Shown here piece by piece: positions 1 to 64,000 of a stretch of 64,000 nt of DNA. The notes beneath the pieces were generated by a model. The model did no database searches. It saw only the letters and a list, made by a program, of their open reading frames with translations, and had not been told where the DNA came from. The position numbers and the translations under genes were made by a program. The stretch is from Thiocapsa rosea (GTDB taxonomy: Bacteria > Pseudomonadota > Gammaproteobacteria > Chromatiales > Chromatiaceae), in assembly GCF_003634315.1 (NCBI RefSeq), contig NZ_RBXL01000001.1, forward strand, positions 4,878,501 to 4,942,500, written 5' to 3'. The number at the start of each line of letters is the position of its first letter. Positions within the stretch are counted from its first letter, which is position 1.

Positions 1-50
1 GAAGCCAAACGCAACATGAAAATGACGCATGTCGCTCTGGACGCGGTTTA
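1..50. repeat. Two-arm interspersed repeat, copy A (cut by window edge)
   Basis: Only the terminal 50 bases of one arm are inside the window. They end in GGACGCGGTTTA at 50 and closely match the end of copy G (19640-19693), including the ACGCAT...CGCTCTGGACGCGG stretch. The last three bases, read on the minus strand, are the TAA stop codon of bamA, so the gene ends inside the repeat. Confidence 0.8.
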
Positions 51-2381
51 GAAGGTTTGTCCGAAACCGAACTGGAAGACTTGGGTTTCGTCGCCCTCTT
101 CTTCGTTGAGCGGAGCCGCCAGACTGATCGAAAGGGCACCGATCGGCGACAGCCAGGTTGCCGAAACGCCCGCCGAATAGCGTAGAGCGCCGATATCGAA
201 ACCGGTGGGCTCGATGAGATTCGAGCCGTTGGTCTCCCACACGTTGCCGAAGTCCAGGAAGGCCCCGAGCCGCAGCGTCTTGCTCAGCTGTGGTCCACCC
301 GGCGCCGGCGCAAAGAGTTCGAGGCTACCGGCCATCCTGAAGTTACCGCCGACCGGATCGTCGTCGCCGACCTCGCGCGGGCCGAGCGAGTTGGCGACGA
401 AACCGCGCACGGACCGCGGACCGCCGGCGTAATAGTTTTCGAAGAAGGGCAGCGAGTCGGTCTCGCCGTAACCCTCGCCGTATCCGACATCGCCACTGAG
501 GGACACCACAAACCGGGAGGTCAGAGGGACGTAGAGCTGCTCCTGGTACGTCAGCTTATAGTATTGAAGATCGCTTCCGGGAACGGCGAGGTCTGCCCTG
601 AGCACGCGCAAGCCGCCCTTGGTCGGGAAGATCGCGGTATCTCGGCTGTCGTTCGTATAGCTTGCCGACAGGATAAAGTCATTGAAGACATTGCCGTTTT
701 CTTCAACGAACTGTTGCGCCAGCTCGGAAAAATTGCCGGCGATGAAGTTCGTATACTGATAGCGGACACCGAGACCGGCGCGGCTGGTCTCGGAGATGGG
801 CAGACCGAAGTTCATGCCCAACACGCCGACGTCGGTCGAGTAATCCGCACCGATCAGCTCATCGAAATCCGTTTCGCGATAGGAGATGTTGAACCCTCGA
901 CTGATACCGTCCACGGTATAGAAGGGGTTGGTATAGGCGATCTGATAGAGCTGGGTTGCTTGACTCGTGTTGACGCCGAACGAGACACGCTTACCGGTAC
1001 CCAGGAAATTGTTCTGCGTCACGCTGGCGTTGAACAAAATACCCTGCGACTGGGAGTAACCGACACCTGCCGAAAGATTTCCCGCGGGCTTCTCGGTCAC
1101 CGTCACATCGACATCGACTTGGTCGGCGGAACCGGGTACGGCGGGCGTCTCGATGGTGACGTTCTCGAAGTAACCCAGTCGCTGCAGCCGCTCGCGCGAC
1201 TTGCGGACCAGCTCGGCCGAGAACCAAGCCGACTCGAGCTGGCGCATCTCCCTGCGCAGGACCTCGTCGCGCGTTCGGGTATTCCCCTTCATGTTGACGC
1301 GACGCACATAGACGCGCTGTCCCGGGTCGACGAAGAAGGTCACCGTCACCGTGCGCGCCTCCTCGTCGATCTCGGGAATGGTGTTGACGTTCGCGAAGGC
1401 ATAACCGCGATCGCCGAGCAGGTTCGAGATCCGCTCCGCACTCTCGGTGGTCGCACGACGCGAGAAATAGTCGCCGCGCGCGAGCTGGATCAGAGGGAAC
1501 AGCTCCTCGGCCGGGATCGATGGCTCGCCTGCAAGCTTGATGTCGCCGATCCGGTAGGGTTCACCCTCGTCGATGACGACGGTGATATAGATCTCTTTCT
1601 TGTCGGCGCTGATGGAGACTTGCGTCGACTTGATGTCGAAACGAATGAAACCGCGATCCAGATAGAAGGAGCGCAGCGCCTCCAGATCACCGGCGAGCTT
1701 CTGCTTGGAGTACTGATCGTTCTTCGAATAGAAGGAGGTCCAGCCCGTCGAGCCGAGCTCGAAGCGCTTGAGCAGCTCCTTTTCGGGAAACGCCTCGTTG
1801 CCGATGATGGTGATCTGCTTGATCCGCGCCGTCAGCCCCTCGGTGATCTCGATGCGGACGGCGACGCGGTTTCGCTCGAGCGGCGAGACCGTTGACTGAA
1901 TCAGCACGCCGTATTTGCCGCGGGAGAAATACTGCCGCTCAAGCTCCTGCTCGATCCGATCGAGGACCGAACGATCGAAGACGCGGCCCTCCCTGAGCCC
2001 GATATCGGACAAGGCAGCCGTCAACGCCTTGGTGTCGATATCCCGATTGCCGGTGATGTCGATCGAGGCGATCGCCGGTCGCTCGCGGACCCACAGAACG
2101 AGGACGTTACCCTCGCGCTCGACGCGTACATCGTCGAAGAAACCGGTTTGGTAGAGCGAGCGAATAATGCCGCCGGTCACGCCGTCACCGACCGTGTCCC
2201 CGACCTGTACCGGCAGATAGTTGAAGACGGTACCGGGTGCGATCCGCTGCAGACCCTCCACGCGGATGTCGGCAATCTGGAACACCTCGGCCGCGACCGG
2301 CATGTTGATGGCCAGCAGGAGGGTCATCAGAGCGAGCTGCCGACGTGCGCAGCAACGGAGCATCAGAGGTATCGCGCGCAA
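48..2381 (-). CDS. bamA: Outer membrane protein assembly factor BamA
   Basis: Central subunit of the BAM complex that folds beta-barrel proteins into the outer membrane. The 777-residue product has a signal peptide (about residues 1-31, ending MPVAA), five POTRA repeats (starting near 34, 103, 184, 277 and 357, each with a typical 'I.GN' or 'V.G' turn) and a C-terminal 16-strand barrel from about 430. The loop-6 motif VRGF is present near residue 655 and the last residue is the Phe expected for a barrel. I take the TTG at 2381 as start because GAGGGG lies about 8 bases upstream; an ATG six codons later (2363) lacks such a site. It follows rseP by 79 bases, the usual gammaproteobacterial order. 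The stop codon is supplied by repeat copy A. BamA identity is very secure; the start is less so. Confidence 0.97.
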   Translation of the reverse strand: MRAIPLMLRCCARRQLALMTLLLAINMPVAAEVFQIADIRVEGLQRIAPGTVFNYLPVQVGDTVGDGVTGGIIRSLYQTGFFDDVRVEREGNVLVLWVRERPAIASIDITGNRDIDTKALTAALSDIGLREGRVFDRSVLDRIEQELERQYFSRGKYGVLIQSTVSPLERNRVAVRIEITEGLTARIKQITIIGNEAFPEKELLKRFELGSTGWTSFYSKNDQYSKQKLAGDLEALRSFYLDRGFIRFDIKSTQVSISADKKEIYITVVIDEGEPYRIGDIKLAGEPSIPAEELFPLIQLARGDYFSRRATTESAERISNLLGDRGYAFANVNTIPEIDEEARTVTVTFFVDPGQRVYVRRVNMKGNTRTRDEVLRREMRQLESAWFSAELVRKSRERLQRLGYFENVTIETPAVPGSADQVDVDVTVTEKPAGNLSAGVGYSQSQGILFNASVTQNNFLGTGKRVSFGVNTSQATQLYQIAYTNPFYTVDGISRGFNISYRETDFDELIGADYSTDVGVLGMNFGLPISETSRAGLGVRYQYTNFIAGNFSELAQQFVEENGNVFNDFILSASYTNDSRDTAIFPTKGGLRVLRADLAVPGSDLQYYKLTYQEQLYVPLTSRFVVSLSGDVGYGEGYGETDSLPFFENYYAGGPRSVRGFVANSLGPREVGDDDPVGGNFRMAGSLELFAPAPGGPQLSKTLRLGAFLDFGNVWETNGSNLIEPTGFDIGALRYSAGVSATWLSPIGALSISLAAPLNEEEGDETQVFQFGFGQTF

Positions 2382-2460
2382 GACAGGGTCCCCTCGATCA
2401 AGCCGAAGTCTGCGGCGCAGTCGGCGTTTCAGGGTGGCAAGTATAAGGGATTCCCCACGT

Positions 2461-3825
2461 CTAGCCCAATAGCCGAGCGAAATCCAAGTAAAAGGCCAGC
2501 GACATCAGGCCGGCCAAGAGCACAAGGCCGATCTTTTGGCCCTGCATCTGTGCCTCCTCCGAGAGCGGACTGCCTTTGACCCACTCGATGAAAAAATACA
2601 ATAGATGCCCGCCGTCGAGGATGGGCACCGGCAGGAGGTTCAGGATTCCGAGGCTGATACTGACGACGGCGAGGAATTTCACGAAGGATTCCAATCCGTA
2701 GCTTGCGGTTCGACCGGCCGTCTCGGCGATCGTAATCGGACCGCTGAGATTCTCCACCGAGGCTTGGCCGATCAACATGCGCCCCACGACCCGCAACGTC
2801 ATGACGCTCATCTCGACGGTCTTGGAAACGGCCCGATCGAGCGACTCGACCGGACCGTAGCGGACCTCGACGCTGTAATCGTCCATCAGACCCTCAGGAA
2901 CCAGCACACCGGCCCCGATCCGACCGATGGTGTCCCCGTCGGCCTGCGTCGATCGCGGTGTCATGTTCAAGGCAAGGCGCTCGCCGTCGGCGCGCTCGAT
3001 CTCGATCGCCAAGGTCTTGTCCGGATGATCACGCACCACGCCGACCCAGTCCTGCCAGCCTTCGATCGGGCGCCCATCGGCCGTCAGGATACGGTCTCCG
3101 CTCTTCAGACCGGCGCCTTCGGCCGCTTCGCCCGGGACCAGCTCGCCGATGACGGCGGGCAGGGTCGGACGTTTCGGAGAAAGACCCAAGCGCCCGAGGA
3201 GGTCCGGCTCTTCGGCGAGACTCCGGACCGCGTCGGAGGGAATCCATCGCGTCGTCTCGAGACCCGAGGCGTCGCGCACCTGAACCGCCAGCTCTCGCCC
3301 GTCGAGCGATTTACCGACGAACGCGATCAGGGCCGTCTCCCAACTCCCCGCCTCGCGGTCGCCGACTCGAACCAGCTCGTCGCCGGACTGGAAACCGGCC
3401 GCGGCCGCGATCGATTGGGGCTCGACGTCGCCGACGATCGGCCTCAGGCCGGAATCCCCGGACATGAAGATGGCCCAATAGGCGAAGATCGCGAAGAGGA
3501 AATTGAACAGCGGACCGGCCACGACGATCGCCGAGCGCTTCCAGAGCGCTTGGCGGTTGAAGGCAAGATGCGCCTGCGCCGCCGGAACCTCCTCTTCGCG
3601 CTCGTCGAGCATCTTGACGTACCCGCCGAGCGGGACGAGCGCGAGGACATACTCTGTTGCATCGGGATGTCGCTGAACGCGAAGCAGGGGCCTGCCGAAA
3701 CCGATGGAGAAACGAAGCACCTTCACGCCCAAGCGTCTGGCGACCCAAAAGTGCCCGAACTCGTGCACGGCGATGAGGATCGCGAGTGCGACGACGAAAG
3801 AACCGATCGTAAAGAGGATGTCCAT
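2461..3825 (-). CDS. rseP: RIP metalloprotease RseP (site-2 protease, sigma-E pathway)
   Basis: Inner-membrane zinc protease that makes the second, intramembrane cut in anti-sigma factor RseA and also clears remnant signal peptides. The product is 454 residues. The HEFGH zinc motif is at residues 21-25 inside the first membrane segment, two PDZ domains occupy the periplasmic centre, and the C-terminal LDGGH motif completes the active site. I chose the ATG at 3825 because the protein then begins MDILFTIGSF, as homologues do. The frame stays open for 29 more codons upstream, but these lie in repeat copy B and resemble nothing in the family. No strong ribosome binding site is visible before 3825, and the gene may be translated from the upstream dxr message. 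Confidence 0.97.
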   Translation of the reverse strand: MDILFTIGSFVVALAILIAVHEFGHFWVARRLGVKVLRFSIGFGRPLLRVQRHPDATEYVLALVPLGGYVKMLDEREEEVPAAQAHLAFNRQALWKRSAIVVAGPLFNFLFAIFAYWAIFMSGDSGLRPIVGDVEPQSIAAAAGFQSGDELVRVGDREAGSWETALIAFVGKSLDGRELAVQVRDASGLETTRWIPSDAVRSLAEEPDLLGRLGLSPKRPTLPAVIGELVPGEAAEGAGLKSGDRILTADGRPIEGWQDWVGVVRDHPDKTLAIEIERADGERLALNMTPRSTQADGDTIGRIGAGVLVPEGLMDDYSVEVRYGPVESLDRAVSKTVEMSVMTLRVVGRMLIGQASVENLSGPITIAETAGRTASYGLESFVKFLAVVSISLGILNLLPVPILDGGHLLYFFIEWVKGSPLSEEAQMQGQKIGLVLLAGLMSLAFYLDFARLLG

Positions 3826-3827
3826 CT

Positions 3828-4003
3828 TGAATCGCGTCCGGAGTGGTCGTTGAGGTTGAAGTTGCGGCCAATGACGACGGCCATCAACGGCAATCGGAGT
3901 AACGCGATTCAAGTCTTTATTTTTTCTTTCTTAAACCGTGTCGGCGGGGAGCAGGGACAGCCCCCTTTTCACGGCCACGGAATTCCGGTCCGGACGCGGT
4001 TTA
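3828..4003. repeat. Two-arm interspersed repeat, copy B (diverged)
   Basis: Between rseP and dxr. The first arm runs from TGAATCGCGTCC at 3828 to the matching CGCGATTCA near 3911; an A/T-rich linker follows (TCTTTATTTTTTC region); the second arm opens TTAAACCGTGTC near 3931 and closes GGACGCGGTTTA at 4003. The interiors differ more from the other copies than those copies differ among themselves, but the pairing ends are kept. The right end gives dxr its TAA stop codon, and the left end lies two bases before the rseP start. Confidence 0.7.
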
Positions 4004-5188
4004 AATCAGGCGCGATCGGACCAGGTGGTCGGCGCGCTCGCGTGCACGCCGATCCACGTCCAGGAGGAACGCGAGATCCTGGCCCGCGACATCTTCGTTG
4101 GGAAGGGACCCGAGCGTGTCCTCCACGACGGCGGCAATCCCGGGAAGATCGATACGTCGGTCGAGAAAGGCGGCGACCGCGATCTCATTGGCCGCGTTCA
4201 GGACAGCCGGCGCGGTGCCGCCTTGTCGCGCGGCCGTGAAGGCCAGACCCAGGCAGGGGAAGCGTGCAAGATCCGGCTCTTCGAAATTCAGCTGGCCGAT
4301 CTTGAAGAGATCCAAGGGCGCAACGCCGGCATCCAGGCGCACCGGCCAGCCCAGCGCATGGGCGATCGGGGTGCGCATATCGGGATTGCCGAGCTGGGCG
4401 AGCACGGAGCCGTCTTGGTATTGGACCAAGGAGTGGATCACGCTCTGCGGGTGGACGACGACCTGGATGCGATCGGTGTCTGTCCCGAACAACCAGCAAG
4501 CCTCGATGACCTCCAGGCCCTTGTTCATCATGGTGGCCGAGTCGACCGAGATCTTGCGGCCCATCGCCCAGGTGGGGTGCGCACAGGCCTGCTCGGGGGT
4601 CACGGACGCGAGCCGCTCGATCGGCCAATCGCGCAGAGGACCGCCGGAGGCGGTCAAGAGGATGCGCTCCACCCCGACCGAGGGCAGACCCTCGCAGAAG
4701 TTCGGCGGCAGACATTGGAAGATGGCGTTGTGCTCGCTGTCGATAGGCAGCAGCTCCGCACCGCTCTCTTCCACGGCGCGCATGAGCAAGGCGCCGGCCA
4801 CCACCAGGGACTCCTTGTTGGCGAGCAGCAAACGCTTGCCCGCACGAGCGGCGGCCAGTGTCGGCGGCAGACCCGCCGCACCGACGATCGCGGCCATGAC
4901 GTACTGAGTCTCGGGCATGGTCGCGACCTGCTCCAGACTCTCGGCACCCGAGAGGATCTCCGGGCGGCCCGGCATGTCCGAGAGCAGCTCACGTAAACGC
5001 CGCGCCGCCTCCTCTTCGACCATGACCGCGATCTGCGGGCGGTGGCGCCGGCACTGCTCGGCCATCCGCTCGCTGCCGCGATGCGCCGTCAAGGCGACCG
5101 CGCGAAACTGCTCGGGATGACGCGCAACGACATCGAGGGTGCTTACGCCGACCGAGCCGGTCGAGCCAAGGACAGTTACGCCGATCAC
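4001..5188 (-). CDS. dxr: 1-deoxy-D-xylulose 5-phosphate reductoisomerase
   Basis: Second step of the MEP isoprenoid pathway: NADPH-dependent rearrangement and reduction of DXP to MEP. The 395-residue length is typical. Visible motifs are the N-terminal nucleotide-binding [16 protein letters not shown], the metal/substrate segment [16 protein letters not shown], and [15 protein letters not shown] in the catalytic centre. The start is a GTG at 5188, with GGAG about 7 bases upstream; it overlaps the cdsA stop in a GTGA junction, implying translational coupling. The frame is open far upstream through cdsA, but that part is a shadow. The stop lies in repeat copy B. In E. coli dxr precedes uppS; here it follows cdsA. 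Confidence 0.97.
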
Positions 5189-6039
5189 GTCGTCACTCCA
5201 ATCAAGGTGATACCCAGTGCAAATACAGGTGCGGCTGCCGTCAGGCTGTCGATCCGGTCGAGCATACCGCCGTGCCCGGGCAAAAGATGACTCGAGTCCT
5301 TCAGACCGCGGCGACGCTTGAGGAGGCTTTCGTAGAGATCGCCGACGATCGAGATCACGACCGACACACCGCAGACCAGCAGGATCAAGAGGGTTGACGT
5401 TGCAGTTGCGGACAGGATCCACGCGAAGGTCAGACCGCAGACGACGGCCCCGACCATCGCCCCGTAGACGCCCACCCGCGTCTTGCCCGGACTCAACGCC
5501 GGCGCGAGCTTTGCGCGGCCGCCGCCCCAGGCACGACCGACGAAATAGGCCATGGAATCGGCCGTCCACATCAGAAAGAGCAGGAAGAGAACAAGGGCCG
5601 GCCCCGTGCTCGGAAGCCGATGCAGGTAGATCAGAGCCGCCCAAGGGCCGACCAGAACGAGAAAACCGGCGGCAAGGAGCGACCACTGAACGCCCTCGAC
5701 CCTCGGAATCTCCCTGATGCGCGGCAGGACAACCGCCTGACCCGCCCACCAAACGGCACTCAGACCGAAGAACCAAGGCTGACCTTGCGGCCAGATCCAG
5801 AGGATCGCCATCGCGGATAGGATTGCCGTCGAATAAAGGATGCGCGGGATAGGCCGCGTCAATCCGGCCAACGTGCACCATTCGACGGCCGCCAGCATCA
5901 TGACCCCGGCCAAGACGAGCGCGAAGGCAGGCGTCGGCAGCCAAAGGACGGCACCGATCACGAGCGGCACCAACGAGAGTGCCGTGATGGTCCGCCGCTT
6001 CAGTGCGTTGGATGCGGGCAAGACGTCAACCCCGCCCAT
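5185..6039 (-). CDS. cdsA: Phosphatidate cytidylyltransferase (CDP-diglyceride synthase)
   Basis: Makes CDP-diacylglycerol from phosphatidate and CTP, the branch point of phospholipid synthesis, in the inner membrane. The 284-residue product is rich in hydrophobic segments and carries the family signature near the C-terminus: [11 protein letters not shown] followed by [14 protein letters not shown]. The ATG at 6039 is preferred; a GTG two codons upstream (6045) is possible. The start overlaps the end of uppS by 14 bases and the stop overlaps the dxr GTG by four, so uppS-cdsA-dxr form a tightly coupled block. Confidence 0.95.
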
Positions 6040-6814
6040 AAGCACTCATCGGGGCCTGCGTCTCGACCTGCTCGCCTGTGCGCCCGAAACGCCGTTGCCG
6101 ACGCGCGTAATTCTCAAGCGCTCGACCATACGCGGCCGCGTCGAAGTCGGGCCAGAGCAGGTCGGTGAAATACAGTTCGGCATACGCGGACTGCCACAGC
6201 ACGAAATTGCTCAGACGCTGCTCCCCGCCGGTGCGAATGAAGAAGTCCGGTTCCGGGAGATCGGGAAACGACAGGCGGCTCGCGATGGCCTGCTCGTCGA
6301 TCGCATCCGGATCGAGCGCCCCGCTCAGCGCATCCGCCACGAGCCGCCGGGTGGCGCTCGTAATGTCCCAGCGCCCGCCGTAGTTCGCTGCCACTTGGAG
6401 ATTCAGGGCCACGTTGCTCGCAGTCAATTCTTCAGCCTCGGCGATCCGCCGTTGCAGCTTGTCGGGAAAGGCCCCGCGCTCGCCGATGATGCGCAGCCGA
6501 ACATTGTTCTCGTTCAGGCGGCGCACCTCTCCTCGCAAGGCGCTCATGAACAGCTCCATGAGGATGTTGACCTCCGAGCGCGGTCGCTGCCAATTCTCGC
6601 TGCTGAAGGCGAAGAGGGTGAGGGTTCCGACGCCGCGGCGCACACTCTCCTCCACGACGGCGCGGACGCTTTTCACGCCCTCCCGATGACCGGCCGTGCG
6701 GGGGCGATCACGCTGCTTAGCCCAGCGGCCGTTGCCGTCCATGATGATGGCGACGTGCCGAGGTACGGATGGATCCGGATCACTCATTGCGACTGCGGGC
6801 GTTGCAATATCCAC
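6026..6814 (-). CDS. uppS: Di-trans,poly-cis-undecaprenyl-diphosphate synthase
   Basis: Builds the C55 lipid carrier for peptidoglycan and O-antigen by adding isopentenyl units to farnesyl diphosphate. Motifs are textbook: IIMDGNGRWAK with the catalytic Asp, and FIRTGGEQRLSNF followed by LWQSAYAE. The product is 262 residues if the GTG at 6814 is used, or 253 from the ATG at 6787 (MSDPDPS); neither has a strong ribosome binding site, and homologues vary here. It lies 29 bases after frr and overlaps cdsA. Confidence 0.95.
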   Translation of the reverse strand: MDIATPAVAMSDPDPSVPRHVAIIMDGNGRWAKQRDRPRTAGHREGVKSVRAVVEESVRRGVGTLTLFAFSSENWQRPRSEVNILMELFMSALRGEVRRLNENNVRLRIIGERGAFPDKLQRRIAEAEELTASNVALNLQVAANYGGRWDITSATRRLVADALSGALDPDAIDEQAIASRLSFPDLPEPDFFIRTGGEQRLSNFVLWQSAYAELYFTDLLWPDFDAAAYGRALENYARRQRRFGRTGEQVETQAPMSAYGRG

Positions 6815-6843
6815 GGTGTCGTTGTCGGGATCGCCCGCCCGCC

Positions 6844-7401
6844 TCAGATCGACATCAAGTCCGCTTCTTTCTCCGCCAAGACCGCATCCACATCCTTGAT
6901 GTACTGATCGGTCAGCTTCTGAACCAGCTCTTGACCGCGGCGCTCGTCGTCCTCGGAGATCATCTTGTCCTTTAGAAGCTCCTTGAGATCATGGTTGGCA
7001 TCGCGGCGAATGTTGCGCACGGCCACTCGCGCCTGCTCGGCCTCGTTGCGGGCGACCTTGATGAGATCGCGTCGCCGCTCTTCGGTCAGCGCCGGCATGG
7101 GGACACGAATGACGGTCCCGGCGGTATTGGGGTTGAGCCCGAGGTCCGATTGCATGATGGCCTTCTCAACGGCCTGCACCATGTTTCGCTCCCACGGCGT
7201 CACGGCGAGCGTTCGCGCGTCCTCGGCGCTCACGTTGGCGACCTGCCGGATCGGCATTTCCGAACCGTAGTAGGAGACCATCACATGGTCCAAAAGCGAG
7301 GGATGCGCCCGGCCTGTTCGGATCTTGGCCAGCTCGTGGCTCAGTGCATCGACGCTCTTGGCCATGCGCTCCGCAGCGTCCTTCTTGATGTCGTCGATCA
7401 T
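6844..7401 (-). CDS. frr: Ribosome recycling factor
   Basis: Splits post-termination ribosomes together with EF-G. The 185-residue length is exactly usual. The conserved three-helix bundle sequence is evident: [15 protein letters not shown] near the N-terminus, [16 protein letters not shown] in the centre and [18 protein letters not shown] in the third helix. The start is ATG at 7401, one base past the pyrH stop, so the two genes are almost certainly co-translated. Confidence 0.98.
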
Positions 7402-7402
7402 G

Positions 7403-8125
7403 TCAGTTCCCGCTTACGACCAAAGAGCCGACGTCTTCACCGCGGATCAACCGCAAGAGCGCACCGGGCTCGTTGATATTCATTACACGTAGTGGCATGC
7501 CGTGATCACGACACAGCACGATGGCCGTCGTGTCCATGACCTGCAGTCCTTCACGAAGCGCACGATCATAACTGATGCGAGGGTAGAAGGTCGCCCCCGG
7601 ATCGATCATCGGGTCGGCCGAGTAGATGCCGTCGACCTTGGTGGCCTTGATCAGCACATCCGCACCGACCTCGATCGCACGCAGGCTGGCGGCCGAGTCG
7701 GTCGTAAAAAACGGGTTGCCGGTCCCGGCGGCAAAGACGACCACGCGACCCTTATCGAGATGCCGCATCGCGCGCCGCCGGATGTAGTCCTCGCACACCT
7801 GATTGATCTTCAGCGCCGACATCACGCGCGCCGGGACACCCAGACGCTCGAGCGCATCCTGCATCGCCAGCCCGTTCATGACGGTCGCGAGCATCCCCAT
7901 CTGATCGCCGGTCACGCGGTCCATACCTTTGGCCGCAAGACCCGCTCCGCGAAAGATGTTCCCGCCACCGATCACCAGCGCCACCTGAACACCGACCGCC
8001 GCGAGATCGCGGATTTCACCGGCAAAGCGGTCCAGAACCTCCGGATCAATGCCGTAAGGCTCGGAGCCGACCAATGCCTCGCCGCTGAGCTTGAGCAGGA
8101 TGCGTCGATAAAGTGGCGCCGTCAT
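7403..8125 (-). CDS. pyrH: UMP kinase
   Basis: Phosphorylates UMP to UDP; a hexameric amino-acid-kinase-fold enzyme regulated by GTP and UTP. The 240-residue product begins with LLKLSGEAL and contains [10 protein letters not shown] and [17 protein letters not shown], all family hallmarks. It sits in the usual tsf-pyrH-frr order, but separated from tsf by 320 bases that are mostly repeat copy C, so it may have its own promoter in 8126-8257. Confidence 0.98.
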
Positions 8126-8257
8126 GGCAGGAGGACCTCGTCATGGTTTTGGTCGGAGAAGGCCGCGCGAGAGTCGCGCAGCCTTCGGGGCCCGGTCATC
8201 CGGATGGGGTCGTTTGGATGGCGTCGGGTCGCGTCGCGCCGATCGAATCGTGCAGCC

Positions 8258-8448
8258 TAAACCGCGTCCGGAGCGAGATGCTCTTTTCGAGTGGGTTCGA
8301 CGTTTGGTGCATCCACAACCCTTCGCGCGGACGCGGTTTAAAATGAACTGCTTTTAAAAAACTTTAAACCGCGCCAGCTCCAGCGTCCGTCAAGTCTCTC
8401 GGGCCGACCCCATCCAAAAACGTCGCATACCGCGCTGGGCGCGGTTTA
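8258..8448. repeat. Two-arm interspersed repeat, copy C (complete, 191 bp)
   Basis: Best-preserved reference copy. Arm 1 runs from TAAACCGCGTCC at 8258 to GGACGCGGTTTA near 8340. A/T-rich linker with TTTTAAAAAACTTT. Arm 2 opens TAAACCGCGCC near 8366 and closes GGGCGCGGTTTA at 8448. Arm interiors match copies D and J closely (for example GACGTTTGGTGCATCCACAA in arm 1). Located between tsf and pyrH; on the minus strand its last three bases are the tsf stop codon. Confidence 0.9.
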
Positions 8449-9333
8449 GGTCGAGCGAACCTGCGCCATGACCTCTTCGGCGAAGTTCTCGACCTTCTTC
8501 TCGATGCCCTCGCCGACCTCGACGCGCGCGAAACGGTGGACCTTCGCACCCGCCTGCTTCAGGAGCTTCTCCACGGAGGTGTCCGGATCCTTCACGAACG
8601 GCTGACCGAGCAGGGTCACCTCTTCGAGATACTTGCGCACGCGCCCGTCGATGATCTTGTCGACGATCGCCTCGGGTTTGCCGCTGTCGAGCGCTTGCGC
8701 CTTGAAGATCTCGCGCTCTTTGGCAAGCGTCTCGGGCGGAACCTCGTCGGCGCCGAGACACAGCGGGTTGGTCGCTGCGATATGCATCGCGATGTCGCGC
8801 CCGAGCGCCTCGTCGCCGCCGCTCATGTCGACCACGACGCCGATACGCACACCGTGCCGATAGCTGTAGAGACTGCCCTCGACAGCGTCGAAGCGCACCA
8901 AACGACGCACCTGGACATTCTCGCCGATCTTCGTGATCAGGGCTTCGCGAGCCTGATCGACGGTGCTCGCCGGGTCGTCGCAAAGGGCCGTCGCCGACAG
9001 GGACTCGGCATCGGCCATGTCCCCGGCGAGCGCCGTCGCGGCGGTTGACTGGGCAAAGCCGAGAAAATTGGTGTCCTTCGCCACGAAATCGGTTTCGCAG
9101 TTGATCTCGACCAAGACGCCGCGCTTGCCGTCGTGCGCGGTCTCGATCATGACGACGCCTTCGGCTGCCGTGCGACCGGACTTTTTCGCGGCCTTCGCCT
9201 GACCGGCTTTGCGCATCGCCTCGATGGCCGCCTCGATATCGCCGTCGGACTCCACCAGCGCCTTCTTGCACTCCATCATGCCGGCGCCGGTGCGCTCCCG
9301 GAGCTCTTTCACCAATGCCGCTGTAATCGCCAT
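8446..9333 (-). CDS. tsf: Elongation factor Ts
   Basis: Guanine nucleotide exchange factor for EF-Tu. The 295-residue product starts with a UBA-like domain (VKELRERTGAGMMECKKAL) and contains the nucleotide-exchange signature CETDFVAKD near residue 80. ATG at 9333 has AGGAAG about six bases upstream. It follows rpsB by 135 bases, in which a perfect hairpin lies (9384-9411). The TAA stop is contributed by repeat copy C. Confidence 0.98.
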   Translation of the reverse strand: MAITAALVKELRERTGAGMMECKKALVESDGDIEAAIEAMRKAGQAKAAKKSGRTAAEGVVMIETAHDGKRGVLVEINCETDFVAKDTNFLGFAQSTAATALAGDMADAESLSATALCDDPASTVDQAREALITKIGENVQVRRLVRFDAVEGSLYSYRHGVRIGVVVDMSGGDEALGRDIAMHIAATNPLCLGADEVPPETLAKEREIFKAQALDSGKPEAIVDKIIDGRVRKYLEEVTLLGQPFVKDPDTSVEKLLKQAGAKVHRFARVEVGEGIEKKVENFAEEVMAQVRST

Positions 9334-9383
9334 CGTTTGCTTCCTCGGTCCCTCGCGGGACGACTTCGGGTTGTACTGGATGC

Positions 9384-9411
9384 GTTCGCACCCGAGTGCT
9401 CGGGTGCGAAC
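9384..9411 (-). promoter_or_regulatory. Perfect 12-bp hairpin between rpsB and tsf
   Basis: GTTCGCACCCGA (9384-9395) and its exact reverse complement (9400-9411) surround a 4-base loop. It lies in the 135-base rpsB-tsf spacer. No T-run follows on the minus strand, so it is not a standard intrinsic terminator; it could attenuate or protect the message so that ribosomal protein S2 and EF-Ts are made in different amounts. Function is inferred from position only. Confidence 0.5.
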
Positions 9412-9468
9412 GGAGAATGGAGGCGCGCCCGGATCGGATCCGGAGCGCGCTCGGGTCGCGAAACCGCT

Positions 9469-10239
9469 CTACTGGGCTTCGGCAACAGCGCTCGGCGCCG
9501 ACTCGCTCTCGACAGGTGCGTCGATGAAGGTGTCGCCACGGCCGACCATGGCGGCTGCCGTATTGCGGCCGTCGAGGATCGCGTCCGCCGCGCCGCTGAT
9601 GTAGAGGCGCACTGCACGGATCGCGTCGTCGTTGCCCGGGATCACGTAGTCGACCTTGCTCGGATCATTGTTGGTATCGACCACGCCCACCACCGGGATA
9701 CCGAGCTTGTTGGCTTCGGTGACGGCGATCTTCTCGTGGCCCACATCGATCACGAACATGGCGTCCGGGAGGCCTTCCATGTCCTTGATGCCGCCGATGC
9801 TCTGCTCGAGCTTCGCGCGCTCACGCGCGAGACCCAGCGCCTCCTTCTTATTGAAGCGCTCGATCGTCCCTTCGGCGAACATCGTCTCGAGTTCCTTGAG
9901 GCGCTTGACCGAATGCCGGATGGTCTTGAAGTTGGTCAGCATGCCGCCGAGCCAGCGATGATTCACGAAGGGCATCCCGCAGCGCAGGGCCTCTTCCTGA
10001 ATCGCCTCGCGTGCCGCACGCTTGGTGCCGACAAAGAGAATACGGCCGCCGTTGGCCGTCAAGGAACCCATGAAGTTGACGGCCTCTTGGTAGAGCGGCA
10101 GCGTCTTTTCCAGGTTGACGATATGAATCTTGTTGCGTTGTCCGAAGATGAAGGCCCCCATCTTGGGGTTCCAGTAGCGGGTCTGGTGTCCGAAGTGGAC
10201 GCCCGCTTCCAACATCTGGCGCATGGTCACGTCGCTCAA
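9469..10239 (-). CDS. rpsB: 30S ribosomal protein S2
   Basis: Small-subunit protein needed for S1 binding. The product is 256 residues from the TTG at 10239, which gives the normal N-terminus ([19 protein letters not shown]) and has AGGAAG 8 bases upstream. The open frame extends 15 codons further, but that sequence is not S2-like. The S2 signatures are clear: [20 protein letters not shown], and [17 protein letters not shown] 260-base leader separates the gene from a plausible promoter near 10513-10542, consistent with the autogenous control known for rpsB. Confidence 0.97.
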
Positions 10240-10512
10240 GGTCTTGCTTCCTGTAAGTCTGGGTTGGGCCTCCACGCATCCCAAACGGCAACCTGTTCGG
10301 CAGGCACCCGGCCGGTTGTGTCGATGCGTGTGCGGACATTTTCCGGCGCCCGTGGATCGGGGCCGGTCTCGATTCGGCGCTGCCCGGCCCGGATCCTCCG
10401 GGACTTAGGCCAGATTTGGGGCCGGGCGTGGAGCCGATTGCGCGCAGGATCTCGGCAGCTCTTCGACGGGTCGAAAGCCCGACAGCAGCCGATTTGCCGC
10501 AGCGCGCCGGGT

Positions 10513-10542
10513 TTTATACCATAGCGCGTTCATTATGAGCAA
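10513..10542 (-). promoter_or_regulatory. Candidate sigma-70 promoter for rpsB-tsf
   Basis: On the minus strand TTGCTC (10542-10537) is followed after 18 bases by TATAAA (10518-10513). It is the most A/T-rich part of the 359-base rpsB-map divergent region (10240-10598). Transcription would start near 10505 and give a leader of about 265 bases. The hexamers match the consensus only partly; the opposite promoter for map was not resolved. Confidence 0.35.
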
Positions 10543-10598
10543 TTACCTCAAGGTTTTCTGTGAGATCCGGACCTGATGTCGATTCAGCGACGCACGCC

Positions 10599-11420
10599 AT
10601 GAGTGTGCCAATCAAGACCCCTGAGGCGATCGAAAAGATGCGCGTGGCGGGCCGGCTGGCGGCCGACGTTCTCGACATGATCGCCCCCCATGTCGTCCCG
10701 GGCGCGACGACGGACGAGCTCGACCGCATTTGCCACGACTATATGACGCGCGTCCAGCGGGCCATCCCGGCACCCTTGAACTACCGCGGCTTTCCCAGAT
10801 CCATCTGCACCTCCGTGAACCATCAGGTCTGCCACGGGATTCCGGGCAACAAGCGCCTCAAGAAAGGCGATATCGTCAACATCGACATCACCGTCATCAA
10901 GGACGGCTATCACGGCGATACGAGCAAGATGTTCTTCGTGGGCGAGCCCAGCATCCTGGCGCGTCGGCTCGTGACGGTCACGCAACAGGCGATGCGGCTC
11001 GGCATCGCGAAGGTGCGCCCCGGTGCGACCCTGGGGGACATCGGCCACGCGATCCAGCAGTTCGTCGAGGCACAGGGCTGCTCGGTGGTGCGCGAATATT
11101 GCGGGCACGGGATCGGTCAGGCGTTTCACGAAGAGCCGCAAGTGCTGCACTACGGCAAGCCCGGCGAAGGCTTGGTCCTGAAGGCGGGGATGTGCTTCAC
11201 CGTGGAGCCGATGGTCAATGCCGGCAAACGTTTCATCAAGCTGCTCCCGGACGGATGGACGGTCGTGACCAAAGATCGCAGTCTGTCGGCACAGTGGGAG
11301 CACACGGTTCTCGTCACCGATCAAGGGCATGAAATCCTGACCTTGCGCGCCGAGGAGCGCACCGACGAGCTCCCCGTCGACGAGGCCGATCCGACGCGCA
11401 ACATCGTCGCCCGCCCATGA
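10599..11420 (+). CDS. map: Methionine aminopeptidase, type I
   Basis: Removes the initiator methionine from nascent proteins. The 273-residue protein from the ATG at 10599 begins MSVPIKTPEAIEKMR as usual; the frame is open 13 codons upstream without homology. All five metal ligands of the pita-bread fold are visible: Asp in NIDITVI, Asp in GDTSKMF, His in CGHGIG, Glu in FTVEPM and Glu in WEHTVLV. It is divergent from rpsB and its stop overlaps the glnD start (ATGA), as in many gammaproteobacteria. Confidence 0.97.
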   Translation: MSVPIKTPEAIEKMRVAGRLAADVLDMIAPHVVPGATTDELDRICHDYMTRVQRAIPAPLNYRGFPRSICTSVNHQVCHGIPGNKRLKKGDIVNIDITVIKDGYHGDTSKMFFVGEPSILARRLVTVTQQAMRLGIAKVRPGATLGDIGHAIQQFVEAQGCSVVREYCGHGIGQAFHEEPQVLHYGKPGEGLVLKAGMCFTVEPMVNAGKRFIKLLPDGWTVVTKDRSLSAQWEHTVLVTDQGHEILTLRAEERTDELPVDEADPTRNIVARP

Positions 11421-14083
11421 ACACCGCACCGCGCCCGCACGCCTCGCCGAAGGAGGCCGTGGAGGCGAGGACGGCGGCCGATCCAATGGCGCTGATCGCC
11501 GATTGGAAGGGGCGCCTCAGAGCCGGGCGCGACCGACTCTTCGCAGACTTCGACCAAGGCGTACCGGTCGGGAGCCTGGTCCTGCAACGCAGTCTTCTCA
11601 TCGACGAGGTCCTGCGCGAGGTCTGGGACCATCACCTCGGCGAGACCGAAGACGCCGCCTTGGTCGCCGTCGGCGGATACGGTCGGCAGGAGCTCCAGCC
11701 CGCCTCCGACGTCGACATCCTGGTCATCGTCGAGGCCCATGCCGACGCGCGTCTTGCCGCGCCCCTGGAAGGGCTGGTGACCTGTCTGTGGGACATCGGC
11801 CTGGAGGTCGGGCACAGCGTGCGAACCTCCGAGGAGTGCGCGCGCGAGGCCGCGGACGACGTGACCGTCATGACCAACATGATGGAGGCGCGCCTGATCC
11901 GCGGCAGCAGTGCGCTGTGCTATCGGATGCGCGAGGTCGTCAGCCCCGAGCGCATGTGGGACAGCGAGCAGTTCTTCGCCGCCAAGACCCGGGAGCAACG
12001 CACGCGTTGGCAGAAGTACGGCGGCACCGCCTACAACCTCGAGCCCAACATCAAGGAAAACCCGGGCGGCTTGCGCGATATTCAGATGATCGGCTGGGTC
12101 GCCAAGCGCCACTTCGACGCGGAGACCCTGCACGAGCTGGTCGGTCACGGGTTCCTGACCGAATCGGAATACGGCACCCTGATCGAAGGGCAAACACTGC
12201 TGTGGCGAATCCGCTTCGCGCTGCACCGCATCGCCGGCCGACGCGAGGACCGCCTCCTGTTCGAGTATCAGCGGACCCTCGCCACCCAGTTCGGCTTCGA
12301 AGACGGGGCGAACAACCTCGCCGTCGAGCAGTTCATGCAGCAATACTATCGCACCGTCCAGGAGCTCAATCGGCTCAACGAGATGCTGCTGCAGTTGTTT
12401 CGCGAGGCGATTCTTCTGCATGACGACATCGGCCCCCCGGTCCCGGTCAACAAACGCTTCCAGTCACGCAGCGGCTATCTCGAGGTGACCTCGGCGAGCG
12501 TCTTCCAGCGCTACCCGATCGCCCTCCTCGAGATCTTTCACGTCCTTCAGGTCCACCCACAGCTCGAGGGCGTACGCGCCAGTACCATCCGGCTGATCCG
12601 CGAGAACCGCCACCGGATCGACGACGACTTCCGCGCCGATCTGCGCGCGCGCAGTCTCTTCATGGAGATCCTGCGTCACCCCAGCGGGCTCACCCATGCG
12701 ATACGCCGCATGAACCGTTACGGCGTGCTGGCCGCCTACATCCCGGCATTCGCCAACATCGTCGGACGCATGCAGTACGATCTCCTGCACGTCTACACGG
12801 TCGACGAGCACACGCTGTCGCTCCTGCGCAATCTGCGCCGCTTCACCGTCACCAAGCACGACGACGAGTTCCCGCTCTGCAGCGCGATCGCTCGCCGAAT
12901 CCCCAAGCTCGAGCTCCTGTATCTCGCCGGTCTCTTCCACGACATCGCCAAGGGGCGCGGCGGAGACCATTCACTGCTCGGTGCCGACGACGCCCGCGTC
13001 TTCTGTCGGCTCCACGAGCTGCCCGAGTTCGACAGCCGTCTCGTCGGTTGGCTGGTGGAGAAACACCTGCTGATGTCGATGACGGCCCAGCGCAAGGACA
13101 TCAGCGATCCGGAGGTCATCCAGGCCTTCGCCGCCGTCGTCGGCGACACGACACGCTTGGATTATCTCTATCTGTTGACGGTGGCGGATGCCCGGGCGAC
13201 CAATCCCGAGCGCTGGAACAGCTGGAAGGACGCGCTGCTGCGCGAGCTGTATCACGGAACACGCCGTGCGCTGCTGCGCGGACTCGAGAATCCTCAAGCC
13301 CAGGACGAGCTGATCCAGCAAAAACAGACCGAGGCTCGGCGCCTGGTCGCGCGCTACGGCGGAGACCCCGCCGCCTGCAATCGGCTCTGGAACAAGTTCA
13401 GCCAGGATCTGTTCCTGCACAACTCACCCGACGAGATCGCCTGGCAGACGCGCCAGATCCTCGCCTGCGAGCCCGAGCAGCTGCCGCTCGTGGTCATTCG
13501 CCCGGTCACTGCGCGCGGAGGGACCGAGATCTTCATCTATACGACCGATCGCGCGAACCTCTTCGGACGCATCACCGCGCTCCTGGATCAGGTCGGCCTC
13601 AACATCATGGACGCACGCATCATGACCACCGATGGCGGAATGGCGGTCAACACCTACCAGGTGCTGGACCAGGACGGCAGTCCGATCCACGACACCTTGC
13701 GGATGGAAGAGATTCGATCCTGCCTGGTCGAGGATCTCGCCGAGGACGCCGGGGAGGAGATCCAAGTCGCACGTTCGATGCCGAGGCGCCACCGGTATTT
13801 TCCCACGGAGACGCGCGTGACCTTTTCCACCGACGAGCCGAACCGCCGCACCATCATGCGGCTCGCCACCCTGGATCGCCCCGGCCTGCTCGCAGAGGTC
13901 GGCGCGGTCTTCCAGGATTGCGGCATCCGTCTTCAGAACGCCAAGATCGCCACGGTCGGCGCCGAGGTCGACGATGTCTTCTTCATCACCAACGGCGATG
14001 AAACCCCCATCACCTGCGAGACCGCACTATCCTGCTTGCGACGCGAGATCCACGATCGGTTGGAAGGCCATGGGACGCGCTGA
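11417..14083 (+). CDS. glnD: Bifunctional uridylyltransferase/uridylyl-removing enzyme GlnD
   Basis: Nitrogen sensor that uridylylates PII when glutamine is low and removes UMP when it is high. The 888-residue protein has the nucleotidyltransferase motif GGYGRQELQP (from residue 86) with catalytic Asp98/Asp100, a central HD domain with HDIAKGRGGDHS for deuridylylation, and two C-terminal ACT domains (about 700 and 810) that bind glutamine. Starts in the ATGA overlap with map. The end overlaps the next gene by 14 bases. Confidence 0.97.
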   Translation: MNTAPRPHASPKEAVEARTAADPMALIADWKGRLRAGRDRLFADFDQGVPVGSLVLQRSLLIDEVLREVWDHHLGETEDAALVAVGGYGRQELQPASDVDILVIVEAHADARLAAPLEGLVTCLWDIGLEVGHSVRTSEECAREAADDVTVMTNMMEARLIRGSSALCYRMREVVSPERMWDSEQFFAAKTREQRTRWQKYGGTAYNLEPNIKENPGGLRDIQMIGWVAKRHFDAETLHELVGHGFLTESEYGTLIEGQTLLWRIRFALHRIAGRREDRLLFEYQRTLATQFGFEDGANNLAVEQFMQQYYRTVQELNRLNEMLLQLFREAILLHDDIGPPVPVNKRFQSRSGYLEVTSASVFQRYPIALLEIFHVLQVHPQLEGVRASTIRLIRENRHRIDDDFRADLRARSLFMEILRHPSGLTHAIRRMNRYGVLAAYIPAFANIVGRMQYDLLHVYTVDEHTLSLLRNLRRFTVTKHDDEFPLCSAIARRIPKLELLYLAGLFHDIAKGRGGDHSLLGADDARVFCRLHELPEFDSRLVGWLVEKHLLMSMTAQRKDISDPEVIQAFAAVVGDTTRLDYLYLLTVADARATNPERWNSWKDALLRELYHGTRRALLRGLENPQAQDELIQQKQTEARRLVARYGGDPAACNRLWNKFSQDLFLHNSPDEIAWQTRQILACEPEQLPLVVIRPVTARGGTEIFIYTTDRANLFGRITALLDQVGLNIMDARIMTTDGGMAVNTYQVLDQDGSPIHDTLRMEEIRSCLVEDLAEDAGEEIQVARSMPRRHRYFPTETRVTFSTDEPNRRTIMRLATLDRPGLLAEVGAVFQDCGIRLQNAKIATVGAEVDDVFFITNGDETPITCETALSCLRREIHDRLEGHGTR

Positions 14084-14624
14084 CCCTCGCACTGCCGACG
14101 GACTCGGCGTGCCGACACACGGAAAGGTCGCGAAGGTCGGCGCCGCAGCGTTGCTCCTCGGACTCCTGTCGATCACCGCCGCCATCCCAGCCGACGAGAG
14201 CTTCTTCGCGCCCATCCAGTCGGTCAGCCAGACCCTCGGCGACCCTCCTCCCGGGAGCGCGCCGACGCCCTGGCTCGACGAGGTGCGCGCCCAGCGACAA
14301 GCCTGGGAGGCCAGACGGGACGCGACGCGAAACGCCTACGAGGCGCGTCGGTGGGCCAACAACCCAAGGGCGGCCGCCCAGCAGGAGGCGTGGGAAGAGG
14401 ATGTACGCCGACGGCGCGCCGCACGTCTCGAACGCATGGAGCAGGAGCTGGAGATCTTTCGCAGCCTCGGTCCAGGGCAGCCGCCGCTACCCTGGCCGTG
14501 GGTTACCGGGATGCCAACCCTGCCGGAGTTCGGCAGCGGCCCGGCGACATCGGGCACTCCGGGCGACACGCCGATCTACGCGCCGCCCGGCTGGGACAAC
14601 CATTGGTATTTCAGAGGATTTTAA
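14070..14624 (+). CDS. Hypothetical exported or membrane-anchored protein, Trp/Arg-rich
   Basis: I do not recognise this 184-residue protein. The ATG at 14070 has GGAAGG just upstream and overlaps glnD by 14 bases, so co-expression is likely. Residues 20-41 form one hydrophobic segment ending AAIPA, a signal peptide or anchor. Residues about 65-125 are a charged helical stretch rich in Arg, Glu, Gln and Trp; then comes a Pro/Trp-rich part (PPLPWPW) and a C-terminus DNHWYFRGF with aromatic residues. The stop codon is the first triplet of repeat copy D. Probably a periplasmic or envelope protein; no function can be assigned. Confidence 0.7.
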   Translation: MGRADPRTADGLGVPTHGKVAKVGAAALLLGLLSITAAIPADESFFAPIQSVSQTLGDPPPGSAPTPWLDEVRAQRQAWEARRDATRNAYEARRWANNPRAAAQQEAWEEDVRRRRAARLERMEQELEIFRSLGPGQPPLPWPWVTGMPTLPEFGSGPATSGTPGDTPIYAPPGWDNHWYFRGF

Positions 14625-14813
14625 ACCGCGTCCAAGAGCGAGATGCTCATTTCCGAGTGTGCTCGACGTTTGGTGCACCCACAACCCTTAGCGGGGACGC
14701 GGTTTAAAAAACAGATTTTTTAATATCTTAAACAGCGCCAATTCCAACCTTCGTCAAGTCTGCCGGGGCCGATCCCATCCAAAAACATCGCATACCGCGC
14801 TGGGCGCTGTTTA
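14622..14813. repeat. Two-arm interspersed repeat, copy D (complete)
   Basis: Arm 1 from TAAACCGCGTCC (14622) to GGACGCGGTTTA (about 14706); linker with ACAGATTTTTTAATATC; arm 2 from TTAAACAGCGCC (about 14729) to GGGCGCTGTTTA (14813). Note the paired change: arm 2 has CAGCG at its left end and CGCTG at its right end where other copies have CCGCG and CGCGG, so base pairing is preserved. Supplies the stop codon of the upstream hypothetical gene. Confidence 0.9.
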
Positions 14814-14841
14814 AGGTCGGACGATGGCGCGGATCGACAGC

Positions 14842-15216
14842 TTACTCCGCGTCGATCAGCTCGAGCGCATTGCCGTCCGGATCGCGACAAAAGAGCGCGC
14901 GCCGACCCGAGCGGCTGAGGGTATATGGGAGACCTGCAGCCTCGAGCCGCCCGGTGATCGCGTCCAGGCTGCTCACCCGCATCGCGAGATGGCGGTCGCG
15001 GCCGCCGTGCTCGGGACGGCCCGCAACCGGATCCGGGTTCGGCAGCTCGAGCAGGTGGATCTGCCGATCGCCGACCCAAAGCCACGCCCCCGGAAAGGAC
15101 AGATCCGGACGCTCGGGAGCAAGCTCAAGCTCCAAAATCCCTTGATAGAACGCAAGCGCCCGAGCGGTATCGGAGACAATCAAACTGACATGATGGATGG
15201 AGCGGACCAGCGGCAT
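14842..15216 (-). CDS. VOC (glyoxalase/bleomycin resistance) family protein
   Basis: Small 124-residue metal-dependent fold protein. It opens SIHHVSLIVSDTARALAFYQ, the standard first beta-alpha-beta unit, and ends RDPDGNALELIDAE, which carries the usual metal-binding Glu of the second unit. GAGGGGGA lies four bases before the ATG at 15216, so the start is firm although the frame is open much further upstream (antisense to dapC). Close in type to lactoylglutathione-lyase-like and catechol-dioxygenase-like VOC proteins; the substrate cannot be read from sequence. It is divergent from dapC. Confidence 0.88.
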   Translation of the reverse strand: MPLVRSIHHVSLIVSDTARALAFYQGILELELAPERPDLSFPGAWLWVGDRQIHLLELPNPDPVAGRPEHGGRDRHLAMRVSSLDAITGRLEAAGLPYTLSRSGRRALFCRDPDGNALELIDAE

Positions 15217-15285
15217 CGGATCCCCCTCGGCATGGAGCCGGCTTGGACGTTCGCCTATACTATACCGCCAACTCAGGATGACCCG

Positions 15286-16509
15286 ATGAACCCGGATATC
15301 GGGCGCTTGCAGCCCTACCCTTTTGAACGACTCGCCGCGCTGAAGAGCGGACTGATCCCGCCGGCCGATCGTGACCACATCGCGCTCTCCATCGGCGAGC
15401 CGAAACATCCGACCCCGGCGCTCGTCACGGATGCGCTGATCGCGCACCTGCATCAGCTCTCCGTCTACCCGACGACGCGCGGCATCCCGGCCCTGCGCGA
15501 AACGATCGCGGCCTGGCTCTCGAAGCGATTCAAGCTCGGGTCGGTCGACTCGACGGGGACAGGCGCGCTCGGCATCGACCCGGACACGCAGATCCTGCCG
15601 GTGAACGGCACACGCGAGGCACTCTTTGCCTTCGCCCAAGCGGTGATCGATCGCTCGCGGGACGCGCTGGTCTTGATGCCCAATCCCTTTTATCAGATCT
15701 ACGAGGGCGCTGCCTTTCTGGCCGGTGCACAGCCGCGCTATCTCGCCTGCGACGCGACGAACGGTTTCGTCCCGGATTTCGAGGCGGTCGACGATGCGAC
15801 CTGGCGGGACTGCCGCCTGCTCTATATCTGCTCGCCTGGCAACCCGACCGGGGCTCTGCTCGATCATGCAACCTATGCCCGCCTCATCGCTCTTGCGCAC
15901 CGCCACGACTTCGTCATCGCCTCGGATGAATGCTACTCCGAGCTCTACCTGGACGAGGCCGACCCGCCGCTCGGGTTGCTCCAGGTCTCGGCTGCCATCG
16001 GCAACGCCGCATTCAGTCGCTGCATCGTCTTCCATAGCCTCTCGAAGCGCTCCAATGCGCCGGGCCTGCGCTCGGGGTTCGTTGCGGGCGATGCCGAGCT
16101 GATCCGCGACTTCTTTGCCTACCGGACCTATCACGGCTGCGCCATGCCCCTACCCCATCAGCAGGCGAGCATCGCAGCCTGGAGCGACGAGGCCCATGTG
16201 CGGGAGAATCGACGGCTGTATCGCGAGAAGTTCGACGCGGTCCTGGAGATTCTCGGGGACGCGCTTGCTCTTGCGCCGCCGAAGGCCGGCTTCTATCTGT
16301 GGCCCGAGACACCGATCCCGGACACCGACTTCGCCGCGCGCCTCTTCGCCGAGGAAAATCTGACGGTGCTTCCCGGCCGCTTCCTGTCCCGTGTGGTCGA
16401 CGGAGCCGACCCGGGGATGAACCGCATCCGGCTTGCCCTGGTCCCGCCGCTCGATGAGTGCGTGGACGCTGCGCATCGGATCCGACGCTGCCTGGAGCGG
16501 ATCCAATAG
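15286..16509 (+). CDS. dapC: Succinyldiaminopimelate transaminase
   Basis: PLP-dependent class I aminotransferase converting N-succinyl-2-amino-6-ketopimelate to N-succinyl-LL-DAP in lysine and peptidoglycan synthesis. The 407-residue product begins NPDIGRLQPYPFERL, typical of DapC. The PLP lysine lies in SLSKRSNAPGLRSGF; CSPGNPTG and SDECYSELY are also present. ATG at 15286 has AGGA about nine bases upstream. dapD follows after 94 bases, which supports the DapC assignment over other class I enzymes. Confidence 0.93.
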   Translation: MNPDIGRLQPYPFERLAALKSGLIPPADRDHIALSIGEPKHPTPALVTDALIAHLHQLSVYPTTRGIPALRETIAAWLSKRFKLGSVDSTGTGALGIDPDTQILPVNGTREALFAFAQAVIDRSRDALVLMPNPFYQIYEGAAFLAGAQPRYLACDATNGFVPDFEAVDDATWRDCRLLYICSPGNPTGALLDHATYARLIALAHRHDFVIASDECYSELYLDEADPPLGLLQVSAAIGNAAFSRCIVFHSLSKRSNAPGLRSGFVAGDAELIRDFFAYRTYHGCAMPLPHQQASIAAWSDEAHVRENRRLYREKFDAVLEILGDALALAPPKAGFYLWPETPIPDTDFAARLFAEENLTVLPGRFLSRVVDGADPGMNRIRLALVPPLDECVDAAHRIRRCLERIQ

Positions 16510-16603
16510 CCTTGTTTTCACTTGAGCCTTTCGCGCCTTTGCGATTCACATTCCCGAGACCTGCGTTTCCCGAGGTCTTCAACACGACAGCAGAGAACAC
16601 CTC

Positions 16604-17425
16604 ATGAGCGACCAGCAATCCATCATTGAAGAGGCCTTCGAGCGACGCGCCGAGATCACCCCGCGCACGGTCGAGACCCGCGTGCGCGACGCCGTGCAGG
16701 ACACCATCGAGCGGCTCGATCGCGGGGAGCTGCGCGTCGCCGAGAAGCGCGACGGCGATTGGGTCGTCCACGAATGGCTCAAGAAGGCGGTCCTGCTGTC
16801 GTTCCGGATCGAGGACAACGCCTTCATCAAGGGCGGTTTCACCAACTACTACGACAAGGTCGCGTCCAAGTTCGCCGACACCAACTCGCGCGAGTTCCGC
16901 GACGGCGGCGTGCGGGTCGTGCCTCCGGCGACCGCGCGCAAAGGCGCCTACATCGCACCGAGCTGCGTGCTCATGCCCTCCTACGTCAACATCGGTGCCT
17001 ATGTCGACTCCGGCACCATGGTCGACACCTGGGCGACCGTCGGCTCCTGTGCGCAGATCGGCAAGAACGTGCATCTCTCGGGCGGTGTCGGGATCGGCGG
17101 TGTGCTCGAGCCGGTGCAGGCCGCGCCGACCATCATCGAGGACAACTGCTTCATCGGCGCACGCTCGGAAGTCGTCGAAGGTGTGATCGTCGGCGAGGGT
17201 GCCGTGCTGTCGATGGGCGTCTACATCGGTCAGAGCACCAAGATCTACAACCGCGAGACCGGCGAGATCCTCTACGGCCGCGTCCCGCCCGGCGCCGTCG
17301 TCGTGCCCGGCAGTCTCCCGGCCAAGGACGGAAGCCACAGCCTCTACTGCGCCGTCATCATCAAGCAGGTCGACGAGAAGACCCGCGGAAAGGTCGGCAT
17401 CAACGAGCTGCTTCGGGATATCTAA
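16604..17425 (+). CDS. dapD: 2,3,4,5-tetrahydropyridine-2,6-dicarboxylate N-succinyltransferase
   Basis: Transfers succinyl from succinyl-CoA to tetrahydrodipicolinate, the entry to the succinylase branch of DAP synthesis. The 273-residue length matches the family. The middle of the protein is a left-handed beta-helix with hexapeptide repeats (for example [18 protein letters not shown] and VGIGGVLEP). The stop TAA is the first triplet of repeat copy E, which then separates dapD from yffB-dapE. Confidence 0.97.
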
Positions 17426-17613
17426 ACCGCGTCCAGAGCGAGATGCGTCGTTTTCATTGTTCGTTTAGCTTCGGAGATATCCTTGATCCCAGTGAGACGC
17501 GGTTTAGAATCTAAGATTTTTAATACTTTAAACCGCGCCGGCTCCGACAGTCGTCGGAGCCGGCGCGGCCAAGCCATCCACCAAATGACGCATACCGCAC
17601 CGGGCGCGGTTTA
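17423..17613. repeat. Two-arm interspersed repeat, copy E (complete, 191 bp)
   Basis: Arm 1 from TAAACCGCGTCC (17423) to GACGCGGTTTA (about 17507); linker TCTAAGATTTTTAATAC; arm 2 TTAAACCGCGCC to GGGCGCGGTTTA (17613). Arm 2 contains an additional inner hairpin, CCGGCTCCGACAG / the near-complement GTCGGAGCCGG. The interior belongs to a different subtype than C, D and J and matches copy G in reverse orientation. The GTG start of yffB is only six bases beyond its right end. Confidence 0.9.
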
Positions 17614-17618
17614 AAGAC

Positions 17619-19099
<1,481 letters not shown>

Positions 19100-19102
<3 letters not shown>

Positions 19103-19290
19103 ACCGCGTCCGGGGCGACATGGAATGTATCAGTTTGGCTCGACCCTGCGGGGGTCAACAACGCCGGCGGTAGACGCGGTTCAGAATTTTTATTCTTCAA
19201 TACCTTAAACCGCGCAGACTCCGACTCTCACCGAATGTGCCGAGGCTGATCCAACCCAAAACCATCGCATACCGCGTCAGGCGCGGTTTA
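19100..19290. repeat. Two-arm interspersed repeat, copy F (complete, 191 bp)
   Basis: Arm 1 is TGAACCGCGTCC ... GACGCGGTTCA: both ends carry the same change relative to TAAACC/GGTTTA, so the pairing is kept. Linker GAATTTTTATTCTTCAATACC, arm 2 TTAAACCGCGC ... GGCGCGGTTTA ending at 19290. The changed left end still provides a stop codon, TGA, for dapE. It ends 12 bases before the tautomerase start. Confidence 0.88.
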
Positions 19291-19302
19291 ACGGAGATCG
19301 AC

Positions 19303-19503
19303 ATGCCCTACGTCAACATCAAGATCACCCGCGAGGGTGCGACCGCGGAGCAGAAGGCGGCACTCATCCAGGGCGTCACACAGCTGCTGGTCGACGTGCT
19401 CGGGAAGAATCCGCAGACGACGATGGTCGTCATCGACGAGGTGGAGACCGACAACTGGGGCATCGGCGGGGAGAGCGTGACGCTGCGGCGCCGCCGAGAG
19501 TAA
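19303..19503 (+). CDS. 4-oxalocrotonate tautomerase family protein
   Basis: 66-residue member of the tautomerase superfamily. Catalytic Pro follows the initiator Met (MPYVNIKITREG), as required after Met removal. GGAG lies eight bases before the ATG at 19303. The C-terminal NWGIGGESVTLRRRRE resembles chromosomal housekeeping-type homologues of unknown substrate. The gene is isolated between two repeats: copy F in front and copy G at its 3' end, where the TAA stop is the start of the repeat. Confidence 0.9.
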   Translation: MPYVNIKITREGATAEQKAALIQGVTQLLVDVLGKNPQTTMVVIDEVETDNWGIGGESVTLRRRRE

Positions 19504-19693
19504 GCCACGCCCGGTGCGGTATGCGTCATTTGCGGGAGTGGATTGGCCGCGCCAGCTCCGACGACTTTCGGAGCTGGCGCGGCTTAAAGTCTTAAAAAAG
19601 CTTAAATTCTAAACCGCGTCTCACGGGAATCAAGGATATTTCCGAAGCCAAACGCACACTGAAAACAACGCATATCGCTCTGGACGCGGTTTA
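19501..19693. repeat. Two-arm interspersed repeat, copy G (complete, inverted)
   Basis: Same subtype as copy E but in the opposite orientation: arm 2 comes first (TAAGCCACGCCC at 19501 to GGCGCGGCTTA near 19587, with an inner hairpin CCAGCTCCGA.../...TCGGAGCTGG), then A/T-rich linker, then arm 1 (TAAACCGCGTCTCAC to GGACGCGGTTTA at 19693). It supplies stop codons at both ends: TAA for the tautomerase on the plus strand and TAA for the Uma2 gene on the minus strand. Confidence 0.88.
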
Positions 19694-20254
19694 GGTTTCA
19701 TCGCCCAGAATGTAACCCAAGTCGATCTCGACGGCGTCGAACGGCGGGATGCGCATCTTCCGCTCATCGACGCCGGGCGCTGCAACGCTGGCGATGACCC
19801 GGTAGCTGCCCCCGTCGAGTTGCCAGGCGACCAGTGAGCGTTCCTCGGGCCAGATCAGCCAGTAGTAGGGCACCTGTTGGCGCTGCAGCAGCAGAAACAG
19901 GGTCAGCGTGTCCTTACGCTCATGTCCAGGCGAAACGATCTCGCACACCCAGTCCGGGACGATCTCGACCACCCCGCTCGGGCGCTCTGGCAGCCGTTCC
20001 TTGCGCCAGCCCGCGAGATCGTGGGTCGGGCACTGGTGGTCGGAATAGTGGACGCTGACCTCGCTGGCGATCCACCAACCGCCAGGGCCGGAAGGATGAT
20101 CGAACGGGCCAAGTTCAACAGAGGCACGATGCTGTGCCAAACCGTGCTCCATGCGCGCCATCGGGCGCTGGACGATCTCGCCATCGATCAGCTCGACGCG
20201 CTCATCGGCGGCATCGAACAGATCGGCCAGGGTCTTGAGTTTGAATGCTTCCAT
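19691..20254 (-). CDS. Uma2 family protein (DUF820, PD-(D/E)XK nuclease fold)
   Basis: 187-residue protein of the DUF820/Uma2 group, abundant in cyanobacteria and several phototrophs. Family features: N-terminal ELIDGEIVQRPMARMEHG, then SEVSVHYSDHQCPTHDLAGW (Asp of the nuclease core), VPDWVCEIVSP (Glu) and PYYWLIWPEERSLVAWQLDGG. It probably has a restriction-endonuclease-like fold, but no biochemical function is established for the family. Its ends are both at repeats: stop inside copy G and start 38 bases from copy H. Confidence 0.9.
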   Translation of the reverse strand: MEAFKLKTLADLFDAADERVELIDGEIVQRPMARMEHGLAQHRASVELGPFDHPSGPGGWWIASEVSVHYSDHQCPTHDLAGWRKERLPERPSGVVEIVPDWVCEIVSPGHERKDTLTLFLLLQRQQVPYYWLIWPEERSLVAWQLDGGSYRVIASVAAPGVDERKMRIPPFDAVEIDLGYILGDET

Positions 20255-20291
20255 CGCTGTCGCTCCGCTGGGTTTAAATCAACGATTAACC

Positions 20292-20377
20292 TAAACCGCG
20301 TCAACTCCGACGTTCTAAGGATCCGGCCAAGGCAGCTCCAACCCAAAACCGATGCCGATCGCTCCGGACGCGGTTTA
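20292..20377. repeat. Single-arm interspersed repeat, copy H
   Basis: One arm only: TAAACCGCGTCA at 20292 to GGACGCGGTTTA at 20377. The 25 bases to its left contain GGGTTTAAAT, possibly the worn end of a lost second arm. It lies between the divergent-facing Uma2 start and the mtnA 3' end; its right end provides the mtnA stop codon on the minus strand. Confidence 0.8.
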
Positions 20378-21442
20378 GAGCCCCCAGCCGCCCATCAAGG
20401 CCCGGACCTTCTCTTTGGTCGGGTGAAGCACCACGCCGCGCTCGGTCACGATGGCGTCGACCAGGTCCGCAGGTGTGACGTCGAACACCGGATTGCGGGC
20501 AACGCACCCGGCGGGCGCGAGACGACGATCCCCGCAGCTCAGCAGCTCTTCCGGATCACGCTCCTCGATCGGGATGTCCTCGCCGCGGGCGATCTCCAAA
20601 TCGATGGTGGATGTGGGTGCCGCGACCATGAATTTGATGCCGTGGTATCTCGCGAGGATCGCAAGGCCGTAGGTGCCGATCTTGTTGGCGACATCGCCGT
20701 TGGCCGCGATGCGATCCGAACCGACGATCACCCAGCCGACCGAGCGCCCGGCCATTAGGCTTGCCGCCGCGCCGTCCGCCTGCAGGGTCACCGGGATGCC
20801 GTCGTGCATCAGCTCCCAGGCGGTCAGCCTCGCCCCTTGCATCCAAGGCCGCGTTTCGTCGGCGAAGACGCGCCCGACCTTACCGGCCGCGTAGGCGCTG
20901 CGGATCACACCGAGCGCGGTGCCATAGCCGCCGGTGGCGATCGCCCCGGCATTGCAATGGGTGATGATGTCGGTCGGACCCTCGATCAGCGCCGCGCCAA
21001 GGTCGCCGATCACGTGATTGGCCGCACGGTCCTCGGCATGGATGGCCAGCGCCTCGTCCACCAAGGCCGGGAAGGGATCGCGTTCATCCAGACGCGCGAT
21101 CAGGCGGCGCATCCGATCGATCGCCCAGAAGAGATTGACCGCGGTCGGCCGGGAGGCGGCCAGGCGATCGAGGTCGGATTCGATCGCGGCCTTCCAGCCG
21201 GCACCGGCGGCCGCGTAGGCGTCCCGCCCCGCCAGTGCAACCCCGTAGGCCGCGGCGACACCGATGGCCGGCGCGCCGCGCACCACCATCGCACGAATCG
21301 CATCGGCCACCGCGCCCGCATCGGTCAGTCGCAAAAACTCCGCGCGGTCGGGCAGCAGACGCTGATCCGCGAGATAGAGGGCACCCTCGTGCCAGAGTGC
21401 CGCGTCGTCCGGGGTCGGCACGGTCGGGGTCGTTGTTTTCAT
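20375..21442 (-). CDS. mtnA: S-methyl-5-thioribose-1-phosphate isomerase
   Basis: Methionine-salvage enzyme converting the aldose MTR-1-P to the ketose MTRu-1-P. The 355-residue protein shows [16 protein letters not shown], the catalytic-Cys segment [19 protein letters not shown] and the catalytic-Asp segment [19 protein letters not shown], which separate it from eIF2B-type relatives. ATG at 21442 has AAGGAG about seven bases upstream. It is divergent from the MTA/SAH deaminase, a pairing also found in Pseudomonas, so both probably serve 5'-methylthioadenosine disposal. Confidence 0.95.
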
Positions 21443-21510
21443 CGGGGGCTCCTTGTGGCATGTTCTCGCCATTGTCACCCATCCCCCGCCCCGACTGAAA
21501 GGACCGACCG

Positions 21511-22821
21511 ATGCAAGCCGAGCTTCTGATCCATGCCCAGTGGGTATTACCCGTCGATCCCCGGGATCGCCAGCTCACCGATCATGCGGTTGCGATCGCG
21601 GACGGGCGTATCCTCGCCGTGCTGCCGTCCGAGGAGGCGCGCAGCAGTATCGACGCCCAACGGGTGATCGATCTGCCGGGGCACCTGCTCATCCCGGGCC
21701 TGATCAATGCGCACACCCACGCGGCCATGGTGCTGATGCGGGGGCTGGCCGACGACCTGCCCCTCATGACCTGGCTGCATGAGCATATCTGGCCGGCCGA
21801 GCAGCGTTGGGTGGATCCCGCGTTCGTCGCCGACGGGACCCGGCTGGCCGTGCTCGAGATGCTGCGCGGCGGCATCACCTGCTACAACGACATGTATTTC
21901 TATCCGGAGGTCACCGCACAGGTGAGCGCCGAGGCCGGGATGCGGGCCGTGATCGGCATGATCGTCGTGGATTTCCCCACCGGCTATGCCGCGAGTGCCG
22001 ACGAATACATCGCCAAGGGGCTCGCCCTGCACGAGCACTATCGGGACCATCCGTTGATCCGAGTGGCCTTTGCGCCGCACTCACCCTACGCGGTATCGGA
22101 TGCACCGTTGCAACGCGTGCGCGCGCTTGCCGACGAGCTGGAGGTTCCGATCCATATCCATCTCCACGAGACACGCGACGAGATCCTCCAGTCGCTGCGC
22201 GACCACGGCGAGCGGCCTATCTCGCGACTGAATCGCCTCGGATTGCTCGGCCCCGGACTGGTGTGTGTCCACATGACCCAGCTCGAGGAGGACGAGATCG
22301 CCCTCTTGGCCGACACCGGTGCCCATGTGGTGCATTGTCCGGAATCGAATCTGAAGCTCGCGAGCGGGTTTTGCCCGGTCGCAAAACTCTTGGAGGCAGG
22401 GGTCAATGTCGCGATCGGCACCGACGGTGCAGCAAGCAACAATGATCTGAACATGCTTGGAGAGATGCGCACGACCGCCCTGCTCGGCAAGGGGGTGGCA
22501 GGCTCGGCCTCCGCGCTGCCGGCCGCGACCGCACTGCGGATGGCGACGATCAACGGCGCCAGAGCGCTGGGATTGGAGGATGAGATCGGCTCGCTGGAGC
22601 CTGGGAAATCAGCAGACTTGGTCGCGCTCGATCTGCGCGACTCCCACACCCAGCCCCTTTATCACCCCGTCTCGCAACTGGTCTACGCGGCCAGTCAGCA
22701 ACAGGTGCGTCAGGTTTGGGTGCGGGGTCGCCACTTGATCCGCGACGCTCTACCGACCGGGCTGGACAACGCTCGGATCATCGCTGCGGCACAGACCTGG
22801 GGCGAGCGTCTCGGTCGCTAA
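21511..22821 (+). CDS. mtaD: 5-methylthioadenosine/S-adenosylhomocysteine deaminase (TRZ/ATZ family)
   Basis: Amidohydrolase of 436 residues. Metal-binding [29 protein letters not shown] and the [14 protein letters not shown] segment are all intact. Family members deaminate MTA and SAH to the inosyl forms; the divergent mtnA next door supports that role over triazine or guanine hydrolases. Exact substrate preference is inferred. The spacer of 68 bases to mtnA must hold both promoters. TAA stop is the first triplet of repeat copy I. Confidence 0.88.
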
Positions 22822-22902
22822 ACCGCGTCCGAACGACCTGGATCCGTTTCGAGCAGACTCCGCCTTCGACCAACCCTTGGGCGCCGCGGCAGACGCGGTT
22901 TA
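22819..22902. repeat. Single-arm interspersed repeat, copy I, shared by two convergent genes
   Basis: One 84-bp arm, TAAACCGCGTCC (22819) to GACGCGGTTTA (22902), fills the entire gap between convergent mtaD and rlpA. Its first triplet is the mtaD stop; its last triplet, read on the minus strand, is the rlpA stop. The symmetrical ends would form a hairpin at the 3' end of either transcript, so a role as a bidirectional 3'-end structure is plausible. Confidence 0.88.
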
Positions 22903-23340
22903 GAAGAGATCCATGAGAACGCGTTCGGCATCGGCGAGGGCGATGGTCTTCCCGGTAAGCCGGGAGGGACTGCCCGAGTCGACGACCTCCAGACTCACCG
23001 GGGCAACGCCTCTGGCCAACATCCCGATCTCCTTGGCGGCCGCCTTCGAGAGGTCGATCGTACGGCCACGTGAGAAGGGGCCTCGATCGTTGATGACGAC
23101 GTCGACCGAACGTCCGTTCGCCTTATTCGTCACCGTCACCCGGGTACCGAACTCGAGGGTCCGATGCGCCGCGGTCAAGGCATTTTTGTCGAACCGGACA
23201 CCGCTGGCGGTGCGCCGCCCGTCGAAACGATCTCCGTAGTAAGAAGCCACGCCATCCGTGACATTGGCCTGAAGGGTTGCCGTGGGAAGAAACGCCAACA
23301 TTGCGAGCGCTGGGGTCAACCAGATGTACCGTCGAATCAA
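22900..23340 (-). CDS. rlpA: Short RlpA-like septal/lytic transglycosylase domain protein
   Basis: 146-residue secreted protein. From the TTG at 23340 (GGAG about nine bases upstream) it has a signal peptide (LIRRYIWLTPALAMLAFL... ending LQA) followed by a double-psi beta-barrel: GVASYYGDRFDGRRTASG, then VINDRGPFSRGRTIDLS with the catalytic-type Asp. Unlike E. coli RlpA it has no SPOR domain, so septal targeting through denuded glycan cannot be assumed. The frame extends upstream, but without homology. Confidence 0.85.
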   Translation of the reverse strand: MIRRYIWLTPALAMLAFLPTATLQANVTDGVASYYGDRFDGRRTASGVRFDKNALTAAHRTLEFGTRVTVTNKANGRSVDVVINDRGPFSRGRTIDLSKAAAKEIGMLARGVAPVSLEVVDSGSPSRLTGKTIALADAERVLMDLF

Positions 23341-23561
23341 AACAGAGTTCTCCGTTCGTAACGTTTGGTGTTTTAGGCTGGATGCGCAAACCATGCGAAT
23401 CGCCACGAAGCCGGAGTCTAACGGGAGAGAGGATTTCAATCTACCCCGGGGCAGACACGAAACGCACGGGGCAGTCCTTGGCACGACGTGCGGGGACTGT
23501 TTTGACGAAGGGGTCCATTTCAGAGCGGTGCAGAGATTCCAAGACCGTCCGAGATCATTTC

Positions 23562-23620
23562 CGTTGTCGTTGTCGTAATCGTATCGATGGTCGACGACAA
23601 CGATAACGACAACGACAACG
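23562..23620. repeat. CGTTGTC-type inverted repeat in the ldt-rlpA gap
   Basis: CGTTGTCGTTGTCGT at 23562-23576 is exactly complementary to 23606-23620, with a 29-base spacer that itself contains the same trinucleotide-like pattern (GACGACAACG). It lies in the 349-base gap between the L,D-transpeptidase stop (23690) and the rlpA start (23340), both on the minus strand. It could form a long hairpin at the end of the ldt message. The rest of the gap shows no gene. Confidence 0.6.
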
Positions 23621-23689
23621 AATGGTCTCGACACGTTTGCCGTGCTGCACCAGGCAATCGGGAGAACGAAAGACCGAGGATCGCAGTCC

Positions 23690-25525
23690 TCAGAGCCGAC
23701 CTGTGGGGCGCGCATCGGGACGATCGAGGGTCGAGACGGCAGGCTCGGAACCATCGGTGCCGGATCCGGGCTCGTCGCCGTGGCCTTCGGTGGAACCCCG
23801 GCCGGTGAGGCGAACCGATGTGTCTTTGTCGTTGTCGGAGGGATCCGGAGGATCGCTGTCCGGCGCCCGCTCGGGTGTCTCCGGGCTCATCGTCGGACTC
23901 AGGTTCGGGTTTGGGCTCGGGTTCGGGCTTTCATCCGCAGGCTCGGGGAAGCTGATGCGCGTGCGCAGGACCGGATTGGAGAAGGCGGTGCGCAACGCCT
24001 CGTCGCGTCCGTAGATATCCTGGCGAAAGCCCACCTGGCCTTGCCCGTCGGCGAAGGCCGTCAAATAGTAGAGCAGCACCGGCAGGGTGTCCGCGAGATC
24101 GACGTAGCGCGTCCGCCCACGCTCGACCACCCGCTCGATCCCGGACCGATCCCAGTTGGGTTGGTCGAGGAGCGCCTCGGCGAGGTCCAGCGGGTCTTGC
24201 ACCCGGACGCAGCCGTTGCTCAAGGCCCGTGCTTGGCGCGCGAACGCTGCCTTTCCGGGCGTGTCGTGGAGATAGATCGCATGACGGTTCGGAAACATAA
24301 ACTTGACGCGGCCGAGGGCGTTTTTCGGACCCGGCGCCTGGACAAGCCGATAACGCGCGTAATCACCGGCATTCCCGCTGCCGACCTGCCTCCCGGTTCG
24401 TCGATCGACCAACCGATAGTCGCTGGAGACACGCCCCATCTTCTTCTGGATGGACACAGGCACCGTCCAGGTCGGATTGAAGACCAAGTGGTCCATGGTG
24501 TCGCGAAACATCAGGGTTTGGGTCTCGGGCGTCCCGACGATGACGCGCGTCGACCACACGAAGCTCCCGCCGCGTGCCAGGTGAGCCTTGAACGCAGCCA
24601 CATCGACGAAAACGTAGTCCTCCGGCAGGTCATGATAGAGCCAGCGCATCCGCTCTAGATTGATCCGGATCTGCTCGGCCTTCGTCTCGTCGCCATGCCC
24701 GTTGAGCGCCGCGAGGGTCGCGGGCCCCACGACGCCATCGGCGGCCAAACCCGATCGCCGCTGGAAAGACACCACCGCCTCGTGAAGTGCCGTATCGAAG
24801 AGATCGATATCGGATGCCTCCGAGACCGCCGCGCCTTCGATCCGCGCGAGACGCTCACGCAGCATCGCGACGCGCGCGTGCCGGCTTCCTCGGGCCAGGT
24901 TCGACCCGGCCGGAAGGGGCGCCAGTCCCACGAGGGAGGTCTGAGCGGTATAGCGCTGCAGCGCCTTCTTCAGGTCCTCATACCAGAAGGGTCGCGAGAA
25001 ATGCTCGCTCAGGCTGCCTGCGAGATCATTGCCGTCGAGCGCCCGAGTCATGTCGGCCAGGATGACCTCGCTGGACGCCGGAGATCGGTCGTGCCATTTC
25101 GAATCGACCGCGACCGGATCGAGCTTGCCGTAGCGATGGTGGTGAACGTAGCGCGCCAAGGCATCGCTGAGGACGAGATCGGCTGCGAGACGTGCGTTGC
25201 CGGTCAGGGATTCGAGCGCACCCGGCGCCGCGAGTCGACGCAGATACTCGACATGGAAATCCTCCGCCCGGAAGCCCTCGGACACGCTGCGCTGCGCGAG
25301 GTCCAAGAGATCCGAAACCGGTGCCGGTTCAACCCAAACCAAGACATCGCCGCGCTGCGCGTAGAACTCCGCCAGCAGCCGACCGGACAGGAGCGGCACG
25401 CCCTCGACGGCGACGGTTCTCGCGTCCCGGATCGAATCGAGCGTCGGGCGCAGCAACCCATCCGCGAACGCCGGACCAGAGACGACCACCGAGAACCACA
25501 TTAGACCAACCAAACGAAAACGCAT
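23690..25525 (-). CDS. L,D-transpeptidase, YcbB/LdtD family
   Basis: Periplasmic enzyme forming 3-3 (mDAP-mDAP) crosslinks in peptidoglycan. 611 residues: signal peptide MRFRLVGLMWFS...GPAFA; a large N-terminal scaffold domain; a peptidoglycan-binding domain (AVVSFQRRSGLAADGVVG) near 265; a YkuD catalytic domain with IYLHDTPGK and the active-site SNGCVRV near 450. After about residue 545 comes a Pro/Ser/Asp/Glu-rich disordered tail (PNPSPNPNLSPTMSPETP and on) that most homologues lack. The tail may be a linker or a lineage-specific addition. Confidence 0.92.
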   Translation of the reverse strand: MRFRLVGLMWFSVVVSGPAFADGLLRPTLDSIRDARTVAVEGVPLLSGRLLAEFYAQRGDVLVWVEPAPVSDLLDLAQRSVSEGFRAEDFHVEYLRRLAAPGALESLTGNARLAADLVLSDALARYVHHHRYGKLDPVAVDSKWHDRSPASSEVILADMTRALDGNDLAGSLSEHFSRPFWYEDLKKALQRYTAQTSLVGLAPLPAGSNLARGSRHARVAMLRERLARIEGAAVSEASDIDLFDTALHEAVVSFQRRSGLAADGVVGPATLAALNGHGDETKAEQIRINLERMRWLYHDLPEDYVFVDVAAFKAHLARGGSFVWSTRVIVGTPETQTLMFRDTMDHLVFNPTWTVPVSIQKKMGRVSSDYRLVDRRTGRQVGSGNAGDYARYRLVQAPGPKNALGRVKFMFPNRHAIYLHDTPGKAAFARQARALSNGCVRVQDPLDLAEALLDQPNWDRSGIERVVERGRTRYVDLADTLPVLLYYLTAFADGQGQVGFRQDIYGRDEALRTAFSNPVLRTRISFPEPADESPNPSPNPNLSPTMSPETPERAPDSDPPDPSDNDKDTSVRLTGRGSTEGHGDEPGSGTDGSEPAVSTLDRPDARPTGRL

Positions 25526-25563
25526 ACCGAATTATCCCTCAGGCCCGACCCCTCGCGGGCGGA

Positions 25564-27054
25564 TCAACACTCGCCGATCAACTGTGTTCTGCCGTTCTCG
25601 TCCAAGGTCTCCAACCGGACGGTAAATCCCCACAGGCGCCTGATATGTCGCAGCATCTCTTCGACCGAATCACCCAGAGGCCGGCGATTGTGTCGATAGT
25701 GCCGCAAGGTCATGGAGCGGTCGCCGCGACGATCGACATTGAAGACCTGAATATTCGGCTCGCGGGAGCCGAGGTTGTACTGCTCGGCCAGTGACTGTCG
25801 CAACGCCCGGTAGCCCAGCTCCTCGTGAATCGCTGTGACCTCCAGGTGCTCCTCGCGGTCGTCGTCCGAGATTGCAAACAATCGCAGATCGCGCATGACC
25901 GTCGGCGAAAGATACTGTGCAACAAAACTCTCGTCCTTGAAGTTGCGCATGGCGAAGTCCAAGACCTTCAGCCAGTCACCGCCCGCGATATCCGGGAACC
26001 AGTGACGATCCTCGTCGGTCGGCTGCTCGCAGATCCTGCGGATGTCGCGCATCATCGCAAACCCGAGCGCGTATGGATTGATCCCGTTGTAGTAGGGCAC
26101 ATCGAACGTGGGCTGGAAAACCACCCCGGTATGCGACTGCAGGAACTCCATCATGAAGCCATCGTTGACGAAACCTTCGTCGTAGAGATGATTCATGAGC
26201 GTGTAGTGCCAGAATGTCGCCCAGCCCTCGTTCATGACCTGCGTCTGGCGCTGCGGGTAAAAATATTGACCCAGCTTGCGCACGATTCGAACGATCTCGC
26301 GCTGCCACGGCTCAAGCAACGGGGCATTCTTCTCGATGAAATAAAGCAGGTTTTCCTGCGGCTCGTCGGGCCAGCGCACGTCCTGCTCTGCGCCGTCCTC
26401 GGCATCGAAGGTCGGCAAGGTTCGCCACAAATCATTGACCATCGATTGCAGATATGCGGCGCGCTCTTTTTGGCGGCGTTGTTCCTCGGCGAGCGTCAAG
26501 GGCGTCGGTCGCTTGTAGCGATCCACGCCGTGATTCATCAGTGCGTGACAGGAATCAAGCAAGATCTCGACCTCGGCCTCGCCGTAGCGTTCCTCGCACT
26601 CGGCGATGAATCGGCGGGCGAAAACCAGGTAGTCGATGATCGCATCGGCGCTCGTCCAGGTGCGGAAGAGATAATTGCCCTTGAAGAAGCTGTTGTGGCC
26701 GTAGCAGGCATGCGCGATGACGAGCGCCTGCATCGGGAGCGTGTTCTCCTCCATGAGGTAGGCGATACAGGGATCGGAATTGATCACGATCTCGTAGGCC
26801 AACCCCATTTGACCGCGCCGATACGTCTGTTCGGTCGCAACGAACTGCTTGCCGAACGACCAATGCGGATAATTGATGGGCAGACCGACCGATGAGTAGG
26901 CGTCGATCATCTGCTCGGAGCTGATGACCTCGATCTGATTGGCATAGGTATCCAAGCCATAGACATCGCGGGCCAGGCGGCCGATCTCACGATCGAACCT
27001 CTCGAGCAATGGAAACGACCACTCGGAGGAGTCCGAGATGAGGTTCTTGGTCAT
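25564..27054 (-). CDS. SpoVR family protein (YcgB-like)
   Basis: 496-residue cytoplasmic protein of the SpoVR/YcgB family, of unknown biochemical function. Contains the family's [19 protein letters not shown] and the long conserved [20 protein letters not shown] segment. Start ATG at 27054 has GGAGG immediately upstream and overlaps the yeaH stop (ATGA). It is the last of a three-gene unit prkA-yeaH-spoVR, whose members are co-induced in stationary phase and stress in enterobacteria. Confidence 0.93.
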
Positions 27055-28322
27055 GCCTCCTGCCTCCTGAACAGCTCCCGGAACACGGGAAAGATATCCT
27101 CGGCACCGTCGATTTCCTGCATCGCAAAGTGCCGGTGCGTGGCCCTGACCTCTTGGTAGGCATACCAAAGGCTCTGATGCTGACGCGGGGTGATTTCGAC
27201 ATAGGCAAAGTAGCGCATCAAAGGCATCAGCTTCTCGACCAGCAGATCACGGCAGACCGTCGAATCGGAATCCCAGTTGTCTCCGTCCGAGGCCTGCGCG
27301 GCGTAGATATTCCACACCGATGAATCGTAACGCTCCTTGAGAACGTCGTAGGCAAGATTCAACGCACTGGACACGACCGTGCCGCCGGTCTCGCGCGAAT
27401 AGAAAAACTCCTGCTCGTCGACCTCTTGGGCAATCGTATGATGGCGAATGAAGACGACGTCGATCTTGTCGTAATTTCGCTGGAGGAATAGATACAGCAG
27501 GATAAAGAACCGCTTGGCGAGATTCTTGCGTACCTGATCCATCGAGCCCGAAACATCCATGATGCAGACCATCACCGCTTTGCTCGTCGGCTCGGGTAGC
27601 TTCGTGAAGCTCTGATAGCGAAGGTCGAAGGTGTCGATGAAGGGCAAGGCCGCGATCCGGGTGCGCAGCCGATCGATCTCCTCGCGAATCTCGCGCACGC
27701 GAGGATCGGTTTCCTCGATGCCGCTGTCGAGCAGCGTTTGAACCTCCTCCTCGAGCTCGCGCGCACGCGCACGCAGCGGCGCCCCGATTGCCGTCCGGCG
27801 TGCAATGGCCCCCTTGAGGGAGCGCACGACGTCGATATTGGAAGGTGATCCGTCGGTCGAATAACCCGCCCTCACCGTTTTGAACTCGGTTGTCCCCATC
27901 AACTGGTTCCGAACCAGATTGGGAAGCTCGAGGTCGTCGAACAAGAGGTCCATGAACTCTTCGCGCGAGAGCTCGAAGACGAAGTCGTCGTCGCCTTTCC
28001 CGCCCTTGCCGGCCTTGCCTTGACCCGAACCATCCCCGCCGCCGCCTTCCGGACGCCGGATCCGATCCCCGGTGACGAAGTCCTTGTTGCCGGGATGCAC
28101 CATGTCGCGGACACCCCCTTTGCCGTGATGAAACACCGGCTCGGAGATATCTTTGGACGGGATACCCACACGCTCGCCCGAGTCGATATCCGTAATGCTG
28201 CGTTTGTTCACGGCATCGGCCACCGAGCGCTTGAGCTGCGATTTATATCGCTTCAAGAAACGCTGTCTATTGACCGTGCTCTTGTTCTTGCCGTTCAGTC
28301 GACGGTCGATAAAGTGTGACAT
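27051..28322 (-). CDS. yeaH: YeaH/YhbH family protein (DUF444, von Willebrand A-like)
   Basis: 423-residue protein starting [20 protein letters not shown], typical of YeaH. A Gly-rich linker (about 90-110) is followed by a vWA domain whose metal-binding motif reads MDVSGSM, with a downstream [13 protein letters not shown]. It is always found with PrkA/YeaG and often with SpoVR; YeaH is thought to act with the kinase in stress adaptation. The 246-base spacer to prkA contains no recognisable gene. Confidence 0.93.
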
Positions 28323-28568
28323 AGGACTCTTGCCTTCTCGGCTGGGTGAAACAACGACGAATCGCGCAAGTCGGTTCCCGCACCTGCGTTCGACTCCCTG
28401 ATCGCCCTCTTCCCGTGCTGCGCTCGACACCGCCATGATGCCGCCGGACCCGACGGCCGATCAAGCGATCGACCGCCGGCCGGCGAGGCCGAGGCGGACT
28501 GCCCTCGCCGCGAGAGTCACCCGTCCGTCGGGAGAGACACCGCTCCGACCGGTCTCTCTCCCTCACAT

Positions 28569-30491
28569 CTACTGCGATTTGCGAACCCGCAGATACCATT
28601 CCGAAAGAAGCCTGACCTGCTTCGGCGTGTAGCCCTTTTCGGTCATGCGATCGACAAACTGATCGTGCTTCTTCTGCTCGTCGACGGACGCCTTGGCATT
28701 GAACGAAATGACAGGCAGAAGCTCCTCGGTGTTGGAGAACATCTTCTTCTCGATGACGACCCGCAGCTTCTCGTAGCTGGTCCATTTCGGATTGGCGCCG
28801 CCGTTGTTCGCGCGTGCCCGCAGAACGAAGTTCACGATCTCGTTTCTGAAATCCTTCGGGTTGGAGATCCCCGCAGGCTTCTCGATCTTCTCCAGCTCCT
28901 CGTTCAGACCGCTGCGATTCATCATCTCGCCCGTATCCGGGTCGCGATACTCCTGATCCTGAATCCAGTAATCCGCGTAGGTCACATAGCGATCGAAGAT
29001 GTTTTGGCCGTATTCCGCATAGGACTCCAAATAGGCTGTTTGAAGCTCCTTGCCGATGAACTCCGCATACCGAGGGGCGAGATATTGCTTCAGGAAGCTC
29101 AGATAACGCTCATGGGTTTCCGGGGGCAACTGCTCACGCGTGATCTGACGCTCGAGGACGTACAAGAGGTGAACGGGATTGGCCGCAACCTCGCTGTGAT
29201 CGAAGTTGAAGACCTGCGAGAGGATCTTGAACGCGAAACGCGTCGAGATTCCCGACATCCCTTCGTCGACCCCGGCATAGTCCCGATACTCCTGCATGGA
29301 CTTGGCTTTCGGATCGGTGTCTTTGAGGTTTTCACCGTTGTAGACACGCATCTTTGAGAAAATGCTCGAATTCTCAGGCTCTTTCAGACGCGTCAGCACG
29401 GAGAACTGGGCCATCATCGACAGGGTCCCGGGCGCACACGGCGCATCGGAGAGCGAGCTGTTGAAGAGCAGCTTCTCGTAGATCTGAGTCTCTTCGTTGA
29501 CGCGCAGGCAATAGGGAACCTTGACGATAAAGACGCGGTCGAGAAACGCCTCGTTGTTCTTGTTGTTGCGAAAGCTCTGCCATTCCGACTCGTTGGAGTG
29601 CGCAAGGATGATGCCTTGGAACGGCAGCGCGGACAGCCCTTCTGTACCGTTGTAATTGCCTTCCTGGGTCGCGGTGAGAAGCGGATGCAGCACCTTGATC
29701 GGTGCTTTGAACATCTCGACGAACTCCATCACGCCTTGGTTCGCGCGACACAGTGCACCGGAATAGCTGTAGGCGTCCGCGTCGTGTTGAGCAAATCGCT
29801 CCAACTGGCGAATGTCCACCTTGCCGACCAGCGAGGAGATGTCCTGGTTGTTCTCGTCACCGGGCTCGGTCTTCGCGATGGCGACCTGCTCAAGCACCGA
29901 CGGATAGAGTTTCACGACCTTGAACTGCGTGATGTCGCCGCGGTATTCCTGCAGACGCTTGACCGCCCATGGCGACATAATCGTGCGCAGATAGCGGGAC
30001 GGAATCCCGTAATCCTCCTCGAGGATGGGGCCGTCTTCTTCGGGCGAAAACAAGCCGAGCGGGGATTCGAATACGGGAGACCCGTGAATCGCGTAGAAGG
30101 GCCGCAGCTCCATCAACTCTTTAAGCTTTTCGGCAAGAGACGATTTGCCGCCGCCGACCGGCCCGAGCAAATAGAGGATTTGCTTCTTCTCCTCGAGCCC
30201 TTGAGCCGCGTGCTTGAGGTAGGAGACCAGATGCTCGATTGCCTCTTCCATCCCGTAGAACTCGGAGAATGCGGGATAGCGCCGAATCATCTTGTTCTGA
30301 AAGATCCGACTCAGTCTCGGATCGTCGCGGGTATTGACGAGCTCCGGCTCGCCGATCGCCGTCAGCAAGCGCTGCGCAGCCCCTGCGTAGGTGCTCGGGT
30401 CGGACTTGCACAGCTGCAAGTACTCGTCGAGGCTCATCACCTCCTCGCGGGATGACTCGTAGCGTGCCTGGTAGCGTTCGAAGATCGACAT
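28569..30491 (-). CDS. prkA: Serine protein kinase PrkA (YeaG)
   Basis: 640-residue AAA-plus-type protein with a C-terminal kinase-like domain. The Walker A motif GPVGGGKSS lies near residue 110, then YAIHGSPVFESPLGLF; the conserved FNFDHSEVAANPVHLLYVL and C-terminal portion match PrkA. Homologues phosphorylate themselves and substrates on Ser, and newer work suggests ATP-dependent protease-like features for some; here only family membership is seen. First gene of prkA-yeaH-spoVR. Confidence 0.95.
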   Translation of the reverse strand: MSIFERYQARYESSREEVMSLDEYLQLCKSDPSTYAGAAQRLLTAIGEPELVNTRDDPRLSRIFQNKMIRRYPAFSEFYGMEEAIEHLVSYLKHAAQGLEEKKQILYLLGPVGGGKSSLAEKLKELMELRPFYAIHGSPVFESPLGLFSPEEDGPILEEDYGIPSRYLRTIMSPWAVKRLQEYRGDITQFKVVKLYPSVLEQVAIAKTEPGDENNQDISSLVGKVDIRQLERFAQHDADAYSYSGALCRANQGVMEFVEMFKAPIKVLHPLLTATQEGNYNGTEGLSALPFQGIILAHSNESEWQSFRNNKNNEAFLDRVFIVKVPYCLRVNEETQIYEKLLFNSSLSDAPCAPGTLSMMAQFSVLTRLKEPENSSIFSKMRVYNGENLKDTDPKAKSMQEYRDYAGVDEGMSGISTRFAFKILSQVFNFDHSEVAANPVHLLYVLERQITREQLPPETHERYLSFLKQYLAPRYAEFIGKELQTAYLESYAEYGQNIFDRYVTYADYWIQDQEYRDPDTGEMMNRSGLNEELEKIEKPAGISNPKDFRNEIVNFVLRARANNGGANPKWTSYEKLRVVIEKKMFSNTEELLPVISFNAKASVDEQKKHDQFVDRMTEKGYTPKQVRLLSEWYLRVRKSQ

Positions 30492-31105
30492 AAAAGTTAC
30501 CTCGCTCGGAAGCTGTTGTTGCTCGCCCGACCCAGTGTCGACCGCATCTCACCTCAATACAGTGCTCGGGGCGAACTGTGGGAAAGACAAGGTTTGGATT
30601 CGAAGATTAGCAATATGCGCGCCATGGGATGCAATGCTGCCTCTGCACCGCGCCGGTACCGGTCCGGATCGCGCTCGGCGCACCAGCGCACCGGTGCGGC
30701 CGGATTGCGCACCAAGAAAGTGCAAGTACGTGCCGGGAAATCGACCGCGTCCACCGAACCCGCCGATGGAGGCTTACGCCCCCGCCGGCGCCGCTGCACA
30801 AGCGGCATAGAAGCGTCTTTGTCGAACGCATTCAGCCGCGTTCAGCGAAGGCTCAGCCGGACACTCCGTTCTGCACGCTTCGGCGGTGGGCAACCCTCGC
30901 CCCACACCGATGCATAGAGACTAGCACCAAGATGCCACGCCGGTTTAAAAGACAGCGCACCGGCGCCGGGGTTCATCCCGCGAGCAACATCGCCGAGAGG
31001 CGCTTGCGGGTTTCCGGTCCCGCCGGCGCCGGGCCTCGATCAACAGACGAACTACGCCCGAACGACGCTCGGTCTTGCGATCCTACGGGGTGCGCTGCGT
31101 CGACC
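30492..31105. other. 614-base gap between prkA and pgi without a convincing gene
   Basis: Several frames stay open here, but none has a ribosome binding site, family motif or typical codon use; they are Arg/Pro-rich as expected of noncoding high-GC DNA. The part near 30540-30610 is lower in GC and may hold the prkA promoter. Around 30942 there is GCCGGTTTAAAA, similar to the end of a repeat arm, possibly a worn remnant. Nothing else is identified. Confidence 0.5.
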
Positions 31106-32755
31106 TCAGGCGCGGCGGCCCTGGATGAAGTCGTTCAGCAAGGTGCGCGTCGATGCATCGTGATCCCCGCCGACACGCCCGACGCGGAGCTCTTCGAGAA
31201 TCACCCCCGCAAGCTGTTTGCCGAGCTCCACGCCCCACTGGTCGAACGAGTTGATCCCCCAGAGTACGCCTTGTACGAAGATCCGATGTTCGTAGAGCGC
31301 AATCAAGGCCCCCAGCGTAAAAGGCGTCAGGCGCTCCATCAGGATGCTGTTGGTGGGTCGGTTTCCGGGGAAGGTCCGATGATGTGCGAGGAACTGCGCC
31401 CGCTCCTTGGGCACCCCGGCGCTCAGCATCTCGGCGAGCGCCTCCTCCGTGGTGCGCCCGCGCATCAGGGCCTCGGTTTGCGCGAAGAAGTTGGCCATGA
31501 GCTTTAAGTGGTGATCGCCGAGCTCGTTGTGGCTCTTGATCGCGCCGATGAAATCCGCCGGGATCAGTTGCGTGCCCTGATGAATGAGCTGGTAGAAGGC
31601 GTGTTGGCCGTCGGTGCCCGGCTCGCCCCAGACGACCGGGCCGGTGGTGTAGTCCACGACGACACCGTCGCGGGTCACGCCTTTGCCGTTGCTCTCCATA
31701 TCGCCTTGCTGAAGGTACGCCGGCAAGAGCCTCAGATACTGATCGTAGGGCAAGACCGCATGCGTTCGCGCACCCCAAAAATTGGCATACCAGACCCCGA
31801 GCAGACCCAGCACGACGGGCATGTTTTCGGCCGGCGGGGCGGTCCGGAAATGCTCGTCCATCGCGAAGGCGCCCTCGAGCAGCTCCACGAAGCGCTCGTA
31901 GCCGACAGCCAACGCGATCGGCAGACCGATGGCCGACCACAGCGAGTAGCGACCGCCGACCCAATCCCAGAACCCGAACATGTTCCGGGTGTCGATCCCG
32001 AACGCGGACACCTTCTCGGCATTGGTCGAGACTGCGACGAAGTGCTTGGCGACCGCCGCCGGGTCGCGCGCCGCCGCCAGCAGCCAGTCGCGCGCACTCG
32101 TGGCGTTGGTCATGGTCTCCTGGGTCGTGAAGGTCTTGGAGGCCACGATGAAGAGTGTGCGTGCCGGATCCAGGTCGTTGAGCGTTTCGAGGAGATGGGT
32201 CCCGTCGACGTTCGAGACGAAGTGGACCCGCAGGTCGTTGCTGCCGTAAGCGCCGAGCGCCGTGCAGACCATCTTGGGCCCGAGGTTGGAGCCGCCGATA
32301 CCGATGTTCACGACATCGCGGATAGACTGGCCCTGAAAGCCTTTCCAGGCGCCCGAGCGGACCAACCCGACGAACGACTCGAGACGCTCGAGCACGCGAT
32401 TGACCCCGGGCATCACGTCTTGGCCGTCCACCTGGATCGGCCGGTTGGAGCGATTACGCAAGGCGACGTGCAACACCGCGCGCTCCTCGGTGTTGTTGAT
32501 CGGTTCGCCTGCGAACATTCGCGCGATCCAACCACTCAAATCCGCGGTGTCGGACAGATCGAGCAGCAGCGCAAGGGTCTGCGGGGTGGCTAGGTTCTTG
32601 GAGTAATCCAGACGCAGCCCCGCGACAGACAGGCGCATCCTGTCGGCACGGCCGGGATCGGACGCAAAGAGATCGCGCATCGCGACATCCTGCATCTCTT
32701 GCCTGTGCTGCTCCAATGCCTGCCATGCAGGTGTTTGACTGATGAGCGACGTCAT
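31106..32755 (-). CDS. pgi: Glucose-6-phosphate isomerase
   Basis: Interconverts glucose 6-P and fructose 6-P. The 549-residue product matches E. coli-type Pgi. [14 protein letters not shown], the [15 protein letters not shown] phosphate-binding segment, the catalytic [13 protein letters not shown] and the C-terminal signature [18 protein letters not shown] are all present. ATG at 32755 has GGAG seven bases upstream; the frame is open 55 codons further without homology. zwf ends 61 bases upstream on the same strand, so zwf-pgi is likely one unit. Confidence 0.96.
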
Positions 32756-32816
32756 GAAGTTCTCCTGATAAGGCATCGACAAATTTTGCGGCTTCCCGGC
32801 GCGACGATCTCGCAAC

Positions 32817-34292
32817 TCACGCGTCCATCCCCTCGCGCCAAGACTGATCGTCCCGGTCAAACAAGCGGTTGGCCTCGGGCGGACCGCAGGACCCGGCCGG
32901 ATAGGTCTGGATGAAGTCACGCTCTGTGGACCACAGCTTCAGCACCGGATCGACCACCCGCCAAGCCCAATCGACCTCGTCGAAGCGCAGAAAATGGGTA
33001 TGGTCGCCCTCGATCACGTCCAGGATGAGCGCCTCGTAGGCGTCGATCTGCTCGGAGGGGATGGTGCACCGGCTCGCGTCCAACCGCTCGGTCTGGGTGC
33101 GCATCTCGAGTCCGGGTTGCTTGACCTGGATCTCCATGCGGATGCACTCGTTGGGCTGGATATTGAGCAGCAGCCAGTTGGGCTTGAGCTGTTCGATGGC
33201 CGTATAGCGGAACAACTGCTGCGGCGGATGCTTGAACCGGATGGCGATCAGGGAGTTGCTGCGGGCAAGCCGCTTACCCGTGCGCAGATAAAAGGGTACG
33301 TTGCGCCAGCGCCAGTTGTCGATGTAGAGCTTCAGCGAGGCATAGGTCTCGGTGGTGCTGTTGTGTCCGACGCCGGGCTCGTCGCGATAGCCCGCAACCT
33401 TGCTTCCGCCGGAAGCGCCTGGTCCGTATTGTGCGCGAAAGGCTTGGGCATGCACCGCCTCGCGCGGGATCGGGCGGATGGAGCGCAGGACCTTGACCTT
33501 CTCGTCGCGCAGCGCCTCGGCATCCAGACAGGGCGGCGGCTCCATCGCCACCAGGGTCAGCATCTGCAGGAGATGACTCTGGATCATGTCGCGCATGGCG
33601 CCCACACCGTCGTAGAAGCCGGCACGCTCCCCGATTCCGGCTGACTCGGCGTGCGAGATCTGGACGTGATCGATGTAGTTGCGATTCCAAAGGGGCTCGA
33701 GCATCAGATTGGCGAAGCGGAACACCAAGATGTTCTGAACCGTGCTCTTGCCCAGATAGTGATCGATGCGAAAGATCTGCGACTCGCCGAAACAACGCTG
33801 GATGCGGCGATCGAGGATGGCCGCGCTCTCGAGGTCGAAACCGAAGGGTTTCTCGACCACCAGGCGCGACCAACGTCCGTCCTCGGCGTTCAGGCCCTGA
33901 GCGGCCAGGTTGTCGACGATACCGCCGTAATGCTTCGGCGCCACCGCCAGATAGGTCATGAGGTTGGCCGGGAAGTCCGTCTCCCCGCGCAGTCGTTCGG
34001 ACAGGCGCACGTAACCGGCGGACTCCTCCAGGTCGCCTTCGACGAAGCGCATCCGACCGAGAAGACGCTCCAAGACAGGCGCGTGGGTGGCGCCGGGCAG
34101 GCGTTCGGCGAGCCTCGCCCGGACCTCCTCGCGCCAGTCCTCGTCCGACCAGGGGCGTCGGCCGAATCCGATGATCCGAGTCTCGGGATGGAGACGTTCC
34201 GCCGCCTCGATGTGATAGAGCGCCGGGAGCAGCTTGATGCTCACCAGGTTACCCGTCGAGCCGAAGATCAGGATGGTGCAGGGATCCAGCAT
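32817..34292 (-). CDS. zwf: Glucose-6-phosphate 1-dehydrogenase
   Basis: NAD(P)-dependent oxidation of glucose 6-P, entry to the oxidative pentose phosphate pathway. The 491-residue protein has the substrate/active-site motif [13 protein letters not shown] and [10 protein letters not shown]. The coenzyme fingerprint reads [17 protein letters not shown], where many relatives have G-D-L followed by basic residues; this might change NAD/NADP preference but is not proof. Divergent from glgA with a 111-base shared control region. Confidence 0.95.
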
Positions 34293-34403
34293 GGACTTGG
34301 TGCCTCGGTCGCGGACAAATGTGATAACGTGAGCCCTGTCATACTGTTGCCAAGCCAGGCGTGCCGCGCCGGCAACCGCTTCGCTCGAAATTAGGGACCC
34401 TCC

Positions 34404-35966
34404 ATGGAGCCATCGCTTCTTCTATCCCCGGACATTACCGCGCCGGAGCGGCCGCTGCATATCCTCGTGGCGAGCAGCGAGGCTCATCCGCTGATCAAAA
34501 CCGGCGGGCTCGCCGATGTCGCCGCCAGCCTGCCGGCGGCATTGCGCGACCTGGGTCACGACGCGCGGCTGATCCTCCCGGCCTATCCTCGCGCGGCACG
34601 CCAGTTGCGCGAGACCAAGATCCTCTGCGAGATGAAGATCCCGACGAGCCGCACCCAGGTGCGCATCCTCGAGGGCAAGCATCCGGATCACGACCTGCCG
34701 ATCTATCTGGTCGACGCACCCGAGCACTTCTGTCGCGAAGGCAACCCCTATACCGACCTCAGCGGACGCGATTGGGGCGACAACGCCGAGCGCTTCCTGC
34801 TGTTCTGTCGGGTCATCGCCCTGATCGCCCGTGGGCTTCCGGCAGTCGGCTGGCAACCGGATGTGCTGCACGGGAACGACTGGCAAACCGGGCTGGCTCC
34901 GGCGCTCTTTCAGGATCTGCCCAGACCTCCCGCAAGCGTGTTTACGATCCATAATCTCGCCTACCAGGGTCTGTTCGATCGTGCGACCTTCGACCGCCTC
35001 GGCCTGCCGCCTGCGCTCTGGAGTGTCTCGGGCTTGGAGTTCCATCAGAGGATGTCCTTCATCAAGGGCGGGATCATCTTCTCCGACCGGGTCAACACCG
35101 TCAGCCCATGCTATGCCATGGAGGTGCGCACGGCACGGTTTGGATTTGGCCTCGACGGACTGCTGCGCCAGATCGGCAGCCGCTTCAGCGGCATCCTCAA
35201 CGGGGTGGATTATCGGGTCTGGGACCCGCTGACAGATCCTTTCATCCTCCAATGCTATGACCCGGAGACCTTCGGACTCAAGGCGGAGAACAAGCTCGAC
35301 ATCCAACGCGAGGTCGGACTGCCGCGCAACGAGGACGCCTTACTGCTGGGCTATATCGGACGCCTCGTCGAGCAGAAGGGTGTGGACCTGATCCTTGCCA
35401 TGCTCCCGCGGCTTCTCGAAGACCCGCGCATCCAAGTCGTCTTCCAGGGCACCGGAGACCGCGGCACGGAACAGGCGCTTTTGGCCATCGCGGCCCTGTA
35501 TCCGCGTCAGGTGGGCGTTTTCATCGAGTACGAGGAGGCGCGGGCGCATCGTATCGAGGCCGGCTCGGACGCCTTCTTGATGCCGTCGCGCTTCGAGCCT
35601 TGCGGGCTCAACCAGATCTACAGCCTGCGGTACGGGACTCCGCCCATCGCCCACCGCACCGGCGGGCTGGCCGACACCGTGGTCCACGCGACCCCGGCCA
35701 CGCTCGCCGACGGCACCGCGACCGGCTTTCTGTTCGAGGAACCACGTGCCGACGCCCTGCTCGACGCCGTCCGACAGGCGCTGCAGCTGTATCGCGACGA
35801 CCCGCAGACGTGGCAGAGGCTCGCAACGACGGGGATGCAGCAGGACTTCAGTTGGGAGGCAAGCGCACGCGGCTATGTGCGGCTTTATGCCGAGGCGATC
35901 GCCGAGCGGGCGATCACGGCGGAGACGGATCAGGCGAGCGGCCAGGCGAGTGCCGCGGTGGCGTAA
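34404..35966 (+). CDS. glgA: Glycogen synthase (ADP-glucose type)
   Basis: GT5 glycosyltransferase elongating alpha-1,4-glucan from ADP-glucose. The 520-residue product carries KTGGLADV near residue 32 (ADP-glucose binding), HGNDWQTGL, and the C-terminal active-site region [22 protein letters not shown]. The first 18 residues before [10 protein letters not shown] are a short extension. Together with zwf and pgi it forms a hexose-phosphate gene group; its regulation is not evident. Confidence 0.95.
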
Positions 35967-35982
35967 CCGCCCGGTCGGGCGG
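35967..35982 (+). terminator. Hairpin directly after glgA
   Basis: CCGCCC / GGGCGG with a 4-base loop begins the base after the glgA stop. There is no T-run, so at best it is a factor-assisted or weak terminator in the 113-base gap between convergent glgA and panD. Confidence 0.3.
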
Positions 35983-36079
35983 AGTCCAGTGGGGAGTCTA
36001 TGGGTTGGCGTCTGCGGATCGCGTGTGCGGACAGCTGCCCGGTGCCGGCGTCGTTGGCGGGGCGCCCCTTCGCGCGGGG

Positions 36080-36460
36080 TTAGGCCACCTGAGCCGGGAT
36101 GAAATCCCCGGTGCGGGTCACACGGTTGTGCTCGTTGAGATAGACGAGCGCCGGCTTGTGGGCATCGGCCTCGGCCTCCGTCATGGCGGCGTAGGCGCAG
36201 ATGATCACGCGATCGCCCGGCGCGGCCTTGTGCGCTGCGGCCCCATTGACCGAGATCACACGCGAGCCGGGCTCGGCACGGATGGCGTAGGTCGTGAACC
36301 GCTCGCCGTTGGTGACGTTGTAGATCTGAATCTGCTCGTACTCGCGAATGCCTGCGAGGGTCAACAGCTCCTCGTCGATGGCACAGGAGCCTTCGTAATC
36401 GACTTCCGCATGGGTCACGCGCGCCCGATGCAATTTGCACTTCAACAAGGTCAGATGCAT
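36080..36460 (-). CDS. panD: Aspartate 1-decarboxylase
   Basis: Makes beta-alanine for pantothenate. The 126-residue proenzyme cleaves itself between Gly24 and Ser25 (YEGSCAID) to form the pyruvoyl cofactor; Lys9 ([10 protein letters not shown] region), Tyr58 ([10 protein letters not shown]) and the NGAAAHK segment are present. GGAGG lies 10 bases before the ATG at 36460. Last gene of panB-panC-panD. No separate panZ-type activator is seen nearby. Confidence 0.97.
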
Positions 36461-36541
36461 GTCTTGAATCCTCCGAAAGGCCGGGATGGCCGCGTCTTCG
36501 TGCCCTGAACGAAGCGCTCTCGATCTAAGAATCGGCGTAGT

Positions 36542-37420
36542 TTACCGCAGCGTTTGTTGCAGCGCAGCATTCGCGTCGGGCTGCACCCTGAGATTGTCGA
36601 TCAGACGCGCTTGGCCAAGATAGGCGGCGGCGAGGATCACCAGATCTCGGTCGGCCTGCGTGGCCGGGCGCAGGTCGTGCGTCGCGCGGACTCGGACATA
36701 GTCTGGGGCTAAACCGGCCTCGCGCAAAGCGTCCTCGGCCTCGCGCTCAACCGACGCGGCAGCAGTCCCTGCCAGCAAGGATTGCCGAGCCGCCGTCAAC
36801 ACCCGCCGCAGTGCCGGGGCGCGCGCCCGCTCCGACGGGGAAAGGTAGCCGTTGCGCGAGCTCATGGCGAGACCGTCGGGCTCGCGTACCGTCGGCACGC
36901 CGACGATCTCCACCGGCATGGCCAGATCCTCGACCATCCGCCGGATCACCAAGAGCTGCTGAAAATCCTTCTCGCCGAACAGTGCGACATCGGGCTGTAC
37001 CATATTGAAGAGCTTGCACACCACGGTCGCCACGCCGCGAAAATGTCCGGGGCGGCTCTCGCCGCAGAGGACATCGGAGAGCCCCGGCACCTCCACGCGC
37101 GTCTGCGCCTCGCTGCCGCGCGGGTAGACGGTCGCAACATTCGGGGCAAACACGAGGTCGCAACCCGCCGCCTCGAGCAGCTCCCGATCGCGTGCCAAGG
37201 TCCGCGGATAGGCGTCCAAATCCTCGGCAGGACCGAACTGCATGGGGTTGACGAAGATGCTTGCGACCACGCGCGGCGCGCGCGCGCGGGCCTCCGCGAT
37301 CAAGGTCAGATGCCCGGCATGTAGATTGCCCATGGTCGGGACGAAGGCGACGCGCTCGCCCGCCCCACGCCAGGCCCTGACCTGCTCACGGAGGTCTTCC
37401 AGCGTTTCGATTGTTTTCAT
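36542..37420 (-). CDS. panC: Pantoate--beta-alanine ligase
   Basis: ATP-dependent condensation of pantoate and beta-alanine. The 292-residue protein has the nucleotidyltransferase HIGH-like motif in [12 protein letters not shown], the pantoate-binding FVNPMQF and the [15 protein letters not shown] segment. ATG at 37420 is preceded by AAAAGGG. It lies 63 bases after panB and 81 before panD. Confidence 0.97.
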
Positions 37421-37483
37421 TGCCCTTTTCCGCTACCGCGGCCAACAGTGCCTGTTCGGCTTGAATTCGGCATCGCTCCGGCG

Positions 37484-38287
37484 TCAATACGGTGTCTCGT
37501 CACGACCGGGGAACTCATGCGCCTTGACCGCTCGGACATAGGCCGCGACGGCATCCCCGATCGAACCCTGCCCGGTCATGAAATTTCGACTGAAGCTCGG
37601 CGGACGACCCGGATTGAGCCCCAGCATGTCGTAGAGCACGAGCACCTGGCCATCGCATCCTGCCCCGGCGCCGATCCCGATGACCGGAATGGCCAGGGTC
37701 AAGGCGATCTCGGAGGCCAAAGCCGCAGGAACGCACTCCAAGACCAAGAGGCTCGCACCGGCCTCCTGCATGGTGATGGCATCGTGCCGGATCGCCTCCG
37801 CCGAGGCATGGTCCCGGCCCTGGAAACGATACCCGCCGATGCGGTGCACAGACTGCGGCAGAAGTCCCAAATGGGCGCACACGGGGACACCTTGCTCGGT
37901 GAGGCGCCGGACCGTTTCCAGCATCGGCGCCCCGCCCTCGAGCTTGACGACCTCCGCCCCGCCCTCCTGCATCAGCCGCCCGGCCGCGTCGATCGCGCGC
38001 TCGGGCGTCGCGTAGGCGAGAAAGGGCAGATCCACGACAAGCAGTGCCCGCCCCCGTCCGCGCGAGACACAGGCCGCGTGATAGACCATCTGCTCGAGGG
38101 TGACCGGCACGGTCGTGCGGTGCCCCTGAAGGACCATCCCGAGAGAATCCCCGACCAGCATCAGATCGACACCTGCCGTCTCGAGCAGGCGTGCGAAGCT
38201 GGCGTCGTAACAGGTAAGAGAAGCGATACGCTCGCCCTTCGCCTTCATACCGGCGAGGGTGGCGACCGAGATCGGCGCGAGAGACAT
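37484..38287 (-). CDS. panB: 3-methyl-2-oxobutanoate hydroxymethyltransferase
   Basis: First committed step of pantothenate synthesis, adding a hydroxymethyl group to ketoisovalerate. The 267-residue TIM-barrel enzyme shows IASLTCYDASFA, the metal-binding VDLMLVGDSLGMV, and VIGIGAGAGCDGQVLV. ATG at 38287 has GGAG upstream. It follows pcnB by 93 bases; folK, which usually lies between pcnB and panB in gammaproteobacteria, is missing here. Confidence 0.97.
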   Translation of the reverse strand: MSLAPISVATLAGMKAKGERIASLTCYDASFARLLETAGVDLMLVGDSLGMVLQGHRTTVPVTLEQMVYHAACVSRGRGRALLVVDLPFLAYATPERAIDAAGRLMQEGGAEVVKLEGGAPMLETVRRLTEQGVPVCAHLGLLPQSVHRIGGYRFQGRDHASAEAIRHDAITMQEAGASLLVLECVPAALASEIALTLAIPVIGIGAGAGCDGQVLVLYDMLGLNPGRPPSFSRNFMTGQGSIGDAVAAYVRAVKAHEFPGRDETPY

Positions 38288-38380
38288 GGTTGACTCCGAG
38301 GGTCAGGCTCGATATGAGCGAGGATAGTGGCCGAGATCGAGCAACGCTACCCCGCGCTCGATCAGGTCTAGGTTGGCGAA

Positions 38381-39748
38381 TCAGCCACCGCTGTCCACAA
38401 CGCCCGTCGCCCCCGTCCCCGGACCTGCGCCATCTCCCGTCTTGCGCCGCCGCGGACGACGCCGCCGCCGTTTGGCACCCCCTTCGGTCATGGTCGCGCG
38501 CTCCTGCCCGCTCGCCTCTTGGAAGCGCGTCCACCAGGCCGCCAGCTCCGGGTCCGCCTCGCCGGCCTCCGCTCGCAGGACTAGGAAGTCATACGCAGCC
38601 CGGAACCGCGGATGCGTCACCAGGCGCTGCGGACGCTTGCCGTCACGCTGCTCGAGGCGAGGCTGCATCGACCAGATCTCGCGCATCGGCAGCGAGAATC
38701 GCTTCGGGATCGCAACGAGGGATTGCTGCTGCGAACAGATCTCGCTCGCCGCCAGGAACATCGCCTCGTTGGCGGCCTCCCCGCCGGCCAGATACTCCTC
38801 GAAACGTCGGCGGACCGGCTCCCAGAGAAGCACGCCGAACAGGAAGGCCGGCGTGACGGACTTGTCCTCGTGCAGTCGCTTGTCGGTATTGGCCAAACCG
38901 CGACTGACGAAGGTGAGCGGAAACCCATGGTCTTCCCGCGCCAAGCAGTCCTCGGTTGCCGGGAACAACTCCCCGAAGAGCCCGTACTGGCGCAGCTTCT
39001 CGAAGACGCCGAGGCCATACCCCGAATGAAAGAGCTTGATCAGCTCGTCGAAGAGTCGCGCCGGGGCGATGTCGGCAAGCAGATGGGCGAGCTCGAACAA
39101 CGGCTGCTCGGTCTGCTGTTCGATCGTAAACCCCAGCTTGCAGGCAAAGCGCACCGCCCGGAGCATCCGCACCGGATCCTCGCGATAGCGCTGCTCCGGA
39201 TCCCCGATCAGACGCAGCCGACCGGCCTTGATGTCCTCGAGCCCGTCGGCGTAATCGATGAGCGAAAAATCGGCGATGTTGTAATAGAGTGCATTGACCG
39301 TGAAATCCCGGCGCAAGGCGTCCTCGGCAATGGTGCCGTAGGTGTTGTCTCGGAGGATCCGACCGTTCTCCATCTGCCGGTCGTTTTCGTCGCCCTCCGA
39401 GGTCGTGGTCCCTCGGAAGGTCGCCACCTCGATGATTTCACGCCCGAAATGGACATGGGCCAGGCGAAAACGCCGCCCGATCAGACGACAGTTGCGAAAG
39501 ACCTGCCGGACCTCTTCGGGCGTCGCATCGGTCGCCACGTCGAAATCCTTCGGCTCGTGGCCGAGCAAAAGGTCACGCACGCCGCCGCCGACCAAATGGG
39601 CTTGGAAATTCTCTTGTTTTAGACGGTAGAGCACCTTGAGTGCGTTCTCGCTGATGTTCGCGCGCGAGATCCCGTGCTCGGGCCGAGGCACGATCAAAGG
39701 GGTCGCCGCGATCGCGTCCGAGCTCGTGTTTTGGAAAGGTTCCTGCAT
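38381..39748 (-). CDS. pcnB: Poly(A) polymerase I
   Basis: Adds 3' poly(A) tails that promote RNA decay. The 455-residue product has the nucleotidyltransferase motif VGGGVRDLLLG and KDFDVATDATPEEV with catalytic Asps; RRFRLAHVHFG and ARRDF-type DALRRDFTVNALYY distinguish it from CCA-adding enzymes. The C-terminal tail is very basic (KRRRRRPRRRK), typical of PcnB RNA binding. I start at the ATG at 39748 with AAAGG upstream; 41 more open codons upstream look noncoding. Confidence 0.94.
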   Translation of the reverse strand: MQEPFQNTSSDAIAATPLIVPRPEHGISRANISENALKVLYRLKQENFQAHLVGGGVRDLLLGHEPKDFDVATDATPEEVRQVFRNCRLIGRRFRLAHVHFGREIIEVATFRGTTTSEGDENDRQMENGRILRDNTYGTIAEDALRRDFTVNALYYNIADFSLIDYADGLEDIKAGRLRLIGDPEQRYREDPVRMLRAVRFACKLGFTIEQQTEQPLFELAHLLADIAPARLFDELIKLFHSGYGLGVFEKLRQYGLFGELFPATEDCLAREDHGFPLTFVSRGLANTDKRLHEDKSVTPAFLFGVLLWEPVRRRFEEYLAGGEAANEAMFLAASEICSQQQSLVAIPKRFSLPMREIWSMQPRLEQRDGKRPQRLVTHPRFRAAYDFLVLRAEAGEADPELAAWWTRFQEASGQERATMTEGGAKRRRRRPRRRKTGDGAGPGTGATGVVDSGG

Positions 39749-39878
39749 CACCTTTTCGGAGGAATTCCTGATCGCTGAGGGCCGCACCCACAAAGGCGAC
39801 ACCCGGTGCCGAGCACGACGGGGCGCGGGAATGCGGCCGTTGGTAAGAGCCGTTGGTAAGAGAAAGGTCACAGCCGGC

Positions 39879-39906
39879 TTGTAGAGCGCCGTGATGCGCG
39901 TATAAT
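39879..39906 (+). promoter_or_regulatory. Candidate sigma-70 promoter of tRNA-Glu
   Basis: A perfect TATAAT at 39901-39906 lies 16 bases after TTGTAG (39879-39884) and 24 bases before the tRNA gene. A GC-rich stretch (CGCGTTTCCACGCCGC) follows the -10 box, as expected for a stringently controlled stable-RNA promoter. Confidence 0.7.
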
Positions 39907-39930
39907 ACGCGTTTCCACGCCGCAGTACCT

Positions 39931-40005
39931 GCTCCCTTCGTCTAGCGGTTAGGACGCTGGCCTCTCACGCCGGTAACAGGGGTTCGAACCCCCTAGGGAG
40001 CGCCA
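39931..40005 (+). tRNA. tRNA-Glu, anticodon CTC
   Basis: 75 bases including an encoded CCA end. Acceptor stem GCTCCCT pairs with AGGGAGC; the D-loop region is CGTCTAGCGGTTAGGACG; the anticodon stem CTGGC/GCCGG holds loop CT-CTC-AC; the T arm is CAGGGGTTCGAACCCCC-type. The CTC anticodon reads GAG, the preferred Glu codon in this GC-rich genome. It sits between divergent pcnB and ffh. Confidence 0.96.
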
Positions 40006-40312
40006 ATCGCAAGCCAATGATCTAAAAGCCCATTCTGACTCGATCATGGCGCCCGCCTCGGGTGCAAAAGCATCTTTACCGTATTTCTGCACGGTCCTCG
40101 TCACGCTCGCGCCGATGGCAGTCGCCCGTCGACTCGTCGAACGCTGGCGGGGGAAGTGCATCCGGTCAGGCTCGGCTCTTCCATCCCGGACGACGGGACC
40201 GGCTGCAGGCTCCCGGAGAGCGACAGCCTTCCGCTCGAACATCCGCGAGCCGCCACCTTCGGCGTGCAATGCCGGGCCGTTCCGGCATTGCAGAACCGCC
40301 GACGCCGGCCAA
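40006..40312. other. 307-base gap between tRNA-Glu and the ffh 3' end
   Basis: No credible gene. It contains a perfect 11-bp hairpin near ffh (listed separately). The remaining sequence is A/T-poor and shows no family motif in any frame. Confidence 0.5.
40265..40292 (-). terminator. Perfect 11-bp hairpin downstream of ffh
   Basis: TGCAATGCCGG (40265-40275) and CCGGCATTGCA (40282-40292) pair exactly around a 6-base loop, starting 20 bases after the ffh stop on the minus strand. No T-run follows, so it may be a Rho-aided terminator or an mRNA-protecting stem. Confidence 0.45.
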
Positions 40313-41719
40313 CTACATCGGAAACCCACCCGGAGGCATGCCGCCCGGCGGGAAGCCCCCGCCCGGCGGAAAACCGCCGGGCATGCGCCCCTGCATGGAG
40401 CGCATCATCTTGGCCATGCCGCCACCCTTCATCTTCTTGAACACCTTCTGCATCTGAGCGAACTGCTTGAGCAGCCGGTTCACGTCCTGCACCTCGGTGC
40501 CTGATCCCGCAGCAATGCGACGCTTTCGCGAACCCTTGATCACGGCCGGAAAACGGCGCTCCTGCGGCGTCATCGAGTTGATGATGGCGATCAGCTTGCC
40601 CATCTCCTTGTCGCTGGCCTTGTTCTTGACATGCTCGGGGATCTGCCCCATGCCCGGGAGCTTGTCCATGAGGCTCATCATGCCGCCCATGTTCGCCATC
40701 TGATCGAGCTGCTCCTTGAAATCGGCGAGGTCGAACTCCTTGCCCTTCTTGAGCTTTTTGACCAGCTTCTCGGCCTTGTCCTTGTCGACCTTGGACTGGA
40801 CCTCCTCGACCAAGGACACCACGTCGCCCATCCCCAAGATGCGCGAGGCAACACGATCCGGATAAAAGGGCTCGAGTGCCGTGGTCTTCTCGCCGGTGCC
40901 GAGGAACTTGATCGGCTTGCCGGTGATGTGGCGGATCGAGAGGGCCGCACCGCCGCGGGCATCGCCGTCGGTCTTGGTGAGCACCACGCCGGTGAGCGGC
41001 AGTGCCTCGTCGAAGGCCTTTGCCGTATTGGCTGCATCCTGACCCGTCATGGCATCCACGACGAAGAGGGTCTCGATCGGCTTCAACGCAGCATGGACCG
41101 CCTTGATCTCGTCCATCATGGCCGAGTCGACATGCAGCCGGCCGGCGGTGTCGACGATCAGGACATCCTTGAAGTGCTTGCGCGCCGCATCGAGTGCGCG
41201 CTTGGCGATATCGATCGGGTTTTGATCGGGCGTGCTCGGATAGAATTCGGCTCCGACCTCGGTCGCGACCGTCTTCAACTGCTCGATGGCGGCGGGGCGG
41301 TAGACGTCGCAGCTCACGACCATCACCGTCTTACCCTGCTTCTCCTGCAGCCAGCGCGCGAGCTTGGCAACACTGGTCGTCTTGCCCGAGCCCTGCAGGC
41401 CCGCCATCAGCACCACGGCCGGCGGCTGGGCGGTCAGATCCAATTGCTCGTTGGCCTGCCCCATCAGCTTGACCAGCTCGTCGTTGACGATCTTGATCAT
41501 CACCTGACCCGGCGTCAGACTCCGGGTCACGGTCTCGCCGAGCGCCTTCTCGCGCACATCCTCGACGAACTGTCGCACCACCGGGAGTGCAACGTCGGCC
41601 TCCAGGAGCGCCATGCGCACCTGACGGACGGTTTCCTTGATGTTCTCTTCGGTCAGTCGACCCTGACCGCGCAGATTGTTCAGGACATCGCCGAAACGAT
41701 CCTGGAGATTCTCAAACAT
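40313..41719 (-). CDS. ffh: Signal recognition particle protein Ffh
   Basis: GTPase of the signal recognition particle; with 4.5S RNA it targets nascent membrane proteins to FtsY. 468 residues from the ATG at 41719. N and G domains include GLQGSGKTTSVAKLA, DTAGRLHVD and TKTDGDARGG; the C-terminal M domain is Met-rich and ends in repeated Gly/Pro/Met units (PPGGGFPPGGM). The open frame extends 43 codons upstream without homology. The gene is divergent from ypjD across repeat copy J, as ffh and ypjD are divergent in many gammaproteobacteria. Confidence 0.97.
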   Translation of the reverse strand: MFENLQDRFGDVLNNLRGQGRLTEENIKETVRQVRMALLEADVALPVVRQFVEDVREKALGETVTRSLTPGQVMIKIVNDELVKLMGQANEQLDLTAQPPAVVLMAGLQGSGKTTSVAKLARWLQEKQGKTVMVVSCDVYRPAAIEQLKTVATEVGAEFYPSTPDQNPIDIAKRALDAARKHFKDVLIVDTAGRLHVDSAMMDEIKAVHAALKPIETLFVVDAMTGQDAANTAKAFDEALPLTGVVLTKTDGDARGGAALSIRHITGKPIKFLGTGEKTTALEPFYPDRVASRILGMGDVVSLVEEVQSKVDKDKAEKLVKKLKKGKEFDLADFKEQLDQMANMGGMMSLMDKLPGMGQIPEHVKNKASDKEMGKLIAIINSMTPQERRFPAVIKGSRKRRIAAGSGTEVQDVNRLLKQFAQMQKVFKKMKGGGMAKMMRSMQGRMPGGFPPGGGFPPGGMPPGGFPM

Positions 41720-41900
41720 AGGATGGACCTCGATCCTCGTCGGGCCACGATGCCCGCACGGATATTCGATCTGAATTAGGCCGGCGTCGGCCCGGCCTGT
41801 CGCGAAAGTTCCGAGTATAATGCCCGCCACCGGCAGGCGATACGACAAGGCCCCGTCTCGACGACGTCAGGTTTGCGCTAGCCCCGTGGGCGACCCCACT

Positions 41901-42089
41901 TCAACCGCGTCCAGAGCGAGATGCTGACTTTCGAGTGAGTTCGACGTTTGGTGCATCCACAACATTTAGCGGGGACGCGGTTTAACATGCTATTTTTAAT
42001 AGTTTAAACCGCGCCGGCTCCAACGGTCGTCAAGTCTGCCGGGGCCGATCCCATCCGAAAACAACGCATACCGCGCCGGGCGCGGTTTA
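41901..42089. repeat. Two-arm interspersed repeat, copy J (complete)
   Basis: Arm 1 from TCAACCGCGTCC (41901) to GGACGCGGTTTA near 41984; linker ACATGCTATTTTTAATAG; arm 2 from TTTAAACCGCGCC to GGGCGCGGTTTA (42089). Same subtype as C and D (GACGTTTGGTGCATCCACAA is shared with C). Unusual in that it lies between divergent genes, ffh and ypjD, and contributes no stop codon; it begins 182 bases from the ffh start and ends 19 before the ypjD start. Confidence 0.88.
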
Positions 42090-42108
42090 GGCCGATCGGT
42101 TTCCATCT

Positions 42109-42924
42109 ATGACCCATACCCTCATCGCCATCGTCGCCATCCTCTGCTACTCGGCTGCCGCCGCTTTGATCGGCATACGCTTGTTCCGCAAGACCGATGG
42201 CTGGACACCGCAGCGCCCGCTGATGCTCGGGCTGATGTTCGTCGGCCTGATGCTGCACAGCTGGCTGCTCTGGGACAGCATCTTCAGCCACGCCGGCCTG
42301 AATCTCGGGTTCTACAACGCGCTGGCGCTGACCACCTGGACCATCATCACACTGCTGCTGGTGTCGAGCTTGACCAAACCGGTCGAGAATCTCGGTCTGC
42401 TGCTGCTGCCGGCCGCAGCACTGAGCCTGGCGTTGGAGGCGTCGTTCGCCGATGTCGACTTCATGCGCCCGACTGCGGATTGGCCCCTGAAGATCCATGT
42501 CCTGCTCTCGATGCTCGCCTACAGCCTCCTGACCCTCGCCGCGGTGCAGGCGGTTCTGCTGGCCGTGCAGGACAGCCATCTGCGCAGCCGCCATCCGGGC
42601 GGTTTCGTGCGAACCCTGCCACCCCTTCAGACGATGGAAAGCCTGCTCTTCGAGATGATCACGGCGGGATTCGTGCTGCTCACGCTGGCCCTGCTGAGCG
42701 GTTTCGCCTTCCTCGAAAACATGCTGGCACAGCACCTGGTGCATAAGACGGTGCTTTCGGTCCTCGCGTGGCTGATGTTCGGCGGACTTCTGATCGGACG
42801 CTTCCGCAAGGGCTGGCGCGGCCGCACCGCCATCGGCTGGACGCTCGGGGGATTCGTCGTCCTGATCCTGGCCTACTTCGGCAGCAAGGCCGTCCTGGAG
42901 TTGGTGCTGCAACGCGCCGGTTAG
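42109..42924 (+). CDS. ypjD: Inner membrane protein YpjD (CcsA/HemX-like)
   Basis: 271-residue integral membrane protein with about eight hydrophobic segments spread over the full length. The conserved WPLKIHVLLSMLAYSLL segment and C-terminal LVHKTVLSVLAWLMFGGLL provide the paired His residues seen in the CcsA/CcmC/HemX group. The location divergent from ffh is the standard context of ypjD. It may bind or handle haem in cytochrome c maturation or regulation, but that is only suggested by the fold. Confidence 0.88.
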   Translation: MTHTLIAIVAILCYSAAAALIGIRLFRKTDGWTPQRPLMLGLMFVGLMLHSWLLWDSIFSHAGLNLGFYNALALTTWTIITLLLVSSLTKPVENLGLLLLPAAALSLALEASFADVDFMRPTADWPLKIHVLLSMLAYSLLTLAAVQAVLLAVQDSHLRSRHPGGFVRTLPPLQTMESLLFEMITAGFVLLTLALLSGFAFLENMLAQHLVHKTVLSVLAWLMFGGLLIGRFRKGWRGRTAIGWTLGGFVVLILAYFGSKAVLELVLQRAG

Positions 42925-42953
42925 GAACGGTTCAGAAACAATCGAAACACGTC

Positions 42954-43027
42954 GGATGGGTAGAGCGAAGCGAAACCCCTCAACGCGGTGGTTTGGAGGA
43001 TGGGTTTCGCCGACGCTCTACCCATCC
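42954..43027. repeat. Nested palindrome of the GGATGGGTAGAGCG type
   Basis: GGATGGGTAGAGCG (42954-42967) is exactly complementary to 43014-43027, and inside it GCGAAACCC faces GGGTTTCGC. A half copy occurs at 63448-63477. It fills most of the 141-base gap between convergent ypjD and the DUF2064 gene, a typical site for a REP-like intergenic palindrome. Confidence 0.75.
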
Positions 43028-43065
43028 TACGCATTCCACAAGGTGCTCACCTTGTTTCCGAATCC

Positions 43066-43683
43066 TCACTTAGGCCGCAAGGCACGATAGCGCATCAGAT
43101 CCTCGGGACGATCCAGATCCCACAGAACCGGAAGCTCCGGACATCGCCACCCCAGCGATGCGATGCGTCGCCGTGTGATCGCGGCGACGCGCTCCCCGCC
43201 CCACGGCATATCCGTGAACAACTCCGGCGCCGAGGCATTGAGCCCGAGCAACACGTAGCCGCCGTCCTCGGCCGGACCCAGAACCGCGTCGGATTCCGCA
43301 AGGGCCGCCAACGCCGAGGCGCAGTAGGCGGCATCGAGTTCCGGGATATCCGCACCGACCAGCAGCACCGTCTCTGCACGACCCAGCGCATCCTCCGCCG
43401 CCCTGCTCAGGCGCTCTCCGAGGTCATCGCCCCGCTGCGTGCGCAGCGCAACGCCGACCGATTCGGCGAGGGCTCGAAAGAGTGAATGCTCGGGGTCGGG
43501 GGAGCACCAGAGCTCCACCGGGGCGAGTCGAGCGTCCGAGAGCCTCCGAACCAGGCGCTCGAGAAGATCGCACGCAAGCTCGGCAGCGCCCGCAGGCCCC
43601 AGCGTCGGAATCAGGCGGGTCTTCACCAGCCCCGGGATCGGCGCCTTGGCGAAGATCAGGATTCGGGCATTCGGATAGCGCAC
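43066..43683 (-). CDS. TIGR04282/DUF2064 family glycosyltransferase
   Basis: 205-residue nucleotide-diphospho-sugar transferase-like protein. Begins RYPNARILIFAKAPIPGLVKTRL and contains LLVGADIPEL and GPAEDGGYVLLGL, the family pattern. GTG at 43683 with GAGG upstream is the likely start. It sits 34 bases after arsS on the same strand; this pair is annotated as arsenosugar biosynthesis in many bacteria. There are no other arsenic genes nearby, so the real product could be another modified sugar. Confidence 0.85.
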   Translation of the reverse strand: MRYPNARILIFAKAPIPGLVKTRLIPTLGPAGAAELACDLLERLVRRLSDARLAPVELWCSPDPEHSLFRALAESVGVALRTQRGDDLGERLSRAAEDALGRAETVLLVGADIPELDAAYCASALAALAESDAVLGPAEDGGYVLLGLNASAPELFTDMPWGGERVAAITRRRIASLGWRCPELPVLWDLDRPEDLMRYRALRPK

Positions 43684-43717
43684 CGACCCGCCCTCGATCC
43701 GACCCGGACCGCTCACC

Positions 43718-44677
43718 TCAGGCCAAGGCCCCGCCGCAGCTACTGCCCTGCCCCGCCGTACAACCATAGCAGTGCTCGGCGGTGCGGATGCGCGAACCCT
43801 CGAGCACATCGTGACCGAGGGAGGAGATATGGAGCCGCCGCGCGTCCCGCTCGAGCGCTAAACCAAGCATCTGATTGAAGTCGCAATCAAAGACAAAGCC
43901 CTGCCAATCCACGCTGATCAGATCGCGACACATGACGGCGTCGAGATTCTCCGCGCGATAGGCGCCCTTCAGAAGGGTCATATAGTCGGCGAACTGTCCG
44001 GTCGACTGGAGCAGACTGCCGAAGCGCTTGATCGGCATGTTCGTGATCGTCAACAACCGACTGAAGACGATGCCGTAACGCTCGCCGAGAGCGGCCCGGT
44101 AATCGGCCTCCAAAGCGCATTGTGCGGGCGGCAAGGTCGGACCCTGCGGGTTGTACACCAGGTCCAGCTCGAGACCGCTGCCCTCGACGCCGTAGCCCAG
44201 CCGATTGAGCTGCCGCAGACCTGCAATACTGGCCGCAAACACGCCGCTGCCGCGTTGAGTGTCGACGTTCTCCTCCAAATAACAGGGCAAGGACGCGATA
44301 ATGCGAACGCCCTGCTCCGCCAAGAAAGCACCGAGATCCTCATGGCCCGGCTCCGAGAGGATCGTCAGGTTGCAGCGATCGATCACCTCCGCGCCACGAC
44401 GACGCCCCTCGCGCGCCAGACGACGAAACTCCGGGTGCATCTCGGGCGCGCCACCGGTGATATCGAGCGTGCGCACCGGCTGCCGATCCAGGAATGCAAG
44501 CACCGCCTCGACCGTCTCCTCGCTCATCGACTCGGAGCGCTTAGGCCCCGCATCGACGTGACAGTGAATACAGCTCTGATTACAGCGATAGCCCAGATTG
44601 ATCTGAAGGGTCTGTAGGCGACGCCGGTCGATCGCGGGAAAGTCGGACGGGAAGAGCAACGGCAGGGAATCCAGCAT
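43718..44677 (-). CDS. arsS: ArsS family radical SAM protein (DUF3641 C-terminal domain)
   Basis: 319 residues from the ATG at 44677 (GGAG upstream). N-terminal radical-SAM cluster motif CNQSCIHC follows LQTLQINLGYR; LDITGGAPEMHPEF follows as in ArsS. The C-terminal DUF3641 half has CYGCTAGQGSSCGG, extra Cys residues likely binding a second cluster. ArsS is proposed to transfer a deoxyadenosyl group to dimethylarsenite in arsenosugar formation. An earlier TTG (44758) would add 27 residues that homologues lack. Confidence 0.9.
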   Translation of the reverse strand: MLDSLPLLFPSDFPAIDRRRLQTLQINLGYRCNQSCIHCHVDAGPKRSESMSEETVEAVLAFLDRQPVRTLDITGGAPEMHPEFRRLAREGRRRGAEVIDRCNLTILSEPGHEDLGAFLAEQGVRIIASLPCYLEENVDTQRGSGVFAASIAGLRQLNRLGYGVEGSGLELDLVYNPQGPTLPPAQCALEADYRAALGERYGIVFSRLLTITNMPIKRFGSLLQSTGQFADYMTLLKGAYRAENLDAVMCRDLISVDWQGFVFDCDFNQMLGLALERDARRLHISSLGHDVLEGSRIRTAEHCYGCTAGQGSSCGGALA

Positions 44678-44813
44678 GCGCACTCCGGGGTGATCGTGGG
44701 GAAGGTTTGCAGGACTTGTTTCGAGACGCTGCCACGGTGCACAATGCGCCGTCGGCAACGCTTAGCCCCTGAACAGAGTCGGGGCAGATCTTCGCCGAAA
44801 CAATCAGACACAC

Positions 44814-44889
<76 letters not shown>

Positions 44890-44899
44890 CCGACACGAA

Positions 44900-44926
44900 A
44901 GCCAGGCTCCGGCCTGGCTTTTTTTT
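44900..44926 (+). terminator. Rho-independent terminator after tRNA-Ala
   Basis: AGCCAGGC and GCCTGGCT form an 8-bp stem around a 4-base loop and are followed by a run of eight T. It starts 11 bases past the tRNA 3' end. The best intrinsic terminator in the window. Confidence 0.92.
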
Positions 44927-44938
44927 GCCTTTATCGCC

Positions 44939-45103
44939 ACCGCCGACAGACCTTTTACACGGCTCACCGGCCAGAGCCCGCGCACCGTCGACAAGAGGAT
45001 CACCGCTCCGACCGAGCTGGGTCTGGTGCGAGGCATGAAGCGCGAGCGCATACACGAAGACACCGCCTACCTGGAACTGCAGCACAGGGAAGACGCGCAA
45101 TGA
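44939..45103 (+). pseudogene. Fragment resembling the C-terminal winged helix of a Fic-family protein
   Basis: In one frame this reads TADRPFTRLTGQSPRTVDK... then [22 protein letters not shown] and a stop at 45101-45103. The pattern (T-G-x-S-x-R-T-V-x-K-R-I, E-L-G-L-V-R, R-x-R, A-Y-L-E-L) matches the winged-helix end of Fic/DOC-type proteins. The catalytic Fic domain is missing; upstream is the tRNA and its terminator. Probably the leftover of a gene lost when the island formed. No start codon can be proposed. Confidence 0.45.
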
Positions 45104-45122
45104 CGAATCCGGAACGCCACCG

Positions 45123-47615
<2,493 letters not shown>

Positions 47616-47699
47616 GAGACGATCTGCAGGCCGTGGCGTCCGAAGTGTCCGGTCGATAGACTTGGCGTCGGAGAATTGACCCATCGACAGGCCGATATC

Positions 47700-47906
47700 A
47701 TGGAAACACTGACCGTCTCCCCCAAGTTCCAGATCGTTATCCCAAAAACCATTCGCGACGATCTGCACCTGACCGCCGGGCAAAAAGTTCAGGCTATCGC
47801 CTACGATGACCGCATCGAACTGATCCCCGTGCGCCCATTGCCCGCCATGCGTGGTTTCCTCAAAGGGATCGAGACCGACGTACCCCGTGACGAAGACCGG
47901 GCATGA
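47700..47906 (+). CDS. vapB: AbrB/MazE-family antitoxin (VapB-type)
   Basis: 68-residue swapped-hairpin DNA-binding protein: METLTVSPKFQIVIPKTIRDDL then LTAGQKVQAI, the SpoVT/AbrB pattern. The C-terminal half (PLPAMRGFLKGIETDVPRDE) would bind the toxin. Its stop overlaps the vapC ATG (ATGA). Likely autoregulates the pair through the sequence in 47616-47699. Confidence 0.92.
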   Translation: METLTVSPKFQIVIPKTIRDDLHLTAGQKVQAIAYDDRIELIPVRPLPAMRGFLKGIETDVPRDEDRA

Positions 47907-48289
47907 ACGTTGTCGATTCATCGGGGTGGCTCGAATACTTCGCCGATGGTCCCAACGCGGGATTTTTCGCCGAGCCCATCGAGGCGGTGGCCGATCTGAT
48001 CGTGCCCGTCATCAGCCTCTACGAGGTTTTCAAGCGGATTCTCCAGCAACGCGACGAGGGGGCCGCGCTCCAAGCAGTGGCGCTCATGCGACAAGGCCGG
48101 GTTGTTGACCTATCCGAGGCGCTTGCCTTGTCGGCTGCCCGACTCAGCGTCAAGCACCGGCTGCCCATGGCCGACAGCCTGATGCTCGCCACCGCTCGCC
48201 GTTTCGAGGCGACACTTTGGACCCAGGACGCGGATTTCGACGGCATCCCGGGGGTTCGGTTTCGGGCCAAGACCCAAGGTGAGACATGA
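47903..48289 (+). CDS. vapC: PIN-domain toxin VapC
   Basis: 128-residue RNase toxin. The acidic PIN residues are present: Asp5 (MNVVDSSGW), Glu in SLYEVFKR, Asp in PMADSLMLATAR and Asp in LWTQDADF, so it should be active. Coupled to vapB by ATGA overlap and to the next gene by another ATGA. Substrate RNA unknown; many VapC cut tRNA-fMet or other tRNAs. Confidence 0.92.
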   Translation: MNVVDSSGWLEYFADGPNAGFFAEPIEAVADLIVPVISLYEVFKRILQQRDEGAALQAVALMRQGRVVDLSEALALSAARLSVKHRLPMADSLMLATARRFEATLWTQDADFDGIPGVRFRAKTQGET

Positions 48290-48513
48290 ACACGACTCCC
48301 GATCATGACGGCATGCCCGTTGAAATCGACTTCTCCGGCGGTACTCGCGGTACGTTCTTTCACCCTGGCGCACAGGTACGACTGCCGATCCATCTGGAAG
48401 CCGAGGTTCAGAGCACGCTCGCAGCTATCGCCAATGCAAAGGGCATAGAACTGTCCGTGTTGGTTAACGATCTGCTCAGGAAGGATATTGAACTGATTCA
48501 GATGGCGCGTTGA
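48286..48513 (+). CDS. Small antitoxin-like protein, ribbon-helix-helix type
   Basis: 75 residues. N-terminal EIDFSGGTRGTFFHPGAQVRLPIHL is found in short BrnA/CopG-like antitoxins, and the rest (VQSTLAAIANAKGIELSVLVNDLLRKDIELI) fits a ribbon-helix-helix fold. It starts inside the vapC stop (ATGA), so it belongs to the same transcript. No toxin partner of the BrnT type is beside it. Family placement is by pattern, not certain. Confidence 0.75.
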   Translation: MNTTPDHDGMPVEIDFSGGTRGTFFHPGAQVRLPIHLEAEVQSTLAAIANAKGIELSVLVNDLLRKDIELIQMAR

Positions 48514-48540
48514 GCTCATCGCAACGGCGAGGCAATACCT

Positions 48541-48768
48541 ATGAACTGCTGCATCTGCAAGCAGGGGATCCTGACGGACGGCCACACCACCATGACCTTG
48601 GAGTGCGATGGCGTCGTGCTGGCCTTCAAGCAGGTGCCTGCGCACGTCTGCGAGACCTGCGGCGAGGCCGATATGGATGAAGCCGTGACCCGCGATCTGC
48701 TTGCCTTGGCCGAGCGAGCCGTGGCGGCGGGGGTCGAAGTGGATGTGCGTCATTATGTCGCCGCATAA
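48541..48768 (+). CDS. YgiT-type zinc finger protein (MqsA-like antitoxin domain)
   Basis: 75 residues with two Cys pairs: CICKQG at the N-terminus (Cys3/Cys6 in MNCCIC) and CETCGE in the middle, followed by a helix with DEAVTRDLLALAERA. Such proteins are antitoxins for DUF4258-type or MqsR-like toxins. The gene before it is not such a toxin, so this copy appears orphaned, unlike the similar gene at 51802. Confidence 0.85.
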   Translation: MNCCICKQGILTDGHTTMTLECDGVVLAFKQVPAHVCETCGEADMDEAVTRDLLALAERAVAAGVEVDVRHYVAA

Positions 48769-48784
48769 AAACAGTGGAGCGTCG

Positions 48785-48893
48785 TTCGAAAGCCGGTGGA
48801 ACGAGCACCGCGAGACATCGACCGAGATCCAGGGCAAGCAGGATGCGGCGGCGCAGGCATTGCGGGGGGTTAAAGGGGTTGGGGTATGCCTGA
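48785..48893 (+). pseudogene. Second, diverged copy of an hsdM 3' end
   Basis: The stretch reads FESRW...[17 protein letters not shown], similar to the true HsdM C-terminus FETWW...[17 protein letters not shown]; my hand alignment gives 17 identities in 27. After a small frame change the rest reads LKGLGYA followed by TGA at 48891-48893, a normal HsdM ending. That TGA overlaps the hsdS ATG at 48886. So this looks like the original hsdM-hsdS joint, left behind when the upstream part was replaced or displaced. Confidence 0.75.
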
Positions 48894-49154
48894 TTTGGGT
48901 TCGCTACTGACCCTTGAGTACGGCGAAGCAATGCCTGCAGAGGCGCGCTCCGGTCATGGTTTTCCGGTCTTTGGATCGAATGGTGAGGTCGGCCGCCACG
49001 GCAAGTTCTTGGTGGCAGAACCAGGAATCATCGTTGGGCGCAAAGGCAGTGTTGGAAAAGTCACTTGGTCAGATGAATCGTTCTGGCCGATCGACACGAC
49101 TTACTGGGTGAAATGCGCGTCAGAGGATCGGCGATGGATTTACTGGGTGTTGAC
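48886..49154 (+). pseudogene. hsdS: hsdS, 5' part (interrupted by insertion sequence)
   Basis: Specificity subunit of the type I system, N-terminal target recognition domain: LLTLEYGEAMP, FPVFGSNGEVGRHG, PGIIVGRKGSVGKVT and FWPIDTTYWV are classical HsdS TRD1 motifs. The reading frame stops 55 bases inside the insertion sequence. The coding sequence resumes at 50656; the two pieces (269 + 943 bases) join in frame once the element and one target copy are removed, giving 403 residues. ATG at 48886 has a G-rich binding site (GGGGTTGGGG). Confidence 0.93.
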
Positions 49155-50647
49155 GGCTCTCCCGGAATTCAGGGAAAGCGCTAAAATATTTAAAAACATG
49201 ACGTTGTAGTCATTTTGACCGAACACGTTGGTTGAAAATATCGCTGGACGCACCCCGTCCAAGCCATTTTTAAGCGGTTGTTTTTCATTGATCAGCGCGC
49301 GAAAACCCGATAACCGCACAGATCGAGGTACACCCTCTGGTAGAGCCGGCGCAGGTTGCTCAAGCCATAGCACCGCCGTTTTAATACTTTGATCTTGTTG
49401 TTGAGACCTTCGACGAAACCGCTCGTGTGTCGTTCGGTAAAATAATTGGTGATCTCGTCCCAATGACGGCGCAACGTTTTCAGGAAGGATTGAAAACACG
49501 TCATCTCGGCGTTCTTGACCCGTCGCATCCAGCCACTGAGTTTGCGCTTGGCCTGACCTTTGGACAGGGGCATGTCGTAGACCTCGGTGAGGGCTTGGCT
49601 GAGGGCATGAGCTTGCGCGAGTTGCGGGGAATAGGCGAACAACCGGGCGCGGATCCGCCGTTCCTCGGCGCTCAAGTCGGATTCGCGCTTGCGCAGGATC
49701 CAATGGACGTTCTTGAGCCCGCCGTACTCGGTTTTCGACAGGTCGCGCTTGAGCCGGCGCAGTTCTGTCTTGCGCAACGTCTCCACGGCGTCGCGATACA
49801 AACGCGCGACATGGAAGCGATCGGCGCAGATGGCGACGTGCGTGCCGAAGACGGCCTTGGCCGCACCGATGAAGCCGCTGTACAGGTCGGTGCACACGAC
49901 GCGAACGGTGCGCCGCAAGGATTTTGGGATCGTGCGCAAAAACGCCTCGACGGTCGCGCGCTTACGGTCCTTGAGCACGGCGAGGATGCTCAGGGTGTCC
50001 TCGACCCTGGCGCTGACGATCACCACGAAATTGCCGTGGCCTTTGGTCAAGGCGATCTCGTCGAGCCCGAGCACGGGCAGCGCCGTGAGCGTCGTCCAGT
50101 CGATCTGGCTCGGGACGCACCGATCGAGAATACCGTCGAGGTGCTCCGGGGTGACGGCCTCCTTGTGCGCGACGTCTTCCAGGGTGCTGTTGATCAGGGC
50201 GCGCATCAGGCTGTGTTCGAACGCACGGGTGAAGCCGCTGCGCGGGTCGTACCAGTCCACCCGTTGGGTGGTGGTGGGATGATCCCGGCAATCGGGGCAG
50301 CGATACCGTTTGGGACGAATGAGAATTTCGGTGCGATGCTCGAAGATCGACAGATGGCGCAACCGCCGTTCTTCACCGAGTCCATGCGGCTCGGTGATGC
50401 GTCGGCCGCAGCTCCGGCACTGCGTGCCCTCCTCGGTGCTGTGCACATGAATTTCCAGCACAGCGGCGTCCGTGATCTCGACGCGGTCGATGGCGATCTG
50501 CGGCAGTCCGAGCAGGCGCAGGAGTTGGCTCTGGTCAATCATCGGTTTTCCATTGAGTTAAAAGCGTTCGAATGGAAGTTTACCAAGATTGGCTGCGTAG
50601 AACACTGATTTTACTAAACTTGGCGTTCCCTGAGATCCGGGAGAGCC
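49155..50647. mobile_element. ISL3-family insertion sequence, 1493 bp, complete
   Basis: Ends are 22-bp inverted repeats (49155-49176 and 50626-50647), beginning GGCTCTCCCGGA and ending CAGGGAA, differing at only two or three positions. The flanks carry the 8-bp direct repeat GTGTTGAC (49147-49154 and 50648-50655), the ISL3-typical target duplication. It contains one transposase gene on the minus strand. Both ends, the target duplication and an intact transposase suggest a recent and possibly still mobile insertion. Confidence 0.97.
49292..50542 (-). CDS. tnpA: ISL3-family transposase
   Basis: 416 residues, full length. N-terminal zinc finger (CRSCGRR and CPDC pairs), then a helix-turn-helix region, then the DDE core: Asp in GLDEIALTKGHG, Asp in CTDLYSGFIGAAK, Glu in GFVEGLNNKIKVLKRR. 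The final GLSNLRRLYQRV is standard for ISL3. No frameshift or stop, so it should be active. Transcribed against hsdS. Confidence 0.96.
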   Translation of the reverse strand: MIDQSQLLRLLGLPQIAIDRVEITDAAVLEIHVHSTEEGTQCRSCGRRITEPHGLGEERRLRHLSIFEHRTEILIRPKRYRCPDCRDHPTTTQRVDWYDPRSGFTRAFEHSLMRALINSTLEDVAHKEAVTPEHLDGILDRCVPSQIDWTTLTALPVLGLDEIALTKGHGNFVVIVSARVEDTLSILAVLKDRKRATVEAFLRTIPKSLRRTVRVVCTDLYSGFIGAAKAVFGTHVAICADRFHVARLYRDAVETLRKTELRRLKRDLSKTEYGGLKNVHWILRKRESDLSAEERRIRARLFAYSPQLAQAHALSQALTEVYDMPLSKGQAKRKLSGWMRRVKNAEMTCFQSFLKTLRRHWDEITNYFTERHTSGFVEGLNNKIKVLKRRCYGLSNLRRLYQRVYLDLCGYRVFAR

Positions 50648-50655
50648 GTGTTGAC

Positions 50656-51598
50656 CTGGCTGCCGTTGGCTCGACTCGATAGCTCAACGGGCGTTCCCGG
50701 CCTTAATCGAAATGACGTCTACGCGCTGACGGTTAATCGCCCGAGAGCGGGCGAGAGGCACAAGATCGCACAAGTCCTCAACACCCTCGACACCGCCATC
50801 CATGATACCGAAGCGATCATCGCCAAGCTCAAGGCCGTCAAGCAGGGCCTGCTGCACGACCTGCTGACACGCGGCATCGACGCCAACGGCGAACTGCGCC
50901 CGCCCCAGGCTGAGGCGCCGCATCTCTACAAGGCTTCGCCGCTGGGGTGGATTCCAAACGACTGGGAAGCCAGCGGGCTTGCTGCCGTAGCCCCAAGAGA
51001 TCGTTCTGTGATCCGAACCGGCCCCTTCGGATCGTCACTCAAAGGGGAGCATTGGCGAGAAAGCGGCAGGCCCGTCGTCACCATAGGATCATTGGGTGAT
51101 GCAGCGTTTATCGCTTCAGAACTCCTGTTTGTCGATGACTCAACCGCTGCCCGCTTGGCCGAATTCGCGTTGATCCCTGGCGACATTGTCTTTTCAAGAG
51201 TTGCTGACGTCGGAAGGTCGGTCGTCGTTTTAGAGAGCGAGCGTGGTTGGATCATGTCCTCAAACCTCATGCGAATCTCCTGCGAATCGGCGAAGGCACA
51301 ACCGCACTTTCTTCAGATGCTTCTGTCGAGTTCGGTCATGGTCCGGAAACAGTTGAGAACCACGGTGAACTCAGCCGGCAGGGATGTAGCCAACAGCGCA
51401 GTACTGATGGGTCTGTGCTTCCCATGGCCGTCGCCGACCGAGCAAGACCAGATCCTGAGCAAGGCGCGGGCGGTGAGCGATCGTTTGGTGTACGAGGAGA
51501 AGGATCTCAAGAAACTGCTCGACTCCAAGATCGGCCTCATGGACGACCTCCTCACCGGCCGCGTCCGCGTCACACCCCTGCTGGAGGCGGCGCCATGA
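50656..51598 (+). pseudogene. hsdS: hsdS, 3' part (interrupted by insertion sequence)
   Basis: Continues HsdS after the insertion: LDSSTGVPGLNRNDVYAL closes TRD1; RHKIAQVLNTLDTAIHDTEAIIAKLK...KQGLLHDLLTRG is the central conserved coiled coil; GWIPNDWEASGL opens TRD2, which contains RTGPFGSSLKGEHW; and KLLDSKIGLMDDLLTGRVRV is the distal conserved helix. No damage other than the insertion. The piece itself could be translated from GTG at 50648 only as an incomplete subunit. TGA overlaps the next ATG. Confidence 0.94.
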
Positions 51599-51797
51599 TC
51601 ACGGAAGACTGGATCAAGCAGTGCGCGACCACCGACCACGACCGCTATTCCCGCCACGCCGATCGGGAACGCCAGAACGATGACCTCACACTCGCCGAGA
51701 TCGAACAGGCGCTGGTCTCCGGCCGCATCCTCGAGCAGTATCCGGACACGGGCCGCCCATGCCGCCGAAGTTCAAGAATCCCTACGAGCGAGCTTAG
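51595..51797 (+). pseudogene. DUF4258-type toxin, internally deleted
   Basis: Starts MITEDWIKQCATTDHDRYSRHADRE and LTLAEIEQALVSGRILEQYPDTGR, the N-terminal half of DUF4258 proteins (RelE/MqsR-like toxins). After PDTGR the expected central strand (usually with conserved hydrophobic and His residues) is missing. In another frame the next bases read PPKFKNPYERA and TAG at 51795-51797, compatible with the family's C-terminus. A small deletion with frameshift therefore joins the two ends. In the original frame it runs on into the antitoxin without a stop. ATG overlaps the hsdS stop. Confidence 0.7.
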
Positions 51798-51801
51798 AGC
51801 C

Positions 51802-52059
51802 ATGAGTCAGCATTGCGCCTTCTGCGGCCACAAGCATCTGACCGCCAAGACCACGCGTTACATCCATCAGCAGGCCGACGAGCTGCTCATCGTCGATGAT
51901 GTCCCCTGCCTGGCGTGCGACTACTGCGGGGAGCAGTATTTCGATGCTGCCGTGTTGAAGGCGATCGAGGCGGAGCACTCGGCGATTGTCCGGCACTGCA
52001 AGACGCCGCAAGCCGTCAAGCCGGTGGCAGTGGAATCCTTCAATGCACTGTCGGGTTGA
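51802..52059 (+). CDS. YgiT-type zinc finger antitoxin
   Basis: 85 residues: CAFCGHKHLTAKTTRYI followed by CLACDYCGEQYFDAAVLKAIEAEH, the two-Cys-pair MqsA-N pattern with a helical tail. It would neutralise the DUF4258 toxin before it, which is broken. The frame is continuous with the truncated toxin, so a fused product of 154 residues from 51595 is also possible. The 117 bases up to hsdR contain no recognisable gene. Confidence 0.85.
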   Translation: MSQHCAFCGHKHLTAKTTRYIHQQADELLIVDDVPCLACDYCGEQYFDAAVLKAIEAEHSAIVRHCKTPQAVKPVAVESFNALSG

Positions 52060-52176
52060 CCGACACTGCACCATTGGTGCAAGCGCCGCTTGCACAACAC
52101 GTCCAACAGCCTGTTGGGCATCCCGAAGTCCGAGGATGAAGCGCATGACGACGCGCCATGTGGGGGAGGTCCGTTG

Positions 52177-55100
52177 ATGGACTGGGAGCGCGAAGACGTC
52201 GAAAAGCCCTTCGTCGCCCAGTTGCAGGGGCTGGGTTGGACCCACGTCGAAGGCAGTTTGGACGACCCGGCCGTCACTGGCCGCACAAACTTCGCCGACG
52301 TCATCCAAGAGGAGGTGCTGCGCGAGCAACTGCGCGCCATCAACCCCGGCCCCGATGGCCAGCCCTGGCTGGACGACGCACGTCTGTCCGAAGCGGTGGC
52401 CGCGATCACCCGTCTAGGCACGCACAAGCTGATGGAGGCCAACCAGAAGGCCACCGAGCTGTTGATCAAGGGCCTGACGGTCGAGGGCCTTCCGGGCTGG
52501 GACGGCGGGCGCGGCCAGACGATCCGCTACATCGATTGGGATACGCCCGCCAACAACCGTTTCACGGTTGTCAACCAGTACCGCGTGGGCTGCCCGCCCG
52601 GCTACACCGGCGGCAAGGCGTTCATCGTGCCGGATCTGGTGCTGCTGGTGAACGGTATCCCGCTGGTGGTGGTGGAGTGCAAGAGCCCGTCGATCCCGGA
52701 GCCGCTGGCCGAGGCGGTCGACCAACTGCGCCGCTACAGCAACCAGCGCAAGGCCACCTTCGAGGTGGACGACAACGAGGGCGTTGAGGCGCTGTTTGCC
52801 ACCAATCAGCTCCTGGTGGCCACCTGCAACGACGCCGCGCGGGTGGGCTGCATCGGCGCGGCCTTCGCGCATTTTGCGCAGTGGAAGACCCTGGTGGGAC
52901 CCGATGGCAGCGGGTCGGAAACCGAGGCGGCGCAGGGGCTGGGCAAGTCCAGCCTTTCGGAGCAGGAACGCCTGATCGCCGGACTGCTTGCACCCGCGCA
53001 CCTGCTGGATGTGGTGAGGCACTTTCTGCTGTTCCTGCAAGTGGGCGGTCAGACCATCAAGTCGGTGTGCCGCTACCAGCAGTACCGCGCGGTGAACCGC
53101 GCCATCGCCCGGCTCAAGACCGGCCAGACCCGGCTGCAGCACGGCGAGAGTGATCAGCGAGGCGGCATCATCTGGCACACCCAGGGCTCGGGCAAGAGCC
53201 TGACCATGGTGTTCCTCGTGCGCAAGATGCGCGCAGACCCCCAACTGCGGCGCTTCAAGGTCATCGTCGTCACCGACCGCAAAGATCTGCAGAGACAGTT
53301 GTCGGTCACCGCCACGCTCACCGGCGAGACGGTGGAGGTGGCCGACAGCACCTCGGGCATCAAGGCGTTGGCCCGCCGGAAAGGGCCGGGGCTGATCTTC
53401 GCCACCATCCAGAAGTACCGCGACACCGACACGGCAGGCGACGCGCCGCTGACGGCCGAGGACCTGCCCAAGATCCGTGAGCCGAAGGGGTACTACAGGT
53501 CCGGTGAGACCTTCGAGGTCCTGAACGAGGACGAGAGCATCCTGGTCTTGGTGGACGAGGCACACCGCACCCAGGCGGGCGACCTGCGCGCCAATCTACT
53601 GGCCGGGCTGCCCAATTGTGCAAGGATCGGTTTCACCGGCACGCCCATCATCATGGGCGAGAAGAAGCGCACCCATGAGATCTTCGGCGAGTTCATCGAC
53701 CGCTACACGATCCAGGAAGCCGTCGCCGACGGCGCCACGGTGCCGGTGCTCTATGAAGGCCGGACGGCCAACGGCGCGATCAAGGACGGTGCCAGCCTGG
53801 ATGAGCTGTTCGAGGATCTGTTCCGCCAGCACACGCCGCATGAGCTGGAGGCAATCAAGCAGAAGTACGCCACCAAGGGCCACATCTTCGACGCACCGGC
53901 GCTGATCGCCGACAAGGCGCGCGACATCATCCGCCACTACGTCACCAACATCCTGCCCAACGGCTACAAGGCGCAGGTGGTGGCCTACAGCCGGCTGGCC
54001 GCGATCCGCTATTTTGAAGCCCTGCAGCAGGCCCGCGACGAGTTGCTGGCCGAAGCCCGGGCACTGCGCCCAGAAGACAAGGCGCTGGACGACGACGCAT
54101 TGTGCCGGCGCCCGCCGCAGGTGCAGGCCGTCGTTCAAGCCTGGCGCTATCGCGACACGTTGGCCCGCATCGCGTTTGCGCCAATCATCTCAGGCAGCAA
54201 CAACGACGATCCGGCCTGGAAGGTCTGGACCGACGGCACGGCGCATGAGCAACTGATCAAACGCTTCAAGAAGCCGCTGTTGCCGGATTCCAAAGGGTCC
54301 AACCCGGAAAAGACCGATCCGCTCGCCTTCTTGGTGGTGAAGTCGATGCTGCTCACCGGCTTCGACGCACCCATCGAGGGCGTGATGTACCTGGACCGGC
54401 CGATTCGCGAGGCGGAGCTGCTGCAGGCCATCGCCCGCGTGAATCGCACCGGCTTCGGCAAACGCTGCGGCATCGTGGTGGACTACTACGGTGTGGCGCA
54501 GCACCTGAAGGAGGCGCTTGCCGCCTACGCCGACGACGACGTGGAAGGCGCGCTGGCGAGCCTGAAGGACGAGGTGCCGGTGCTGCGCGACCGACATCTG
54601 CGCGTGGTGGACCTGTTCCGCCGACGGGGCATCGAATCGCTGGACGATACGGAGGCCTGCGTCGAGCTGCTCGCCGGCGAGCGGTTGCGCGCCGAGCTTG
54701 CGGTGAAGCTCAAGGCGTTTCTGGCGTCGATGGACACGGTGCTGCCGCGCCCCGAGGGGCTGCCGTACTCAGGTGACGCGAAGCGGCTGGCCTACATCTA
54801 CGCGCGGGCGCGCAACCGTTACAAGGACACTCCGGTTCTCGGCAAGGACGTCGGCGCCAAGGTGCGCAAGCTGATCGACGACCATGTGATCTCGCTGGGC
54901 ATCGACCCCAGGATTCCGCCGATCCAGCTGACCGATGTCGAGTTCGACATGCAAGTCGCGCATATGGCCGGCGATCGGGCCAAGGCTTCCGAGATGGAGC
55001 ACGCGATCCGCTCGCATATCCGCAAGCATCTGGACGAGGACCCGGTGCTGTACCGCAAGCTCTCCGAGCGGCTGAACGACATCCTCGAGAGCTTGGGCGA

Positions 55101-55506
55101 GCAGTGGAAGGAGGTCATCGACCAACTGCGGACGATCATCGACGAGCTGCGCAGCGGCAAGGCGGGCACCGCCGATGCGCCCGGCGACCTGCCCGAGCAC
55201 TGCGCGCCTTTCCTGCGCACGGTGCTGGACGTGGTGTGTGCCGGGCAAACGCCGCCGCCTGCCGAGCTGCTGCGTCTGAAGGATGTGACGGTCGAGCTGG
55301 TGGACCTGCTGGTTCAGGAGTTGCAGAGCAACCGCAACATCTGGAGCCCATACAAGCGCGCGGCCCAGGACGAGCTGAATGGCCGGTTGTTCAATCTGCT
55401 GATGCTTCTGCGCCCGCCGCTGGTGGATGCGGCTAAGGCCGGCGCGCTGGCCGACAGGCTGATGGAGCAGGCCCGCGCCAATCACGAGAAGCTGGTGCAG
55501 GCATGA
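52177..55506 (+). CDS. hsdR: Type I restriction enzyme R subunit HsdR
   Basis: ATP-dependent translocase and endonuclease. 1109 residues from the ATG at 52177, which has GGGGGAGG upstream. N-terminal PD-(D/E)XK nuclease with LVNGIPLVVVECKSPS (about 160-175); helicase motif I TQGSGKSLTMVF near 336; motif II LVDEAHR near 457; motif III GFTGTPI near 485; C-terminal helical HsdM-docking region. All motifs are intact although hsdS is not. Without HsdS the complex is not expected to recognise DNA. Confidence 0.96.
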   Translation: MDWEREDVEKPFVAQLQGLGWTHVEGSLDDPAVTGRTNFADVIQEEVLREQLRAINPGPDGQPWLDDARLSEAVAAITRLGTHKLMEANQKATELLIKGLTVEGLPGWDGGRGQTIRYIDWDTPANNRFTVVNQYRVGCPPGYTGGKAFIVPDLVLLVNGIPLVVVECKSPSIPEPLAEAVDQLRRYSNQRKATFEVDDNEGVEALFATNQLLVATCNDAARVGCIGAAFAHFAQWKTLVGPDGSGSETEAAQGLGKSSLSEQERLIAGLLAPAHLLDVVRHFLLFLQVGGQTIKSVCRYQQYRAVNRAIARLKTGQTRLQHGESDQRGGIIWHTQGSGKSLTMVFLVRKMRADPQLRRFKVIVVTDRKDLQRQLSVTATLTGETVEVADSTSGIKALARRKGPGLIFATIQKYRDTDTAGDAPLTAEDLPKIREPKGYYRSGETFEVLNEDESILVLVDEAHRTQAGDLRANLLAGLPNCARIGFTGTPIIMGEKKRTHEIFGEFIDRYTIQEAVADGATVPVLYEGRTANGAIKDGASLDELFEDLFRQHTPHELEAIKQKYATKGHIFDAPALIADKARDIIRHYVTNILPNGYKAQVVAYSRLAAIRYFEALQQARDELLAEARALRPEDKALDDDALCRRPPQVQAVVQAWRYRDTLARIAFAPIISGSNNDDPAWKVWTDGTAHEQLIKRFKKPLLPDSKGSNPEKTDPLAFLVVKSMLLTGFDAPIEGVMYLDRPIREAELLQAIARVNRTGFGKRCGIVVDYYGVAQHLKEALAAYADDDVEGALASLKDEVPVLRDRHLRVVDLFRRRGIESLDDTEACVELLAGERLRAELAVKLKAFLASMDTVLPRPEGLPYSGDAKRLAYIYARARNRYKDTPVLGKDVGAKVRKLIDDHVISLGIDPRIPPIQLTDVEFDMQVAHMAGDRAKASEMEHAIRSHIRKHLDEDPVLYRKLSERLNDILESLGEQWKEVIDQLRTIIDELRSGKAGTADAPGDLPEHCAPFLRTVLDVVCAGQTPPPAELLRLKDVTVELVDLLVQELQSNRNIWSPYKRAAQDELNGRLFNLLMLLRPPLVDAAKAGALADRLMEQARANHEKLVQA

Positions 55507-55591
55507 GCAACGCGCGTCGGGCCACCCGAGGCCGTTGCTCGCCTCCGCTGAAGGCTGCCGCACGGCGGCGAGGGGATCGAACAAGATTCCG

Positions 55592-56305
55592 ATGCCGGCA
55601 CCTGTGAAATCGCCCAGCCTCCAGGTGGATGACCTGCGCTTCACCATTCAGCGCAGTGCCCGCCGCAAGACGATGCAGATCACCGTCGAGCGCGGTGGCG
55701 ACCTGGTGTTGTGCGCACCGCCGGAGGTGGACGAGGCCACGCTGCGGACCTTCGCGCTGGAAAAGCGCTTCTGGATCTACACCAAGCTGGCCGAGAAAGA
55801 CCGCCTCCAGCGCCTGGTGCCGCGCAAGGAGTTCGTCGGCGGCGAAGGCTTCCTCTACCTCGGGCGCAGCCATCGGCTGAAGCTGGTCGAGGAGCAGGAC
55901 GTACCTTTGAAGCTGACCGGAGGACGCTTCTGTCTGGCAACCGACGCCTTGCCCGCCGCGCGAGACCACTTCATCCGCTGGTACAGCACGCATGCCAAGG
56001 CGTGGCTGTCGAGCCGGGTCGCCGACTACCGATCGCGCATGGAGGTTGCGCCTGCGGGCGTCAAGGTGCAGGACCTGGGTTATCGCTGGGGCTCATGCGG
56101 TAAGGGTGATTGGCTGTATTTTCACTGGAAGGCGATCCTGCTGCCGGCGCGCATCGCCGAGTACGTGGTGGTGCACGAGATCGCCCATCTGCACGAGCCG
56201 CACCACACCCCGGGGTTCTGGCTGCGCGTGGAGCGCGCCATGCCTGACTACGCCCAGCGCAAGGCCTGGCTGGCCGAGCACGGAATCGATGTCGAAGGGA
56301 TCTGA
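55592..56305 (+). CDS. M48/YgjP-type (DUF45) zinc metallopeptidase
   Basis: 237 residues. Zinc motif HEIAHLHEPHH near residue 191 and the family marker YRWGSCGKGDWLYFHWKAILLP before it. The N-terminal part (FTIQRSARRKTMQITVERGGDLVL) is typical for YgjP-like proteins. Genes of this type commonly follow hsdR in type I operons; their contribution, perhaps turnover of a subunit, is not established. Start at 55592 is uncertain because GAGGGG lies 16 bases away. It ends five bases before mcrB. Confidence 0.88.
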   Translation: MPAPVKSPSLQVDDLRFTIQRSARRKTMQITVERGGDLVLCAPPEVDEATLRTFALEKRFWIYTKLAEKDRLQRLVPRKEFVGGEGFLYLGRSHRLKLVEEQDVPLKLTGGRFCLATDALPAARDHFIRWYSTHAKAWLSSRVADYRSRMEVAPAGVKVQDLGYRWGSCGKGDWLYFHWKAILLPARIAEYVVVHEIAHLHEPHHTPGFWLRVERAMPDYAQRKAWLAEHGIDVEGI

Positions 56306-56310
56306 GAACG

Positions 56311-58692
56311 ATGGCGGACTATTTCACGAGCGACCACTTCAAACTGCTGAACAAGTGGAAGGGACAGAAGCGGGACGCGTCGAACCCCGAACAAAACCGC
56401 GCCTACGAAGTCCTGAAGAAGGCCTACGACGTGACGGAGACGTGGGCAAACAAGGTGAAGGGCGAAATGTTCCCGGTCGGTCGCGTCGAGATCCGCAAGC
56501 GACCGACCAACCAGGGGAACAACTTTGCCGGCTACAACTGGGCCAGAATCTACCCATCCGCCGAGGCGCCAAAGGAGCTGGCCTATACCGTCGGGATCGA
56601 TGCAGATGCCGGCTTCGTGGTCAAGATCGACACGGTCGGACTCGATGATTCGAATGCAACACGGCGGGCCTATCTGACGCTGCGCGGTCCCTATGAGGAT
56701 TCGGCCCCCTTTGTTGCCAAACTACCCGCGGCCGATGGACTGGAAAGGACCCTGGAACAACTGGTCGCGTGGAGCGTCGAGGCGATCCGCAACTTCAAGC
56801 TGCGTTACGACGAGGTGCTTGCCAGCCTGAACCTTGGACAAACACCGAGCGACGAGGATCTGCTCAAGCATTTCGACGGCAAGCCCGCGTTCCAGACCTT
56901 CCGCGCTTCGTGGTCGCCGCAGGACAAGGCACTGTTTTGTCGACTGGCGAGGGCCGTGCACTCGGCCGGTCTGGACTGGTGGCACATGGGCAAAGGCATC
57001 CAGGTCCGCTTCGGTCGCAAGAACCCCGGCAGCGAGCGCGCGGTCGGGGTGCTCGGCGTGATACGGGGCACCCGCACGCGCACGCTGTCCTGGTCCCGAC
57101 AGGTCGGCGCGGTGCCCGAGCTCAAGCGGGAACCATTGACGCAGGAACTGGTGGCGCAAGTCGAGTCAGCGCTCTCGACCGGGCGAGAGTCACTGGACGA
57201 GTGGTTGGCGCTCGACATCGAGCGGCCGGGTCTGTGGCCCGACCAACTGCGGGACGACCCGGTCGATCCGGGCGAAGGGTCGGATGAAGACGAAACGGGC
57301 GATGCCGAGGTCGCAAGGCAACCCATCAACCGCATCTACTACGGCCCTCCCGGCACGGGTAAGTCCTACGAGTTGTCGAAGTTGCTCAAGCGGGAGTACG
57401 AGCAGGCAATGACGTCGGTTTCCGACGAGGAATGGCGCAGTCAGTTCATCGCAGAGAAAATTGCGGACCTCACTTGGTGGGAAGGGACGGCAGCGGCTCT
57501 CTTCGATCTCGGTGGTATCGCCAACGTCGATGCGATTCTCGATCATGCATTTACGAAGGCCATTGCTGCTGTCAAGAGTGGCAACAAGAACGTTCGCAAT
57601 ACCGTTTGGGGCGCCCTTCAATACCACACGATCGAGGGATCCAAGACTGTCAAGATGAGTAAACGAATGGCGCCGGCAGTTTTCGACAAACGTGCGGATT
57701 CATCGTGGATTTTCGCGGGAGACTGGGAAGAGGTTGGTGGTGACCTGAAGCAGATGGTCACTGATTACAAGGCTGGCCCACCGTCGACTGACAGCATTCA
57801 GCGCTACAGCTTCGTCACCTTCCATCAGTCTTACGGCTATGAGGAATTCGTCGAGGGGCTTCGGCCGGTCCTCGATGGCGACGCGCAGGCCAACGAAATC
57901 CACTACGAGATCCGGTCTGGCGCTTTCAAAGAGTTGTGCCGCCGGGCGCGGTCCGCACCGGAGCAGCGATTTGCGATGGTGATCGACGAGATCAACAGGG
58001 GCAACATCAGCAAGATCTTCGGCGAGCTGATCACCCTGATCGAACCCGACAAGCGCGAGGGTGCCGAGAACGCCGTGTCGGTGATGCTGCCCTACTCCGG
58101 CGAGAGCTTTTCGGTACCGGCCAATGTCGACATCATCGGCACTATGAACACGGCGGATCGCTCCCTGGCGCTGCTGGACACGGCGCTGCGCCGTCGGTTT
58201 GAATTCGTACCGGTCATGCCGGATGCACGCGATGAGCCGGGCGCACCCCTGGCGGGGTTGCGGGTGAATTCGGGCGAGCAGCTGATCGACGTTCCCCGCA
58301 TGCTCGACGCGATCAACCAGCGTGTCGAGATGCTTTTCGATCGGGACCATTGCATCGGCCACGCCTACTTCACGCCGCTGGCCAACGTCCACGATGGGGA
58401 CGAACGATTGGTCGCCTTGCAGCAGGTTTTCAGTACCCGAATCCTGCCTCTGCTGGAAGAATATTTCTTCGAGGACTGGCAGAAGATTCGTCTCGTCCTG
58501 GCAGACAACCAGAAACCATCCTCCGCGCAGTTTGTCCGGGAGAGTGCTCATCACGAGGACGACCTCGCTCGCCTGTTCGGCAGCGACCACGGCCTGGACA
58601 GCTACGCCACCAAGCCCCGCTATAAAGCTCAGGATTCTGCGTTCTCCAATCCGGATGCCTACATCGGCATCTATCAGACCTTGTCGGCCTGA
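56311..58692 (+). CDS. mcrB: McrB-type GTPase subunit of a modification-dependent restriction system
   Basis: 793 residues. C-terminal AAA domain: Walker A GPPGTGKS near 343, long McrB insert, Walker B MVIDEINRGNISKIFGEL near 555, and GTMNTADRS near 609, the GTP-specificity motif of McrB. The 330-residue N-terminal half (starting ADYFTSDHFKLLNKWKG) differs from the E. coli DNA-binding domain and probably sets target recognition; I cannot assign its fold. mcrC begins 14 bases downstream. Confidence 0.92.
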   Translation: MADYFTSDHFKLLNKWKGQKRDASNPEQNRAYEVLKKAYDVTETWANKVKGEMFPVGRVEIRKRPTNQGNNFAGYNWARIYPSAEAPKELAYTVGIDADAGFVVKIDTVGLDDSNATRRAYLTLRGPYEDSAPFVAKLPAADGLERTLEQLVAWSVEAIRNFKLRYDEVLASLNLGQTPSDEDLLKHFDGKPAFQTFRASWSPQDKALFCRLARAVHSAGLDWWHMGKGIQVRFGRKNPGSERAVGVLGVIRGTRTRTLSWSRQVGAVPELKREPLTQELVAQVESALSTGRESLDEWLALDIERPGLWPDQLRDDPVDPGEGSDEDETGDAEVARQPINRIYYGPPGTGKSYELSKLLKREYEQAMTSVSDEEWRSQFIAEKIADLTWWEGTAAALFDLGGIANVDAILDHAFTKAIAAVKSGNKNVRNTVWGALQYHTIEGSKTVKMSKRMAPAVFDKRADSSWIFAGDWEEVGGDLKQMVTDYKAGPPSTDSIQRYSFVTFHQSYGYEEFVEGLRPVLDGDAQANEIHYEIRSGAFKELCRRARSAPEQRFAMVIDEINRGNISKIFGELITLIEPDKREGAENAVSVMLPYSGESFSVPANVDIIGTMNTADRSLALLDTALRRRFEFVPVMPDARDEPGAPLAGLRVNSGEQLIDVPRMLDAINQRVEMLFDRDHCIGHAYFTPLANVHDGDERLVALQQVFSTRILPLLEEYFFEDWQKIRLVLADNQKPSSAQFVRESAHHEDDLARLFGSDHGLDSYATKPRYKAQDSAFSNPDAYIGIYQTLSA

Positions 58693-58706
58693 GCGCCGGA
58701 GCCAGG

Positions 58707-60113
58707 GTGAACGGCGTCACGATTTACGAATTCGACGCACTGATGACGGCGAGTTCGGGCGTCTCGTGCGCCGAGGGCTTGTATCCCGTTCCAGACAAAA
58801 TTTTCGGGTGGCTCGAGGAGCAGAGTCTGCGGAACTCCGGGACAGGAGAGGCGGCGTGGCTGCGCTTGACCCAACGCCGCGGACGACGCGTCGTGCAGGT
58901 CACCAGCTTCGTCGGCGTGATCCGCGCACCGGACGGCTTCCAGATCGAGGTGCTGCCTAAGGTCGGCAAGGCGATCGGTGGCGGTGCCGTTGAGGCACGC
59001 CAGCTTCTGATCGAGATGCTCCGCTGCCTCCAAGGCTTCCGCCACGTTCAGACCGAAAGCGCCAAGCTATCGGCGGCCCGCATGCCGCTGCTGGAAGTTT
59101 TTATCGCAGAGTTTCTGCGCACGGTTGAAGGAATCGTGAAGCGCGGGCTGCGCAGCGATTATGTCAGCCGCCAAAGCAACCTCTTCGCCTTGAGAGGCAA
59201 GCTCCTGACGGCGCCACATCTGCGGGAGAACCTGTATCGGGCGGATCGCTTCTTCACCGAGCACGACGCCTTTTCGATCGACCGGCCGGAGAACCGCTTG
59301 ATCCACACCGCGCTGAGGCGCGTGTTGATGCTGTCTGCTTCGCAGGCGAATCAGCAACTGGCCCGAGAGCTGCGATTCGTGTTTGAGGACGTGCCCGTAT
59401 CGGCGCAGCCCGGTGTCGATTTTCAGCGGGTGCGGTTGGACAGGGGGATGGGGTATTACGCGGATGCGTTGGCCTGGGCCCGTCTCATCCTCGAGGAGGA
59501 GTCACCCTTGGCGTGCACGGGGGCACATCGAGCGCCGTCGTTGCTGTTCCCGATGGAGGCGCTGTTCGAGGCATTTGTCGCCAAGCATCTGGCAAGACAA
59601 CTGGCACGGCCGCTGATCCTGAAAACCCAAGCCCTGAGTCATCACTTGGTTCGCCATCGTGAACAGAACTGGTTTCGGTTGAAGCCCGACCTGGTGGTTC
59701 GTCATGCCGACCACGACTCACTCGTGCTCGACACGAAGTGGAAGCTACTGGACGCTTTGAAGGCGAACGGCACGGACAAGTACGGCCTCTCGCAGAGTGA
59801 CATCTACCAGTTGCAGGCTTACGGCCAGAGCTACCTGGACGGCCGGGGGGATGTCGTCCTGATCTATCCGAAAACGGCCGATTTCGACCGACCGCTACCG
59901 GTGTTCGAGTTCCCCAAGTTAGAGGGACTGCGGCTCTGGGTTTTGCCTTTCTGCCTGAAAACGCGCGGGCTCGAGGTCCCGAGTGAGGCGCCGTTCGCCG
60001 ATGCCTTCACCGCTGATGGCGGGGCGGAGACCACCGAGGCCGAGTTGTGCTCGGGCGGCACGGCGTTGTCGACGACGGAAATCCAGCGCCGTGCGGCCTT
60101 CGGGCTGCCGTAG
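58707..60113 (+). CDS. mcrC: McrC-type nuclease subunit
   Basis: 468 residues. The C-terminal PD-(D/E)XK core reads LKPDLVV...LVLDTKWK (about 326-345), followed by SDIYQLQAYGQSY, as in McrC. The N-terminal half has GFQIEVLPKVGK and the LRGKLL segment that contacts the McrB ring. With mcrB it should cleave DNA with modified cytosines or other modified bases. GTG/ATG choice at 58707 is ATG. Last gene of the island; two direct copies of CGTAGAATCA follow the stop. Confidence 0.93.
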   Translation: MNGVTIYEFDALMTASSGVSCAEGLYPVPDKIFGWLEEQSLRNSGTGEAAWLRLTQRRGRRVVQVTSFVGVIRAPDGFQIEVLPKVGKAIGGGAVEARQLLIEMLRCLQGFRHVQTESAKLSAARMPLLEVFIAEFLRTVEGIVKRGLRSDYVSRQSNLFALRGKLLTAPHLRENLYRADRFFTEHDAFSIDRPENRLIHTALRRVLMLSASQANQQLARELRFVFEDVPVSAQPGVDFQRVRLDRGMGYYADALAWARLILEEESPLACTGAHRAPSLLFPMEALFEAFVAKHLARQLARPLILKTQALSHHLVRHREQNWFRLKPDLVVRHADHDSLVLDTKWKLLDALKANGTDKYGLSQSDIYQLQAYGQSYLDGRGDVVLIYPKTADFDRPLPVFEFPKLEGLRLWVLPFCLKTRGLEVPSEAPFADAFTADGGAETTEAELCSGGTALSTTEIQRRAAFGLP

Positions 60114-60125
60114 AATCACGTAGAA

Positions 60126-60563
60126 TCAGGATGATTCCGGATCGCCGTGATCCCCGCTCTCCGAGAAGAGCCTCGACAAGGCCGCTTGCGTCTCCGCCGT
60201 CAGGCGCGCGAGCTCGGGTAGGTCGGAGGTCAGCCCCTCCAGATCGCCGCTCCGCCCGGCCTGTTCCATTCTCAACGCCAACGCCCCGAGACGGCAGGCG
60301 CCGAAGGTCAAGGCGCTGCCCTTGAGTGCGTGTGCCTCGTGGCAGGCCGCGGGTGCGTCGCGGGCGGTGACCGCGGCTTCGATCCGATGTCGGCGCCGCT
60401 CCGACTCCGTTCGGAAGAGGTCCATGAGGTCCACGACCGACTCCCGCCCCAAATCGTCGTTCAGCCGAGAAAGCACCGCGAGATCAAGCAGCGACGTGTC
60501 GGCGGGCGTCCCGAGCGACGCCGCCGCATCGCGGTCCAGGGGCGATTTCATGTGCTCACTCAT
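60126..60563 (-). CDS. Hpt (histidine phosphotransfer) domain protein
   Basis: 145 residues if started at ATG 60563; a second ATG four codons later (60551) has a GAG at good spacing and may be the true start. The four-helix Hpt domain contains HALKGSALTFGACRLG with the phospho-accepting His at residue 78, preceded by FRTESERRRHRIEAAV. A stand-alone Hpt protein would relay phosphate between a hybrid sensor kinase and a response regulator, neither of which is in the window. Its 3' end abuts the mcrC end. Confidence 0.85.
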   Translation of the reverse strand: MSEHMKSPLDRDAAASLGTPADTSLLDLAVLSRLNDDLGRESVVDLMDLFRTESERRRHRIEAAVTARDAPAACHEAHALKGSALTFGACRLGALALRMEQAGRSGDLEGLTSDLPELARLTAETQAALSRLFSESGDHGDPESS

Positions 60564-61207
60564 CGGCTTGCACCGACCGGTCGTCGGATACCACGGCACG
60601 CCGATTGCGCGCATTGCCGACGAAGATCGAGACCTCGGGACGGGCTGCCGATCGCGGCGGGGCGAGCGGATCCCAAAGGGACAAAGTGACGCCGGCGTGG
60701 TCGATCCTGATCGAAGGCCCTGCGCTGAAGCCATGCATCGCGAATGCCTCTCTCGTAGACTGGGCAAGAAGCTGTGCGCGACAATTCGAGCCTCGGTGCC
60801 GGGGCGAGGAGCGATTGCGCGCGGAATCGGCCGATGATACGCCATTCACCAGCGTGCTTGATTTCGATATCGGGGCTAGAATCCGGCTCGGGGCCGCTCG
60901 GGAACCTAACGCACTTGGAGTGCCGCTCGACGTCGTCGATGCTGCTGCGCCCGGACATCGACCCCGTGCCGCTTGAATCGAGACCCCTTGACCTCATCAA
61001 AGTGACGCCAACAGTTGGTCCGGGACCAAACCATCCGGCGCACGACCCCGGACCCCACGCCTCGCGAGGAAGGACCCTGAATCGTTAATAACGATCGTCG
61101 CGATAAAAACAATCCACTTTCCTTATCACCGAGGCATCGCTATTCTGCATCCCATCGACGCAGACCAGTTACCCTCAACCTTTCACGTCAACTTGGAGAA
61201 TGACCCC
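60564..61207. other. 644-base gap between the Hpt gene and garA
   Basis: No gene with motif or ribosome binding site was found in 60564-61080; open frames on both strands look like noncoding high-GC sequence. The last 130 bases are A/T-rich and probably regulate garA: a perfect palindrome at 61081-61095 and a TATTCT hexamer at 61141 as a possible -10 box. Confidence 0.5.
61081..61095. promoter_or_regulatory. 15-base palindrome upstream of garA
   Basis: ATCGTTA-A-TAACGAT is exactly symmetrical. It lies 113 bases before garA and about 45 bases upstream of a possible -10 box, in an A/T-rich part of an otherwise GC-rich region. Probably a regulator binding site; the protein is unknown. I could not fit the OxyR pattern here. 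Confidence 0.4.
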
Positions 61208-61951
61208 ATGTTCGAGAATCGTACCGGAAGCCATGTCCCGCAGGTGACCTTTCATACCCGTCAGGGCCACGAGTGGGTCGACGTGACCACCGACGACATC
61301 TTCAAGGGCAAGACGGTCGTCGTCTTCTCCTTGCCGGGCGCTTTCACGCCGACCTGCTCCTCCTCGCATGTGCCGCGTTACAATCAGTTGGTTCCGACCT
61401 TCAAACAGCATGGCGTCGACGAGGTCGTGTGTATGTCGGTCAACGACACCTTCGTGATGAACGAATGGAAGAAGTCGCAGCACGCCGACAACGTCACCTT
61501 CATCCCGGACGGCAACGGCGAGTTCACCGACGGCATGGGTCTCTTGGTCGACAAGGACGATCTGGGCTTCGGCAAGCGGTCCTGGCGCTACTCCATGCTA
61601 GTGCGCGACGGCGTCGTCGAGCAGATGTTCATCGAGCCGGAGGTCGAAGGCGACCCCTATGGTGTCTCCGACGCCGACACCATGCTCGCCTACCTGGCGC
61701 CGGAAGCGGCCAAGCCGCTCGACGTGACCATCATGACCCGCGACGGCTGCCCCTTCTGCGTGAAGGCGAAAGAGGCCCTGCGCAACGCCAATATTGCCTA
61801 CGAAGAGCTGGTCCTGAACCGTGACTACACCGAGCAGACCCTGCGGGCCGTCGCGAATGCGGCCAGCGTGCCGCAGGTCTTCGTCAACGGCAAGCTGATC
61901 GGTGGATCCGACGCCGTCGAGGCTTGGTTGAAGGACCACCGCGCCGCGTAA
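61208..61951 (+). CDS. garA: Hybrid peroxiredoxin-glutaredoxin (glutathione-amide-dependent peroxidase)
   Basis: 247 residues, two domains. A Prx5-type peroxiredoxin with peroxidatic Cys50 in [14 protein letters not shown], then a glutaredoxin domain with C181-P-F-C184 and [14 protein letters not shown]. The fusion uses its own glutaredoxin to reduce the peroxidatic sulfenate with glutathione or, in Chromatiaceae, glutathione amide. ATG at 61208 has GGAGA eight bases upstream. The reductase gene follows after 91 bases; together they make a complete NADH-to-peroxide pathway. Confidence 0.93.
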
Positions 61952-62042
61952 AACCGACTCGGCAAGATCGACGGGCGATCCGGTTACGGCCGGATCGCCC
62001 GATCCGAGAGGGATCCGAAAGACAGGACCGGGAGTCAAGAAC

Positions 62043-63419
62043 ATGAGTCAGCATTTCGACCTGATCGCCATTGGAGGCGGGAGTGGCGGCCTTGCAGTGG
62101 CCGAGAAAGCCGCGCAGCTCGGACGCCGCGTCGCCGTGGTCGAGACGGGAAAGCTCGGCGGCACCTGCGTGAACGCCGGCTGTGTCCCCAAGAAGGTCAT
62201 GTGGTACGGCGCCAACCTGGCAGCGGCTGTTGCCGACGCACCCGGCTATGGCGTGAAGGTGCAGTCCGAGGGCATCGACTGGTCGACGCTCGTCGCGGGA
62301 CGTAACCGTTATGTTGCCGATATCAATGGCTACTGGGACGGCTACGTCGAACGCCAAGGCATTACACGTATTCAAGGTCAGGCGCGCTTCGTCGACGCCA
62401 AGACCATCGCGGTCGGAGACGATCACTACAGCGCCGACCATATCGTCATCGCCACCGGCGGGCGGCCGATCGTGCCGCGGATGCCGGGTGCGGAGCTGGG
62501 CATTACCTCCGACGGCTTCTTCGCGCTGGAAACGCAACCCAAGCGCGTCGCCATCATCGGTGGCGGCTACATCGGCGTGGAGCTCGCCGGGGTCTTGCGC
62601 GCACTGGGTACCGAGGTCACCGTCGTGGCGCTCGAAGACCGAGTACTGTTTCTCTTCGACCCTATGATCAGCGAGACGCTGGCCGAGAACATGGCGGCCG
62701 ACGGCATCGCGATGCGGCTCGAATTCGAGGTCGCGGCGCTCGAACAGAATGCCGATGGACTCGCACTGGTCGCACGCGACGGCGAACGCCTGGGCGGCTT
62801 CGACACCCTCCTCTGGGCCGTCGGGCGCACGCCGAACACGCGCGAGCTGAATCTGGAGGCCGCGGGCGTCACGATGCAACCGAACGGCATCATCCCGGTC
62901 GACGCGTACCAGAACACCGACGTGCCGGGCATCTATGCCATCGGCGACGTGATCGGGCGCGAGCCCTTGACCCCGGTCGCCATCGCTGCCGGACGCCGCT
63001 TGGCCGAGCGTCTGTTCGGCGGGAAACCGGACCTGAAACTCGACTACGACAACGTTCCGACCGTGGTCTTTGCTCATCCGCCGATCGGCAAGGTGGGCCT
63101 GACCGAGCCCGAGGCGCGCGAGCGCTACGGCGACACCCTGACGGTCTACGAGACCAGCTTCACCCCGATGCGCTATGCGCTGAACGCGCACGGCCCCAAG
63201 ACCGCCATGAAGCTGGTCTGCGTCGGTCCGGAGGAGCGGGTCGTCGGCATCCACGCGATCGGCGACGGTGTCGACGAGATGATGCAGGGTTTCGGCGTCG
63301 CGGTGAAGATGGGTGCAACCAAGGCCGACCTGGATTCGACCGTGGCGATCCACCCGAGCAGCGCCGAGGAGCTGGTCACCCTCAAGGAACCGGTCAGACG
63401 TCCGGGTGAGGGCGCCTGA
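62043..63419 (+). CDS. garB: Glutathione amide reductase / glutathione reductase-like flavoenzyme
   Basis: 458-residue FAD disulfide reductase. FAD motif [11 protein letters not shown]; redox disulfide Cys42/Cys47 in [13 protein letters not shown]; second nucleotide fold GGGYIG at 173-178; C-terminal catalytic HPSSAEE. At the end of the second beta strand the sequence is VALEDR (195-200), with acidic Glu/Asp where NADPH-type glutathione reductases have Arg residues for the 2'-phosphate. This favours NADH, as reported for glutathione amide reductase. Context with garA supports that name over plain gor. Confidence 0.9.
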
Positions 63420-63447
63420 TCGCCAAGGCTGCAATCGACCGACGGTG

Positions 63448-63477
63448 GGATGGGCAGAGCGCCAGCGAAACCCATCC
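63448..63477. repeat. Half copy of the GGATGGG...CCCATCC palindrome
   Basis: GGATGGG (63448-63454) and CCCATCC (63471-63477) flank CAGAGCGCCAGCGAAA. Related to the nested palindrome at 42954-43027. Lies between garB and dusA. Confidence 0.65.
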
Positions 63478-63513
63478 AGCTGTTCGTTTAACCACCCGTT
63501 GCAAGGCACGTCT

Positions 63514-64000
63514 TTGTCTCCCCTCCCCGCACCTTCGCTGGATCGCCGCCTGTCTGTCGCCCCGATGTTGGACTGGACGGATCGACACTGTCGCTATTTC
63601 CTGCGTCTCGTCAGCCGGCACACCCTGCTCTATAGCGAGATGGTCACGACGGGTGCGCTGATCCATGGCTCCAAAAGGGGCGAGCGCGAGCGCTTTCTCG
63701 GCTTCGATCCGGCCGAGCACCCGATCGCGCTTCAACTCGGCGGATCGGACCCGCAGGACATGGCGCACTGCGCACGGATGGGCGCCGATCGGGGCTATGA
63801 CGAGATCAACATCAACGTCGGTTGTCCGTCGGACCGGGTGCAAAACGGGCGGTTCGGGGCCTGTTTAATGGCCGAGCCGAGACTGGTCGCGGACTGCGTG
63901 GCGGCGATGAAGGATACCGTCGCGGTGCCGGTGACGGTCAAGACACGGATCGGGATCGACGATCGCGACAGCTACGGCGAGCTTCTGGACTTTGCCGGCA
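63514..64000 (+). CDS. dusA: tRNA-dihydrouridine(20/20a) synthase DusA (5' part, cut by window edge)
   Basis: FMN enzyme reducing U20/U20a in the tRNA D loop. The visible 162 residues include [42 protein letters not shown] and [18 protein letters not shown] with the catalytic Cys; the wording DWTDRHCR is specific to DusA rather than DusB or DusC. I place the start at TTG 63514 (AAGG nine bases upstream); an internal ATG at 63565 would cut off the first strand. Continues beyond 64000. Confidence 0.93.

Follow-up and report, generated by a model that had tools for sequence, protein, structure and literature searches.

The interspersed repeat found in this stretch of the Thiocapsa rosea genome belongs to a family with hundreds of copies in Thiocapsa and in some related purple sulfur bacteria and, judging from its ends and insertion sites, it is very probably a MITE of the IS630/Tc1-mariner type, which a matching transposase would have mobilised. 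A non-autonomous element of about 190 bp, which shares its outer inverted ends (TAAACCGCGYCCRGNGCGRNATGCGNNNTTT) with an IS630 subfamily present in other genomes, it inserts at the TA of the sequence YTAR, that is, (C/T)TA(A/G), and duplicates this TA, as empty sites and flanks show. Since YTAR reads TAA or TAG on either strand, such a target explains the overlap of the copies with stop codons.

In the window, meaning the whole 64,000-nucleotide stretch analysed, the ten copies A–J listed by an earlier note on this DNA were all recovered at their coordinates (Table 1), together with the plan described there for full copies, namely an arm of 83–86 bp, an A/T-rich linker and another arm. In general, arms measure about 84–86 bp and pairs about 191 bp, the linkers having 19–24 bp (32 sampled pairs) and 17% GC (36 pairs, four of them counted twice). 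The plan could be refined in that the arms form an inverted pair, sharing about 31 bp at the outer ends and 11 bp at the inner ones, and each arm also folds into a hairpin, whose closing sequence is that of the terminal ends. The genome contains the word TAAACCGCG 1581 times, compared with 52 for the reversed word; the 25-base outer end, allowing up to two mismatches, gives 801 genome matches versus none for the reversed control, while arm detection in 844 kb out of the 6.11 Mb returned 84 elements versus 5 on the reversed sequence. These counts, far above the reversed controls, imply that the repeat is not due to chance. Arms of 80–92 bp were retained (before this length filter, 102 elements versus 9 reversed were obtained, with the elements of stretch L047 counted twice), and L047, which lies inside a 464-kb block, was left out of the 84-element set so that elements were counted once. 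Of this set, 82 elements are intergenic and two, probably false, lie inside called genes. Pairs have a mean identity of 0.71 in this genome, compared with 0.86 in G043 and 0.79 in G057. At the gathering threshold, no Rfam family matched the repeat in the window, the only hits being t44 and two tRNAs.

Table 1. Copies of the repeat in the window, with their form and the gene stops carried by their ends (strand in brackets)
Copy	Coordinates	Form	Gene stop on repeat end	Stop position
A	1-50	right part of a single 84-bp arm starting 34 bases before the window	bamA (-), 48-50	48
B	3828-4003	decayed pair, arms 3828-3911 and 3932-4003, T-rich linker 3912-3931	dxr (-), 4001-4003	4001
C	8258-8448	pair, 8258-8340 / 8365-8448	tsf (-), 8446-8448	8446
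D	14622-14813	pair, 14622-14706 / 14729-14813	hypothetical gene, 14622-14624	14624
E	17423-17613	pair, 17423-17506 / 17529-17613	dapD, 17423-17425	17425
F	19100-19290	pair, 19100-19183 / 19206-19290	dapE, TGA 19100-19102	19102
G	19501-19693	pair, 19501-19586 / 19610-19693	tautomerase (+) and Uma2 (-)	19503, 19691
H	20292-20377	single arm	mtnA (-), 20375-20377	20375
I	22819-22902	single arm between convergent genes	mtaD and rlpA	22821, 22900
J	41901-42089	pair, 41901-41984 / 42005-42089, in divergent gap	no called gene stop	

The limits of the first arm of copy B were read off the sequence; this arm has the ends TGAATCGCG and CGCGATTCA, with their pairing retained, and the second arm is short. 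In copy F, the first arm ends TGA..TCA, both sides having changed, and in copy J the left flank is altered and the target uncertain. The claim that eleven genes stop on repeat ends was confirmed by a gene caller given nothing about the repeat. The gene names are those of the earlier note; Pfam agrees with nine of the eleven, the hypothetical gene being without a match and the tautomerase lying outside the scan. The comparison of this overlap with chance, which that note had named as a possible refutation, gave a gene stop at an end in 41 of the 82 intergenic copies of the 844-kb sample, versus about 4 expected for plain TA.

The repeat does move, since relatives without the copy were found and 57 of 66 empty-site comparisons fit a 2-bp duplication (a gap of exactly -2), the relative's dinucleotide being TA in 36, TG in 9, TC in 6, GA in 5 and CA in 1. 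By our own grouping, the 66 comparisons reduce to about 11 sites: TA is present in at least one relative at six, with flush flanks at five of those, and in no relative at the remaining five (TT, CA, TC, TG or GA instead). Three of these TA-less sites align poorly at the junction, and under TA duplication all five need later or earlier point changes. Elements 33 and 45, two of 13 apparent empty sites, were discarded as being really decayed copies. In the window, the site of copy C is empty in T. bogorovii (G004), whose gene has its TAG stop at this TA; that of copy D is empty in five relatives, reading CTAA in one and CTGA in four, and that of copy E reads CTAA in G004, KS1 (G009) and UBA6158 (L063), and CTGA in G006. 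As regards the target, YTAR was found at 73 of the 84 copies in this genome (11 are not at YTAR) and at all 46 in two other genera (17/17 and 29/29), with CTAG as the commonest form (31/84) and all four forms in use. Moreover, when copies at stops and in genes are set aside, 35 of the remaining 41 are at YTAR, in comparison with 716 of 3737 unfilled noncoding TAs.

Because YTAR reads TAA or TAG in either direction and the element's first inner base is A, a TAA or TAG stop entered from either side becomes TAA again, as seen at five sites. The proposal that the element can replace a stop without loss was in fact supported at five polymorphic sites (elements 18, 22, 30, 31 and 32), where the relative's gene already ends at the empty-site dinucleotide. 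A target which is a stop in both directions, together with an insertion which rebuilds the stop, provides a simple reason for low-cost spread to hundreds of gene ends. Overlap can also be secondary, the gene ends at copy G having shifted by two codons: in relatives without the copy, the stop of the + gene lies 6 nt beyond the site and that of the - gene 6 nt short of it, and in G004, which carries the element, the - gene still stops 6 nt ahead of it.

The outer ends of the repeat (about 31 bp) match intact IS630-family elements of 1274–1277 bp in four other genomes, with 22–25 of 26 positions shared at both ends versus 15–18 in shuffles. Matching ends with TA on both sides were found at L147, L271, L272 and L273, and also at L317 and L318; the transposase in the matching elements is of the IS630 family (NF033545, 155 bits, cut-off 100), and in G007 the IS630 copy occupies the stop codon of a gene resembling a restriction subunit. 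This ties the repeat, for which its own genome showed no source, to an IS630 subfamily elsewhere. Within this genome, none of the seven DDE_3 places had a transposase with these ends, the best end score being 17/26. Across the genus, 30 of 48 DDE_3 places were read, plus three more of G000; near matches looked like noise, and a longer head sequence then picked out L147. The DDE_Tnp_1_2 profile gave no match. DDE_Tnp_1 gave 21 places, one of which (L260) is flanked by a repeat end and, on its other side, by a pair; it was rejected as the source transposase and taken as neighbouring insertions, since L267 and L268, copies of the same 608-residue frame, are without repeat ends. A 1316-bp bracket in KS1, enclosing a different transposase-like gene and with one poor end, was also set aside. 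The earlier statement that no named family has this structure stands for this particular family, for which no description was found (among the literature matches listed, none describes a Thiocapsa or Chromatiaceae repeat family), but not for its kind, since TA-duplicating MITEs of the IS630 type are known and IS630 elements with matching ends exist.

Deletion between direct copies of the end sequence would leave the single arms of 84–86 bp, presumably in that direction and by that route. Five comparisons set a single arm against a pair at the same site, and in three the single arm matches the second arm; the site of copy H bears a longer form with two arms in KS1, and that of copy I a pair in G004 and G009.

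Other explanations of the position of the copies must be weighed against a MITE inserting at YTAR. It is very unlikely that the transposition machinery truly recognises stop codons, terminating ribosomes or transcription: the stop overlap of the intergenic copies and their sharp bias to gene 3' ends would be accounted for, but YTAR sites at stops are filled about as often (38/136) as those 1–30 nt behind them (14/49), so that no recognition of the stop itself has to be assumed, and IS630 copies with the same ends are mostly found at other places. The earlier suggestion that the element recognises sequence around stop codons can be refined in that its target, YTAR, contains TAA/TAG, without any need for recognition of stop codons as such. 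A role as bidirectional intrinsic transcription terminators would agree with hairpins adjoining an A/T-rich linker and with the presence of an element in 22 of 94 convergent gaps versus 7 of 85 divergent ones, and is nevertheless improbable, given that a scan of positions 8001–23000 (only loops of 3–8 allowed) found 9 terminator-like sites versus 8.4 by chance, that no T-run immediately adjoins the stem in the 20 linkers inspected, and that single arms are without a linker. Hardly any credit can be given to REP/BIME elements moved by a RAYT (Y1_Tnp) transposase, despite the inverted hairpin pairs, the high copy number and nine Y1_Tnp matches in the genome, since the TA duplication and the long terminal inverted repeats matching IS630 ends speak against it. 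Around the nine Y1_Tnp places lay a single complete arm (L052) and some matches to one end, with two mismatches at most; no gene was bracketed. REP/BIME elements are not known to produce a target duplication, whereas TA is duplicated here.

The MITE reading leaves room for a later function. Copies lie mainly within about 15–30 nt of gene 3' ends, perhaps since they are least harmful there, and hairpins in this position may have been kept for a role at the mRNA 3' end. Least harm does not explain the fall-off with distance inside convergent gaps, where YTAR sites are filled in 21 of 67 cases within 30 nt and in 0 of 38 at 31–120 nt. Domestication as 3'-end hairpins, compatible with a MITE origin, can be put forward tentatively: selection would keep copies whose mRNA hairpin starts at the stop or immediately behind it and there blocks exonucleases acting from the 3' end or delays the ribosome during termination. 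Among relatives not used to find the element, stem divergence was 0.042 versus 0.122 in loops (17 elements, 58 non-independent pairs), and 0.073 versus 0.107 in flanks in a cruder count still including in-gene matches, which had inflated the first stem count and were dropped from the stem-versus-loop figures. Compensated double changes in stems numbered 32 versus 3.9 in shuffles (pair 10 left out), and YTAR sites counted per gene end were filled in 43/142 cases at the stop, 14/29 at 1–15 nt, 4/24 at 16–30 nt and 2/33 at 31–60 nt. Of the ends of IS630 copies with the same terminal sequence, 4 of 27 lay near a stop, versus 67 of 168 ends for the repeat (p 0.016), a comparison which crosses genera and uses 15 one-sided contig ends and the Thiocapsa codon table. 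In addition, ribosome stalling has been reported for E. coli REPs that lie within 15 nt of a stop (PMC12306157). On the other side, 58 one-sided changes between relatives break or restore a pair, whereas 19 keep one and 8 are compensated, and covariation between copies can arise from source copies or hairpin-templated repair. Copies may have been co-opted as 3'-end hairpins, and the transcript stabilisation suggested in the earlier note would be compatible with the stem data. The wider proposal, that a transposon with a both-strand stop target put hairpins with the stop in their first base pairs at hundreds of gene 3' ends in several purple sulfur bacterial genera, and that after transposase loss these were kept genome-wide to tune ribosome release or mRNA decay, is rather doubtful. 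In any case, the copies place stop codons within stable stems at many loci, a natural resource for the study of translation termination and mRNA 3' ends.

Several known repeats resemble this one. RUP (tied to IS630-Spn1), Correia/NEMIS and ERIC are described in PMC2229807 as likewise shorter than 200 bp and encoding no protein, with TA and terminal inverted repeats at both ends, duplicating their target and folding into long stem-loops; judged by these descriptions, the present repeat is set apart by two hairpin arms with an A/T-rich linker, each arm closed by the terminal sequence, by single arms at the same sites and by frequent stop overlap via YTAR. The CIR repeats of Caulobacter and Brucella, according to the same source, share the two hairpin arms with a linker and TA at the ends and are absent inside genes, but differ by description in their length of about 110 bp, a GANTC motif and an unknown mobility mechanism (PMC2229807). 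REP/BIME elements also form inverted hairpin pairs at high copy number (PMC2817692), and within 15 nt of a stop they are reported to affect translation (PMC12306157); unlike them, the present repeat has IS630-type ends, TA duplication and no bracketed RAYT. In Streptococcus pneumoniae, 36 genes take their stop from a BOX repeat, comparable to the stops on repeat ends here, and SPRITE repeats lie near gene 3' ends, perhaps co-opted as terminators (PMC3049150); as described in that source, the BOX stops are not tied to a target sequence, unlike those at YTAR. Finally, IS630 of Shigella prefers TA within CTAG (Tenzen and Ohtsubo 1991, as cited in PMC2170065), but is autonomous, while the repeat of Thiocapsa is not and combines a most frequent CTAG with use of every YTAR form.

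The repeat, a putative IS630/Tc1-mariner-type MITE, occurs as single arms and as pairs; a pair, about 191 bp long, has an arm of 83-86 bp and its inverted partner on either side of a 19-24-bp linker. In the 6.11-Mb genome of the window, TAAACCGCG occurs 1581 times and the reversed word 52 times, while the 25-base outer end, with up to 2 mismatches, gave 801 matches and its reversal 0. An 844-kb sample, comprising 19 stretches of 20 kb spread along the chromosome and 464 kb including and flanking the window (a twentieth stretch, L047, was excluded since it overlapped the 464-kb block), contained 84 elements, against 5 on reversed sequence: 50 single arms, 32 pairs, one triple and one quadruple. 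TAAACCGCGYCCRGNGCGRNATGCGNNNTTT is common to the 64 outer ends of these pairs, whose inner ends mainly have the first 11 bases in common. The outer end was present in 25 of 146 sampled genomes, patchily across the family, with counts of 132 to 801 in five Thiocapsa genomes, 79 to 331 in genomes G043, G057, G153 and G162, and 5 in the genus mate G006. Mean identity of pairs was 0.86 in G043, 0.79 in G057 and 0.71 in the window's genome (shuffled, 0.49). In a five-arm cluster (stretch L037, 669-1238) two arms have one TA in common, suggesting possible end-to-end insertion of arms, each using the terminal TA of another.

Comparison with relatives lacking a copy, as proposed in the earlier note, demonstrated that the element moves and mostly duplicates TA. 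Both flanks could be mapped in 261 comparisons of an element with a relative; 66 of them, not independent of one another, were empty-sized, the gap being exactly -2 in 57, where the relative's dinucleotide was TA (36), TG (9), TC (6), GA (5) or CA (1). Removal of two decayed copies reduced 13 apparent empty sites to about 11. At six of the 11, TA was found in at least one relative, and at the other five relatives show TT, CA, TC, TG or GA, with poor junction alignment in three. The suggestion that an element can replace a stop without loss was supported at five sites (elements 18, 22, 30, 31 and 32, including the window's tsf, hypothetical gene and dapD), where the relative's called gene already stops at the empty-site dinucleotide, in the context CTAA, TTAG, CTAC (TAG on the minus strand) or CTGA. 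At a sixth, that of copy G, the relatives' plus-strand gene runs 6 nt beyond the site and their minus-strand gene stops 6 nt short of it; in the window's genome both end on the element. T. bogorovii also carries this element, yet retains the old minus-strand stop; overlap with a stop can thus be acquired later than the insertion, too. None of the other five empty sites is at a stop. As a 5' insertion, a single arm in KS1, T. marina and S07.Bin152 (L060 7569-7651, L062 7332-7414, L061 7384-7466) occurs some tens of bases before a likely aminotransferase start, the window's genome being empty there (about 15266, CTAT).

The target is YTAR, (C/T)TA(A/G): C/T precedes the first TA and A/G follows the last in 73 of the 84 copies, and for copies outside genes and stops the proportion was 35/41, compared with 716/3737 unfilled noncoding TAs. 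When three relatives were counted in, 80/94 singles and 57/65 larger elements had such flanks. Two other genera gave 17/17 and 29/29 for loci picked by an intact outer end, which biases them towards well-kept copies; a gene stop fell exactly at an element end in 5/17 and 11/29. Five copies of G057 (L347 1642-1833, L350 3086-3169, L357 1767-1959, L359 7730-7922 and L360 1739-1931) are centred in near-palindromic flanks, for example caggat-TA-atcctg, as though another palindromic repeat or hairpin had served as target. Since YTAR reads TAA or TAG on either strand, the overlap with stops is most simply explained by the target: whichever side it is read from, an insertion into the TA of a stop yields TA+A and so restores a stop. 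The ten copies and eleven overlaps reported for the window were borne out by coordinates and independent gene calls. Moreover, the overlap is commoner than chance, 41 of the 82 intergenic copies in the 844-kb sample having an end that coincides with a gene stop (six at both ends), against 3.8 expected with all noncoding or stop TAs taken as equal.

The likely source was sought among the genus DDE_3 transposases, 30 of 48 places being examined. In G007, a genus mate without repeat excess, an IS630-family transposase lies inside a 1277-bp element, located in a gene's stop codon, whose ends match the outer consensus at 22 and 24 of 26 positions. Relatives of this transposase, 73-89% identical, in three other genera (G160, G073, G129) have elements of equal size with ends of 22-25 of 26 (maximum in 20 shuffles of one locus, 15-18). 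Of the seven DDE_3 places in the window's genome, none shows ends of this kind, the best score being 17 of 26, and the closest matches there to the G007-type transposase are 26% identical. Contigs of G014 (L301-L315), from a genus without repeat excess, hold more than 12 ends of IS630 with the same terminal repeats, many at contig ends. In a joined stretch of KS1 (138963-140278), a 355-residue frame resembling another transposase has a repeat head on one side and a poorly matching end on the other; this was discarded as probably due to chance.

The earlier note knew of no named family with this structure, and among the papers listed by literature searches none described this particular repeat family. 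Nevertheless, the kind is known: TA-ended bacterial MITEs that form stem-loops have been described, among them RUP, which is tied to IS630-Spn1, and the CIR repeats of Caulobacter, like the present repeat, consist of two arms and a linker (PMC2229807). In the pneumococcus, BOX repeats provide the stop codon for 36 genes, and SPRITE repeats are concentrated at 3' ends (PMC3049150), while a title in the reference list of PMC2170065 states that IS630 prefers CTAG. What seems new is that a two-arm MITE, its connection with a subfamily of IS630 and an explanation of the stop overlap through YTAR come together. As regards single arms, which may come from pairs by a deletion running from one direct copy of the end sequence to another, five comparisons of single and pair at an identical site were found. 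In the two comparisons for element 23, and in T. marina against copy C, the single matches the second arm; in the two for copy I it resembles, by eye, the first. These matches agree with such deletion.

The target alone leaves the crowding behind gene 3' ends unexplained. Stop codons and the first 30 nt after them fill alike, so the stop as such need not be what is targeted, and the recognition around stop codons considered earlier is unneeded.

Filled YTAR sites by position (11 non-YTAR copies counted apart: stops 3, 1-30 nt 2, in genes 2, elsewhere 4)
Position	Filled/total
Stop codons	38/136
1-30 nt after stop	14/49
31-100 nt after stop	4/87
101-400 nt after stop	4/116
<=150 nt upstream of genes	9/182
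In genes	0/299
Other noncoding	4/317

In convergent gaps, where no promoter needs protecting, 21/67 sites were filled within 30 nt, 0/38 at 31-120 nt and 1/110 beyond (24/90, 1/43 and 1/113 in three relatives). All these counts depend on our own gene caller, whose genes take up 77% of the 464-kb block, so some distant sites scored as unfilled may belong to genes that it missed. Per gene end, filling was 43/142 at the stop, 14/29 at 1-15 nt, 4/24 at 16-30 nt and 2/33 at 31-60 nt. The fall-off near 15 nt is of interest given the ribosome stalling reported for E. coli REPs up to 15 nt from the stop (PMC12306157).

That copies are retained for host benefit, their position being selected, we regard as rather unlikely. 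Each arm is a closed hairpin and a whole pair is predicted to be able to form one long hairpin; the folding z was -7.9 in copy E and ranged from -0.8 to -6.4 among nine single arms. Stem cells were paired in 96.8% of cases in 119 distinct arms against 92.3% in 500 shuffles, with compensated double changes at 32 cells against 3.9 (pair 10 omitted). Among relatives not used for element finding, divergence was 0.042 in stems, 0.122 in loops and 0.106 in linkers (17 elements, 58 non-independent pairs), which favours retention, but hairpin-templated repair could also slow stem divergence, and one-sided stem changes broke or restored a pair in 58 cases and kept one in 19, with 8 compensated. A stop lay 0-30 nt from 4/27 ends of IS630 copies with the same ends and from 67/168 repeat ends (Fisher p 0.016), the pattern anticipated if selection, and not choice of target, sets the position, although this comparison spans genera and applied the Thiocapsa codon table. 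A terminator scan, confined to short loops, gave no excess. A t44 RNA (RF00127, 65 bits) lies on the minus strand at 10263-10352 of the window, close to the beginning of the minus-strand gene that precedes tsf, a place where an rpsB leader would be expected.
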